NCBI GenBank assembly: GCA_018389105.1
Contig: JACATO010001456.1
Span: 62,001-126,000, forward strand
DNA: 64,000 nt
Direction of reading: 5' to 3'
Origin: Nautilus pompilius
Lineage: Eukaryota; Mollusca; Cephalopoda; Nautilida; Nautilidae
The position numbers and the translations under genes are program-made. The notes under the pieces are model-generated. The model had not been told where the DNA came from. It was given only the letters and a program-made list of their open reading frames with translations, and did no database searches. Below are positions 1 through 64,000 of the stretch, piece by piece; position 1 is the first letter of the stretch, and each line of letters begins with the position of its first letter.

Positions 1-305
1 TAAAGAATGTGTCAGCCGTGTACACTGTCTATACTGTATTAAACTTTCTTCTCTGTTGTACTATAATACACTATGGAAAATTAGACGATACTGTAATATT
101 TTATTCTGTACTGCACAAATTTTTCTACGAAAGTAACAGAGGGTCTGAATAAGAAAAACAAACAGATGGAAAACTGAAAAAGGAGGAAAATGGCGTATAC
201 TTTAATAGCTGGCTGGCATCGGTTTCTGAGTGACGACTTTCTTTGCCTAACAGTGACGTCACATCAAAATAAACACAAAGTTGACGGACATTGAAACATC
301 TGATC

Positions 306-371
306 AACTCTCTCTCTCTCGCTCTCTCTCTCACTCATTCTCGCTCTCTCATCTCTCTCTCTCTCATCTCA

Positions 372-451
<80 letters not shown>
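306..451. repeat. (CT)n microsatellite
   Basis: Almost pure CT dinucleotide tract, broken by a few CA and GC steps. Open frames rich in Ser-Leu on the plus strand and Arg-Glu on the minus strand here are simply translations of the repeat and should not be read as genes. Confidence 0.95.
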
Positions 452-455
<4 letters not shown>

Positions 456-456
<1 letters not shown>

Positions 457-3400
457 CAAAAACATTTCTTCTTTTAGAATAAAAACCTACAAAGGAACAA
501 TGAAGTAACAGACAAAAAATAGCAAACTGTAAAATAGAATAAAATATAAACAGATTCGTCTTCTAACATCCAGAAAACAAACGAATAGAAAAAAAGAGCT
601 AAGAGAGTTTATGGTGAGCAGTCTCGAAACTTGTACCTTGTTACTTCTAACGGCCACCACCGCTACGTCCTATTGAGCTTGAGAACAAATGACAAAGGTC
701 AGTGCAACAAGCAACACTAACTTAAGATTTATGGAAGCAAAAAAGGGAGAATACCAAACAATAATGCAACGTCTTTGTTTTCACACACGTCTACCTTGTT
801 TTTAGATCTTCCTTTCCGCCTATCTAACATCGCATTCATTCCTTTCCAACAAAATATCTTTCGCTGGAACATGTTTTATAATAAAACCATTTGGCGATAA
901 AAACAACTTTTTTCGTGTACGAGAAGGCAGATAAGAGGAGTACCTAAAATAACGTTTGTTAGTTATTTGCGAGAGATCGCGATTTCGATGAACGGACACT
1001 GTTAGCGACCGTTGGAGCGGATATTCTTTTCGCTTAAAAAGCCAAAGCGGATCTCCCCCTTTTTTGTTGTTGTTTTGTTTTTATCGATCGCTGGCAGTTG
1101 TGGGTACTTCAGCCTTAGCAGAGGATGGCCGAGACGCGCGTTACCTGGCAGCAGAATTCAGCTGGAAGAACCCAAACAATTTGCCTCTTGACCAAGGCCG
1201 ATGTAGCAACATCGCCAACGCTTCCGCGTTCGACAACAGATTCTGCTTTTAATCTGAAGCCGGCGATAAACGATTCGAACCTCGTGAAATCTACGGCACT
1301 CAGACGAGGAATTTACATACATGTCTATTTCGTTATAACCATTCTAGTTAGCAGGGTCCCATCCGCTCCACAAGCAGCGCCTTGCTGTTCTCGCTGCCAC
1401 GGTTTTGGCCCTTTTATTACCAGAGTATTACATCCATTCGTTGTACCTTAAGAAATTACATGGCACGACCTTTACAGCGAGAGAGTTATAAAAGTAAACT
1501 AGATTTTAAACGATTTGTGAGCGTACAACAAAAAGTTCCCTTCTATAGTTTTAAACGAAAAAGCCCAAATCAAAGAGTCGTCTCCCTTAATTACCACAAA
1601 CCACGTTAGAATCGTTAAAGGTAATATAATAGTATGAGGTTGGTACTGAAAGTCTGCATCCCTTTATTTACAAACATGCTGATGGTAGACTCGTATCGGA
1701 CAAAATGTCCGCGCGCGCGCGCGCCATGGCATCGCCACTTGTCTACGTAATCCTGAACACGGTAGACAGACTTCTGCCACATGCCGGCTTTAAGACTCCA
1801 GCCGTAGGGAAACGCCTGTTTGGCACTTCGCATCCGCTGTCGACCTCTATCATTATCAGCTCACCGAAGATGCGGACGTACGTATTTTTAGTGCAACATC
1901 CAGATGGATGATACTGCATTGAAGCAGTACGGTGCTTGTGTGATGAGACCGACTTTCACAGAATTGCTCGTTTCAATGTCTTCAGTGTTGCTATGTACCA
2001 CGATCGGCGTTGATGGTTTGTCTATATGATATGGGACTTTGAGCATCTTAAATAGATATATATCTTCCAAAACTTTATCCCCAGAACTCTTAACTTTGAA
2101 TTCCTCCCCCCACCCTGGTTAATCTGGCGGTAATACTATCTTACACTTTAGCACATGTATCCTGGTTCATATGGTAGAACCAGGATTCGTCCCCAGTAAA
2201 AGTACACGGCGCGAAATCGCCATCTTGTGCATATCGATAGAGTGACTGTGCCGAAAACTTTCAAAGGTTCTGCTGATAGACATCTACCAACATGACCAAT
2301 CTGCAAGACACTCTTGGAGTCTCTAGCTCTCCGGTCAGCAGAGTTATTTCCCCTCCCCACCTTTTCTTCATTTGTCGGGGTCGCTCTGCCACTCTCGGTT
2401 TTAATGGTCACTTCTACCTCGCTATCCTTCTATCTGTTAACCCATTCCCTCACAGCGGTTTCATGCCATACATGCCGGTGTCCGTGCACACAGCACACAT
2501 CCTGCGATGAATCTTGGCGGTCTTAACCACAACTTCTGCGTTAGTACGGCACGCTGCAGAGCCATATTGTTTATGACTGCCGCAGCGCCTCCACGCGGCC
2601 ATGCTGCGGCGCCGCGCCATGTCGCTCAAAAGCATGTTCGGTCGCCATAGCAGACTTCGAGAAAGATAGTTTCCTGTCAAAAGATAACCACAAAGGCCTT
2701 CTTATCTTCATCGTTAAAATATGTATGTAAAACAATACTGAGAGAACAAAAAAAAAACTAGCAGAATAATGGGGTTTGACATATTAACTTATTTCTGTGT
2801 ATTTTCTTAATGGTAATAAAAAAACTATGGATGCTTTGCATTTGTCATTATTGTGTAACTCAAACCGTCCGGCTGTTATTGATATATGACTTCGCTGGTG
2901 CTGCAAGTTTTAGAAAAAGAGAACCCCACAGCCATTATAAATATCTTCGCTCGCCATCGAAGCACCGTCACGTCTGCATAGACGGCTGGCTCATTAATCA
3001 ACACAAAGAGAAACGGTCCCCTACATCCGAGAACGGAGCACAACCCTCCATTATGGCTGCCTCACTGCCCAAAACAGAAAACAAGCACCATTACCCGGAT
3101 TAAGTCGTTCGAGCCTTATTAGTCAACAGCTAGAATTCTGGGCTGAATGGATACCGACGTCAACAAACTCGTTTTAGCTCAGTTATTAAGTGGAAGAGGG
3201 GGAAAAAAGCCATTATTAGTTCACTGGACTCTAATGGGGGGGAAAAGAAAGAAAATATTAAAAGGAATAATAAATACAATAGATACCAAAATACACGCGT
3301 TAATAAATAAATATTCAGTTTTCACACTAGCAGCGTTTTAAATTTTCACGAAATCAGTAGCTTTTGTGTACAAGAGTTGCCTAAATTAAAGCAAATGACT

Positions 3401-5511
3401 AGAAGATGTAAACAATGGGAGAAGGCTGGGTATATTGATAAGACCTGGTAACTTAGAAGGAAAAGAAAGACAAGTAACTAAATCTAAATAGTGGGAAAAT
3501 GAAAGCATCGATCAGTTCGAATATCGGTAAGGTATCGATCATACTCTTAAATGACTTTAAATATTTAAAAAAAACCGAAGTGGCATTTAAAAATAATTGA
3601 AAACGAGGTAAGATGGAAAGCAAGCGCGAGGAGAATGGGAAATATTCCGTGTATTTTTTGTTTTTTATTTACCGCTTGCGCTGAGTGTTAGCCTTTGTTT
3701 CCATTTACCCGACTCCCTTTGTATCTTGTTTTGTGAAGGAGTCGGAAAAACAAACCGAACACGAGGAACAAGTTACCATATCGTTTTTTTTTTTTTTTAT
3801 AATGAATTCCCAGAGAGAATCACCCTCAGTCCAACCGCCACGGTCCAGTTCCTGCTGACATCTAATCTCGTCAGATCTCTTATCTACGGCCGGTGCTTTA
3901 CTGTGAAGGGGAAAAAAAAATTATATATATATATACACATTCTATTTGCTAGATTGTTTCAGCAGAAGAGCCCTGTTGTCTAATATCACGGTCCCGAGAA
4001 AGCCATTAAAAACGAGGAAAAAAAACCTTGCTGCAGTCAGCTGCTTCGGGTGTGACGTAGGGGAATTGCCGGCAAGGGAGAGCTACCCCTTTCGCGAACC
4101 CTTCCATATTTAAATAGCTCTTAACAAACGGACTTCCCCTTGTCCTCTCCGCTTCTCCAGGGTCGGCCGTCGAATATGACCCTTTAGGAAGACCATAAGA
4201 CACAACTGTAAATTTCTGGACTAATCTCGGATCATCTGACGCGCCTCTGTTATAAAAAACAACCAGATTTTTTAAAAAAATTAAGTTAAATTTAAAGATT
4301 TAAAACTTTGTAAATAAAAAGGCGACGTTCGTGAGTAGCGAGACTTTAAGAGATGCTATTTCCTGGCGGCTTTGTTGCTGTCGCTTGCAATGTCCACGCT
4401 GTCTATAAACTTATTATCTTGAAGAGCAGCATTCCTTCTCTAAAAAATTCAGAAATTCTGAAAAAAATGTAGTTGCGAATGGATAGTGGACATATTAAAG
4501 TAATGACTTGTATAGGAGGTATTCGGCTGGTTCCCTGCTTTGATTAAAGACAAGGTAAAATGTAAAGCTGTTATAATAGTTTGTTGTCTTTGTACTTTAA
4601 GGTCGGACATGTTTCTGTTGACTGATGAGTTATCGTTACTGTGGGAATGGATAACGAGTCCAACATCTCTGCATATAAACTGGGTCAGTAATAGAGCATT
4701 AGATAAAAGTACAATCTAACATATATACGGGTTTATTTAGCCCACCATTGCACTTTTTCCTTTCAACTTCGCCACGAGATTAAGCTCTTTAATTTTGCCT
4801 GAAATCCTCTTGGTGATTTTCTTGTTTTAGCTTTAGTAATTCCTGTCAATAATTTAAAAAATTTTATTACAGCTATAAAAGGGCCACAGTATCAGAATTT
4901 TCGAGAAGTTATTTGAAGCTTGGTGGATGCAGATATATTATCTGTACTTTCTCTATAATCCACGCCATTTAATTGAAACAATTTCGACTATTTGTTTGGT
5001 CGACATAATTCGGCGCCATCTAATCTTGATAGAGACGGAAATATTGACCGATGATAAATGGATGGCATTGTCTTAGGCTGGCGAACCTTAGCTAATATGA
5101 TTGTGTGCTTAACTCAATAACTATGGTAATCTGTGCTCCCTGACATCCCTGGGTGCACGTTATTTATAATCACTCCCTGACCCCCCCCTGCAGATAGAGT
5201 GGAGTTTCATTGCGAAAAATCTATAAATGGCGAGTACAGGAAATAGCGGATTACAATGTACTTATTTGGCGATCTCTTGGTCATCACTACTGGCCGAGTG
5301 TACAACATTCAAAGCGTATTTAACTTAAGTTAATCAATTTCAAAAAGTAAATAACAATAAACGGCAAACCATCACAAACAATTTTACAGTACCGGTGCAT
5401 CTATGTTAACCACTATTTAGAGTTAAGCTGTACAGTAAGTAAACAATTTGCTATTCGACCCTAGTGAGACCTGAAGATAGTCAGATACCCGGATGGACTG
5501 TTTTTAAACAA
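456..5511. other. Unassigned non-coding stretch
   Basis: About 5 kb with no frame longer than 108 codons and no recognisable protein similarity on either strand. It contains short homopolymer runs, for example a T run at 3785-3799 and an alternating TA run near 3922. A GCGCGCGC block lies at 1707-1722. The short frames overlap one another on both strands and look fortuitous. I see no RNA gene or mobile-element end that I could defend. Confidence 0.6.
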
Positions 5512-5825
5512 GTGCTTCTGCTCATCCACCAGCTTCTTTCTTTAATTTTGATCAATGCCAAGAACAACGCGCTTTATTTTCTTTGGATTGCTCGCAGACG
5601 GCCTATTGCAAGGATTAGAATTCTCACTAATACAAATCACTAGCAAGGGAGAATACAACCGATCAACAGGCAAGAAGTTTAAAAGGCTGATAACCGTTTG
5701 ACAAGAAGCGATCTGAGCATGCGCAGAAAACGTATACAGCTCCCCTGGTGATCGCCCCATGAACTACCAAGACCGGATAGCCAAAAACAAACCGATCTTG
5801 GCTTATATTGGACAACTCGGTAATC
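5512..5825 (+). repeat. Dispersed repeat, copy 1 (second copy at 63.07 kb)
   Basis: This stretch can be aligned by eye with 63069-63421 in the same orientation. Both copies share the order: a CATCCA...CTTCTTTCTTT start, a GGAGAATACA block, the strongest block ACAAGAAGCGAYCTGAGCATG followed by GCGCAGA, then CCTGGTGATCG, TGAACTAC, and a final TCGG-GTAA. Identity in the core is high but indels break up the flanks. No coding potential is conserved. It is most likely a short non-autonomous mobile element of unknown class. I could not find terminal inverted repeats or a target duplication. Confidence 0.75.
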
Positions 5826-7070
5826 CTGGACACAGTAAAGCTTTAATAAAATTTGAAAATATATACAGTTCTGAATTCATAAAACCCTTATTAAAACTTA
5901 AAGATGCTTTATATCAGCCGTAATGTTATAAAAACTGGGCCAACCAAAGTCAATGTTCTATATTTTTGTATTGTAAAGGTGTAGTTTTTATTTTGAACAC
6001 ACAGAATACGAATGCATTTTTACAGAAAACCAAAGCAGACAGGGAATTAATTAGCGAGCCCAATTTTTTCTTCTTTTTTTTTTCATTTCATCCTAAAATA
6101 CGAGTCTACAGATGCTAATTTTCTAATAAACAGTCGTAAAGATCTTTATTGCAAAAATTAACTCGTTTTACAATGGTTGTACACATTCCCTGCTGACTGT
6201 AATTGTCTTTGATGGCTGCTGGTTTGAAGAGGACGAGGAAGGGGTGTTATGCGACACCGAATCCTTTCTGGGAAAATAACTGGCTCGGTTTCCCTACAAT
6301 TACTTGTAGAACACACGTCAAACAGTTTCCTAACAGGCAATTATGTAATTTTGTACAATCAGGGTCTTCAAAGGGAAATAAGACAGCACCCGGGTAGAAG
6401 TAGGACGGTAGACAGAGAAATTCGACATTCAGAAGGCCTCTTACTCCATCAAAAGCGGTTTTGAGTCGAACAATGGGAATATAGCACAACAGGGGTGTGG
6501 GTGGTGGAGAAAACGGAAGGGCAATGACCGATTACTCACGTCTGGTGGAAAACGTTTGCTTATCGGCTAGTTATTTCCGGCAAACAAACGCAAACTGCTG
6601 CAGTATTTTCAAGTAGGAATTCGATGCCAAAATTTTTGTTGTTGAGGTTTCGAAACATTGTGGGACTTCAATGAAGGGGAGACGTTTTCTTTTTATAATA
6701 CTGTACCGCCTTTTTAACTTGGAAAGCAAAAGTGAAACAGAAACAACGAATAATCAGACGAACTAAAGCACTTTATGTACGGGCACAGTGGTCCGCGGTC
6801 GTGCAGGTTCCTTCCATGGTTATTTAGCACCCCTCCCCCAAAAAATATGTTTGCCAGCGGTCCACATACCTGGCCTTATCATCTGTATAAAATTAGCCTC
6901 CCAGGTGGGCCGAATACCTTTTTTAGAAAGTGCGATGCAGACGGAACAGCGTGATATGCGAGGTATTTACCGAGGATCGGTCCATTCGCCAGTCTCTCGC
7001 TGACTGCTAAGAGAGAGAGAGAGAGAGAAAAGTACGTCCTGCCACTGACACTGCTCCCAGAGCTGGCTGG
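5826..7070. other. Unassigned non-coding stretch
   Basis: No convincing gene. Several 60-80 codon frames overlap on opposite strands at 6158-6489 and none resembles a known family. A short GA run sits at 7010-7028. I see nothing else in it. Confidence 0.55.
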
Positions 7071-7419
7071 CTGCTGCTGCTGTTGTTGTTGTTGTTGAGC
7101 GAGTTTGGACTTCCGAACGAGGTTCTTTCAATGGCATCGCATCCCGTAAAGATAAGTGGCCTGTTCTCTGTCGAGTCCTCCTCGTTACTGAGAGATGTTC
7201 GTCGAGCCGACAAACGGCCCGGTCCCCCGACACCGTGGGCCCCATGGATCCGGGAGGTCTCTCTCACGTCGGACACCAAGGAGATGTCGTACAGCTGTTT
7301 CACGCTATGGCGATCATTAGCGACAACTCTCCTCCGACCCCAGCCTGGGATCGAACCCAGTACAGGAGCAACGGTCTCCTTACGGAGCTAACCCGCTACC
7401 ACCTGCCCCACCGGGCCGG
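7071..7419 (-). mobile_element. tRNA-derived SINE, full-length copy
   Basis: Read on the minus strand, the element starts near 7419 with a tRNA-like head. An A-box-like TGGTAGCGGGTT (plus-strand 7390-7401) is followed by a perfect B box GGTTCGATCCC (7347-7357), which are the two internal RNA polymerase III promoter boxes. A unique body of about 200 bp follows (7100-7290), ending in a (CAA)n tail that runs into CAG repeats at 7071-7096. The body is repeated just upstream on the same strand (7421-7647), which confirms it as a unit. Overlapping frames in this region are artefacts, including glutamine-rich ones. The family is not one I can name. Confidence 0.8.
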
Positions 7420-7420
7420 C

Positions 7421-7436
7421 TTGCTGCTGCTGTTGC

Positions 7437-7467
<31 letters not shown>

Positions 7468-7647
7468 GAGCGAGTTGGACTTCCGAACGAGGCCCTGCCA
7501 ATGGCATTGCATCCCGTAAAGACACGTGGCCGGTTCTCTGTCGAGTCCTCCTCGTGATTGAGAGACGTTCGTCGAGCCGACAAGCGGCCGGGTCCACCCG
7601 ACACCGGAGGGGCTCCCAAGGAACCGGGAGGTCTCTCTCGCGTCGGG
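7421..7647 (-). mobile_element. tRNA-derived SINE, 5'-truncated copy
   Basis: Second copy of the SINE body in the same orientation and directly upstream, on the minus strand, of the full copy. It begins inside the body at the GACG-GAGAGAGACC block (near 7640) and lacks the tRNA-like head. It ends in a longer (CAA)n/(CAG)n tail (7421-7470). The two bodies can be aligned throughout with scattered substitutions. A (CTG)n tract at 7648-7669 flanks the truncated end. The poly-Gln and poly-Asn frames seen here come from the tail. Confidence 0.8.
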
Positions 7648-7669
7648 CTGCTGCTGCTGCTGCTGCTGC

Positions 7670-8734
7670 ACGTCGGCAATATTGTTTAGCTGTTGAAGCA
7701 TCCGCATCCCCAAGTTAACCCACTGCGTGAGGACCGTGTTCCGTAGTTTCCCTCGACGGAAGCAGCTGACGATCGGCATGAGTGGAAACGAGAAAGATAG
7801 TAGGGCTCTCGACTCTGCGTGGTCCACAGCAGTTTTCGCGCACTTCCGTTTGGACCAGTATTGTAAGCGGGTATCAAAAGGTCTTCCATTCATTGACAGA
7901 TGTCTCAATTCCTCCTCCGGTTGCATATCAGTTTGTATCGGAATATAACTTTAATATTTCAAATGGTTATACCTCCCATAATCGGGTTTTTTTTTCACGT
8001 CACAACACCCGGTGCTGTGATCGTATAATCAGTGCCAAGACAACAAGGGATTTGCTGGTCGACTCCCTGCCAACAACTTCCGGGTCAAAGCTTGAGACAT
8101 GTAAACGTCTCGTCTCCGGCCGAGCGAAGGCAGGTAGCGAAGGGGGCGAAAGAAGAGTAGCGCACCTGTGAGTGATATTTCATCCTTCTTACCAGGACAG
8201 TGGTCCGTACCCACCGTTAAGGATGGAAGTCCGACAGTCGTCCCACTATCACGCATGGTTCTGCAATCTCGCTCCGTGTTGCTGTTCGTGTCCAGTATCA
8301 CTCGCTAGTATTCGTGAGACAGCTCCTTCTCATCAAAACCTTTGAGGCACCGCCCTGTCTGCATCGTGCAGGAAGATCAAGTAATATGACACGCATCTAA
8401 AACTTCTAGGGCGAAAAGACGAGGAATAAACTTCTGTCGATTTCCCCCCGATCTCGATACTCAGTCAAGAGCCAAACAGCCAGGACTGGGTCCGCAGAAA
8501 CAATCGACAGAATACTCGAAAATCTGCACCAGGTCGCCATTTATAATTTAGCAAATTCCATCCCCAGGCGTCTGCAAGTTCTAACGGTGCGACAAATGGT
8601 TCTGCCAAATACTGAAAATAGCTACTTGCGCATTTTATGTCAATTAAATTTACTATAAATTAAAGGCACAAGCGCGGAACTTGTGCACACGAAATAATTA
8701 TGATAACTGTCAGCATCAGTGATGTAAAATCTAT
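7670..8734. other. Unassigned non-coding stretch
   Basis: No frame over 176 codons. The longest, on the minus strand (7396-7926), owes most of its length to the SINE tail. CpG-rich around 8030-8300, but I recognise no exon, promoter or RNA gene. Confidence 0.5.
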
Positions 8735-9799
8735 ATTGTTCTCTTGTCAGGGTTGTATAAATCATATTGTTGTCTTGTCAGGGTTGTATAAGTCATATTG
8801 TTCTCTTGTCAGGGTTGTATAAGTCATATTGTTCTCTTGTCAGGGTTGTATAAGTCATATTGTTGTCATTGTCAGGGTTGTATAAGTCATATTGATCTCT
8901 TGTCAGGGTTGTATAAGTCATATTGTTGTCATTGTCAGGGTTGTATAAGTCATATTGTTCTCTTCTCAGGGTTGTATAAGTCATATTGTTCTCTTGTCAG
9001 GGTTGTATAAGTCATATTGTTCTCTTGTCAGGGTTGTATAAGTCATATTGATCTCTTGTCAGGGTTGTATAAGTCATATTGTTGTCATTGTCAGGGCAGG
9101 GTTGTATAAGTCATATTGTTGTCATTGTCAGGGTTGTATAAGTCATATTGTTCTCTTGTCAGGATTGTATAAGTCATATTGTTGTCATTGTCAGGGTTGT
9201 ATAAGTCATATTGTTGTCATTGTCAGGGTTGTATAAGTCATATTGTTCTCTTGTCAGGATTGTATAAGTCATATTGTTGTCATTGTCAGGGTTGTATAAG
9301 TCATATTGATTCTTGTCAGGGTGTATAAGTCATATTGTTCTCTTGTCAGGGTTGTATAAGTCGATTGTTCTCTTGTCAGGGTTGTATAAGTCATATTGTT
9401 CTCTTGTCAGGGTTGTATAATCATATTGATCTCTTGTCCGGGTTGTATAAGTCATATTGTTCTCTTCTCAGGGTTGTATAAGTCATATTGTTGTCATTGT
9501 CAGGGCAGGGTTGTATAAGTCATATTGTTGTCATTGTCAGAGTTGTATAGTCAATTGTTCTCTGTCAGGATTGTATAAGTCATATGTTGTCATTTTCAGG
9601 GTTGTATAAGTCAATTGATCTCTTGTCAGGGTTGTATAAGTCATATTGTTGTCATTGTCAGGGTTGTATAAGTCATATTGTTGTCATTGTCAGGGTTGTA
9701 TAAGTCATATTGATCTCTTGTCAGGGTTGTATAAGTCATATTGATCTCTTGTCAGGGTTGTATAAGTCATATTGTTGTCATTGTCAGGGTTGTATAAGT
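8735..9799 (+). repeat. 30-32 bp minisatellite, about 34 units
   Basis: Tandem units with core TTGTCAGGGTTGTATAAGTC followed by ATATTG and a variable end: TTCTC, ATCTC (31-bp units) or TTGTCA (32-bp units). Unit types are interspersed, and a GGGCAGGG slip variant occurs twice (near 9095 and 9505). Several units between 9300 and 9620 carry small deletions. One 31-bp plus one 32-bp unit makes 63 bp, a multiple of three, so 21-residue repeating frames stay open on both strands in places. I regard those as fortuitous. Confidence 0.95.
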
Positions 9800-10856
9800 T
9801 ATGCACGTTGTGAGAGAGTTGCAATATATGCAGTAAGGTCGTAGTACTTTGTCAGTCGACTGTGGATCATACATGTATCAGGAAGGTTAGTTTAGGTGTT
9901 ACAGAGCCGTGATAGCTTACACAGGATCCCCCCACAACAGAGAAATGCAGCACCACCGACAGTTCTAAACGGGTCCACACTCACCACCCGATTTGTTTAC
10001 GTCCTTGTTGCTGAAGAGGTACTCCATAATATGACGTCCTGCAGACGGAGGGGACAACGTCCGTAACCTTGACTCCTAACGCTGTTGGTGCCCAACTGAA
10101 CAGATTTACTTGTGTATTGCACAGTGTTAAATACAATAATTATAAAATAATAGTTCTATGTGTCCCCTCGCTCCCTCAAACGTCTATGAGCTGATTTAAT
10201 ACCTCTAAGTTCCCTGAACAAACTGTGCGGCACACAAGAGAAACAAACAAACAATCGGTTAGTTTACACTGTTAACAAAAAAGTCAGTATTATTACTATT
10301 TAAAATCACCTCTTTTTTTGCTTCTTTGCCTGTGAAGGTATCAGGTAAATCAGCTAATTTATGACCAATCTTAATTCTCCATAACTGTTGGGAGTCATAA
10401 TTTCTAAATAAAAGATAGAAAACATACCCGTGTTAGAGAACACTCAAACTCCCACGTCAGTATCCATAACAACACGGCGTCAAAATATTTTCCGTTGCCA
10501 GGCGCTCAAATAAGAATTTGTGGCTGTTTGGCGATTTGTTTTCGCAAAACGGATAACACGACACCGGGCTGCAATAGATTCCTCCCGTATGTGGCAGCTC
10601 AGAGTCAACAAAGGCATTGGTATAGGAACGGAACGTGCGCAGTTTACATCATGACTTTTATTTATTTTCGTAAACCAAGATGAAACGAGGGTCGGGGAGT
10701 TGACTTGGAAAATCATTGAAGGATCAGAAAGCGAAATTCTGCACCAGCAGAATGTCAAACAAGAGTGAGATAGTTCACTATTTGAAAATGTTTATAAAAA
10801 CGTGATCCTAACCTGGGTTGAATTGGATATGCTACGTTCAAAATCAAATAAATAAA
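9800..10856. other. Unassigned non-coding stretch
   Basis: No recognisable gene, RNA or repeat. Two overlapping opposite-strand frames at 10480-10758 have no family resemblance. Confidence 0.55.
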
Positions 10857-11045
10857 GTCTCTCTCTTCTGTATCTCTGCATCTCTCTCTCTCTCTCTCTT
10901 CGCTCTCTCTCTCTCTCCGCTCTCTCTCTCTCTCTCTCTCTCTGCATCTCTCTGTATCTCTCTCTCTATCTCTCTCCTGCATCTCTTTCTCTCTCTCTCT
11001 CTCTCTGTTCTCTCTCTCTCTCTTCTCTCTCTCTCTGCTATCTCT

Positions 11046-11086
<41 letters not shown>

Positions 11087-11149
11087 GCATCTCTCTGTAT
11101 CTCTCTCTATCTCTCTTGATCTCTTTCTCTCTCTCTCTCTCTCTCTCTC

Positions 11150-11180
<31 letters not shown>

Positions 11181-11256
11181 GCATCTCTTCTCTATCTCTC
11201 TGTATTTCTCTCTTTCTCTCATCTATATAAATATCTTTCTCTCTCTTCTCTCTGCA

Positions 11257-11314
<58 letters not shown>

Positions 11315-11401
11315 GCATCTCTCTCTATTTCTCTATCTTTCTCTATATATATAAAAATATCTTTATCCTCTCTCTCTCTGCATCTCGCTTCTCTCTCTCT
11401 C

Positions 11402-11440
<39 letters not shown>

Positions 11441-11601
11441 TTCATCTCTGCATCTCTCTCCTATTTCTCTATCTTTCTCTCATATATATAGAATATCTTT
11501 ATCTCTCTCTCTCGCATCTCTCTCTATCTCTGCATCTCTCTCATCTCTCTGTATTTTTTATCTTTCTCTTCATATATATAAATATCTTTATATCTTCTCT
11601 C

Positions 11602-11635
<34 letters not shown>

Positions 11636-11712
11636 GCATCTCTCTATCTATCTCTCGTATTTTTCTCTCTTTCTCTCATCCGATAAATATCTATCTCTCT
11701 CTCTCTCTGTCT
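10857..11712. repeat. Long imperfect (CT)n array with TATATATA interruptions
   Basis: About 850 bp of CT dinucleotides punctuated by GCATCTCT and GTATCTCT variants. A short ATATATATAAA-type segment recurs near 11224, 11345, 11485, 11573 and 11687. The spacing of roughly 90-140 bp suggests higher-order copying of a CT-plus-TA unit. The 155-223 codon frames over this region are repeat translations. Confidence 0.95.
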
Positions 11713-12804
11713 GCTGGTGAACATCTTATAATGTTCATATTTAGTGTTTGTTTAACAATTATTTTTCTCATACCGCTTCGACTCTAAAGTGGATTTCTCC
11801 TGTTAAAAAACCAAAAGTGAAACCCATTAAATAAGAAAATCGATGAGTATTTTACGAACAGGATAAGAAGATAAGCCGCACCTAGCATAAATATGCATTT
11901 CTACGTCGGTTGCCATGCTAACAGAGGCTGGAAATACCGTTGCCCGGCAACGAGCTTTGTATTTCTTCTGTAAAGGTCAGTTCTATTCTATCAAAGGTCG
12001 CATCACAAAACCGTCCAATTATTAATTCATTGCACTGTCAAGACAGAATAAAAGAAGCCATTTACGAAGCTGCAGATACAAAAAAGAACAACTTACAAAT
12101 CTTTAAAATTATTTCTAAAATCTAATCTTTATTAAACCACAATTTATTTATGTTTATTTTTAATTCAGGTGCCAACAAGAACAACAAAAAAGAAAACTAT
12201 CCGGGGTGATTCTACTTTCCTAAACACAGATTTTCTTCCTGTAATGTTAGACTAACCGTCTCACCTGTTTACATTTTACTTTATCTTAATCATCAGGGTC
12301 CAGGTGAATAAATTGGAGAATCGCCATGGTTACTGAAAATCCGCGAGTATTCTGGAACACAAAGCAGTCTTGGGCTAACGGAGGCTAAAGGGCCAATAAT
12401 TGTATCAGAAAAAAAAATATATATACGTTTAATAACTCTGCCGTAATTACAGCTTTAATCCAAACCCTTATTCCAGACAGGTTAGACTTTAAGTCACGCC
12501 CTGCCTGGCACTAAAGACGGCGCTGGAGCACAGAAGGACAGACGGTCCCGGTTAAAGCTGCCAGATATGGCCAGAGAACGAACACTGGCCTGCTATCGGC
12601 TGATTTAAAATGCATTGCACAAAAAAAAAAATAAAAGTTGGGGGGGGGGTGACTCATCACAATAAATATTAAATAAAAAGTTGGGGATGTAAATAATTTT
12701 ATTATTGTTATAGTTTTTTTTTTAAAAAAAGCAAATAAGATGCGATTACAGAGGCCTGCAATGGAAAAACTGTCCGACAACTAACAGCTGGTTCTTGTAG
12801 ATTT
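11713..12804. other. Unassigned non-coding stretch
   Basis: No supportable gene. Contains an A run and a G run (12620-12650) and a T-then-A run (12715-12729). A 61-codon frame at 11940-12125 resembles nothing I know. Confidence 0.55.
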
Positions 12805-15007
12805 CAGGGTGCTGTTTTCAGCAAAGATACTTAAAAAATCCCATCGGGTACCATTTTTACACAAACTCAGATTTTCGATTTAAATTTCTCCAGAATCACT
12901 GTATTAAACTTCTGAACAAAAAACTAATTATAGTTAATTGTTTTTAAACTCTTTTTTACTCACCCCTTTTTGCTTCCCCTCTCCACGCTCCCTACTCGGA
13001 CTCGGTTGCAATAAGATCTTTGTGTGAGAAGGTTCTGTCATAACCAGTGTGATAAATGTACTAAAGGGCTGCAAGTGGGTGTCTTAATGCACCTGATGAC
13101 TTTTGTTACATTTGTGGGAACTTTGTAGTGAGGAAACATCACAGACTTGTTGAGAAGAGAAAAGGTATTATGCGTATTTCGGTGTGAAACTTGGTGACCA
13201 GGATAAGTCCTGGACCCCACGTAAAGTGTGTTCTATTGGTGTGGAAGAACTCCGACACTGGTCTCAAGGTAAGAAAGAGTATTTCCGTTTTGGGATCGCT
13301 ATGATCTGGAGGGAACCCCGGAGTCACAGCGATGACTGTTACTTTTGTTTGTGTAATGTACAGGGGTTCAATCTAAAAAATGAGAAAGAAAATTTCTATC
13401 CGAACCTCTCGTCCCCAATACGCCCTGTACCTCATGGCCCAGGGATACCAGTACCTTCACCCCCAGAAAAACTAGAAGACGCCTGAAGACTCTGAAAAAG
13501 AAGGTCAGGATTCTGATGAGGACTTTCACGATGTTTCAGGCAGCAGCGAGCCCTAACTGTTTTCACAGCTTGAATTGAATGACTTAGCCAGAGACTTGGG
13601 TCTTCCTAAAGATGCAGCAGAACTGTTAGGCTCTAGATTAAAGAAAAAGAACTTGATGGCCCTTGGTACCTCTTTCTCATGGTTTAGAAATAGAGAAAAA
13701 TATTTCGTTCCATACTTTTCTAAAGAAGGAGACCTGTTTTACTGTAGCGATGTCCCTGGACTGATGGAAGTTTAACATACAGTATGACGTGAACGAGTGG
13801 AGGCTCTTCATTGTCTCGTCAAAATGAAGCTCTCAAAGCTGTGCTTCTTCACAATGGCAGCAAGTACGCTTCAGTACCAGTAGGGCTTTCTGTGTATCTG
13901 AAAGGATGCTACGAGAATTTAGCCTGAATTCTCACCGAACTGAAATACAAGGATCGTGGATGGACGATATGCGGCGATCTAAAAGTAATTTCCATGCTTC
14001 TTGGACAGCAGGGAGGATACACCAAGTACCCCTGCTTCTTGTGTGAACGGGACAGCCGGGATAGGGGCCAACACTGGATCAAAAAGGAGTGGCCGTGTAG
14101 GGTATAATTAGAACCCGGAAGCAAAAATGTAGTACGGGAAAGTTTGGTCGATCAAAGGAAAGTCCTCCTGCCTCCAATTCATATCAAACTTGGACTGATG
14201 AAACAATTTTAAAGGCTCTGTCAAAAGAAGGAGAGTGTTTTGAATACCTGCGCAACAATTTTCCGGGACTGTCAGAGGCAAAAGTGAAAGAAGGTGTTTT
14301 CGTCGGTCCAGATATTCGGAAACTTCTGAAAGATGATCAAGATGTGTTTGGAACAAAAATGGAAACAGTTGAAAAAGAGGCCTGGAAAGCTTTCAAAGAA
14401 GTTGTACAGAAATTGCTTCGGAACTATAAAGACCCCAACTTTAAGGGTATTGTGGAAAACATGCTGATGAATTTCAAGTCTTGAGTTGTTCGATGAGTTT
14501 GAAGGTGCACTTCCTGAATTCTCATTTAGACTACTTCCCCAAAAATCTTGGTGCTGTTAGTGAAGAGCAGGGGGAGAGATTTCATCAAGATATCAAGGAG
14601 GTGGAACACAGACACCAGGGTAAGTGGAAGGTCAACATGATTGCGGACTACTGTTGGATGCTGCACACAGAAGAGCCGCAAGCTGCCTACAAGAGAAAAG
14701 GTACCAAAAGGAGCTTGAGGGAAAACGGAAAAGTCAGTATATGGGACTGGTAAAGGCGAGTAAGTGTTGAGAAAGGTTTTCTATCCATAATTTTGTAAAT
14801 GAAACTATTTAAAAATTTTTTTTGCAAATGTTTCCACCAGAATACGTATTAACAATCTCTTTTCCCATATTTTCGGATTCACTTTGGGATGAAACCTTAC
14901 TCGATAGAGACAAATAGTGGTCATATTTGAAATCGGCACATCAAACAACATAAATATCAGTTATAACATTGCAGACAATTTTAAATGACCCAAATTTTGC
15001 AGCCCTG
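12805..15007 (+). mobile_element. Possible extent of a DNA-transposon-like unit carrying the CxxC/DDE-like gene
   Basis: The decayed gene at 13087-14752 is flanked by CAGGGTGCTG starting at 12805 and by an inverted TGCAGCCCTG ending at 15007. As inverted ends these read CAGGGTGCTG and CAGGGCTGCA, similar for about the first ten bases. Flanking bases show no clean target duplication, so the limits are tentative. If right, the unit is 2.2 kb with short imperfect inverted ends. This is inference from sequence only. Confidence 0.3.
13087..14752 (+). pseudogene. Decayed gene of a dispersed CxxC-rich, transposase-like family
   Basis: Pieces of one protein appear in order across all three plus frames. 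First comes an N-terminal Cys segment (CYICG near 13107), then GVKLGDQDKSWTPRK (13186), a WREPRSHSDDCYFC block (13308) and RPVPHGPGIPVP. Next come ARDLGLP (13582), a PVGLSVYL stretch in a second frame, GDLKVISMLLGQQGGYTKYP (13972) with CFLC, and a block LLPPIHIKLGLMKQF. The last part is EGVFVGPDIRKLL (14290) through HFLNSHLDYFPKNLGAVSEE-GERFHQD and KWKVNMIADYCWMLH. From memory this order matches a large uncharacterised family scattered through chelicerate, cnidarian and other animal genomes. At least four frame changes and several stops make it non-functional. A conserved acidic residue expected before the S-S-K motif near 13821 is Val here. The role is unproven; a transposase is my inference. 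Confidence 0.8.
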
Positions 15008-16124
15008 TGTAATTACATGTCTTGAGTTAACGAGTTATCTCATAAATCCTTGTTGATTAATGATATTTGTCCGTCCCGTCAGCCAGATAACGAAAACGAC
15101 GGCGGATCGGAGTTCACATTTTGAAAATGTCCCTACATTTTGATCGCTACATCTAGATCAAGCAGATATCGATTTTCTTTTCTAATTAGAAGTGAATCAC
15201 TGCCTTATTTGCCGCTAATAAATCAAGTAGGGATTCCATGATTAAGCGCACATTAATTCTGTATCTTAAGTTACAACATATTTTTATCCGCCTCCCTGAT
15301 ACGCTGAGCATTAGTTTCAGGCCTGATGGGGACTATATTCATACTCTGAAGGCAAAATCTTAAGTGAAATTATCTAATATCGAAATGGCTGTCTATTGCT
15401 AGCCATTCCCAAGAACACTAGCCGGACAGCTTCACGGTAAAACGGGAGGTAACAAGGTTTACGACGTATGAAATCGTGACTCCCTAATTCAGGAAGACTA
15501 AGGAAGATAGCTGCGCGCGTATTGTTGCCAAAGATTCGCGGTTAATTCGTCATTGGTGCGATGTTTGGTTCGGCAACCGGTCGGTAGGGGTTTATATTAG
15601 TTCCGACGCTACCGGTTCTGCTATAAACCGACAGTGCACAGCGAGTTCTAGCAAAAATGTAGGTCATTAACCCTTTCAGCGCGCATCGTCAGCCGGCATT
15701 ACAATCGAAAAGCTGGCATAAAATATTTTAAAAACTTGACACACTTACGGCGTTGACTAACTAGCAGTTCCGGCTCGTGTTTTGGTCTGAAACGGGCATT
15801 ATCCATAAAAGGAACACAAGTGTTTATCGCTGCCTCCCCCTCTCCAGGCGAGGAGTGCCTGCTAACGGCTATCACGGCAAGAAAACAGTTCTTGAATCTT
15901 CGTCGGCTCGGTCCACCTCTTAATATATTCCGAAAGCTAACCTTTTGTTAAAGTATATACGGGCGTTTTGATGTAAACGAAAACACCAGCAAAAACCCAC
16001 CTCAAGCGTCAGTGCGAAGCTTTTAGTTCACAATCCTCTTTTTGCCAAGACAAGACGGACTCGTTTTCCTGACGTCACGGTCTCTAAACCACCGGGCGAC
16101 TTTGCGCCAGAAGAGCCGGCCGGC
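15008..16124. other. Unassigned non-coding stretch
   Basis: No open frame worth reporting. Around 15570-15620 there is a short inverted match, ACCGGTCGGTAG versus CTACCGGT, of unknown meaning. I see nothing else. Confidence 0.5.
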
Positions 16125-16129
16125 CGGTC

Positions 16130-16178
<49 letters not shown>

Positions 16179-16408
16179 CTCTCTCTCTCCTCTCTCCACC
16201 ATCTCTCCACCATATCTCTCTCTCTCTCTAACCGATCCGTCATATCTCTCCTCTCTCGTACGACGATATCTCTCTCTCTCTAGTACTGACGTAATCTCTC
16301 TACTCTCTCTATTCTGTACTGACGTCATATCTCTCTCTCTGTACCGACGTCATCTCTCTCTCTCTAGTGTACTGTGACGTCATCTCTCTCTCTCTAGCTA
16401 GTACCGAC

Positions 16409-16442
<34 letters not shown>
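16125..16442 (+). repeat. (CT)n-GACGTC satellite, CT on plus strand
   Basis: CT dinucleotides interrupted at intervals by TAGTACTGACGTCATC or TGTACCGACGTCATC segments; five such segments are visible from 16283 on. TGACGTCA is the palindromic cAMP-response element and appears intact in two of them. The same compound repeat, reverse complemented, occurs at 16906-17426, and again at 21608 and 43619. Confidence 0.9.
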
Positions 16443-16445
<3 letters not shown>

Positions 16446-16905
16446 AAGCTCCGGTTGAAAGAACAAAGGAAAGGAATTTTTCTGTCTTGTCCCAAATACA
16501 TTATCAGCTTCTGACGGGCTCTCTCTCTCTCTCTTTCTTAGTCGACATGGGTTCGCTTTGTTTGCTATTTTTCTTGCCCCTCCCCTGTAACCCTGCGCAA
16601 CGCAGCTGTTTTCGGCGAGATGCTCGAACTCACCGCGTGCTGGACACAAGTGGGGTAAGCGAACAAAGCAGCCGTCCGGTCTCCGGTCTCCGGTCCACCG
16701 AACGGAACGGCTCTGCTGGCGGAATGGCTCCCGCCCAGAGAAAGCCGAACTTCACAACGGTAAACATTTACGGCTGTCGACGGACGCCTCGTTGATGGTT
16801 GGGGGGGGGGTTCTCGAAGAATTATTATTATTATTTTTTAGAATAACGGATTAGTTTACTTGGCAGGACTTGGAACAACTTTGGTAAGGCGCCAGGAGGG
16901 GGAAG
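16443..16905. other. Spacer between inverted satellite arms
   Basis: About 460 bp of mostly unique sequence, including a small CT tract (16519-16538), a repeated CCGGTCTCCGGTC motif near 16677 and a G run (16801-16810). It lies between oppositely oriented copies of the GACGTC satellite. No gene seen. Confidence 0.6.
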
Positions 16906-16915
16906 GAGGGAGAGA

Positions 16916-16959
<44 letters not shown>

Positions 16960-17426
16960 GTCGGTACAGAGAGAGAGATGACGTCAGTACTAGAGAGAGA
17001 AAGAGAGAGTGATGACGTCGGTACAGAGAGATATGACGTCAGTTACTAGAGAGAGAGATGACGTCGGTACAGAGAGAGAAAGAGAGAGAGATGAAGTCGG
17101 TACAGAGAGAGAGATGACGTCGGTACAGAGAGAGATATGACGTCAGTACTAGAGAGAGAGAGATGACGTCGGTACAGAGAGAGAGATGACGTCAGTACTA
17201 GAGAGAGAAAGAGAGAGTGATGACGTCGGTACAGAGAGAGAAAGAGAGAGAGATGACGTCGGTACAGAGAGAGAGAGATGACGTCGGTACAGAGAGAAGA
17301 TATGACGTCAGTACTAGAGAGAGAGAGATGACGTCGGTACAGAGAGAGATATGACGTCAGTACTAGAGAGAGAAAGAGAGAGTGATGACGTCGGTACAGA
17401 GAGAGAGAGATGACGTCGGTACAGAG
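16906..17426 (-). repeat. (GA)n-GACGTC satellite, inverted partner
   Basis: About 18 units alternate between ATGACGTCGGTACAGAGAG and ATGACGTCAGTACTAGAGAG, with GA spacers of variable length. One unit carries GAAGTC instead of GACGTC (near 17093). About six units contain the complete TGACGTCA palindrome. Orientation is opposite to the array at 16125-16442, so the two can pair as arms of a large inverted repeat. Confidence 0.92.
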
Positions 17427-18100
17427 AGCTACGAACCCCAGTCCTATTTCATATGTTCACTGAAGATCAATTACAAAAACGTTAATCGGTGAAATTGCGA
17501 CATTTAAAGACTTTTTTTTTACTGTGTTGTAGCCCAAACTAACGTAGATTCCACCTGACATGGCTTAGCTTGAACTGGCTTCATTTTAAGGGGAGATAAC
17601 CTGTTTAAAAACAAAAAGGAGGGCTCTAATTAGTATAAACTACATAGGACAGAAATTTTTGGTCAAGTAGCAAAAACTGATTTTTAGAAGTCTTTAGCAA
17701 CCGGCGAGAAAATAGTCGACGTTATATAATCCAGATGCTGAAGCAACATTTATCATAACTCACCTGTACGTTTAATTAGGAATTACCGCTACTCCGGCCT
17801 CTCAGTAACTATTCATTAATTAGATTATAGTTTGTTTATTTCTTGAAGTTTCTTTTCCAGTCGAACGAATCAAATTGACCTCGCTGAAATTGTGGTGGGA
17901 CAAACAGACAATTTTTAAAATATTAATTACACCTGTCTCTTTCGACAGCGATAATAAGGATCAGACTTTATTTTCTGTCCCCCTGGTGGATTTATCTGTA
18001 GTCCGATCTTTGGAGCCTGTTCCAATATTTCGGTTAGACTCTGAGTCGACGAGGTGTGCACGGACACGCTAGATCCACTATCTCTCTCCCCCCCAATCGT
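17427..18100. other. Unassigned non-coding stretch
   Basis: Nothing recognisable. A 65-codon frame (17875-18072) ends just before the TATA-like box at 18101 and has no family resemblance. Confidence 0.5.
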
Positions 18101-18220
18101 TATAAAACTGGCGTGTAACCCACACGCGTGCAGTCAGAAACTTTCCTTCTCACCTGTCTAGGCGACACCCAGCGCAGCAGACAGAAGAAGCCAGGTGTTC
18201 CCGAAAGGTAACGCCAAGGT
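18101..18220 (+). promoter_or_regulatory. Candidate TATA promoter with non-coding first exon and splice donor
   Basis: TATAAAAC at 18101 is followed 31 bp later by GCAGTCAG (A at 18132), a spacing typical of TATA-to-initiator in animals. An AAG|GTAAGA splice-donor-like site lies at 18216-18224, so a short untranslated exon of about 87 nt can be drawn. No acceptor or coding exon could be identified downstream. All three signals are common by chance in 64 kb, so this is a hypothesis. Confidence 0.25.
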
Positions 18221-20110
18221 AAGATGCCAATCTTTTCTTCCATTCTTTGTTTTTACCTGTTGCCGAGTCGGTCTAAAGAACAAGAACAAAACTTACACTT
18301 CGATTATCGATTTTTTTTTTATACCCTTTTCACATATCTACCTATTCGCTAACCACTAACCCGTCACCACCCCCCTACTAGATTTATGTTCTAGTCAGTG
18401 GATAAGACACAAGAGCAGTGGTAGATCCGGGAGAGCGACGGAACACAAGCCTGATGACGCTCACCCCCGAGCAAGATTTACGCTAAATAAAAACATTACA
18501 CATGCTCGGATAATCTTGAGTTTGAAGCCCCTTTAAAACAACAGCGACGACAAAGCCGAACCCTTTTGATCCCTACAGAAACTCCTTCCCAATCTACAAG
18601 GGCGATCAGAACAGTCTGCAGTCGAGCGCACACCGATAAAACAGTCGGTGTATTCATTGCTACCCTTTTAAAAAAAAAATCGATCTAATCTTAATCTTTA
18701 TTTAAAGAGTACAAAATATTTCTCAAAAACGGAAAAGTCCGCAGTTGTACTCTTTTGACCGAATCCTACCTACAAACAAAAGCCTCCAAGTATCAATTTT
18801 CGGTCCTTTGCCGACCACGCCCCCCCCTCCTCCAGCTATCAGGGAGGCCGCATCTAACCGCCTTAATTCGATGTCTTTCAAGACCGCTCTGGACTCATGG
18901 ACATCTCGATGCCCGCTCTCAAAGTCTGGCATTTATCTCCAGTGACCTTTGACACACTGATAGCCGATTATTAATACTGTAGTGAGTTCGCACCGAACGC
19001 CGCGGTCTACCGAACAAAGCTTAAGTCCTCGCTCAGCAGTAGAGAGCCAGAACACCCGGCCGCCCACCGCTCTGTCCCCCCCCCCGAGAGAGCTGGCCAT
19101 TATATCCGTTTGTTGACTGCTCTCTCTCTCTCTCTTCGTTTTTCGCACTCGCCTTCTCCTATAATAGAAACAAAAACAGGCAGCAACAACACTTTTATTT
19201 CAGTTGTTGCGCCCTATAAAAAGGAGAGAAAAGGAAAACGATTTCCATTCTGAGCAAAGATGGCGAACAGAATTTTTGTAACGTCTTGAACAACGCGACC
19301 GACCTTCAACTTTATAGCGAGGAGAAGCAATCTTGCCGTGGGAAGTCGCCGAACGGCACGGAACCTCGTCTTCTCGATAGACGGCGCTGTAGAGTGGCTG
19401 ACACGTGACCGGTTAACCGGAGCCTAAGCAAAATTAGTATTGAAACCTGACTGTAATGGCAAAATGCGAAAGAAGTTTTTTTTTTTTTTTATTTTTTTTT
19501 ACCTGGTTACGTGTAAGAAAATATTCCCACAATTCAACGCAACGGAAGCTGATAGCCTTTCTCAGCTCTAGTATAACTCGACCTCTGGTCGTTTCTCTTT
19601 ATTTTTACAGACAAATAATGCAAGAGATGAATCGGTGCATCCGTTTTATGATGATTTACATCATGTAATTAGTCTTCGGCAGGAATTTGATGCCGTTTCG
19701 TGGTCGAGTAACCGTAGTCACCAACACTAGTCAGGAAAAGTAAACGAGTTATCGATTACCTTAGCCTAGCAGCTTCCTTCTGTTAAAAGGAATTGCTACC
19801 TGTCTGTACATTCCTTGGCGAGTCCTTGATTCATAGGCTGATGACGCGTGTGTTTGATAATTCTTCCTTGGTTTATTCTCTTTAAAATAAGAGTGTAATG
19901 GCCTATCTCGGTGTGTTTCTTCATACTTCCTTTTTAAAAAAATCATCATTATCATTAAAGAAAGAGGTAAGTAATAAGGCTCTTTATATTGCCTGCCTCT
20001 TTTATTTGTATGTCTAAACCTTAAAAAAGGGGTAAAAAAATAAATAAAACAGGGGTTTTCAGCGTCAATAGAACACTTTTTTAAAGAATAGTTTTAAAGC
20101 CAAATTGAAG
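18221..20110. other. Unassigned non-coding stretch
   Basis: Short T runs (18310, 19476-19499), a small CT tract at 19121-19135 and a C run at 19076-19085. The 60-70 codon frames overlap on both strands. No gene, RNA or mobile-element boundary is supported. Confidence 0.5.
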
Positions 20111-20114
20111 TTAT

Positions 20115-20340
20115 TGGTCTGTGGTTCGGCTGTAGACGGGCTACCGAACTGCTGTTGTTGAGAGCCCGAGTTCGAGCCTCGGTTTGGCTTGGCGTACTCC
20201 CTTCCGGTCATATTTGGTCTTGCCCGTCTTTACAATCCTGCCATCTGGGTTTCTTCTCATATCTCAATATGAAAAGTTCTAGTTGGCACTTCCGGATACG
20301 TGCGATTGTCGGCCTTGTTTTGTGGTGGTGGTGGTGATTT
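20115..20340 (+). mobile_element. Possible tRNA-derived SINE
   Basis: A good B-box match, GTTCGAGCC (20170-20178), sits in a tRNA-like context about 55 bp downstream of GGTTCGGCTGTAGACGGG. The A box is weak. The segment then continues for about 150 bp into CCATCTGGGTTTCTTCTC and ends near a (GGT)n run (20325-20334). No second copy in the window confirms it, so this rests on the B box and the tRNA-like layout. Confidence 0.4.
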
Positions 20341-21607
20341 CTATAAGCGCCGCGTGGTTCGGCTCGTTCTAGAGCATCCCCGCTTCATTATCTGTCCGCG
20401 CTGTTCAAAAAGGGACAACCTCACACTGAAAACGCGTGACGTCATTGGTGTTCTGTCATATTGCGTAGTAGCGCCATCTGTGAGTTTCCGAATGTCTCAA
20501 CGTTGAGACACACAAGAGACACACAAATCGACTTTTGTGTATACATCGTCTTGGGACAGTGGATATATTATTTTCATATTTAGGTTTCTGAGTGGGTCTG
20601 GGAGAGACTGCGGATGTGGTCGGTTCTCCAGCATTTCTTGTTACCGAGACTCGCCCGTATAAGGGTATAAAAAGGAATCTCCATTAAATTTTTCTTCTCT
20701 TTAAAAATACAGTTCCCTGAAAATATATATTGATGGTTTTCTGCTCAGTTCCTTTTACCCTGGCTGCTTGTCGCGTAAGCAGAGCAGGTAGAGGCAAATA
20801 CTTGAATTGGGCATATGTTTTGTCAGGCCGTTTACATCATCCACTCTGGTTAATGAGGCAGTGCGAATCACTTTACGCTGTAGCCAGTCTGCTTTACTTC
20901 GGCCTCAGTCTAGTAAGAGCGCAGTTCTATTGACATTATTGTATACAAACTAATTAGCGTTCTGAGGACGTTTTACAGAATCCCAGACTCGGATCTAGAT
21001 GCTGTGGATTTCGCTTAGAATTACGAGACGGCCTATTTTGCTACTCGTTTGTAGGATGATGATACAGTCTCTTACTGTGTGCTGATGTAGATGGGGTGAG
21101 TTGTCGCCAAGAACTCAACAAAAGTTCGTCTCCATCTTCCCACCCTCCCCACCCCCCAACGACCGGAGGAGACTTCTCCTGTGCTGATCCGAAGAGTTAG
21201 TCAACAAATAAAGGAAAGTGCTGAGAATCGGCTGTCGAAGGCTGGGATGAGATCTCTCTCGGCCAGTCTTTATTAGCAACGCTGATCCCCCCGATCTCAC
21301 CGTACATTAAAAAGGTGTACGCAGGTTCTCGGAGACGATTACCACCTATTCGCAGGAACTGCTTGCTCCAAAACTTTTAATGTAAGTTTTTGGAACAAGG
21401 TTGTATCATTTTTCTTAGAAAATGAGCACAGAAGTTCATAAACATTATGAAAGAAATGTATTGATCAAGGAAGATGTTTGTCCGCAGTAAGGCCATCGAG
21501 AGTACTGCTGAATAGCAAAAGGTAAAATCGCGGGAGCAGGGATGAAGGTAAACGGTCTGGCATCGCTGCTCTGCTGAACGAGACGGTTGGCAGGCAGTCT
21601 TTCTACA
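20341..21607. other. Unassigned non-coding stretch
   Basis: Contains TATAAAAAG near 20670 and overlapping short frames, none recognised. Nothing else is supported. Confidence 0.5.
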
Positions 21608-21931
21608 CGCTCTCTCTCTCTCTCTCTCCTCGCTCATCCTCTCTCTCTCTCTCTAGTGACATCATATCTCTCTGTAGTGGCATCATATCCTCTGTATGAC
21701 ATCATATCTCTCTCTGTAGTGACATCATATCTCTCTGTAGTGACATCATATCTCTGTGACGTCATCTCTCTCCGAACTGACGTCATCTCTCTCTGACGTC
21801 GGATCTTCTGTGTATTGACATCATCTCTCTCTGACTCCATCTCTCTCTCTCTCTTCTCTCTCTTTCATCTCGCTCTCTCCTCGCTCTCTCTCTCTCTCTC
21901 GCCTCTCTCTCTCGCTCATCTCGCTCCCTCT

Positions 21932-21981
<50 letters not shown>

Positions 21982-21997
21982 ATCTCTCTCTCTCTCA
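21608..21997 (+). repeat. (CT)n with TGACATCA/TGACGTCA units
   Basis: The left half (21608-21830) repeats TAGTGACATCATATCTCTCTG with variants, passing into CTGACGTCATCTCTCTC at 21756-21790. The right half (21831-21997) is nearly pure CT. The TGACATCA form is one base from the TGACGTCA of the other arrays, as expected from CpG decay (G to A). Confidence 0.9.
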
Positions 21998-22798
21998 GAC
22001 CGCTAACGATATAAATCAGGTGGAGAAAAGATTCCACTTTTAAAATACTTGGAAAGCAACTACAGAGATAATTTGCACATGTCAGGCTGTTCCGGGCGTG
22101 CACTGTTTTATGCGGAAATGACACTAGCTTTCGGAATGTTTTTAGTACAGCAGTAATAGAGAAGTAGCCTCATTAGTAGGGATCTAATCCCATCCTCAAT
22201 GACGTCAGCGTAAGGTCCGTTTTTAAATCGAGCACCCGGCGAACGACTTCTCCTGTTATCATCATTACCGGGTCCATCTGGAAATAGTTTCGATTTCCCT
22301 TTCGCAGAAGAATTCCATCCAACATTTGTTGCATGCAAAATCTGCATCAGCAAAGCGTCTGGTGATATTTCCCTTCGCGTGCCCCTTCTCCATCTCTCTG
22401 TCTTCTGAAGTTATCCGGAAAGTTGGGTTGCGACCTATACACAACGAAATCGAGAAAACTCCCCTAATTTTACATGAAACCGACACGAAACATTATCAAT
22501 ATTTTATTATTAGTAGTAGTAGCAGTAGGTAAATTCAACCGTATGTGTATATATGGCGAAAAATGTCATTTGGGTAATAAAGTAGACTTAGATTACGCAG
22601 GACAGCAACCACTTTGCTATTGAGGTAGAAGTATGTGTCTCAGACTAATTCGATTATGCTGTTCTCAAATCTGAAATCAGAATTAACCCAATACGTGAGG
22701 ATTTTTAATTACAGAAACAAATGGAAATCTAATGTTATATATTTTAGTATTGGGTACACACAGCAGGCTACGAGGGAGGATCACGTGGTTGCCTGCTT
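21998..22798. other. Unassigned non-coding stretch
   Basis: Opposite-strand frames overlap at 22108-22532 without family resemblance. A short (AGT)n-like run lies at 22508-22527. GYTQQ near 22755 may be the edge of the homology that becomes clear at 22814. Confidence 0.5.
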
Positions 22799-23596
22799 AT
22801 GTGTACACACACGTGCTTCTTGCACTCGTGGAACAACCGAGACGATGCGGATCACTATAAGATCAAAGAATGGCCATCGAGAACAGACCATACTCCTGGA
22901 AGATTCACTGTGCAGCATGCGCCACTGGTACGTCCGCTGAGAACAGTTCTTCCACCAATGCATATAAATCTGGACCCAATGAAGAGCTTTGTAAAGGAAA
23001 TGAGTGCTGAAGGTGCGGGATTTATTTATGTGAAAGGAGAATTTGGAGCGACTTTAACTGATGTCAAGTTGGAGGCTGGAATATTTGTCAGTCTACACAT
23101 TCGTGATTTACTTTCCAGTCTTTCAGTCAGGGTTACCCCACGAGAGCTGGCTGCATGGGAGGCCTTCAAACTGGTAGTCCACAGTTTCCTTGGGAACCAC
23201 AAAGCAGGCACCTGTGCCGAGTTGGTTCAAGACGCGATAAAAGCCTTTGAAGAAATGGCTCTTCGGAGGTCGCTGAAGTTGCATTTTCTTCGTTCATACT
23301 CGGATTTCTTCCCAGTAAACCTCGGCGCTGAGAGCGATGAGCGCGGTGAGAAGTTCCACCAACACATAAGGGCAAAGGAGACCCGCTATCAGGGGATATT
23401 CCACTGCAACACGATGGCGGCCGGAGACACACCACTGCTATTCACAAGCGTAATGTATACTTCATACAACGTGTTCACGTCGTTCAGGGTGTTTGAGCTT
23501 ATGGTTGGCAGGTACTGCCCAATGCGCTTATACCGAGAAATGAATTTATTTTTTGCAATTTTGCGATGTCTTGATTTATTAATAATCAATGGCTGA
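22799..23596 (+). CDS. Open, partial copy of the CxxC/DDE-like family
   Basis: A 265-codon frame with no stop. Homology to the decayed gene at 13087-14752 begins at residue 6. CFLHSWNNRDDADHYKIKEWP matches the CFLC-R...W-K-EWP block, followed by LPPMHINLDPMKSFVKEM, EAGIFVSLHIRDLLSSL, AAWEAFKLVVHSFLGNHKA and LKLHFLRSYSDFFPVNLGAE with ERGEKFHQH, ending at YQG near 23394. The last 65 residues do not align clearly. It lacks the N-terminal half with the zinc-like Cys pairs, and the second Cys of CFLC is His. It diverges strongly from the other copy, yet the homologous 190 codons are uninterrupted. It could be a young fragment, a domesticated remnant, or an exon. The start Met is simply the first in frame and may not be real. 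Confidence 0.6.
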   Translation: MCTHTCFLHSWNNRDDADHYKIKEWPSRTDHTPGRFTVQHAPLVRPLRTVLPPMHINLDPMKSFVKEMSAEGAGFIYVKGEFGATLTDVKLEAGIFVSLHIRDLLSSLSVRVTPRELAAWEAFKLVVHSFLGNHKAGTCAELVQDAIKAFEEMALRRSLKLHFLRSYSDFFPVNLGAESDERGEKFHQHIRAKETRYQGIFHCNTMAAGDTPLLFTSVMYTSYNVFTSFRVFELMVGRYCPMRLYREMNLFFAILRCLDLLIING

Positions 23597-23803
23597 AAAT
23601 GACATTTTTCTGTAACTACAAATCCTGACGGGACGGGTCAATTCCGGCTCCGGATTTGGAATCAGCTGTTTGATCTACTGGAGGACACCACACCTGCCTG
23701 CCTGCCTGTACCTGAGGGGCAGGCGAAAGGTTACCTTTTGTTGTGCAGTGTAATCAAACGGACTTGTTTTAGGGGTTTTGAGGGCACCTTCTGTCATAAC
23801 TGC

Positions 23804-23838
<35 letters not shown>

Positions 23839-23861
23839 CGACGGTGATGATGATGATGATA

Positions 23862-23904
<43 letters not shown>

Positions 23905-24110
23905 GAGAAATGTTTTACAAATTGATAAATGTATTTTAAAGGAAAGGTAACAAATATATGTATTTGAGGATTTTGTGACGACTTTTGGCACTGACGTAAC
24001 CCGGATATAAGGCGATTACGAGAAGAAGGAGGCAAGGGTCAGAGCGATTCCGCTAAGGTTTTTTCAGACCATAGATAACTCTCCCCTTCGTACAGCGCGG
24101 CCCGTGTGCC
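23597..24110. repeat. Intergenic stretch with (AAT)n-(GAT)n microsatellite
   Basis: Compound trinucleotide repeat: AAT units from 23806, a GATGAT middle (23837-23862) and more AAT units to 23903. The poly-Asn, poly-Ile and poly-Tyr frames over it are artefacts. A CCTG run occurs at 23695-23711. Confidence 0.9.
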
Positions 24111-25450
24111 TAGCTGCTGCTGCTGGCCAGATGCGGGATCAAGACGATCTGGTATCTCGTCGTCAGACCTCCCGCCTCCCGCCACCTCCCCGGTCCCATC
24201 TCTCAGCATCGCGCACGATTACAGGGGGTTGTGTGTGTAAATGTTTACAGTGGCGTCGCTCTATTTGGACGAACCCCTCCCCTCCGCGCGCCAGCCTGAG
24301 TACACAGCCCCGGGGGTCAGCTGCTCTCGAAGGCGGGGTTCGTTCGGGAAGGGTTAAAACCGTTTTTTGACGGATGGCTGAGATCTGATGAATCGAGTCA
24401 ATATCGGTCCGTTTAAGAAAGGCCGAGTCGGGGGTCCGGACTTAGCGACAGCGAGGAGTTGCTGTACCCACCCACCGACGTTTGTTCTAGAATCACCCCT
24501 CCACCCGATCTCCTCTGTGGAACAAAGGGGAGGAAGAAGAAAGCGGCTGAAGGCTAATCGGGAATCTCCGGTCGCTTTGCCGGGAAGAGAACCGAATAAG
24601 CCCGAAGCCGGTAACCCTGCCACATCTTCAGTTTCACAAACTGTCTTTCAGCTTTAAATCGGCTTTTCTCTTTATTTAACTGAAATCGGTGACAAGATTT
24701 TCGGCTAAACCACGCATCAAGTGGAAAAGCCTGGGCCCCTACAGTCGGCCGCAGAGGAGAAGGAAAACGGTCCGTGACAGCCACCCGCTGTTATCCGTGG
24801 CCATCTGTCGACTTGACGATGTTTCATCGAGATTAAATACTTGTAAAATTTCTGGCCATTTGTCTTAATTTATGTCATTTTATCTCTTCTTCCCCTTACC
24901 CCAACATCCGCTTCCACCCCCCTGAGTAGAATGGAATTAATCTTGTTTCGCTACGGCGCCTAGCAAGAGCCGAGCTTCCCAGCCCAACAACGAACGGCCG
25001 CGTCGAGCTTCTGCTTCTCTGAACTTACAAGTGTCCGTGTATACAGCGCGTGCTTGATCTGCTCGTGTATACAGCGCACCAGCCTTGATCTGCTCGTGTA
25101 TACAGCGCACCAGCTGGCAATGCTGTCGATTCGCAAGTGGTGTTCGAGTCGCTCGAGCCGAACCAAGGGAGCTTAAGGGAGGAATTTGCTACAGGGGCGC
25201 TTCGAGCAGGTCGGTCCGCGAGGCGAATTGTCCCCGGGGGGTGGGGGTGGGGCAGGGACGTTAAGGCGGGTACGACTCGTGACGGAAAATCATGGGCGAC
25301 AACTGTCGCAATTCCGCGACAGTTCTAGCAGCAACTGAAGGCGCCCGGGTACCGCACGTAGCCGCTTGGGGGTGCCAGTTGTCCGCCAGACGTCCATAGA
25401 TAACTCACCCATTTTCCACTAAGGCGCCGCCGATACAAAAATCCAGTCAA
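24111..25450. other. GC-rich, unassigned region
   Basis: Clearly richer in G+C and CpG than the sequence to its right. Pairs of 60-90 codon frames overlap on both strands (24104-24784), which reflects high GC rather than genes. Three near-identical copies of GCTCGTGTATACAGCGC lie between 25029 and 25112, a small tandem of 30-33 bp units. A hidden first exon or CpG-rich promoter is possible, but I see no element that proves it. Confidence 0.5.
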
Positions 25451-28400
25451 CAAGCAAAATGTTTTCAGAGAAAACTCTTTCATAAAGTTTGCAGTGATAT
25501 ATATATATATCTCACTGAACCATCATTTAGACACATCTGGGTCCCCTCCTGCCCGTGAAAACAACAAAATACAACTGATTATTAAAGAATCTTTACTTGA
25601 CAAATTCCTCTGAATTGTATAATCTCAATCTTGCTTCCATATACACGAAACTTCGCTGTTTTTTCAGGGACCACAGGACCCTGGCCCCGACAGACCCACG
25701 ACACCTAGTGTGCAGCCACAGTTTTTACCTTAGAGCCAAAATCTAAGCCGTGACGATGCTGTAATAACGTTTGCTATCATGCGGATCATCTAATTACAAA
25801 TGGACTTGGTGACTGGTCCACAACCATGTGAGGGCCATTTTCCAACAGAAGCAAGGATGCCTTTGTGACAGGACAGAGCATTTGTATTATTGTGTTCCAC
25901 CCATTCTCTCAGCCTCTTCTGTATGTAAACCCCCCTAAGCTTTTACCGGTCATTAGGACTGATCTCAACATGAGATAAGCTACTGTTGCTAACTCTGTTT
26001 GGCTTTGTCCTCCTCAGACCAACAGCTCCAGCAGCAGAATTCCAGCCTGCCGGTCTGAAAACGGGGCAGGGTTTTCACCTGACTCTTGCATATTTCCGTA
26101 CCCGTATCCACGGTTCATGGAGACTAAATAAATGTGTCGTATGACTCTGACACTCTCGAGGACTCGGTCCATCGTCGTTTTCCCTTCCAGCTACAGTCGG
26201 TAACAGCAGCACAATTTAAATGCTTTTCTTTCTGCAAAGGAAATTTAAAAAAAAATTTTTCCAAAACGACAGCAACAACTAAAGATAAAAGGAATAAATC
26301 TAATGGGATTCACTGTTGATGTCCTGTTTATGAAGACAAGATAGTTATTTGAGAGTTCCTTGATCACCTTATTAGATAACACATTTACCATTCCTGCTTC
26401 CATCATTATGGTCAGTTTGGAGACAAAAATGTTCTTGGTGTGCAGTTATTGGGCTGATTCTGTTCACAGCTAACATCCTTCCATCAGCTCAAGATGGTCT
26501 GGCATCTGGTCTTAGTGATGCTGGACTAACTGTTTAACCTACTGAGCCACAATGTGCATCTTCCCAATTAGATGTTACTTTACAGGATATTTAAACCTTC
26601 CTATCACTTAATAGCAATAACAGGTTTTAGTAGCATCAATACTGCATGTACTTAGTATTGGATCCAAAGCCATGTGGATGATGACATTCACTTTTCTTTC
26701 GTAGTTGTGTAGGTCAAGACCCATGCTGGAACACAACTTTGCATGATGATTATATGGTGGCATATAATTAGCTAGTAGCCTATATATTTTTTACTAAAAA
26801 ATTCCAGGAGAGAGCATACACTATAATCTTGGTAGATAAAGGGATTTCCTACAAGGGCCCAGGTGTGTAACTGCTTTCTAGGTGTTACAGTGCTTTGATG
26901 AACTTTAACAGATATTTTGTTCTTCTGTTGTTTTATTTGTTACCTATTTTGTCTAACGAGACAGAATCAATGAACAGAGCCAACCTGAGCATTGAAAGTA
27001 GCATGCTGGATGGATTTAGCAATTTAACAACTCGCTTCATTGTCATCTATTACGGACAATTTGGAAAGGAAAGAAGACTGTGCTTCCTCCTTGCTTCCTT
27101 ATCCTAGAAAATAACTTATATGTAGCATTTTTAACAGTCGGCAGTAACATTTGTGAAAAGACCTAAGGTATGATGATGACACCTCTTCTTATTTGGCCAT
27201 ATGTTGACAATTTTCTGGAATATATCTGAACAGCATTCACCCAGCTATCAATTTAAGATGGAGATGTAACTCAGCAGCAAGCATCCTTTTCTGGATGTTC
27301 TGGTTACAAGCGAAGAAGGTACTGACTACTAGTGTATACAGAGAAAAAGATACACTGGGAACTGCCTGTGATTTGACTCCATTCACCAACAAGAAGTTAA
27401 AAAGGAAGAGTTAAATGTCTTTCATCATGGTGCAGAATTATGATTGGAATAACATCATCTGATATTGCAGCACAAAGTCAAATAGATATGCGATTGAAAA
27501 GTAATAGTTAAAGATTGTAATTTCACAATCTGGACATCTGATCTGATCCAACAAGAACAGAAACGTAAAAAAAAATCCTGTAATATAAAGAACTCAGCAA
27601 ACATATCTGGAAGGAGGAAAATGTAGCTGTGATATGAAATACACTGGTGAGTCAAAAAAGGGTGATCACCAAAACCAGAATAGAAGAAGCAGAGGAGATC
27701 AGCTAGAAAGGTCATTCATTGACTGTATAATCAGCAGGTCAAGAAAACAGTATCTCGTCAGTATGTTGCAAGCTCCACCATCAAAACTATTAATTTACAG
27801 AAACATTTAAATGCCCTAGAAAGGTGCAGATAATTTGTCAGCGGCTCTATAAATGAACAAATCAACAAGACAATGCATCACTGTGAAAGTGTCAGCTGCA
27901 AATAAAATTAATAGGCTCACCTAAACCAGAGCAACAGATCTCAGGACAAACCCTGGGGGACAGTGACAGGAAATAATTGTTGGAACGTTGATTTATTAGC
28001 CGGCTTCAACAATATGGTGGAAATTGTTACAATGATTCTAATTAAAAAATTTTTGCTTTCCTCTCTGACTGCATAATGCTGAGGCATGAAATATTCCAAA
28101 CGGTTTGTTTGTGCCGAAAAAAAATATTTTGATTTAGAATAAAAGTTTTCAGCATCAGGTCATTTCTTCCACGATAATACATAGCCACTTTTTATTTAGT
28201 TTTGGGAGTTCTGAACAGCACATGCACACACACATATCTCTGTCATTCTACCTGCCCGGTTTGTAAACTCCGCATACTATGGCTCACTTTGTATATAGGC
28301 ACACGGTAACAGAGAATCCAGATGAATTATCATCATCTTTTGTTTCAGTACCTCAAATGCTCATGTGTACATAGCGTTCATGTTTGTGTTACAGCCTAAA

Positions 28401-31400
28401 TAACTGTTAGTTTTCTAACTTTCTCGTGTTCATCCTGAATGTTATATGATTACTAAGAGCAAATAAACCAGTGTTGACTCTATTTTAAATGTTACTTCTG
28501 TATGTCACGTGTTACTTCACTAATCTGAATACAGCAGCACTACCATACAGTAGTCTATAATAATTGGTTTTACACTTTTAACCAATTATTCTGGGGTGGC
28601 CTCATAGCTGGTTCCCTTGAGATCCAACTTATTTGTCATACCGCTTCTGGCATGGTTTCTTCTCACTCTTCTGTACCGGTTTGTCTGCCTGAATTTCCAG
28701 ATGGGTTCTACTAAATATTTCCCTTCAAAAACTTCGAAGCCAGGAGAGGTCGGCAAGAAGAAAGAAAGAAACCAAATTAGTTAAAGGGAGATAATCAACA
28801 AAACTTTCAGTAAAGTTAACTCAGTTCGAAACGACCGGCTAAACATCTCACTGTTTTCTTAGTTCCCCTGAATAGATCTGGATAGTGAAGGATGCTAATT
28901 AAAAATGACAGCAGTGTATTCTATTGCTCATGGTAAACTTATTGCAATTTTCCAGACATAATTATTAAACCTATTATCGGGAAAGGCGCCGTAAGTAAAT
29001 ATCTTTTTTTTTTCTCTAATGTGAAAGACGAATGTACTAAAATTTAAACAACATGAGCCAAGGGAAGTAATTATATTCATTTATAATGATTTAAAACCTA
29101 GCTAATTATTCCCCTTTATATCTTGTTTTTCTGAAACTATATATCTTCTTTTAAAGTTCTAATAGCGGAAAATTTATTGAAATTATAGAATCTAATAATT
29201 AACTTCGGTAGTAATTTAATTTTAAGCAACTTTGTAATGGTAGTGAGATAAAAATTTATATCCAGAATTTATTTTTTTTTTTAAAACACAAACAATCAAT
29301 TATTTAAGTTTAAAAGCTTGTACAAGACAGACTGACACAGCCAGCTAGAGTGACTATCGAGTAGTTATGCCTTCATGTAACATTCAATATCGCGATCACG
29401 AAATTCGATCTTTCATCAGTGATAAATAATTTAATTTAAAAAAAAATCATTTACCGTTTTGAATCTTTGTGGAAATGCATTCAATTTTTAAATAGTGGTG
29501 AATTAAGGATATATTTGTTCTCATAAGAGGAAATATTATTTCTAACTATGAACATAGAGTTATGCTGTTTAGATCACAATCTGGTATCCCTTAGGGTTAT
29601 CTAAACATATTGCACATTAAAGTGGATTTCACGTAAGGCCTATTCTTTCCATCAATAGACAGAATTACAGAAAGTAATCTGTTCTTGTTGAAATTTTGAA
29701 ACCAATATTCCAGCAATGTTAAAGAAAGTTCTAAATTACATTTAAAGTTAATAAAAAACTTTATTTTGTATGAATTAAGTACACTATTCTCATTTACTTA
29801 CTAAGGTTCCATTAGAATTTACACTTGCTACCTTCATTAATAAATCATATCCTAGTTCTGATTTTACATCTAATACGCCTAAAAAAGAGTTAAAGCAATT
29901 ATTGTATTATCCTGCTACCAAATCATGTTTACTTTTCAAAGTGAAGTATATACATTTGTGAAGATGAAGTTGCTCTCCCCTCACTTCTGTCTTAACAAAC
30001 GTTCTTATCTGTATCACCAAAGGCAGAGCTTTTAAGATAACAACAGCTTGCCATTATTTTACATTTCACTCTTTGTTTGGGAACTTGAGAGCCCCTGTCC
30101 TGGCTGAGGCCTTGAGGAGGCTATCTGGCAATATTCAGCTAGAAGCAAGAGGTACAGCCTTGGTGGCCAAGCAAGTGGTATTCTGGATATGGTTTGGGGC
30201 TCTTGAGCGATGGCCAAGGTGCCATTAAGTCAGGAGTTACCCACAGAACATTCACCACAAGTACTCAGAAAAAAAACACCTTACTTGAACTCTTTCTTTA
30301 GGTGAGGAAGGAAATGAAAACCCAGAAAAAGTTCATACAGTTGGACTGATACAGAAGAGCAAGAAGAAACCATGCTATGGAAAATTGCCAAACCAAGTTG
30401 GATCCTGATGGTAACTGAACTTTCCCATTTTAAGTCCAGTTAGTAAATGTTACATTTGTTTATTTTTTTCTATGATGCTGAAGTTTCCAGTTATTTTTAA
30501 AGGATGGACTGGCAACATCTCAATTTGATGGAAACTGAGGTAAAAGGTCAGTCACAATTCTTGGACACTTTGTGTGCTCAGTATGATTGCACGAATGTCC
30601 ACTTCATAAATCTTTTGGCCAAACGGTCTTCTGTGCATCTACCATTTTCAAAAAGGACCTTATAAACCATGTTTATAAAACCTGTTCTTCCCCATATCGC
30701 ATTAATAAATGTCTGGAAATAGTAAGTCTCATTGACCAAGCAGAGCACCTATTCATCTATGTTCCCCATTTTGTTGGCTATTCAAAGTCTGCAGTTAGAA
30801 AAACAATTCTTGTTAAAAACAACAATCTGTTTCCTCAAGTTTCCTTGGAAGTCTGTTTCATGTTTAACGTGAACTAAGACATAATTTCCCAGTTAAGGAT
30901 TGGAGTTCCAGTACCTCCAACACACATATTTTATAAAGTGTCAGATATGTTAGAAAAACTATCCTGGCATGGAGCTTCTGCTCTACTTAGCAATGTGGAA
31001 TTAACTAGATAGAAAATCTAAGTAGACCCGACTGCAGATCTAAAAATTATGGGATCTGATTTTTGTTGACTACCACTATCCGTTTTTGTTGTTGATAAAC
31101 AGAGTCATGTGACACAGAGTTTATTTTGGTGGTAGACTTGATAACACTGACATTTATTCTAGATTCAGTACTAAAAACAATAGAAATAATTGTGAAATGA
31201 ATCTATGCAATCTATTAGATTGTTTAGTAAAATTTAAAAAGTGATATAATACTAAATATGCAAAACTATTCAGACAGGAAATAAAATAAGCTGAAATTAT
31301 TACAGATAATAAATTAGAAAATATAGTTTCAGAAATGGAATCTAGAGTTCTTTTAAAAACCCTTAAATGTGAAGATCAGTGCATTTCTTAAATTAACAAA

Positions 31401-32639
31401 GCCAGTACAATATTGATAGAGGCATTAGTATTAAGTAGCTCCATCAGCATCCTTGTAACATGTCCTAACTCATTTATCTTTTTTGCTTTCTTCATGTGCT
31501 CTGAATTCAATTAACAAAGCCAGTTGAATATTAAGTAGGTATTAAAACAGACAACAAATATTTTAGAAAAATAGATCTTAGTTCTTTGTACAAGTTCTTA
31601 GTTCATCCACTTGAATATTTTGTGGAGTCTTTATTTAAGAAGAAATGTGAAATTATTTGAAAGAGTTCAGCATAGATTTGCAAGTATGCTGAACAACTAA
31701 CAAGATTGCATTTACGCAGTTTGTTTGTTAGATATTTAAGAGCAAACCTGCTAATGGTTTTTTAAATAATTAAGGATTTTGAGCATCAAATTTGCTAGTT
31801 TTTATACAATTAAGTAGTACTAGGGTTACAATTATAAATTAGAATAGAATCCTTCATGACTAGAAATTAGGAAAAATTCTTTTTCAGTTATAAAATTAAA
31901 AAAACAAATTAGATAAAGGGCTAATATTAATGATTAAATCATATTGTTAGATGCTAGAGGCCATGTATAGGTTATATAATTTTCTCCTGCAGTTTTTTAA
32001 AAGTTAAACTAAAACAGTTATTCTTTTCGAAATAAAGTGCAACATACAAGAAAATCAATCTTAATTATTTTAAATTAAATTTTTAATTATGCCAACAAAA
32101 TCTACAATAGTTCTTTTTCAATTTAAATTTTATGCAGATTTACAGCTGCCAAATTCAAACTTAAACAAATTGTATTATAATACTTTATAATTTTTAATAA
32201 TGCAGCACTATCTGTTTTTTATTGACTTTAAATACATCAGAGCTGCCATTTGCTTTGTAACATCAGAGTGAGTGGGAAAACAAAGAAGTTATAGAGACAG
32301 ACATAAATTAAAAATTTAAATACATTTTTGTTATGGGTTGCAAATTATTTGACTAAAATTTAAATATGTGCAGAATCTTATTAGTGCTTCTAATATGGTA
32401 TTCTGCATCATTTTTAAAATTATTTTCCTACCCTCTAAATTAAGGAAAAAATGGTAAAATTCAGAGAATATAATGAATTTAAATATCCATAAATTGCCAA
32501 TTTAAAGGGAAACAACTCAAGTAACCATATAAAGTGATATGTTAAATAAAATTTCTTATTATTGCCCTTTAAGGATAATTAAATACTTTAGAAGAAATGC
32601 TACTTAGATTTTGCTCACGTGTGTATATATTTATTATTA

Positions 32640-32674
<35 letters not shown>

Positions 32675-33469
32675 TTAGTAGATGTGTGCAGGCTATGTAT
32701 ATTTCTATGGCTAGCAACAGATATACCTGCAATTAAAATGTTTTCTAGGAGAATCAGTAACCACAAATATATGCCTTTTCTTATATATATAAAAAACTTG
32801 TCGAAAAATTCAGTTTACCAGAAATAAAAAAACACAAATGATGAGAGTAATTCCAGATAAATCAAGTGCTATAGCAATTTTTGAAGAAACAAAACCTGAA
32901 GTTTAGTAAATGTCTGAAAAATGAAAAATCTCAAATTAATTAGAAAATATGATTTCATATACTTATATTTTATACAAGGAATAAAATTAAATTAAAATAA
33001 ACATAATCCTTTAAATTTATTTGAAATGTGTTATTTTTAAACTACATACATAGAGGATTCACCAGATTTTTCTTATTACATAAAAGCAGCATTTCACAGC
33101 TGATGGAAAAGATGTCTAAGCTTTAGTTGTGTTTGTTTGTACTCTCACACTATCACATTTTGATCATGTGGAGTTGGTTTTGAAAACAATAGAGTATGAT
33201 GCTGTGATGTCTTTCACTTCTCTGAACTTCAGCCATCTTTGTTAACCTATATCATCCCACAATGCATCAGTCCACATTGTAAAAAAAAACAAACAAACAA
33301 ACAAAAAAAAAAACGTGTCACTGTTAAAAGGTAGAATTACATCAGACCTCTTCCTTTTTTGGAAATATTAAAAAAAAAAACAGTAAGTCTGGCAATGTCA
33401 ACAGATACTGTAAAAGAAAACTTAATTAATTTCAACAAGTTGCAAAGTTTCTAAGCAATTTCATCAATC
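25451..33469. other. AT-rich, CpG-poor desert
   Basis: Eight kilobases with few CpG dinucleotides and no frame over 96 codons. Contains (TA)n at 25498-25510, (ATT)n at 32636-32673, many A/T runs, and short purine tracts. The frame at 30587-30877 has no family resemblance. The composition and absence of frames fit old, decayed repeat DNA or a large intron. AATAAA lies at 28464. Confidence 0.6.
26350..26560 (-). mobile_element. Possible old tRNA-derived SINE remnant
   Basis: On the minus strand TGGCTCAGTAGG (plus-strand 26538-26549) is a perfect match to the RNA polymerase III A-box consensus in a tRNA-like setting. A B box cannot be recognised downstream, so if this is a SINE it is badly decayed. 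Limits are a guess. Confidence 0.25.
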
Positions 33470-34610
33470 TCAGAACACCAATCTTTGTTTAGTATTGATG
33501 ACCCCATACAGATTTCATGTGTAAGTACTAAAAAACACTGCTGGGATCACAATTCTTGTTTCCCCCGAGTAACACTTGTCCATTTGCACATAGCTTATCC
33601 TTGACAGGTGGATTTTTTCTGTATGTAATTCCATTCCACTTGCCAGAGTTGAGATAAAACAAACCTTCAATTATGAATCATAGGCTGAGACATCCTCAAC
33701 TTCTTGAATTGATACTGTTCTTGGAATAGCTTCTGCTGTGAATATGATGTAATCTTTGACCACTTTGCTGTGAGAGGATGCTAACTGAATTAGATTCATG
33801 TGCCAACGATCTTGAAAACAAGTCTGCTATGATTTTGTTACCATGGGATGTTTCACTGGGAAGGAATAAAGCAAACATCTGAGCACTTGTCTCTATATTA
33901 TTTTATAAGGCTTTGACCATGGAAAGTAAATAATCTGTGGCTTATAACCTGGCACTGAAATCTTGTGCATGAGAGTAGGTGTGGAACCTTTCACAGGCTC
34001 ACTTCCTTTTCAATCTTTGAATAGTTTTCTCTTCAGCTCTGTGAGGCTGAAACTTACATAACTAATAATTTTGTTTCGTTGTTTCTTGGACTAACACTCC
34101 ACCAAGTTCTACTGGACTGACATCTGCAATTACACTCATCTTGACTCCTTGCTGAAAATATGCTAACGTTTTGGCATTAGCAAGTCTCTGCTTGAATACG
34201 TTAAAGGATTTCTTTGTGTTCTTTTCCAAATACAAAAAGAGATGTCTTTCCTAGCGAGACTTCTCAGGGGCTCAAAGACTATAGCTACATTTGGAGTGAA
34301 CTGCTGAAAAATTTACAACACCATGAAAACTTTTACATTTCCTGTGCATTTTAAAATTCTTGAATATCTTTAACCAGCTTTTTCTTCAGCAGGGCCAATG
34401 CTTCCTGCAGACAAAACGTCCTGTGAAAGTCAGTCTGATCATGTGAAATTTGCATTTGGTTTTGTTCAGGGTGAGGCTTTCGACCCATCATCTCTTCTGC
34501 AGATACTTGGTCATGTTCCTCTCTATCACAAGCAAGCACTGTTACCTCATGAGTATGGTGGCTACCCTTTTCTGTTGGCAAACCCAAACATGGATACAAC
34601 ACCAGGTTGG
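33470..34610 (-). mobile_element. Ty3/Gypsy LTR retrotransposon pol fossil
   Basis: Fragments recognisable on the minus strand, in the expected order, belong to a Ty3/Gypsy element of the type often annotated K02A2.6-like. They come from the end of the reverse transcriptase, the connection and RNase H region (for example VIADVSPVELGGVL near 34120 and ADLFSRSL near 33810), and the start of the integrase N-terminal region (near 33570). No LTR could be paired on either side and the element is broken many times, roughly ten or more. It is an old fossil with no coding capacity. Its CpG-poor surroundings agree with age. Confidence 0.75.
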
Positions 34611-37600
34611 TTTAAAATCTCATTTTAAATCATCACTGGATACTTTTAAAAGAATATTTTTCATTTGTTTTTGTTTTTTACAGCTCATAAATGATTCTTC
34701 GCATGACATAAGATGATCTAGTTTCATGCATAGGTCTGCTTAACTGCATCAGTGTCCAACCTATTCCGTTCATCAGTCCAGAGATCATTATTATTACACT
34801 TAAAGCTCTTTGAGGCATTACTCACAGTATTACTCAAGCAGTTTCTACTAATATTAAGAAATTGGGGGACTTAACCGTTCAGTAGACTGTAAAATGTTTT
34901 CATTAAAGTCAAACCATTTTTCAGGTTAACCAAAATTGCAATGAAAATCCACATTTGGCTTTATTTTGAAAATAACCTGATCACCATAGAAGTTTTCCTG
35001 ATAAAAATCCACTTCATCATATTTCTGTGAGGTTTTCCATTCCAACAAAATCAAGGCAACTTTACAGATCTTTAGCCATTGAAGAAAGACTCATTAAGAC
35101 CTTTAACAATCAATGCTTTATCACCTCTTGGCAAGCATCATGAATAATGTGACAGCTGCGTGGGTATCTGCGGCCATGCCATGCTCCCTTGTCTGGGTTG
35201 TTTCCAATGTGCAGCGGTTATCTCTACTCTACAAATTGGAATACAAGACAACAACAGAAGCAACATCGTAAGCGCATTAATACTATCAGTAAATGAAAGG
35301 CAAATTATTTAATTAAAGCTTAATGTTAAGTAATAGAACACAAATTGTATTCTATGGCGCAGCTCCCTGTTACCTGTTGTAACACGCTGTATTTTGGAAA
35401 TGGACTGTAAACCTTTCTTTTCCCAATTTGTTTATAACTCCATAAAAATTCAATGTTGTAAACATTATCACGACTTTCGGTATAGCATGATTCTTTAAAA
35501 ATAATATAATGGCGGGTTCTAGCTGCTACAATTTGGGAAACTCCTCGGCTATTCTCAGCTCTATAACTTTTGTGTAGTAGTGCATTTCTTCTTTAGAAAT
35601 AGAAGTACCTCACGATAATTCAGAAACGCAACATTGGTATTTTTCTTCATCTTAATTTAAACTGTTCATCTGGACACGTGCTTACTTAAGGAAAAAAACA
35701 GCATGTGTAGAGACAAACAGAAGAAAACTACACACGGCTGCAAATGAAAGATAATTAAATCCCTTGCTTCTGTAGCAATGCACCTTACAGGTATTTTAAT
35801 AGATTTTTCAAATCATATTTTTCGTACATCACCATGGATATCAAAATCATCTGTTAAGATGCTCACAGCATCTGGACTACAGAAAAGTGGATTACTTTAG
35901 CTTGTCAATTGCATGGAATAGATGTATACAACGCTTCAAAATGAAAGTAAGTGCATATTAGTGAGTTCTAAAACTGACTCATATAGATTTTTAGCCAGTA
36001 TGGTTGGCAATAATTAAATAATGCTCCCCCCTAATCGCAAGCATTGCAAACAGTGTAGCCAATTTATAATTCTCATTGATAATAGCTGAAGGAAATGCTG
36101 TCCGTATTTACAGTCTTGAGTAAGCCAGTAGTTTAAGTGGTCCACTAATTAATTTCTGGTACAATTACTTTTATGCTAGACAAACTCTCCGCATAGTCAT
36201 GTAACGAACAATGTGTGAAGCTGATGCCAAATACATGGGAAATGGCAGTTAAAAAAAGGAATAGATGTTATTTGCAAGATTAAAAAAGATTTCATCAACT
36301 ATAATATTCTGGAATTTTTAATTATATTCTAACTGATACTCGATGTCTCTTTAAAGTTCCGGAAACTGTCAAAACTCTCCTTTCAATCTAGAAAATTCCA
36401 AAGATTTCTAAGAATCTATCTTTAACTTTCCCATGTATAAAAATAGCCACCCATGCATCAGCATCTTCAGTCATTGATGAGATAATTTTTCAATAAAAAA
36501 CACACACAAACATTGATCCTGAATTTTTCAATTGTAAAAATATACAAGAAAACTGATGGACAGCACATTGCTCTGACACGTTCAAAAATTGGTCTTGCAA
36601 TAAGAACTGTTGGCAGGTTATCGGAATAATTTTGAGAAGCTGGACAGTTTTTCCCTAATAAAAGAGGCAAATTAACAATAAAGCTGTAACCAAGGGAAGG
36701 ACCGGGTTTAGAGAGGTAATAGAGGGAGAATGAGTCTTCCTCCACTGGTACGCTATCTATAATAATGGACGAAAGTTCTACCTAGAAGATATCGGATGGA
36801 CTCGTTAAAAAGAAAAAAGATATGGTAGATACGGGCTTCAGATAGAACCTTCTGTCAACAAAGAAAAAAAGGAATTGCAATTTGTTTAAGAAATGGCAAG
36901 CTTGCCAAATAGAAGATTGGAGCAAGCTAAAATTGTCCAAATAAAATTTCGCTAAATTATTTTGGTAATCACAGTACTTTGTTAGCAAGAAGAAAAGCAG
37001 GTGAAGCATTCAAAGGTAACTGTGTTTTACCAACTCAGAAGTAGCCAGAAACTATCCACGCCCAGCTTTGTTTCTCTGCTAACGGAAAAGACAAATTTAG
37101 TAATTCTGCTAAAAGAAAGCACCAATGTTTGAACTCTTTAAAAACAGTGTTTTTCAGACCTGCTAAGAAGTTCCAATCTGGTGGTAGCTTTTAATTCTTT
37201 TACAAGATAAGACTTACGTCATCAAACAACAAAAGATGCTTCTTTTGGTCCAATGACAATAAATTCGTTGGTTTTAAAACTGGGCCTGGAAATTCATTTT
37301 AAAATACAACCGAGAAACATATGGTCAGGATCTGGAAATATACCGCAAAACAAGTCGTTGAAGGAATACAGGAAAGAATTGGCAGAAGTCATCGAGGAGG
37401 CTTGAGAAAATGGTTTATTACGCAAGACATTAGCTGAAACAATGGCAGGTAGGTGGAAAGCAGTCATTAGGAACCAACGCGATACTGGTCAAAGTATTAA
37501 GAAAAAACAAGACTTCGCAACTTTAACGTTTTTGTTGTTGTTATAATTTTAAATGGCTATTTCTTTGTAAATTTTCTGTTTAATCACTAAATATAACCCA

Positions 37601-39003
37601 AACATTTTTACCTGACGTTAAGCCTTTGTGTCATAAAGACACAATTGATAATTACTAAGGGGACCAGTTAGACTGGTCCTGCTCTGTATTGCATGCTCCA
37701 AAATCTTGTTAATTATTTCTATCCTTAAGTCCTCCTGACTTTAGCGTCAGTCTTAGCAATGTAATTTACTTTTACCATCAATTAAAAGTCGTTTCTGTTA
37801 GCTTACCATTTGTTCAGGACGAATTATCTTTTATAACGAAATCCTTAAAATCCGGCGTAGTCAGTCATCTAAAGTAATCAAGAGTGTAGAAGTATGCAAA
37901 GTTTAATACTCTTCAAAGACTTTATGTAGATTCAGCTCTAATTGATTTAAATCTCCTTTTTATTACTCTAGTGAGTGATGAATGTAAACGTTTGCTGTCT
38001 CATTATATTACGAAAGTTTAAGAACCCTCTTTACATCTTAAACGAATTTAGTTTTAATTACCTTTTATAGTTAAATATCAATTTTATTTAAGTTAAATAT
38101 ATGAAACAATCTCAATTTTTACGCATTTCTTTGTTGAACAATCAGTCCTGGAATCTATTGATTCCTCCTTTAATTTAATTTTGTTTGTTGGGTAACACGG
38201 TTAATAACTTAATATGGCATCTACTTTGGTTTCCAATTAATTCATAGCGAAGGTACTCAGAAGAAATTCCGAGGTACTCATTAGTAACTATTGTACCGAA
38301 CGGCTCCCACTGTTTGGCCATGTAATCTAAATCTAAAAACAGTAGTAATGAATTTATCAATGTTTATGCAATCTTTCATTACCTCCCTTGCCTAAGTCAA
38401 ATGTTATTTATTTAACCTTAACCCTGCAAAGGAAATTTAAGACACAATTTTCAGAGAAAAGTGATTACTGATGACGTTATTCAGAAAAATCTATAATGCT
38501 CATAGGAGAAATAACATCTAAACAATGCATTAACTTTCTTGAGGATACCAGCTACTTGTGATGCCAACAGTTACGAATAGAACTCTGAAAATTCTTCAAT
38601 GTAGAAGAGCTGTGTAAATTTTCTAACTTGCATCTTAGTGATTTAAATCCTCTTCAATCATACATTTTTTCTTTCGTATTCTTTAGTCAACCTTTGTTTA
38701 CACAGGTTAGCTACCATGCTGACTCGTATCCCCCCTTTTTTCTTTACATAAATCAAATTTACCTACGAGAGTATATGATGTTAAGCACGAAGTCCTGTTT
38801 AGCTGTCTTCTTGGAGCGGGCTGTAAAGACATGGTTCAGCAGACACGTTTAAGAATAAAGGGCAGGTAACTTAGGCTTGCACGGGCCTGTCTGTATATAA
38901 ACCGGACACCTTTGCTGGACTGTCCGCCAGTTATCCGGAGGAACGTAAACTTTGTAACCGTTCTAAGTTTGCCGTCTTAAGCCTGCGCAAAACTTAAAAA
39001 AAA
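34611..39003. other. AT-rich unassigned stretch
   Basis: Continuation of the AT-rich block. No frame above 92 codons and no recognisable similarity. GGGGACCAGTTAGACTGGTCC at 37660-37680 can form a small hairpin. TATATAA at 38894 with CCAGTT about 35 bp downstream is a weak promoter-like pair just before the GA-rich satellite. Confidence 0.55.
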
Positions 39004-39091
39004 GAAGAGAGAGAGAGAGAGTGTGTGTTGTGTGGTGAAAGAGAGATACAGAGAGGAGAGAGAGAGATAACAGAGAGAGAGAGAGAGTGGT

Positions 39092-39126
<35 letters not shown>

Positions 39127-40345
39127 TGTGTGAGAGAGAGAGATTGATAGAAAAGAAATAGAGATGGTGAGAGAGAGAGTGATGTGTGTAGAACGCGCTA
39201 TATATATTAGAGAGAGAGAGAGCTACAAGAGAGAGAGAGTGTGTGAGAGAGAGAGATAGAGAGAACGCGATCGAGTGTGTGTGTGAAAAGATATACAGAG
39301 AGAGAGAGAGATACACGAAGAGATTAGATACAGAGAGAGAGCGCTCGAGAGCGCGAGATATACAGAGAGAGCGCGAGAGAGATAGAGCGAGAGAGAAGAG
39401 AGCGATAGCGGAAAGAGAGAGAGAGAATCCACAAGATAAGATATACAGAAAGAAAGAGAGAGAGAGATATACAGTGTAGAGATAGAGCAAAGAAGAGAGA
39501 GCGACTACACAGACGCGAAGAGAGCTCCTCCATCCCGAAAGCCCAGCTCTGAGATACAGAGAGAGCGAGAGTACAACCAAAACAAACCCTCGACGAGCGA
39601 TAGATAACTCCCCGAGCTCGCTCTGCCGCGACTCGAGCTCATCTCCAGCTAGATCGAGCATGCGTCGACGCAGAGAGTGCGCTACGATAACCCCCCAAGC
39701 GAGCTCTCTCACCGCCGTCCTAGCAGAGCGAATCCAGTGAGGCGCTCGAGCAAGAGAGAGAGAGATACACAGAAAGCGATTACAGGCTCGATCCTCGAAA
39801 GCTCGTGAGATACCGAGCGCGAGATCGCGAGAGAGAGAGAGAATACAGAGAGTCGTCTCGAGACGAAGAGAGAGAGTACAGAGCTCTCCCCGCGCGCGAG
39901 AGCGCTCGATACAGCGAGCGCCTCGCCGCAAGCTCTCGCTAGAGAGCTTCCCCAGCTAGCGCTCTCGCATCCCGCGCGCGAGATAGAATACAGCGAGCGA
40001 TATAGAGACATAGAGAGATACACAGAAAGAGAGATATACAAACAAAAGAGAGGAGAGGATCACAGAGAGAGAGATAGCAAGAGAGAGATAAATATACAGA
40101 GAAGGGCGAGAGAGAAGAGCGAAGAGAGAGAGAGAGAGGAGAGAGAGAGAGATCGGAGAGAGAGATAGCTACAGAGAAGAGATCTAAGAGCGAGAGCAGT
40201 ACACACCTCGAGATATATCCCAGAAATCTAGAGAGAGAGATCCAGTTCTCTAGTAGTCTCAATCGAGCCTCGTCTAGCCCCATACACCCCCCAGAGTGAG
40301 TCTCTACTTTCATCTCTAGCTCGAGAGAGATACTCCCCCGAGAGT
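39004..40345 (-). repeat. Purine-rich imperfect (GA)n satellite
   Basis: About 1.3 kb of GA dinucleotides with recurring GATACAGAGAGAGAG and GATATACAGAGAG units. A CG-enriched middle part (39340-39990) is rich in GAGCGCGAGA and CTCGAGAGCG segments. The minus-strand Ser-Leu frame of 322 codons and its neighbours are translations of the repeat, not a gene. Confidence 0.92.
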
Positions 40346-41699
40346 TATTACTTCCCTCATCTCTCTAGATATACTTCCTCTTTATTCAAATTTTCCTTTG
40401 ACAGAGAACATCTTCACCCATGAAGATTAAACCGCACATAGAACTTCTCCGTGTGCTTGTCGTGCTCGGTAATTATCTCACACTAATAAGTAGGCATATA
40501 AAGAACGTGAAAACATAATTAACATAGAAATTGCAGAGGTACTATTAATTCCTGGTAATCTGAGATGGAGAAGTGAAGAGGCGGAATAATAAGTAATTAG
40601 CGGACAATAACATGGGTTAAACCAGTCGTCTAAATCCATCCGTCTTTATTCAGTTCCATGCTTTTCCTCTCGATACTTATGTCCACATAAAAAGACAAAA
40701 GAACAAAAAACATAAAAAGGCGAAGCTTAATTACAGTTCCGGTGGAGAGGGGAAGCATAGATTTAGAAGTCGTTACCAACAAACAACCAAAAGTTAAAAC
40801 AAAGAACGTAAAACAACATGAATCACAGCCACAGTGCAAATTCCAGGTAACCAAAAGTGTCCAAGACAACACCGAGATCATTTGATCTTTCTTGCCTTTA
40901 CGTCCGTAGAGACTGAGGGACGACGGAAAGTAGCCGGGCGGAAAGGCAGCTCAACCCAGAGGCTCACCAGAGGAAGCCGGACAGCCTTCACTAGCCCCTC
41001 GACACTTACAAACGATTTTACTTCTTTTCACATCCATTTATACAAGAGCGTGGATTTTATTGTCTTGGCCATCAGCAGAATCCGAACACTTCCTGAGTGT
41101 TTTCCGCACGCTGTCAAGAATGTTTCTTCGAGACAAACAAACCATTTTTTAAAAAAAAAATAATGACGTTTCTGTTACAGGTGCTCTCTAGTTGGGAACC
41201 TGAGTTAGCAAATTTCAACGCTCTACTGGAACCAGTCAGTCGACGGGTTGCGCCACAGAACTATCAGGACACCGTTCTGATTTTTCGATAAATGCTACCG
41301 AAATTTACTATTTTTTTTTGTTATTATTATTACAAAAAATCTCGCTGCTAAATTCTAATTTAAAACTTATTATACAAGTAAATATTTTTTTTAAAAAAAT
41401 CATTTCTGTTTCTTCCCCCCACTAAAGATAATAATAATAATAATAACAGCTTTAAATTGACAATTAAGTTTATTTTCAGTTTCCTTTTCTTGGTCAAAAT
41501 CGTTATTTTGTTTCTTCTACGTTTGTCTGTTTATCTTATTTGTGTTTTTTTGCCGCTTTTCAAACTCTGTGGAATTTTTAATTTGGAAGTTTGTGTGTGA
41601 ATGCAAAAGTAGGAAATAGAATAAACAGAAATTAAATGGGAAAACGTTGTATACATTTGTGCTGAAAATTGTTCAATCTTTAACGCTATACATACAAAA

Positions 41700-41735
<36 letters not shown>

Positions 41736-43616
41736 GCATATTACAAAATACAATTAAATATATATTTAAAAAATGGGATCAAATCGACTCCTTTAGCCAT
41801 TTGTTGTTGTTGTTTTTCAATCTTTCAGTTTCAGGTTAATTCGCTCGTCATATTTAATTAAGTATTTGCAGAAGTCTTCACTCTGTAGGCATCGGGGCAG
41901 CATTTTTCACCCCCTGGAAAATCTGTTGTTTCTGTGCTAACATGGATCAATTTTCCAGTGTAAATAAAGGCTGCGATTAATCAAGAACAACAGAATCCAC
42001 TTGTATATGCCAACATCCATCGCTCGTATGGTCGACCAGCCGCCGCCATTTTTATGTCTGCAGACGGGCCAGCCATCTCCTGCACAGCAGCGCCACCTTA
42101 AGGCGGAGCTAACCAGAGCTTACTGGCGTCCTCCCGTCCGACCCCCGCAGCTCCGCGCGGTCCACTTTTGGTTCCGTCAGGAAGGTAGGAAGCTCCAGCG
42201 GCTCGAGAGAAAATAAAGAAAACAGCCTGTAATGGAGGGGTTCAGGATTCCGTTGTTTGCTAACATCTTGCCCATCCTATTCCTGTCTTCGGAAGAGAGC
42301 AGTAGATATCAATTAGGAGTTCGCCCGTCTCTGGCTTTGAGAAACGTATTAACAGCAGCCGGAATCTCTTCGTTCAGCTGATGCGGTGTAAATATTGGCA
42401 ACGAGGGAATCGTAGCTATTTTGGAAACGAATCAACGCGGCAACTTTCTCTTATTGTGCATGGAATAAAGCAGCTTCTGTTGGCACTAGACGGCTCTCCA
42501 CGATTTGCACTGTAACTAGTAATTTCTCTGATTGAAGAATTATGCCAGGACTGCCAGAAAATAGACATTTCTCTAGACGAGTGCAAAAAGCGTCAATAAC
42601 AGAAATCTGATTTTTTAAAGCTGACTATCGTCTTTATGCTTGTATTAGGCGTACTACTGCCATTGTTTGACTTTAAAGGTATGGTGATTTCTTTCTTAGG
42701 ATTAAAGTTTAATCCGATACCTTGTCTTTCGGATTATCTCTTAGGCTGACTTCATGTTTCCACTTAACTTAATACATTAATAAAATATTTTGCCTTTTGT
42801 ATCTGATGAATGCGAACTGTCAACAATATTTTTTTGCTGCACACCATTTAGGAATATTATGCGATGACAAATACCTGATTAGAATACACAAGCTCTCCGA
42901 CGCTAGTTCACTGTAATTCTTCATATCAAATTGCAGATTGCATGCGGTGATAAATAATTTACTGGACACTCATTGATATTTTAATTTTCTTTCCCTTTGG
43001 TTTCCGATCTGCTCAGAGCAATACTAAGAATAGCGGAGCTTTTTTAAAATTTAACAAAATGCCTATTTAGATGAAAAAACAACAACAACGAGGTTGTTAA
43101 AAGCTATTAAAATGTTAATCACAAATATTGATGCGAATGTTATCCTTTATTTCCGCGATATGAAATGTCCGAACTCAACATTTTAATTAAAAATAGGATA
43201 GGCGTAATTTTAAAATCAAAATAATTAAAGGGTATCCGCAACACAATGCTTCAGTAATCGATAATAATTCGTACGGATCTCACATTTCAATGTAATGCAA
43301 ATCCAACGAAAAATGTAAAAGAAACCAACTAAGAATAACTTTAAATTTTAAAACAGCCCAGTAATTTTTTGATGACGTAATACTTACTTCGATTTGGTTA
43401 TTAAACAAAATGTAAAGCAATCACGATGTAGCAGCTTCGAGAAAAAGAGAAAGTTGTAGATGCGGTTTATAAAGTTGTTACAAAAAACTGCCGACTGCGA
43501 TTACTTCCTTTTGTTTAGAATTCCGATGTTAAATAAAAAAGGTTCCATGGCATCAAGCTTGTGAATGGGTTAACCACTTGATAAAAGCCGGCTTCCTGGT
43601 GTTTAAATATACCTGT

Positions 43617-43618
<2 letters not shown>
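40346..43618. other. Unassigned non-coding stretch with small microsatellites
   Basis: Contains a perfect (TA)n of about 32 bp (41702-41733), an (ATA)n-like run at 41428-41446, and T runs at 41310 and 41385. A compact CpG-rich patch at 42001-42220 includes GCCGCCATTTT (42042-42052), the complement of the YY1-type motif AAAATGGCGGC, which is often found at promoters. A 71-codon frame there is not recognised. Confidence 0.5.
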
Positions 43619-43647
<29 letters not shown>

Positions 43648-44104
43648 AGCACTGACGTCATCTCTCTCTTCTCTCTGTCTCTAACACTGACGTCATCTCT
43701 CTCTTCTCTCTGTCTTTAGCACTGACGTCATCTCTCTCTTCTCTCTGTCTCTAGCACTGACGTCATCTCTCTCTGTCTCTAGCACTGACGTCATCTCTCT
43801 CTTCTCTCTGTCTCTAGTACCGACGTCATCTCTCTCTGTCTCCAGCACTGACGTCATCTCTCTCTTCTCTCTGTCTCTAGCACTGACGTCATCTCTCTCT
43901 TCTCTCTGTCTCTAGCACTGACGTCATCTCTCTCTTCTCTCTGTCTCTAGTACCGACGTCATCTCTCTCTGTCTCCAGCACTGACGTCATCTCTCTCTTC
44001 TCTCTGTCTCTAGTAACGACGTCATCTCTCTCTCTGTCTCTAGCACTGACGTCATCTCTCTCTTCTCTCTGTCTCTAGTACTGACGTCATCTCTCTCTCT
44101 CTCT
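43619..44104 (+). repeat. (CT)n-TGACGTCA satellite, 14 units
   Basis: Fourteen GACGTCAT cores in CT-rich spacers; eleven have the full TGACGTCA palindrome and three are CGACGTCA. Long units (about 40 bp, ending TCTTCTCTCTGTCTCTAGCAC) alternate with short ones (about 31 bp). A multi-unit block starting at TAGTACCGACGTC near 43816 recurs about 134 bp later, showing higher-order duplication. The unit is the same family as at 16.1, 16.9 and 21.6 kb. Confidence 0.95.
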
Positions 44105-44334
44105 AATGTTCCTGGTAGACTTCCTCTTGATTATCAGAACTAAACCAAACGAATCAGTCGTTTTAAATATCCCATCAGCCTGCCTCCGCATACAGATGGT
44201 AGAGTACCTTTAAAGCAGGAAAAAAAAAGGGTAAATCCAGTGGACAAAAAGTACCGGACTGACCGTCCGCCACCTAACATTAACTTAAGGTAACCCATAG
44301 GCCATCAATCAGCATTGTGCAAACATCGCCTCGT
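44105..44334. other. Short unique stretch before the LINE cluster
   Basis: No feature seen. The left limit of LINE copy A is not sharp and might lie inside this interval. Confidence 0.4.
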
Positions 44335-44702
44335 TCTTTCGTTCGTTCCTCGTAGCGGAGAGTTTCACGTGACCGGGGTTAAGATCTTCGTGATCGCTTC
44401 TCGGTCTTCTCTGGATAGGACGGGCGAACGACTCTCAGATAATAAATTGCACAGCAAAGGTATTGTCGAAGGACTCGGCTTCTAGAAGACTTTCTTCAGG
44501 TAAATGCTTTGTTTGATTTGTGAATTTTTCGCTTTTGTTCTCAGCTCCAACTTTTGTTCTTTTACTCCTAGTTTTCTGAATTTTTCGCACTTTATTTTTC
44601 AGTTTCAATTTTTTCTTTTCTTGTTTAATTCTAACAAAATTTACTAGTCTTTTGGGTTTTGTAGTGTAGTGAAATTAACTTAGTATTCACTACACGATTA
44701 AT

Positions 44703-45770
44703 ATGGAGCCTCAAGCTTCAACGTCAGCCGAGACATAGCAGACCACCTATGCTGAAATAGCAAGCCAAAACATTTTTTGATGTTATAGATGGCTTGACTG
44801 GCCTTGAAGACACAGAGGCAACAGATGACTCCATGTCTTTCAAGAAGTTTATTGAAGATCTTGACATAAAACCCCAACCCCAAAAGACCATGGAGTTTGA
44901 TATAAAGAGCTCTCTCTCTACCTCCATTCATGCAACGAAGTTAACTGCATGGATGTTGGAAGAGCCATTATGGAGGCAGGTTTAACAGAGAGAGTGTTAA
45001 CTATCCTAAGTAGCTGTAATAAAACCATTGAGATGGTGTGTAAATATCCTACAGCAGTGCCGAATATATTTCAACAAAAAGCCTAAATATCAAAGGCATA
45101 GCCAATGAACTAAGGGGTACCAATCCAGTGGCATGGATTAAAGTTCCTGGACTTCCTCTGGCCGATGGTGAAGATATACCGTCCAAAATACTGGAAAAAT
45201 ACCGGAAGGTAATTGTACCATTTAAATACGATTGCCTCCCAGGAATGACAGAGAAGTGGCAAGATGATCTTTAAAGAACCGATACCGAGAAGAATTACAG
45301 AAACAGTGGCGGGTAGGACCTATACAATTACGGAATTGTATAGGGATCAACCAAGCCGGCCACCCAACTGTAAAAAATGCAAAATGAGAGGGCATACTGA
45401 AATCGGTTGCCTTACAATTAAGGAAATGAGACCCGAAATTGTGACGGTGCAAAAGGAGGCAATTCCATCAGCCCCAGCACCAGAGGCTGAAACAGCTGAG
45501 GCCACGGACACGGCAATTGTGGACGCAGCAGCTGATGACACAGCAGCTGAAGTCATTAGCATCAGAAGCAGAAACATAAAGAGAAGGCGGCGCAAAAGAT
45601 CGGCACCCAATTCTCCTCCTGAAAAGGAGAAAAGGGCCGAAAGGCATCAGCCCATAAGGAGGTCAAGATCTTTAGAAACTCCTCTAAAAATCAGACCTAC
45701 AGAAACAGCAACCCCTTTAAAAGCTAAACAGAATACTCAGGGGGTTGAAGACATGGATGTGATCACCTGA
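44703..45770 (+). pseudogene. LINE copy A ORF1 (gag-like, CCHC)
   Basis: Nucleic-acid-binding protein of a Tx1/L1-type LINE. Visible in order are MEPQASTSAE at the start, TYAEIASQNIF (44740), an RRM-like stretch with NELRGTNPVAWIKVPGLPL (near 45105-45165), and a zinc knuckle of form CX2CX4HX4C (CKKCKMRGHTEIGC, 45369-45410). The tail is Ala/Thr/Glu-rich then Arg-rich (RRRRKR near 45583). The last 168 codons are open. Upstream the frame is interrupted by a stop 12 codons after the first ATG and by several frame changes, so it is not functional. Confidence 0.8.
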
Positions 45771-45862
45771 ATAGATGGCGCTTCCATTTCGGACTGATCT
45801 TTTGGAAACAATTTGGTAACGTCGAAGGACGATGAGCTAGATTAGCGATTATGTCGCGATGA

Positions 45863-46692
45863 ATGGAATTCTTATCCCTGAATTTGAGAGAGATAAAATT
45901 CAACAAACATTGGGAAAATTTTCTAGATCATTTAGAAAATTCTACCCACAACACAGTAATTTGCTTGCAAGAACTCCACTTAGAAACCAACCAAGAAGTA
46001 GATAGGTATTTTGCTAATTGGTCAGGAGTAACACTAACAAATCTAGACTCTGTAGGTAGGAAAAGCGGAGTAGCCATTTTAATTCATCATAGTTTAAACA
46101 TTAAAATAGAATATTTTTATAGTGATAATCAAGGAAGAATTGTTATAGCTAGTTACCAAAATCAGTCCCAAAGAAAAGTGATGATCGTATCGGTGTACGT
46201 TCCTATTGTCGGGAAGGAGCGTGCAGCGTTCCTTCGGAACTTCAATGATAGATTAGAGCAGGAACTTGGGTCATACCCTGCAGAAGAAATTTACATATTA
46301 GGTGATTTTAATCGCGTCCCCTCCCATGAACTCGATAGGCAGGGACCGGACATAAAGAGTAGGACGCACCTGATCGGAAAGTTGCAGCTGCAAACCGTGT
46401 GTTCGCAGTTTGGCTTGGTCGATGCGTATAGGTATAAACGCCCAAATGTTAGATCATACTTTCATTAGTGTAAGAAGTATAGAGTAGCGACTGGATTAGA
46501 CAGAGTGTAATATCCAAAAATGTAGCTAAACAACCCCAAGACGTTTCGCACGACGTTATCGCGTGGAGTGATCACTAACAGGTTGAGGCTAGTTTTCTAG
46601 TTCAGGAGAACACCAGGGGACCTGGGCTCTGGAAACTCAATAGTACTGTTCTGACGGAGTCAGAATAAGTTGAGAGCGTACAAAGTTTCTGG
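45863..46692 (+). pseudogene. LINE copy A ORF2, AP-endonuclease domain
   Basis: The first 201 codons are open. MEFLSLNLREIKFN is the typical start with the Asn of the active site, followed by CLQELHL (catalytic Glu), YVPIVGKERAAF, and GDFNRVPSHELDRQG (Asp and Asn). After a stop at 46466-46468 the domain continues in other frames to VSHDVIAWSDH near 46545-46576, which keeps the terminal Ser-Asp-His motif. A normal Tx1 ORF2 is over 1000 residues; reverse transcriptase is entirely missing here because copy B begins. Confidence 0.88.
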
Positions 46693-47446
46693 GTCGTTGG
46701 CTTTCCGTTTCGTGCTCGAAGGCATGTCACAGGTCGCAGGGAACCTTGGCCCAGAAGGAGGTCTGTCAGTCGTGGCAGGCCCATCCGGGGATGCGGGTCT
46801 AGCGCCCACAGGGCGAACTGGGCCCCAGTTACGGGATGTGGGACGAAAGACTCCCACCCCGGCTGGATGTGAACCGGAGGAGTAAAGCAATCCCGAGGAA
46901 AGTCTCAGGAAGAGTCAATGGTCGATATTATCGCGTGGTCGCGATTTATAGAGAGAGACCAACCGAACGTGGCTCCGGTTTGCAGAATCAGAAGGCATAC
47001 CCTTGATTCCTGCAGGGAAATGGCCGGGACGGAGGCTGAAGTAAGTGGAGAGGCCTCAACGGCGACAGCCTCGGAAAAGGCGCCGCAAGTCAGCCAGGTC
47101 CAGGAGGCTCAAGTCATAGTGGGCGAAGCTGCAAACTCTTGGATCGGGACACAGCGGGAACACCCAAGCCACGAACGAAGCACTCGAAGCCCAAACAGCC
47201 GAAGGCGGCGTTGGAGCCGACGGTCGCCCTCCCAAAGGGACAAGGAGAAGCAGGTCGGCTTCTCCCAGCCCATCAAAACGTAACGGGGTGGCAGTGAGGA
47301 GACCCGAGTCCTCTCGTGAGGAGTCTGTGGCGGCGGACGCAACGCCACAGCAGTCTCAGAAGCAATCCGTGGTTGAGGAGCTGCTAGGCAGCAATGAAGC
47401 CAACCACCCACCGAGAGCTCCGAACACCATGGAAGTAAGTGCCTGA
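46693..47446 (+). pseudogene. LINE copy B ORF1, partial
   Basis: Begins in a segment that aligns with copy D: NLGPEGGLSVVAG...GLAPTGRTGPQ here against ILGQEGDMSIAAH...GVLPTGGAGPR there. It then jumps to a damaged zinc knuckle, VCRIRRHTLDSC (46979-47014), in which the first Cys pair is incomplete. The C-terminal part (about 47128-47446) is open and basic: RSRSASPSPSKRNG, then EELLGSNEANHPPRAPNT, ending at TGA. The RRM-like middle seen in copies A and D is deleted. Confidence 0.75.
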
Positions 47447-47530
47447 TGTGGGTGCTTTGTTTTTGGACGGATCTTTTGGGATTGTTACAGTTAACGTCCA
47501 CAGACTATACGACTTTTCGTTTTTGTGATT

Positions 47531-50500
47531 ATGGCTAGACGACTAAATTTTCTCCCCCTCAATGTTCGATGGATAAATTATAACACGAACTTCGATGGTT
47601 TAAGTTACCTAGAAAAATCAAACTCAGATGTCGCCTGCTTGCAGGAATTGCATCTCAATAATCAGATAGAATTAGAAAATAAACGGGCCGATGGAAAGGA
47701 CAGAAGCTCGGTAGTTTAGCGCCGTCAGGCCGAGGACGAGGAGCAGCTATTCTTTTCCACCCTAAGTTTTGTTTCAGCTTAGACCACTCCTACAGTGATA
47801 ACATCGGAAGAGTAATCCTAGCTAGCATAACGAAGGAGGACCAAACAAAGGCGATGATCGCGTCGGTATACGCTCCGAATGTTGCGAGAGAGCGGATAGC
47901 CTTCATGCTGAGCCTCAAAGATATGTTACAACAGGAACTTATGGCCTACCCTGCAAGTGAGATATTTTTGGGGGGGGACTTTAATTGCGTCCCAGACCAT
48001 GAGTTAGATAGGCAGGGACCAGCCGTTAACCATAGGACACATCTCGCCGGGATCCCGCAACTGGAGACCCTGTGTCAACAGTTCGGGCTAGGGGATGCGT
48101 TTAGATATAAACACCCAGACCTAAGAGTACACTCACTATAGATATAGCGTAGCTACTAGACTAGACCGAGTGTACATTAGCGCTAACCTAGCTCCGGTGC
48201 TCACGGAGATTACGCACGACGTAGTCTCGTGGACCGATCACTACTGGCAGGTTAAGGCTAGCGGCCAGAGAACCCGGTACTGGAAACTCAATACCTCTGT
48301 CCTGACCGAGTCAGATACGTAGAAAGTGTACGGCTCTTCTGGGAAGACTGGAGAACGCACAAAAATAAGTTCCCTAGTGTGACCGAATGGTGGGATATAG
48401 GGAAAGTAAAGCTGAGGGAACTCAGCATAGAATACTGCCAGATAAGGTCGGCTTATAGGCTACATCGAGAGAAGCACCTTAAAGACGCCCTTAAACGAGA
48501 ACTAAACAAAGCGGCTGTAGGATCCCCTAATGTAGATAGGATTCAAGCCATTAAAAGAGAGCTAACCAACCTAACTAGTAGCAAAGCAGAAGGCGCTAGA
48601 ATAAGAGCCAAAGCGCAGGCTATTAGTGACGAACGATGTAGCAGGGCCTTCTGCGGCTTAGAGAAGGCTAGAGCTCAGAGTAAACAGATGACTGGTTTAA
48701 AAACTAAGGACGGTCGCTACGTCACCGACATAGACGACATTCTTAGAGAGGAGACTCGGCTTTTTAAACAGTGGTACACTAAGGAAGAGACTTGGCCGGT
48801 AGCTCAGGACGAACTTTTCGGCAAGTTAGAACGCAAACTAGATCCCTTAGAGGCCGAGCTCTGCGACGGACCCGTAACGGAACTAGAAAGAAAACGAGCC
48901 ATCGCGGCACTAAATAACGAGAAGTCGCCCCTTCCGCCGGAGTTCTATAAAAGGTTCGGGTACCTGTTAGCTAGGGACCTGGCAGTCGTAGCGAACAGTG
49001 CGTTCGTTGATGGCGCCCTCTCAGCAAGCCAGCGTTGCGCCACGATCACTCTCCTGTTCAAGGGAGGGGATCAGACCTGTTCGGTCAGGGGGAGGACAGT
49101 GGCCGACTCTCTCCAGCTGATCAGAGAAATCCTGCATAAGATAGACACGGAAAACTCCCCAGCCATCATGCCAGCCGCCGATCAGGTGAAAGCATTCGAT
49201 AGGATAGAATGGAGTTTTCTCTTGCGAACGCTTAAAGAGTTAGGATTCGGGGATAACTCCGTCAAAGTTAGCGTACACCGATATCCAGACAAGAATAACG
49301 CAGAATGGTTTTATCTCGGCGTACTTCAAACCCTCCCGCGGAATACGGCAAGGATGCCTTCTCAGCTCGCTGCTGCAGAGACGCCGGCCTGTTCGATGCG
49401 CGCCGAGGAGAAAATACGCGGGATAGAAATAACCGATAAAATAGATACTAAAATTATCCGGTACGCCGACGACACCACGATCTTCGTCCGTGACGATGGG
49501 GCATCTGGTGCCAGAATAAACAAAACTAAAACCAAGGGAGCGTGGCTCGGTTCTCTTCGGAAAACCCCCCACCAACCCGACAGTTTTGGAGTTAACTGGG
49601 CTAGGGACAGGATGAAAATTTTGGGTATCGTGTATACCCCTTAGCAGATACATAAATGTAGATAAGGACAAACTGGCACGAGCTAGTTGAAAGAATAAAA
49701 GTGCAGTTAAAGGGCTGGCGAGCCCATAACTTTAGCTTCGTAAGGAAACTGTAATCAATAGCATAGTCACCGTCCCTATATGGTATAGGAAATAAGGTAA
49801 CAGACATGCCGGAGTGGGCGCGTACCGCCATTGACGCCGAACTGGGCAAGTTCTTGTGGCAAGGGCGCAAACACCTCGTCAATAAACAGGTAGTTCGCCT
49901 TCCCCGGAATTGCGGAGCATCAACTGTTGTAAACAGAGAGCAAAATACGCGCTCAGCGAATAAAATCCATCTTAGATATCACAGGTGATACGATAGACGT
50001 ACCAAAATGGCCAATACTTTTTTCCCAACAGGTAGCTATGGCCTTCGGCGCGGATAACGGAATAGTTACCCTACGCGGAAAACCTAGGATCCACCAAAAA
50101 CCCAAAACAACCTAAGTAGGTTCCACAAAAATAGCATAGAGAGTTGGAGTAAGAGCCAAATAATCCTTATAGGAAACCAAATTAAAATAGACGAAACTTA
50201 TAAACCATTAAGCGAACTTACGCAACGGGATTTATACCTCCACCTGGCGGCGGCTCCGGTAACGGAACCTGACTATAGGGGAGGTTGGAGAGTATCTTAC
50301 AATCAGGCACCCTTCAATGGAAGCGACTTTGGGAACGGGAAAAAGGTTGTCGTTTAGACAACTACACCTCGGACATCCACTGGAAGATTATCCACCTCGT
50401 ACTCCCTTCGAGGGAATCGAAACATCAATGCAAATTGATAGACTCCCCCAAATGCCTCATTTGCGAAAGGCAAGACGATACGGTCCTCCGCAGCATCTTC

Positions 50501-50640
50501 AGCTGCCCGCAGCAGGAGGCGCTGTGGGACCTAGTCGAAGTTTTGGTCCAACTAGTAAAAGGCCGACGGCACCTTTGGATTCAACCCCTACAGTAAAAAG
50601 GGCCGTCTTTCGAACTCCCTGATCTCCACCGCCCAGCAGA
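47531..50640 (+). pseudogene. LINE copy B ORF2 (endonuclease and reverse transcriptase)
   Basis: MARRLNFLPLNVRWINYN opens the endonuclease, with CLQELHL, then VYAPNVARERIAF and GGDFNCVPDHELDRQG (47854-48141). Two interruptions fall near 47719 and 48140. A 421-codon frame (48379-49644) holds the linker (EWWDIGKVKLREL, DILREETRLFKQWYT) and reverse transcriptase, including ADQVKAFDRIEW and the YADD catalytic box (49462-49473). Two in-frame deletions are evident against copies C and D: one between LLFKGGD and QTCSV, the other between VRDDGASG and ARINK. The C-terminal part continues to KCLICERQDD...SCP (50451-50512), where the expected His of the CX2CX8HX4C motif is Arg. Confidence 0.85.
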
Positions 50641-51226
50641 GAGCTTGGAGTAGTCGGGGGACTTTAGAGGGGCGGAAAACTCACTCCAACCGAAACCAGC
50701 GCGCTTCGTAGAAAATATACGGTCAGTTCCTCCAGCCAGTTGGACCGAGAACTCTCTCTCTCTCTCATGAAAGGGAAAGAAGACAGAAGCAGACGCCGGA
50801 CGAGAACCACAACGTAAACAGTGTGTTGGCTAGCGGCCATTCATCAATTGTAAGGAAAACCGCAAGGGGTCAGAGGTCAACGCAGCCTACTACGGATTTC
50901 TACTACGTTGGCGGAAGAAGAATGTCAACTAACGATTGTTCTTCTTTTCAGCATAGCGATATATATATAGAGACGGAAAAACTCTACTTCGAGAGCAAGC
51001 ACTGGGCAAATCCTACCTCCCCACCCACCGGGAGGGGTTGGGTAGCCGGCTACTCTCAATTAGGATAACACAAGTACTTTCACAGGCGTACATAAGTCTC
51101 ACTTATAAACAGCTAAGACGGCCGGTCGTGGAACCGATCTGGCTACATCTCACACACACGCAATTTTACACCACATATAGAACTTTCTAGTTTTACATAT
51201 TAAACGTAAGCGCAACCAAAAAAAAA

Positions 51227-53490
51227 AAAGTTAAGGGAATTTAGCATAAAATATTGTCAGGTGTGTAAGGAGTATTTAGAAAATAGGCTCAAGGCGGAAC
51301 TAAACAAAGCGGTAATAGGGTTACATAGGGTCAATAAAATTGAAGCCATCAAAAGCCAGTTAACCAGAATGCAATTAAACAAAATAGAGGGCGCTAGAAT
51401 TAGGATCCGAGTACCGGCCATGAACGGTGAAGGATGTAGGTTTTTCTGCGATTTAGAAAAAGCTAGCGCAGAAAGAAAATCAATGAATGAAATTAAAGAT
51501 AAAGAAGGCCGCATCTTAACCAATATCGAAGATATTCTTAGGGAAGAGACTCGGTACTATAAAGAGCTATACAATAGAGAAGACACTTGTCCGTCTGCTC
51601 AGGACAGCAACCTGGCGTGTCTAGAAAATAAACTAGACCCCCCCTAGAAGCCGAGCTCTGCGAAGGGCCCCCAACCGTCCAAGAAATAAAACAAGCCATT
51701 AGGGCTTCAAATAAAGATAAATCCCCAGGAAATGATGGCCTCACGTTGGATTTCTATGAGATATTTGAATACCTCTAAGCTAAGGACCTGACAATGATTT
51801 CGAATAGCGCATACAGTAAGAGGGTTCTCTCAGAAAGCCAACGTACTGCTACCAAAGGGGGGTGATAGAGAGTGCTTTGACAACTGGAGGCCCATCAGTC
51901 TCTTAAATATCGATTATAAAATCATAGCTAAGGCGTTAGCAAATAGGCTAGCCAAAGTTATGAATAAAGTTATTAGTGCGGATCAGACCTGTTCAGTTCC
52001 AGGCAGACCTATTGTAAATGCGCTCCAACTGATCAGAGAAATAGCAAGTAGGCTAGACACAGAAAAATCTGCTGGTCGTAGATCAACAAAAAGCCTTTGT
52101 TAGGGTAGATTGGAATTGTCTGCTTAAGACACTTAAAAACCTTGGCTTCGGGGAGTATTTTATTAACTACATGAAATTAATTTACAATAAAATACAAACT
52201 CAAATACATCAAAATGGTTTTTTCACCTCATCGTCTTTCCACCCATCAAGAGGCATCAGGCAAGGGTGTCCCCTAAGTGCCAGCTTTATGTCATCGTGGG
52301 CGAATCGCTGACAGCAACAATCAGAGGGAATATCAAAATAAAAGGAATTTAAAAAACGAAGATCCTGCAATACGCAGACGACACCACCTTCCTGCTGCAG
52401 GATGAAAACAGCATGAAAGAAGCATCGAAAACCCTCGAACTATTCCAAAGGGCCTCAGGAACGAGGATAAACAGGAAGAAAACCAAGGCTGCATGGCTGG
52501 GGTGGCCGTTACAACAATTCGACATCGGATGGGTGAAGGATGAAATAAAAATTCTAGGCCTCATCTTCCCCATTCACAACCGAACTAACACACAAAAGGA
52601 TAACTGGATCCCCAAAGGCCCAACTAACAGGACCCCACTTAATCATCACTAACCCCACACCGAAAATCTACTAAAAAAAATAGGGTTGCCAGGTTGGGCG
52701 CGCTCCTCCATTGATATCGATTTCTCTGGCAGGTGAGTAAACACCTGGCAAATAAACAAATAACAAGACTCCCTCGAAGTCAAAGGAGGGTTTAAATCTA
52801 CTAAACGCAGAGAGCAAAATAGGTGGTCAACAAGTTTAAAATATAATAGATATCGTAAGGACAGTAGGTGGCTGACCAAGATGGTTTAATTTATTCATCG
52901 CTCGTTTAGCTAAGGCATTCAACATATCAGACGTTCTGCATGCTTTAACTGACAAACTGAAACTATACAGGGCCAAAAAGACACCACTAACCGACTACCA
53001 TGTAACAGCACCAACCAGCCGGATCAGATCTAACATTAACACAAACGACAACAACCAAGTAACATTAGGAACTAAAACCTTCGGTCTAGACAAACTATCC
53101 AAACGTGATATCTACGTCTTCCTGGCGTCACGATCTATCAAGGAACCGGACTACAGGGAGAAGTGGGAAGGAAAACTAGATTCAGGACCACTTCCATGGA
53201 ATATAATCTGGAACAGCTCCAAAAATCACCTCATGGATGGATACTCCTCTGATATTCGCTGGAAGATCCTAAGAAGCGTGCTCCCCACGAGGGAAAATGA
53301 AGATAAATTGGAAATTTGTAAGTCACCCGAACGCCGGGCCTGTCCCGAGGAGGACGAGACGGAAATCCACTGTATCTTTTCATGTCCCAAGAATGCGGAA
53401 CTGTGGTGCCTCGACGGTGACTTGATCTTCAAAATTAAAAGTCGCCGGGACAAACTGAACAAAGCAAAAGCAGTCTTGAAGGATGAATGA
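51227..53490 (+). pseudogene. LINE copy C ORF2, reverse transcriptase part
   Basis: The 128-codon frame at 51261-51647 matches the linker (INKIEAIKSQL, DILREETRYYKELYN). The rest is spread over frames: SPGNDGLTLDFYEIFEYL (51721), NWRPISLLNIDYKIIAKALA (near 51877), ADQTCSVPGRP (51980), FHPSRGIRQGCPLSA (52240), the YADD box (52371-52382), ASGTRINRKKTKAAWLG, and a C-terminal DETEIHCIFSCPKN (53356-53397). It fills in the reverse transcriptase section that is missing in copy B. At least five frame changes and several stops. Confidence 0.82.
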
Positions 53491-54249
53491 AGGTATGGAT
53501 GTGCGAGTATTTCTCAAGTTCAGAAAAAAGGATTTTAACTATCCTTATTACTACCATTACTATCATTCCACGCAAAAGAAAAATACAGATTAAAAAACTA
53601 TAATCACCCTAACCTACTCTATAAAAGCCTCTCTTTATTTATAAATTATCCCTTCCTTATTTTTAAGTCTCCAGAAATGGACTAACCATGCTTTTGTCTT
53701 CGTTTTGAAAATACTTGATTACAGGAACAGAAAGCAGCCTGAACATCAACATGAAAAACCTCCTACTCGGAGTACATGGAAGAACTGATGAGGAACTGGG
53801 TGCCGACCATTGTGATGACAAACACCACAATGGGTCGGACTACTTCCCACTAAATCAGCTAAAAGGAAATGTTCGGTTTCCCAACGAGGGATAAAACATC
53901 TACTGTCTCCAAATTAAGTAAACGGACACAGACCATGTCTCCATCCATTTCAAAACAAAAAAAATCAGCCCCATCTCCTTCTATACTCCAGTTGGACTTA
54001 ATAAAAATAAGCAGTGGCTAAAATGGAATCCCTATAGATTGCTAAGGACATACAGAGAGTAAACTCTGTTTCGAGAGTTCAGCAAGACCAAATCCTATCT
54101 CTCCTGCCGTGTACGAAGGAGTTTGGGTAGCCCGCTGCTCTCTTGGCGATAGGAATACGAATACAAACACAGGTCAAATTGAGACCTCACTTATAAACAG
54201 CTGCGACGGCCGAACGTGGAACCGACCCAGCTCCCAACACACAAAAAGG
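51227..54249 (+). mobile_element. Tx1-type LINE, copy C (5'-truncated)
   Basis: Begins in the ORF2 linker directly at the poly(A) tail of copy B (shared AAAGTTAAGGG), so a B-C head-to-tail join is seen. The 3' UTR includes CTTATAAACAGCTGCGACGG and GTGGAACCGACCC, then stops about 60 nt short of the ends of copies B and D, at a short A-rich run near 54240-54247. Copy D leader sequence follows. Confidence 0.82.
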
Positions 54250-54264
54250 AACTTGCGATCGCTC

Positions 54265-54458
54265 GGTGGAGTTTCCACCAAGGGGTATTGCCCTGCCCTA
54301 TGGAAAGTCAGGGCGTTTCGGCCTTAGATCTCAATAGTTGGAGGTGCAAGGCCTCCATATCCAGGGTTACGAACCGACTCCGTCCCTAAAAGGAGTTTCG
54401 ACTACATTAGGTTTCCGCCTAGTTACAGGAGCTTTCGCTCCACCGAGGTTTCGGCCTC
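54265..54458 (+). promoter_or_regulatory. Hairpin-rich leader of LINE copy D
   Basis: Seven short perfect stems within about 200 nt. They are GGTGG/CCACC (54265-54279), GGAGG/CCTCC (54340-54356), GGTT/AACC (54365-54375), ACTCC/GGAGT (54377-54396), TAGG/CCTA (54408-54421), GGAGC/GCTCC (54428-54441) and GAGG/CCTC (54445-54458). Several loops are TTTC, TTTCCG or TTTCGG. A longer-range CCCTG/CAGGG pair spans 54291-54313. Function is unknown; a structured 5' UTR affecting translation or RNA binding is inference. Confidence 0.55.
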
Positions 54459-54814
54459 TTACCCAACCCATTCTCTTCGGAGATATCCACTCACACTCCC
54501 AAAATCACACGCACCAAACATTGCCCACACCACCCCAAAAAAGATCAGTGTAGTATTGGTACGCTTTTTTCGGAGTGATTCTTGGACTTTGATTGTTCGC
54601 ACCGAACTTTTGAGGTAAGTCTTTGTTGGCGAAATTTAAGACGGTTTGGTGACCAATACTTAATTGTATTGTACGGGCTGTGGAATCACACAATAGTTTC
54701 GGATCTTACCAGTACGTCTGGGTACTACTCTAAGAAAACGAGACCACCTCTCTGTCCTTTTTTCCCGGGAACGCGGAGGTTTTCAGAGATTTCCTTGGTT
54801 GTTGTAGCCTTTGG

Positions 54815-56149
54815 TTGAAGGAGCCGGCTAACGCCGATCCAGTTGTGGATACGTCTGGTCAGCCCGGGTGCGACTGGAGTATTAGCCAGCCAACAATCGT
54901 CGGAAGGAGATTGTTTACAGTCGTTGAGCATGCACTCGGTCGAGCAAATCCTTGGCCAAGAGGGAGATATGTCGATCGCGGCGCATTCATCTGGGGACAT
55001 TGGTGTTTTACCCACAGGGGGAGCTGGACCCCGGAAGGAGGAAAAGGTGCTGGCCACCTCTACTCCAACTGGAGACGAGCCTAAGGGAGATGGAAAGGTG
55101 GCACCATCTAGAACATATGCTGGGGTTGCGAAACCAAGGCTACCGAATTTGACGTGGTCATCTACCGATTCTGAAGGGGAAACTCCCTGTATGGGATTCA
55201 GTCCTTCAAGGAATATCTTGAAGGAGTACGATCGTGGGTCTAGGGACAACACTGGAAGTGAGGCGACAGCCCCCACCGAAGGTCCGGAAATGGAAGTCGA
55301 CCCAACGCAAGGGTGTGGGGCCTCCACCCGGTGCGGCAAAAGGCGCCGCCGCTCTAATTGGGCAACGTGAGTCGGGGAGGAAAAAGTCGCTTTTTGGTAA
55401 GACGTGTGGTGGAGGGATCGGCCGGGGCTGACAGCAAGGGTCGAGGCCATTTTACACACACCCAACGGGGCGGCGGAGATCGTCTACAGAACAGACGATG
55501 ATGCAGATTTTATTATCAGAAAATCTCTGGTATTAGGAGGCGTGGGATATGAGCTCCGGGGAGCTAATCCCATTCCTTGGGTAAAGCCACGGGGGTTACC
55601 TTTATCCGCCCCAGACAACTCTTTTGCTCGGTCTGCAACATGAGAGGACATACTCTCGAAAGTTGCAGGGGAATAGCCGAGAAGGTGTCGGGTACCGTGG
55701 AGGAATCTATCACGGAAACCTCAGCTCCGACGCTTGGCAGAAGTCCATCCGAGCGCTCTGCTGAAGAGCCGATCCAAGAGAGTGAGAGATGACGGCGAAG
55801 CTGAAGCCGAGTTCGGGATAGGGACGTCCTCTTTCTCCGTAGTCGAGAATCGCCGAGGGGGGAAAGAAAAGACCTCCACCGAGATCGATATCGGAGCCCG
55901 CGGTCGATCTATCAGTTCCAAAAAAGCAAGCGAAAGGGGGTGCAGTCGGTGCCCAAGAAGCCTACGCCTGGACCCAGGATGACACGGACGACTAGCTGCG
56001 AAGTAGCATCCTTTAGAGCAGGCCGAGACACAGGACGCTGTGACTCGACTCGGGAGGCTGATATAGAAACCAAGGTGGGTGCTGCGCCAGACGTCAATGA
56101 ATCCATCCCGATCATAATCATTGATGACAGGGAAGGGGGCATCACCTAA
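54815..56149 (+). pseudogene. LINE copy D ORF1 (gag-like, CCHC)
   Basis: A 175-codon frame (54843-55370) contains ILGQEGDMSIAAHSSGD, PTGGAGPRKEEK and TYAGVAKPRLPN, the counterpart of TYAEIAS in copy A, then GKRRRR. A second frame (55404-55643) carries the RRM-like part, VEAILHTPNGAAEIVYRTDD to YELRGANPIPWVKPRGLPL. A third holds the zinc knuckle CSVCNMRGHTLESC (55625-55666). The spacing between RRM-like part and knuckle is much shorter than in copy A, so an internal deletion is likely. The last frame runs to the stop at 56147-56149. Confidence 0.8.
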
Positions 56150-57276
56150 TCCGGGGTTTTCCTTTTTCTGACTCATTTGGAATCGGCTTTAAGTAACGCC
56201 TGCGGACGAACGCCTTTCTCTCTGAGTTTCGTTATGGATAGTAAAATGAAGTTTTTGTCCCTGAATGTAATTTAATAAACAATGCGCTAGCTTTCTAGGA
56301 TAGTTAGATAGTTCAAAAACATATGTAACTTGCTTGCAGGAATTACATCTAAAAATCAGATAGAATTAGTAAATAAATTGGCAAAATGGAAAGGAACAAA
56401 GCCTAGTAGTTTAGAGTCCATTGGGCGAAAGGGAGGAGAATCTATTCTTTCACTCTTCTGGTGATAACGATGGACGCGTAATAATAGCTAGTAAAAAACA
56501 GAGTTAGAAAGAAGGTGATGATTTTAGCGGTTTACGCTCCCAACGTTGCGAGGGAACGTATGTCTTTCTCTCGGACCCTCAGTGATATTCTAGATATCGA
56601 ATATTAAGTCTACCCTGCGGATGAAATGTATATGACGGGTGACTTTAATTGCGTCACCAGCCATGATTTAGATAGGCAGGGATCAGACACTGAACGTAGG
56701 ACGCATCTAGCCGGAATGCTGCAGCTACGGTTTGGCATATGGTTGATGCTTTTGGAAATAAATACCCGTTTTCTAGATCGTACACTCACTTTAGTTAGAG
56801 ATATAGTGTAGCGACCAGATTAGATAGAGTGTACATTAGTGTCGGTGTAGCGGCGAACCTCCAAGATATTACGCACGACATAATTTCCTGGAACGACCAT
56901 TCCCAGGTTAAGGTTACTTTGGCAGTTAGAGAAGTTACCAGGGGGGCTGCATACTGGAAACTTAGTACCTCTGTTCTGACCGAGTCAGTTTACGTAGAAG
57001 GCGTACAGGAGCTCTGGGAGCTCTGGAGAATGCTAATAACTAGGTATCCTAGCACTGCTATATGGTGGGAAGTAGGGAAACTAAAGCTGAAGGAATTCGG
57101 CATAAAATTCTGTCGGGTACGGGGGCGCGTATAGGATATATCTAGATCAACAGCCTAGGAACAACTTAAAAATAGAGTTAAACCGGCAGCGGCAGGTTTA
57201 GCTAATTTAAATAAAATGGAAGCCATTGAAAAAGAGTTAACCGAACTAAATAATAGCGAAGCGAAAGGCTCTAGAA

Positions 57277-57972
57277 CAATGATTCCCAACCCTTTTGAAC
57301 TCGTGGACCTTTTTCTAGTACTCAGAAGACCTGCGACCCCCTGCTACACTTCCATAATTGACAAAAAACTAAAGAATAAATTTAGCAAACAAATCACACA
57401 AATAAGAGTTTCATTTGAATATATTGACAGTTTGGTGCCCAAGTTGGCCTAAAATCGAGCTGGCTAGTGTGCGTCCGGCCGAAGTCACAGTCCAGTCCTT
57501 GTAGCGTGCTCTGACCCAGGGGTCGTGGTCCGAGTCTTTTAGCTGCAGGCCCCAACGGCGTTAGCCAATGGGAGCGCGGCTCGATTGCATTCCGAACTTT
57601 GTCGCCAGCGTGTATCGTCCGTGTTTCTATGAGGGTGGCAGAGCGACAAGAAGCCGCGGGGGGGGGGGTGATACAAGTGTGTTACCATAAAGGCCTGTGA
57701 TGCAACCTGGAGTGCCTGCCGTGGGAGACAAGCCTTACACCTTTGGCACTCAGCCTCCCATCGGTGATATCGGTGTATTGGACACAGGGTAATTTTTGTA
57801 TACTTCTTTCTGGAAAAAAGTGCGTCTTATAAGCCGGCAAATACGGTACATATACGCAAAACAGATTCATACTCATGAACAGTTCCTTGACTCAGTCATA
57901 CAACAAAAATTGAAACTTCCAGGGTTCCCCCAGAAAACACTTCCCGACCCCGTAGGGGCTCTCGATCCACTG
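57277..57972. mobile_element. Non-autonomous hAT DNA transposon, 696 bp
   Basis: Begins CAATGATTCCCAACCC and ends GATCCACTG (inverted end CAGTGGATC), matching the CA(G/A)TG-type termini of hAT elements. It is flanked on both sides by the perfect 8-bp duplication CTCTAGAA (57269-57276 and 57973-57980), which fits the hAT preference nTnnnnAn. Removing element and one duplication restores continuity with LINE ORF2 (AKGSR, then ISGDGCNRAFCGL). Inside are no transposase frames. The TIRs match well only over the first few bases. Confidence 0.9.
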
Positions 57973-58349
57973 CTCTAGAATTAGAGCTATTAGTGGAGAT
58001 GGATGTAACAGAGCCTTCTGCGGTTTAGAGAAAGTCAGGGTAGAAAGTGAACCAATGAGTGGTATAAAAGATAAAGAAGACCGCGTCTCGACTAAAATAG
58101 AAGATGTAATTAGGGAAGAGACTCAGTTTTATAAACTACTACTTATGTCCGAGATAGCTCAGGACGAACTTTTGGCAAAAAGTTAGAAAATAAATTAGAC
58201 CCTTTAGAGGCCGAGCTCCCTAAAGGCCCCATAAGAGACTGTTCGAGCTTTAAATAATGATAAATCCCCAGGGAGCGACGGCCTTACGCCTGAGTTCTAT
58301 AAAAGGTTTGAACATCTATTATTTAAGGATCTGACGATAGTAGCTAATA

Positions 58350-59008
58350 CAGTGCACCCTCGATATACTGCCAGCTTTGGGACTGGTTCAAATGTGGCGG
58401 TATAGAGAGGGTGGCGGTAAAGCGAGGGAGAGGAGATGGGAACTTTGCGAGTGTGCGAAGGTAATAATTTACCGTAGATACACGCATGATTGCATCACGT
58501 GCTTGATAATAATTAGAACGATGATGTAGAGTTGCTGCAATAAAAAAATAAGGGACAAATAATAGAAGTCACAATTTGTTTATCATTTATTTAAAGTTCA
58601 TACAATAAAAACAACGTGATAAAATTACATTTCACATTTAACAATATAAAAGGTAGTAATGTGTTCATGCACACAAAAAAAAAATTATGGAGAACTCTGT
58701 CAGTGTTGCTTGTTTGCTTCTATTATTGACGACCATTTCAATTCGCGTACTGAGAGAGGTAATCAGCTGCAAATCTGACTCATCCATCATATCTTCAGCT
58801 TCAACAAATCTGGTCAGCGTGTTGAGGGCAGCCTTTGCATCTCAAAGTGTGGGTCTTGGTAGTTCCTTGTCATACTCATCGTCATCTACACCACAGTTAG
58901 GAACCATTTCGGGGTTAGTGGTGCCCTTGACAATGTCAAGGATGGCAGAATCAGCCGTATTAGGGCACACCTCTGCTTCTTTGTCAATGTTGAGGAACTC
59001 CTCAGCCA
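58350..59008 (-). mobile_element. pogo/Tigger (Tc1-mariner superfamily) 3' remnant
   Basis: The left edge is TA (58348-58349) followed by CAGTGCACCCTCGATATACT, the classic Tigger/pogo terminal pattern. An internal echo, GTGGCGGTATAGAGAGGGTG, lies at 58393-58412. The other end is missing; LINE sequence resumes at about 59008 after a deletion that also removed about 390 bp of the LINE. The element therefore inserted into copy D and was later cut. Confidence 0.85.
58687..59005 (-). pseudogene. Tigger-like transposase, C-terminal fragment
   Basis: Minus-strand translation gives AEEFLNIDKEAEVCPNTADS, GVDDDEYDKELPRPTL, then ALNTLTRFVEAEDMMDESDL and SKQATLTEFSI before the stop. Acidic residues before a P-x-P, an ALxxLxRFVE helix and the terminal Q-x-T-L-T-x-F are typical of the tail of pogo/jerky-type transposases. 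One in-frame stop follows PRPTL. The DNA-binding CENP-B-like and DDE domains are absent. Confidence 0.82.
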
Positions 59009-61195
59009 CAGAGAGTTATGCATAATAATACTAGCTGTCGATCAGAAGAAAGCATTTGATAGAGTAGACTGGGATTTTTCTGCTGAGGACATTAAATGCT
59101 GTTAGGTTTTTGGAAGACATTTATTAGATGGATAAAATTAGTATACACAGATATCCAGACAAAAATTAGCCAGAGCGGTTTTTCATCGGAATATTTTAAA
59201 CCAAAACGCGGCATCAGGCAGGGCTGCCCTCTCAGTGCGTTGCTCTATGCAATCACTGCCGAGACGTTGTCCTGTGTGATCCGAGCTGAGGATAAAATTA
59301 AATGTATTAGCATAAACGATAAAATAGAAGTTAAAATTATACAATATGCCGATGACACCACGATATACTTCCGAGATGAGCGGAGCTTGGAGGCTGTGTT
59401 CGACAAGCTTCGCCTCTACGAGCGGGCATCGGGTGCTAAAATAAATAAAAACAAAACTGAAGGAACCTGGTTGGGTAGTCTTCGGAAAATCCAACAACAC
59501 AACCAGGAGGCTTTTGGAATTAGGTGGAGTATAGATGGAATTAAAATCTTAGGTATCGTATTCCCCCTTAGTAAAAATGTTAACTAGATAAGGACAATCG
59601 GTGCAAACTAATCGAAAAAAATGGGCTGGCGAGCCCATAACCTTAGATTTGTAGGTAAGGAAATAGTGAGGAATAGTTTAGTAACAGCCCCTATATGGTA
59701 TAAGTGTAAAATAATAGGGAGGCCATGCCAGCTTGAGCGCGTACCGCCATTGACGCTGAACTGGGGGAGTTCTTGTGGCAAGGGCGCAAACAACTGGTAA
59801 ATAAACAAGTGATTCGACTTCCCAGGAATCATGGAGGGTTAAACGTAGTAAATATAGAGAGTAAAATATGTGCTCAACAATTTTAAAATTTTTTAGATAT
59901 TATAAGGGATGTAGATAGGGAACCAAAACGGCAAATTATTTTCATCGACCAAATAGCTTAGGCATCTTAGAAGTATTAGTAATACATATAAAACCCACCG
60001 TATAATCAATAAAAACGTTAAATATTTTCCTTAAAACTAGTTTAGATAGATGGAGTAGAAGCGAAATAACCCTTATAGGGGATACAGTTGAATTAGGAGA
60101 GGACTTCAAAAACCTAAATAAATTAACACGACGTGGCCTATACATCTTCCTTGCGTCACGACTGGAAACGGAACCAGACTATAAGTGGATGTGGGAAAAT
60201 TACCTAGGATCAGTTCCCCTTCCCTGGAAAGATCTTTGGGAACGATCCAAAGGCTGTATATTGGATGGCATCATCTCTGACATCCATTGGAAAATACTAC
60301 GCCAGGTACTCCCTACGAGGTAAAATAAATTTAGATGGAAATTGATAGGGTCTCTCAAAATGCCTCGTATGCCCGAGGGAGGATGAAACGGTTGTTCACC
60401 GTGTCTTTACCTGTGGCACCTAGTCCCATTTTTGGTTAAAATAGTAAAAGGTCACCGGTGCAGACTTAATCCGCACTGGCGCACTTTTGGATTCCCCACA
60501 GGAAGTAAAAAGGACCGTCTTTCGAACTTGCTGATCTTCTCTGCTCAGCAGATTGCCTGGTGTAGTAGAATGGCTCCAGAGGATGACAAATCCACACCAA
60601 CCGAAACTCTGTAGCGCCGCCACGTGACCAGCGGGGGCCGCCTAAGTAGCCAATGTTTAATTAAGCACGCCTAGTTGTGCTCTCATTTCTCAACCGACGT
60701 AGGATAGGCCAATGACTACGGTCCAAAACCTTCCTTTTCAGCTCAGAAGAGGAAGCAGAAAGAAGCAGGCGAATGGATTTAATAATAATACAATGCGACG
60801 GATAGCGGCCATTCATTAAATGCACACGGGATTAGGTAAAAGGTCAACTGGCGACGGCGACAAAAGACATATATTGTTTGTTAACTAAAACTGATTTTCT
60901 CTTTCAGCCCGTGAAGACAGGCAGAGAGCAAACTCTGTTCTGGGAATCTAGCCCGGAAAAACTGCACCTCTCCTGCCAATTAGGGAAGGAGTTGGGTGGC
61001 CCCGCGATTCCCTTAGCCTCACAGGAATAAAAAAACAGGAGTAGGATAAACCCCAATTATAAACAGCTGTGGAGGCCGAACGTGGAACCGATCCAGCTAC
61101 ACCTCAGACATACGTAATTCTACACACAGTCAACCATATTATAGATTAATAAAGTTTTTAACTAAAGGGGACGTGAACATAGGCCGGCAACCAGG

Positions 61196-61490
61196 GTCCC
61201 GACGTGGCTCAGTGGTGAGTGTGTTGGCTCCAGGACCTAGGGTCCCGGGTCATTCCCCCGCTGGCGCATTGTGTGACCCTTGAGCGAGGTACTTTACTGG
61301 CATCGGTCCGGTTGCTGGTGGGGGGTGGAGTGGCCCCTGTTGGGGGGACGATCTATAGCCTTGACGGAGGCGGGTCTCCTATAAACCACTGCTGAAGACG
61401 GAGCCAGAGAGCGGACAACGACGGTGCGACGCATCCCGCTCTTATGGAATGAGTGATCGAAGAAGAAAAAGGTAATAGGGTTAAAAAAAA
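61196..61490 (+). mobile_element. tRNA-derived SINE
   Basis: GACGTGGCTCAGTGGTGAG opens a tRNA-like head. The A box TGGCTCAGTGG lies at 61205-61215 and a B-box-like GGGTCATTCCC at 61247-61257, with the usual spacing of about 32 bp between boxes. CCCTTGAGCGAGGTACTTTA (61278) is a block that recurs in the bodies of many animal SINEs. The unit ends near an A-rich GAAGAAGAAAAAGG and AAAAAAAAAAAGG tail (61459-61493). It sits only about 30 bp beyond LINE copy D. Confidence 0.75.
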
Positions 61491-61493
61491 AAA

Positions 61494-63068
61494 GGTCTTC
61501 GTGCCCCGTGATTATATCCACAAGCTGCCTCATCGACTAGTTCCTTTCTTCGTGCTAACTCCCGCGCCGTTTCAGTAACTGGGCGCCACGACGCGGTGCT
61601 AGAATTCGGAGTTACTATCTTAAAATATTTATTTAAATTCCTGTTGTCTGTCTAGTTTATTCCACAAACGAGGAAATGAATTACAACGTCTGTGCTCTAG
61701 TTAGTACCCGGATCTCCCGAGAGATGGCGAGAAGTCGTATCGCCGGTGCGGTGGTTTTGAAACGCATCTCAATTCGTGCTGGGAATAGTTATTACAGCGC
61801 TTTAAATATAACTATAATCTAATGACTCTCTCGATAAAGCGGTTTAACAGAAATTTACCATAATTACCTCATCGTTAAGTAGCATGATCACACATCATAG
61901 CTTTTCAATTACAGGTTCCTATCCTATTGTGATTAATGTAGCACCAATCAAAACTTTACGTTTTAAAGAAATCTGCATTGCTATGACATCGCCGATGTAC
62001 AGTACACTTCTCGCACCACACACAACTCTCCCTGATCTTCTCAAACGCCACTGACAGCTCGATAATGAGCGCAGATAGATTTCCCTCAGCAGCACCGGAC
62101 AAACAGAGTAAACCCTCCTGCGAAAGCTGGCTGGACCGTGGGGAAAGGGACATCTTGGCGAGGTTCCAGTGCCGCTGCCAGCAGTAGGATAGCAGCAGTC
62201 TGTGGAGCTGCGCAGACCGGCCTGTTCTGACCCCGACACGCCCACCTCCCGGAGAGGAAAGGGAGGCGGTCACGTGCGCAGTCTTAAGCGGATTCGGGCT
62301 CCCCCCATATAAAAACCGACCTTAGTTTATTCCATCCACTTATGATAGTTATTATAAAACTCTTTCTGTAATACCTGCTACTTTAATCAGTTTATAATCA
62401 AGCTCGTCACTATTCTGAACCGTAGTTAAAAATACTTTTCTTTAATTGTTCACGCACTAAAAAACCCTTATTTATTTTGAAACTGATACCAGATCTTTCT
62501 TCTAACAACAGGGAGGGAAAACAAGATGACATATGTGCCCCCGTCCGCCCCCACAACCAGCATCAACAATCACGTGACTAGATTTATTGGCATCGGATAT
62601 CCCCTTTCCAGAACAGTTTTGTCTGTTTCATCGAGCCACTTCTAACCTCTTGCAAACCTTCGTGTCCTGGTCAGTGTACGGTGAAGGGTTAAGCACAACG
62701 TAATTGTTGCGTGCCCCTTCCGGAACCACCGCGAACACGCCACACAAGCTGTGACAGTTCTTCCACCACCCCCTCTGCTCACTGTCACCACTCGGCTGGC
62801 TGACAGCATTCGATAGTTTGTGTTTCGAGATGCAAACTAATCAGATTGTATTACGTTCGTAATTTCTAAACTGCCAATTACCACCGACAAAGCTCCGGGA
62901 GAGAGGAAATGATATGTTTGCTGATACGTTTGCGTCGCAAATACGAAAGCTACAAGTCGTTTAGCGGGGCCAGGAGTTTGAGCGAATCCCCACCTTATCA
63001 GTGAATTGTGTATCGCGTGTCTTAGATACGGTAAACAGCGTATTATTCGACTCTAATGAAGTCCGGAG
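61494..63068. other. Unassigned stretch, CpG-rich in part
   Basis: Minus-strand frames of 105 and 108 codons overlap at 61919-62273 in a CpG-rich patch. I recognise neither, though a first exon is conceivable. TATAAAAA (62308-62315) is promoter-like. The remainder shows nothing. Confidence 0.45.
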
Positions 63069-63421
63069 GTGAGTTGTTCATCCATGGGCTTCTTTCTTTA
63101 GTTTAGCCCAGTACTAAGAACGACGCCCTCTCTTTCCGTCGGACGCTTTTCGAAGCAATAGCAAGACTATTATCATTATTATTATTATTAGACGACATAT
63201 TGCATAGATTAAATGGATCGCCTCTGACAGAAAATCACCAGCGAAGGAGAATACAGCAGATCAACAAGCAAGAAGTGTGTAAAATAACCATCGAACAAGA
63301 AGCGACCTGAGCATGCGCAGACGGCGAATGCAGCTCTCCTGGTGATCGACTCGTGAACTACAAATGTTGGATAACCGAAAACCAACCTATCTTGGTCTGG
63401 GTATATAGGAAATGTCGGGTA
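63069..63421 (+). repeat. Dispersed repeat, copy 2 (first copy at 5.51 kb)
   Basis: Same order and orientation as 5512-5825. The strongest shared block is at 63297-63322 (ACAAGAAGCGACCTGAGCAT then GCGCAG), followed by CTCCTGGTGATCG and TGAACTAC. It contains a short (ATT)n insertion at 63171-63189 that copy 1 lacks. Frames on either strand are not conserved between copies, so it is non-coding. Confidence 0.75.
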
Positions 63422-64000
63422 ACAGAACAAATCGGTTAACTGAGTCGGATAGCAGGGACTTTTTTTTTTTTTTTTTTTTTGCAGGCATGGAAAACAATGA
63501 TGACACAGGCTTTCATTATCTGCTTGGAATGGGACAGAGCAACACATGTGAATGCATACGCAGCACTATCGCATTATCCATTTATATGAGTGCGGGCTTC
63601 CGGTCCAGAGATACTGAACTCGGTACCGGGGACATCTTGAGCATATCTGGGTGTTTTATTATTACAGGGACAACTGGCACCAGGGTGCACCGCTAACTTG
63701 CGCGGTGGGAGAAGTGTGGAGGGCCCTCACTTTTCCCAAATCAACTGTAATCTCAGCGCACGTCTAAACTCTGTCGAGCGCCATCTGCTGCCCGGCACCA
63801 AAACACAGCCAGGCCCAGAAACCAGTCGTGCGTCAGAATCCTTGCTTCGTCAAGGGTACTGTCGCCCTGCGCCTGTTTAACCACTAACGGACAGGGAAAC
63901 GGTGTAATCAAGAGGCGCAAAGGATCTCTAGCTCGGGGAAAGAAAATATGGAGAAATTACTTTCGTCGTTCTAAAAAAAATTTTTTTCTGAATTTAATTT
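63422..64000. other. Unassigned end of window
   Basis: A T run of 20 bp at 63461-63480 is the only obvious feature. The 94-codon frame starting at 63412 crosses it as poly-Phe and is not credible as a gene. Confidence 0.5.

What the first reader, a model, noticed from the sequence alone, without database searches (positions are those of the whole stretch)
16125..44104. Dispersed satellite family built from CT dinucleotides and the cAMP-response palindrome TGACGTCA
Four separate loci (16125-16442, 16906-17426, 21608-21997, 43619-44104) carry the same compound unit: (CT)n, then TAG(T/C)ACTGACGTCAT or GTACCGACGTCAT. The core is a perfect CREB/ATF-type site in many units. A microsatellite spreading together with a transcription-factor palindrome at several positions in 28 kb suggests either copying by conversion or transposition, or selection for the site. 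I know of no named family with this unit.
Basis: seen in the sequence. Interest (0 to 1): 0.75.

Follow-up and report, generated by a model that had tools for sequence, protein, structure and literature searches.

The report
CT repeats carrying a dispersed 13-mer
Many CT-repeat tracts in this large eukaryotic genome carry the same 13-letter insert although the DNA around them differs, so the insert was probably copied from tract to tract without a visible transposon; it looks more like selfish repeat turnover than a proven gene switch.

Summary
The four arrays are real and belong to a genome-wide family. The exact 13-mer GTACTGACGTCAT occurs 27,590 times in the 728-Mb assembly, against 70 for the reversed pattern. 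Its first 100 hits, all on contig C1, form 24 loci; extrapolation gives about 6,600 loci.

Arrays are CT tracts holding (CT)n-GTACTGACGTCAT-(CT)n units. Flanks of 26 sampled clusters are unrelated and target-site duplications were not found. Arrays on one contig share multi-unit phrases more than arrays on different contigs (0 of 2000 permutations), sometimes inverted. Other sampled CT tracts lack the unit and carry other, mostly local, inserts.

Best reading: a minisatellite unit riding CT microsatellites, copied non-reciprocally between tracts, then expanded in place.

Selection for the CRE is not shown. Within 35 arrays the core varies as much as the spacers (p=0.72). Genome-wide, CRE columns T5 and C11 vary about as much as A3 outside the CRE; G9 (inside) varies more and C4 (outside) most. 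Lone TGACGTCA sites are over-represented outside arrays, so a CRE role is not excluded.

The parts
16125..16442 (+). Array A1: CT tract with about 5 clear units, much decayed (GTACTGACGTCAT, GTACCGACGTCAT and variants)
   Evidence: 5 units within 2 mismatches of TGACGTCAT, 2 of them perfect TGACGTCA
16906..17426 (-). Array A2 (CT on the minus strand, inverted to A1): 18 units, GTACCGACGTCAT and AGTACTGACGTCAT alternating in a 165-bp higher-order repeat
   Evidence: 6 of 18 perfect TGACGTCA, 11 CGACGTCA
21608..21997 (+). Array A3: 10 units, mostly GTAGTGACATCATA (CRE broken at the CpG), then a long CT tract without clear units
   Evidence: 2 of 10 perfect TGACGTCA
43619..44104 (+). Array A4: 14 units, CTAGCACTGACGTCAT / CTAGTACCGACGTCAT, period 35 bp with 196-bp higher-order repeat
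   Evidence: 11 of 14 perfect TGACGTCA
308..451 (+). CT tract without the unit (comparison)
   Evidence: no unit within 4 mismatches of the 13-mer
10858..11707 (+). Long CT tract without the unit; carries its own AT-rich inserts (ATATATATAAATATC type), repeated locally (comparison)
39006..40239 (-). CT tracts on the minus strand without the unit (comparison)

Best explanation
A minisatellite unit that lives inside CT microsatellites. The unit (CT)n-GTACTGACGTCAT-(CT)n is copied non-reciprocally, with CT on both sides, from one CT tract to another: by ectopic gene conversion or template switching that uses the CT repeats as homology, or by re-insertion of excised array DNA. It is then expanded in place by slippage or unequal exchange into arrays with their own spacers and higher-order repeats. 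SHOWN: genome-wide dispersal, CT context and unrelated flanks in the sample, same-contig phrase sharing in both orientations, local expansion including of broken cores. INFERRED: the copying mechanism, the role of CT as landing pad, and that no function is needed.
For: 27,590 exact 13-mers against 70 for the reversed pattern, on both strands alike. Every one of the sampled arrays read is a CT tract with units inside it. No flank shared among 52 flanks of 26 clusters apart from the overlap between neighbours A1 and A2. No excess of direct repeats around 24 arrays (mean 5.54 against 5.27, 103 of 1000 shuffles as high). Exact phrases with two or more cores shared by 11 of 79 same-contig pairs under 300 kb, 0 of 60 farther pairs, 2 of 212 pairs on different contigs. 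Graded sharing over 50 loci: same contig above different contig in 0 of 2000 label permutations, 34 of 2000 without C1. Shared phrases in opposite orientation: L080/L084, L049/L089, L095/L096. Higher-order repeats in A2 and A4.
Against: Near pairs inside one contig are not more alike than far pairs (495 of 2000 permutations as high), which local copying would predict. Local inserts of other CT tracts have not spread in the sample, so the model does not say why this one did. No intermediate (donor and recipient pair, circle, transcript) was seen. Much of the same-contig signal comes from C1.
Confidence: 0.6

Rival explanations
1. Selection for a CREB/ATF-type binding site: arrays are kept because bZIP proteins bind TGACGTCA, as regulatory elements or as a sponge.
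For: Inside 35 arrays the CRE is less diverse than the GTAC half (0.093 against 0.168; lower in 23, higher in 12; p=0.017). C4 outside the CRE has 9,867 single-substitution units against 1,949 and 1,943 for CRE columns T5 and C11. Outside CT-rich DNA 15 lone TGACGTCA sites against 2.2 expected (order 2), 30 against 8.7 on both strands (order 3).
Against: Core diversity equals spacer diversity inside arrays (0.118 against 0.123, p=0.72). A3 outside the CRE (2,177) is as conserved as T5 and C11; G9 inside it is worse (4,192). Arrays of broken cores expand (L072: 23 inserts, none intact). Window: 21 of 47 units intact. GTAC lies at the edge of the unit where CT slippage would erode it.
Confidence: 0.15
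2. A transposable element carries the array, or arrays are bare tails of 5'-truncated retroelements.
For: Known for oyster HINE elements (PMC7492417, passages) and lepidopteran RTE microsatellites (PMC2887409, passages). A few arrays have an 8-base direct repeat in the flanks (L037, L046).
Against: No shared flank among 52 flanks; direct repeats not in excess (103 of 1000). A carrier present at under roughly a tenth of loci would have been missed with 26 clusters.
Confidence: 0.12
3. The palindrome drives its own expansion: core-core foldbacks on single strands promote slippage, so intact palindromes multiply best.
For: 4 of 5 single-strand DNA folds show core-core pairing with z of -2.5 to -3.1.
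Against: The G9A array L072 does not fold (z +1.06) yet has expanded (23 inserts, none intact). CT tracts with other inserts expand too (L055).
Confidence: 0.1

Closest known systems
Drosophila X-linked euchromatic satellites (1.688, Rsp-like)
   Same: Short satellite arrays dispersed in euchromatin; Rsp-like inserted into new places within existing 1.688 arrays (PMC7919458, passages seen), as this unit sits within CT tracts. That conversion between loci spreads them is recalled from Sproul et al. 2020, which is not held.
   Different: Here the host repeat is a dinucleotide microsatellite, the unit is 13 bp, and it is at an estimated several thousand loci, not mainly on one chromosome (contig-level data only).
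HINE / Helentron central repeats of the Pacific oyster
   Same: Satellite-like arrays dispersed throughout a genome (PMC7492417, passages seen).
   Different: HINE arrays have left and right flanks shared between copies with subterminal inverted repeats and a palindrome; no shared flank here in 26 clusters.
Lepidopteran microsatellite families made by RTE retrotransposons
   Same: A microsatellite associated with a dispersed non-microsatellite sequence (PMC2887409, passages seen).
   Different: There the shared sequence flanks the microsatellite on one or both sides; here it is inside, and flanks are unrelated.
Interrupted or compound microsatellites (general knowledge, recalled)
   Same: An interruption inside a dinucleotide repeat is amplified with it, as for the other inserts of L055 and the window's 10.8-kb tract.
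   Different: Those inserts were each seen at one sampled locus; this 13-mer is at an estimated several thousand.

Membership tests
Helentron-carried satellites (HINE) | Left and right flanks shared between copies | tested here: not met
   52 flanks of 26 clusters (up to 400 bp each), no match except the overlap of A1 and A2
RTE-type microsatellite families | Element-derived sequence shared on at least one side of the microsatellite | tested here: not met
   Same test; three visible arrays (L033, L034, L041) were left out by the CT threshold
RTE-type microsatellite families | Target-site duplications | tested here: not met
   24 arrays: mean best direct repeat 5.54 against 5.27 in shuffled pairings, 103 of 1000 as high
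Dispersed euchromatic satellite (1.688 / Rsp-like type) | Short arrays at many loci with unrelated flanks | tested here: met
Dispersed euchromatic satellite (1.688 / Rsp-like type) | Arrays resemble their neighbours on the chromosome | tested here: inconclusive
   Same contig above different contig (0 of 2000; 34 of 2000 without C1); no gradient inside contigs (495 of 2000)
CREB/ATF regulatory element (CRE) | Palindrome TGACGTCA present | tested here: met
   Intact in 21 of 47 window units; 13-mer with intact CRE 27,590 times
CREB/ATF regulatory element (CRE) | Core conserved above its surroundings | tested here: inconclusive
   Core against spacer p=0.72, CRE against GTAC p=0.017; genome-wide A3 2,177, C4 9,867 outside; T5 1,949, G9 4,192, C11 1,943 inside
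CREB/ATF regulatory element (CRE) | Bound by bZIP proteins, close to transcription starts | not testable with these tools
Interrupted or compound microsatellite | Insert amplified together with the dinucleotide tract | tested here: met

The most novel reading that the evidence does not exclude
The 13-mer is not a passive passenger: bZIP binding at its CRE half (or its palindromic fold) makes the tract that carries it a preferred donor or recipient of copying, so a transcription-factor site has turned CT microsatellites into a self-spreading family and seeded some 27,000 potential binding sites in one genome.
Probability: 0.15. Interest if true: 0.8.

Novelty: new variant of a known kind. Interest (0 to 1): 0.5.

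Why it matters
Dispersed satellites are often traced to transposons through shared flanks. Here a 13-bp unit has reached an estimated several thousand CT tracts with no carrier visible in the sample. That makes the question how tandem repeats move between loci testable: CT tracts are the recipients, the unit is a tag, and phrase sharing can reveal donors. The family would also confound CRE motif scans and microsatellite markers in this organism.

Tried and rejected
Local duplication or assembly artefact: rejected by the genome-wide counts and unrelated flanks.

Relatives elsewhere: IMG/VR gave 0 hits for two CT-flanked patterns. A 15-mer without CT flanks gave 23 stretches; none is in a CT tract, so I take them as chance. 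GTDB genomes gave 0. These collections hold viruses and prokaryotes, so absence there says little about relatives of this organism. Literal sequence searches of the held paper library found no paper; TGACGTCA with microsatellite and satellite DNA gave 0. Nothing beyond that library was searched.

No Rfam family at gathering threshold and no tRNA in the window. Near-far gradient within contigs: not significant. Nearest-neighbour clustering on C1: not found (mean distance 32.8 kb against 22.3 kb at random), although 18 of 24 loci lie in the first 333 kb.

Sampling limits: L032-L051 were chosen because they hold the exact 13-mer TACTGACGTCATC. L072-L077, L097 and L098 came from the list of G9 variants. 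L072-L077 were left out, L097 and L098 were not; all were offered. One search examined 36 clusters: 26 used, 3 visible arrays (L033, L034, L041) dropped by the CT threshold, 7 entries (5 sites, two counted on both strands) outside CT. Searches left out loci with a single core. Only 5 of 13 columns were counted genome-wide. The tool calls its counts lower bounds; the control is the reversed pattern.
Full report
Read on the CT strand, each is a CT tract interrupted by a unit: TAGTACTGACGTCAT, GTACCGACGTCAT or a relative. GACGTCAT occurs 39 times in the window against 1.46 expected, and TGACGTCA in each array exceeds the mean of 500 dinucleotide shuffles many-fold. The perfect palindrome is in 21 of 47 scored units. 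Array 3 is mostly TGACATCA. Array 2 is inverted with respect to the others.

The family is genome-wide. The window is part of a 727.6-Mb assembly of 2,558 contigs. My impression of an animal, perhaps a mollusc, is recalled and untested. TACTGACGTCATC occurs 23,304 times against 62 for the reversed pattern, and GTACTGACGTCAT 27,590 times (13,759 and 13,831 on the two strands) against 70. The first 100 hits, all on C1, form 24 loci of 4.2 exact units on average. None of the 24 is of mixed orientation, and orientation changes between loci as at random. Dividing the genome total by that mean gives about 6,600 loci, an extrapolation from one contig.

Anatomy. Twenty stretches chosen from the hits show arrays of 1 to about 40 cores inside CT tracts, with the consensus (CT)n-GTACTGACGTCAT-(CT)n and spacers that differ from array to array. 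Of 36 clusters of near-matches, 26 had CT context by threshold, 3 more (L033, L034, L041) are CT arrays by eye, and 7 entries are single near-matches in ordinary DNA. In 19 stretches of 2.5 kb taken at fixed contig steps no array was found, and the 6 CT segments there (4 stretches) lack the unit. CT segments without the unit also lie in 8 of the hit-chosen stretches. They carry other inserts: CATCATC runs, CCTCCCTCC, or local ones such as TTCTCCAATTGTTTCCA in L055 and the AT-rich insert at window 10.8 kb. So amplification of inserts inside CT tracts is not special to this unit. Dispersal of one insert over very many tracts is, as far as this small sample shows.

How it spreads. Flanks of up to 400 bp on both sides of 26 clusters share nothing but the overlap between A1 and A2. 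Direct repeats around 24 arrays are not longer than in shuffled pairings (5.54 against 5.27, 103 of 1000), though L037 and L046 have 8-base ones. In the first 27 arrays, exact phrases spanning two or more cores were shared by 11 of 79 same-contig pairs under 300 kb, 0 of 60 farther pairs and 2 of 212 pairs on different contigs. With 50 loci and a graded measure, same-contig pairs (means 0.063, 0.106 and 0.058 for under 100, 100-300 and over 300 kb) again exceed different-contig pairs (0.022): 0 of 2000 label permutations as high, 34 of 2000 without C1. Inside contigs nearer pairs are not more alike (495 of 2000), which speaks against a simple distance gradient. Shared phrases occur in opposite orientations, e.g. 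L080/L084, L049/L089 and L095/L096. Higher-order repeats of 165 bp (A2) and 196 bp (A4) show recent expansion in place. I infer non-reciprocal copying between CT tracts, with CT as the homology, followed by slippage or unequal exchange.

Is the CRE selected? The evidence is mixed and mostly negative. Genome-wide single-substitution counts (reversed control in brackets), against 27,590 intact units: A3 2,177 (74), C4 9,867 (123), T5 1,949 (91), G9 4,192 (84), C11 1,943 (116). T5 and C11 inside the CRE match A3 outside it; G9, in the CpG, is more variable, and C4 just outside is by far the most variable. These are units, not independent events, since variants multiply in arrays. In 35 arrays CRE diversity (0.093) is below GTAC diversity (0.168; lower in 23, higher in 12, p=0.017), but the core as a whole equals the spacers (0.118 against 0.123, p=0.72); the spacer measure uses only equal-length collapsed spacers and is rough. 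Between higher-order copies of A2 and A4 there are 6 substitutions in 285 core positions and 8 in 316 spacer positions. In a sample chosen on intact units, events per column were 4.75 for GTAC and 5.1 for the CRE. Three of 50 loci have no intact CRE (L072, L075, L076, all picked from the variant list), and L072 has 23 inserts. Erosion by CT slippage at the edge of the unit would explain the weaker GTAC half.

Against that, outside CT-rich DNA (275 kb) there are 15 lone TGACGTCA sites where 2.2 are expected (order 2). Counted on both strands this is 30 against 4.5 (order 2) or 8.7 (order 3), while its 24 one-off neighbours number 176 against 131 or 181. TCACGTGA is more enriched still (46 against 5.0 or 6.4), as is GCGCGCGC. 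Most of this DNA was fetched around arrays; the 44 kb of fixed-step stretches alone hold 3 TGACGTCA and 0 TCACGTGA. A genome-wide use of CRE-like sites is therefore possible, and the unit could have begun as such a site beside a CT tract: two of the window's four lone sites lie about 50 bp from one. That is a lead, not a result.

Folding. Of 5 single-strand pieces, 4 pair core to core (z -2.5 to -3.1); the G9A array L072 does not (+1.06) but expanded all the same. So the palindrome is not needed for expansion.

Comparison. Oyster HINE elements (PMC7492417) and lepidopteran RTE microsatellite families (PMC2887409) have shared flanks (passages seen), a feature not met here. Drosophila Rsp-like satellites inserted inside 1.688 arrays (PMC7919458, passages seen) are nearest in behaviour. 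Literal searches for the unit in the held library found no paper. Verdict: a real, genome-wide and unusual dispersed satellite, not categorically new, and a good tag for studying how tandem repeats move between loci.

Noticed in passing
window 254, 16070, 20437, 22200; L032-L070: Lone TGACGTCA (and TCACGTGA) palindromes outside CT arrays are several times more frequent than expected from base composition; two of the window's four lie about 50 bp from CT tracts.
   Followed up: partly
L072, L038, L039, L042, L075; window A3: The G9A variant (TGACATCAT) is often followed by CATCATC runs inside the unit, as if one microsatellite had given birth to another.
   Followed up: no
window 8733-9799: Separate 31-bp satellite, 34 copies, consensus ATATTGTTCTCTTGTCAGGGTTGTATAAGTC, with higher-order periods.
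   Followed up: no
window 45249-53490 and 56305-60607: Several diverged fragments of non-LTR retroelements (endonuclease, reverse transcriptase, zf-RVT matches, two of them below Pfam's cut-off) about 65-67% alike to each other.
   Followed up: no
window 5519-5801 and 63075-63395; 7072-7272 and 7443-7646: Two further interspersed repeat pairs (74-78% and 88% identical).
   Followed up: no
C5:620538-621335, C17:447966-448818, C19:95376-95986 of the own genome: Large arrays of the C4A variant GTAATGACGTCAT, which extends the palindrome to ATGACGTCAT (positions listed).
   Followed up: no
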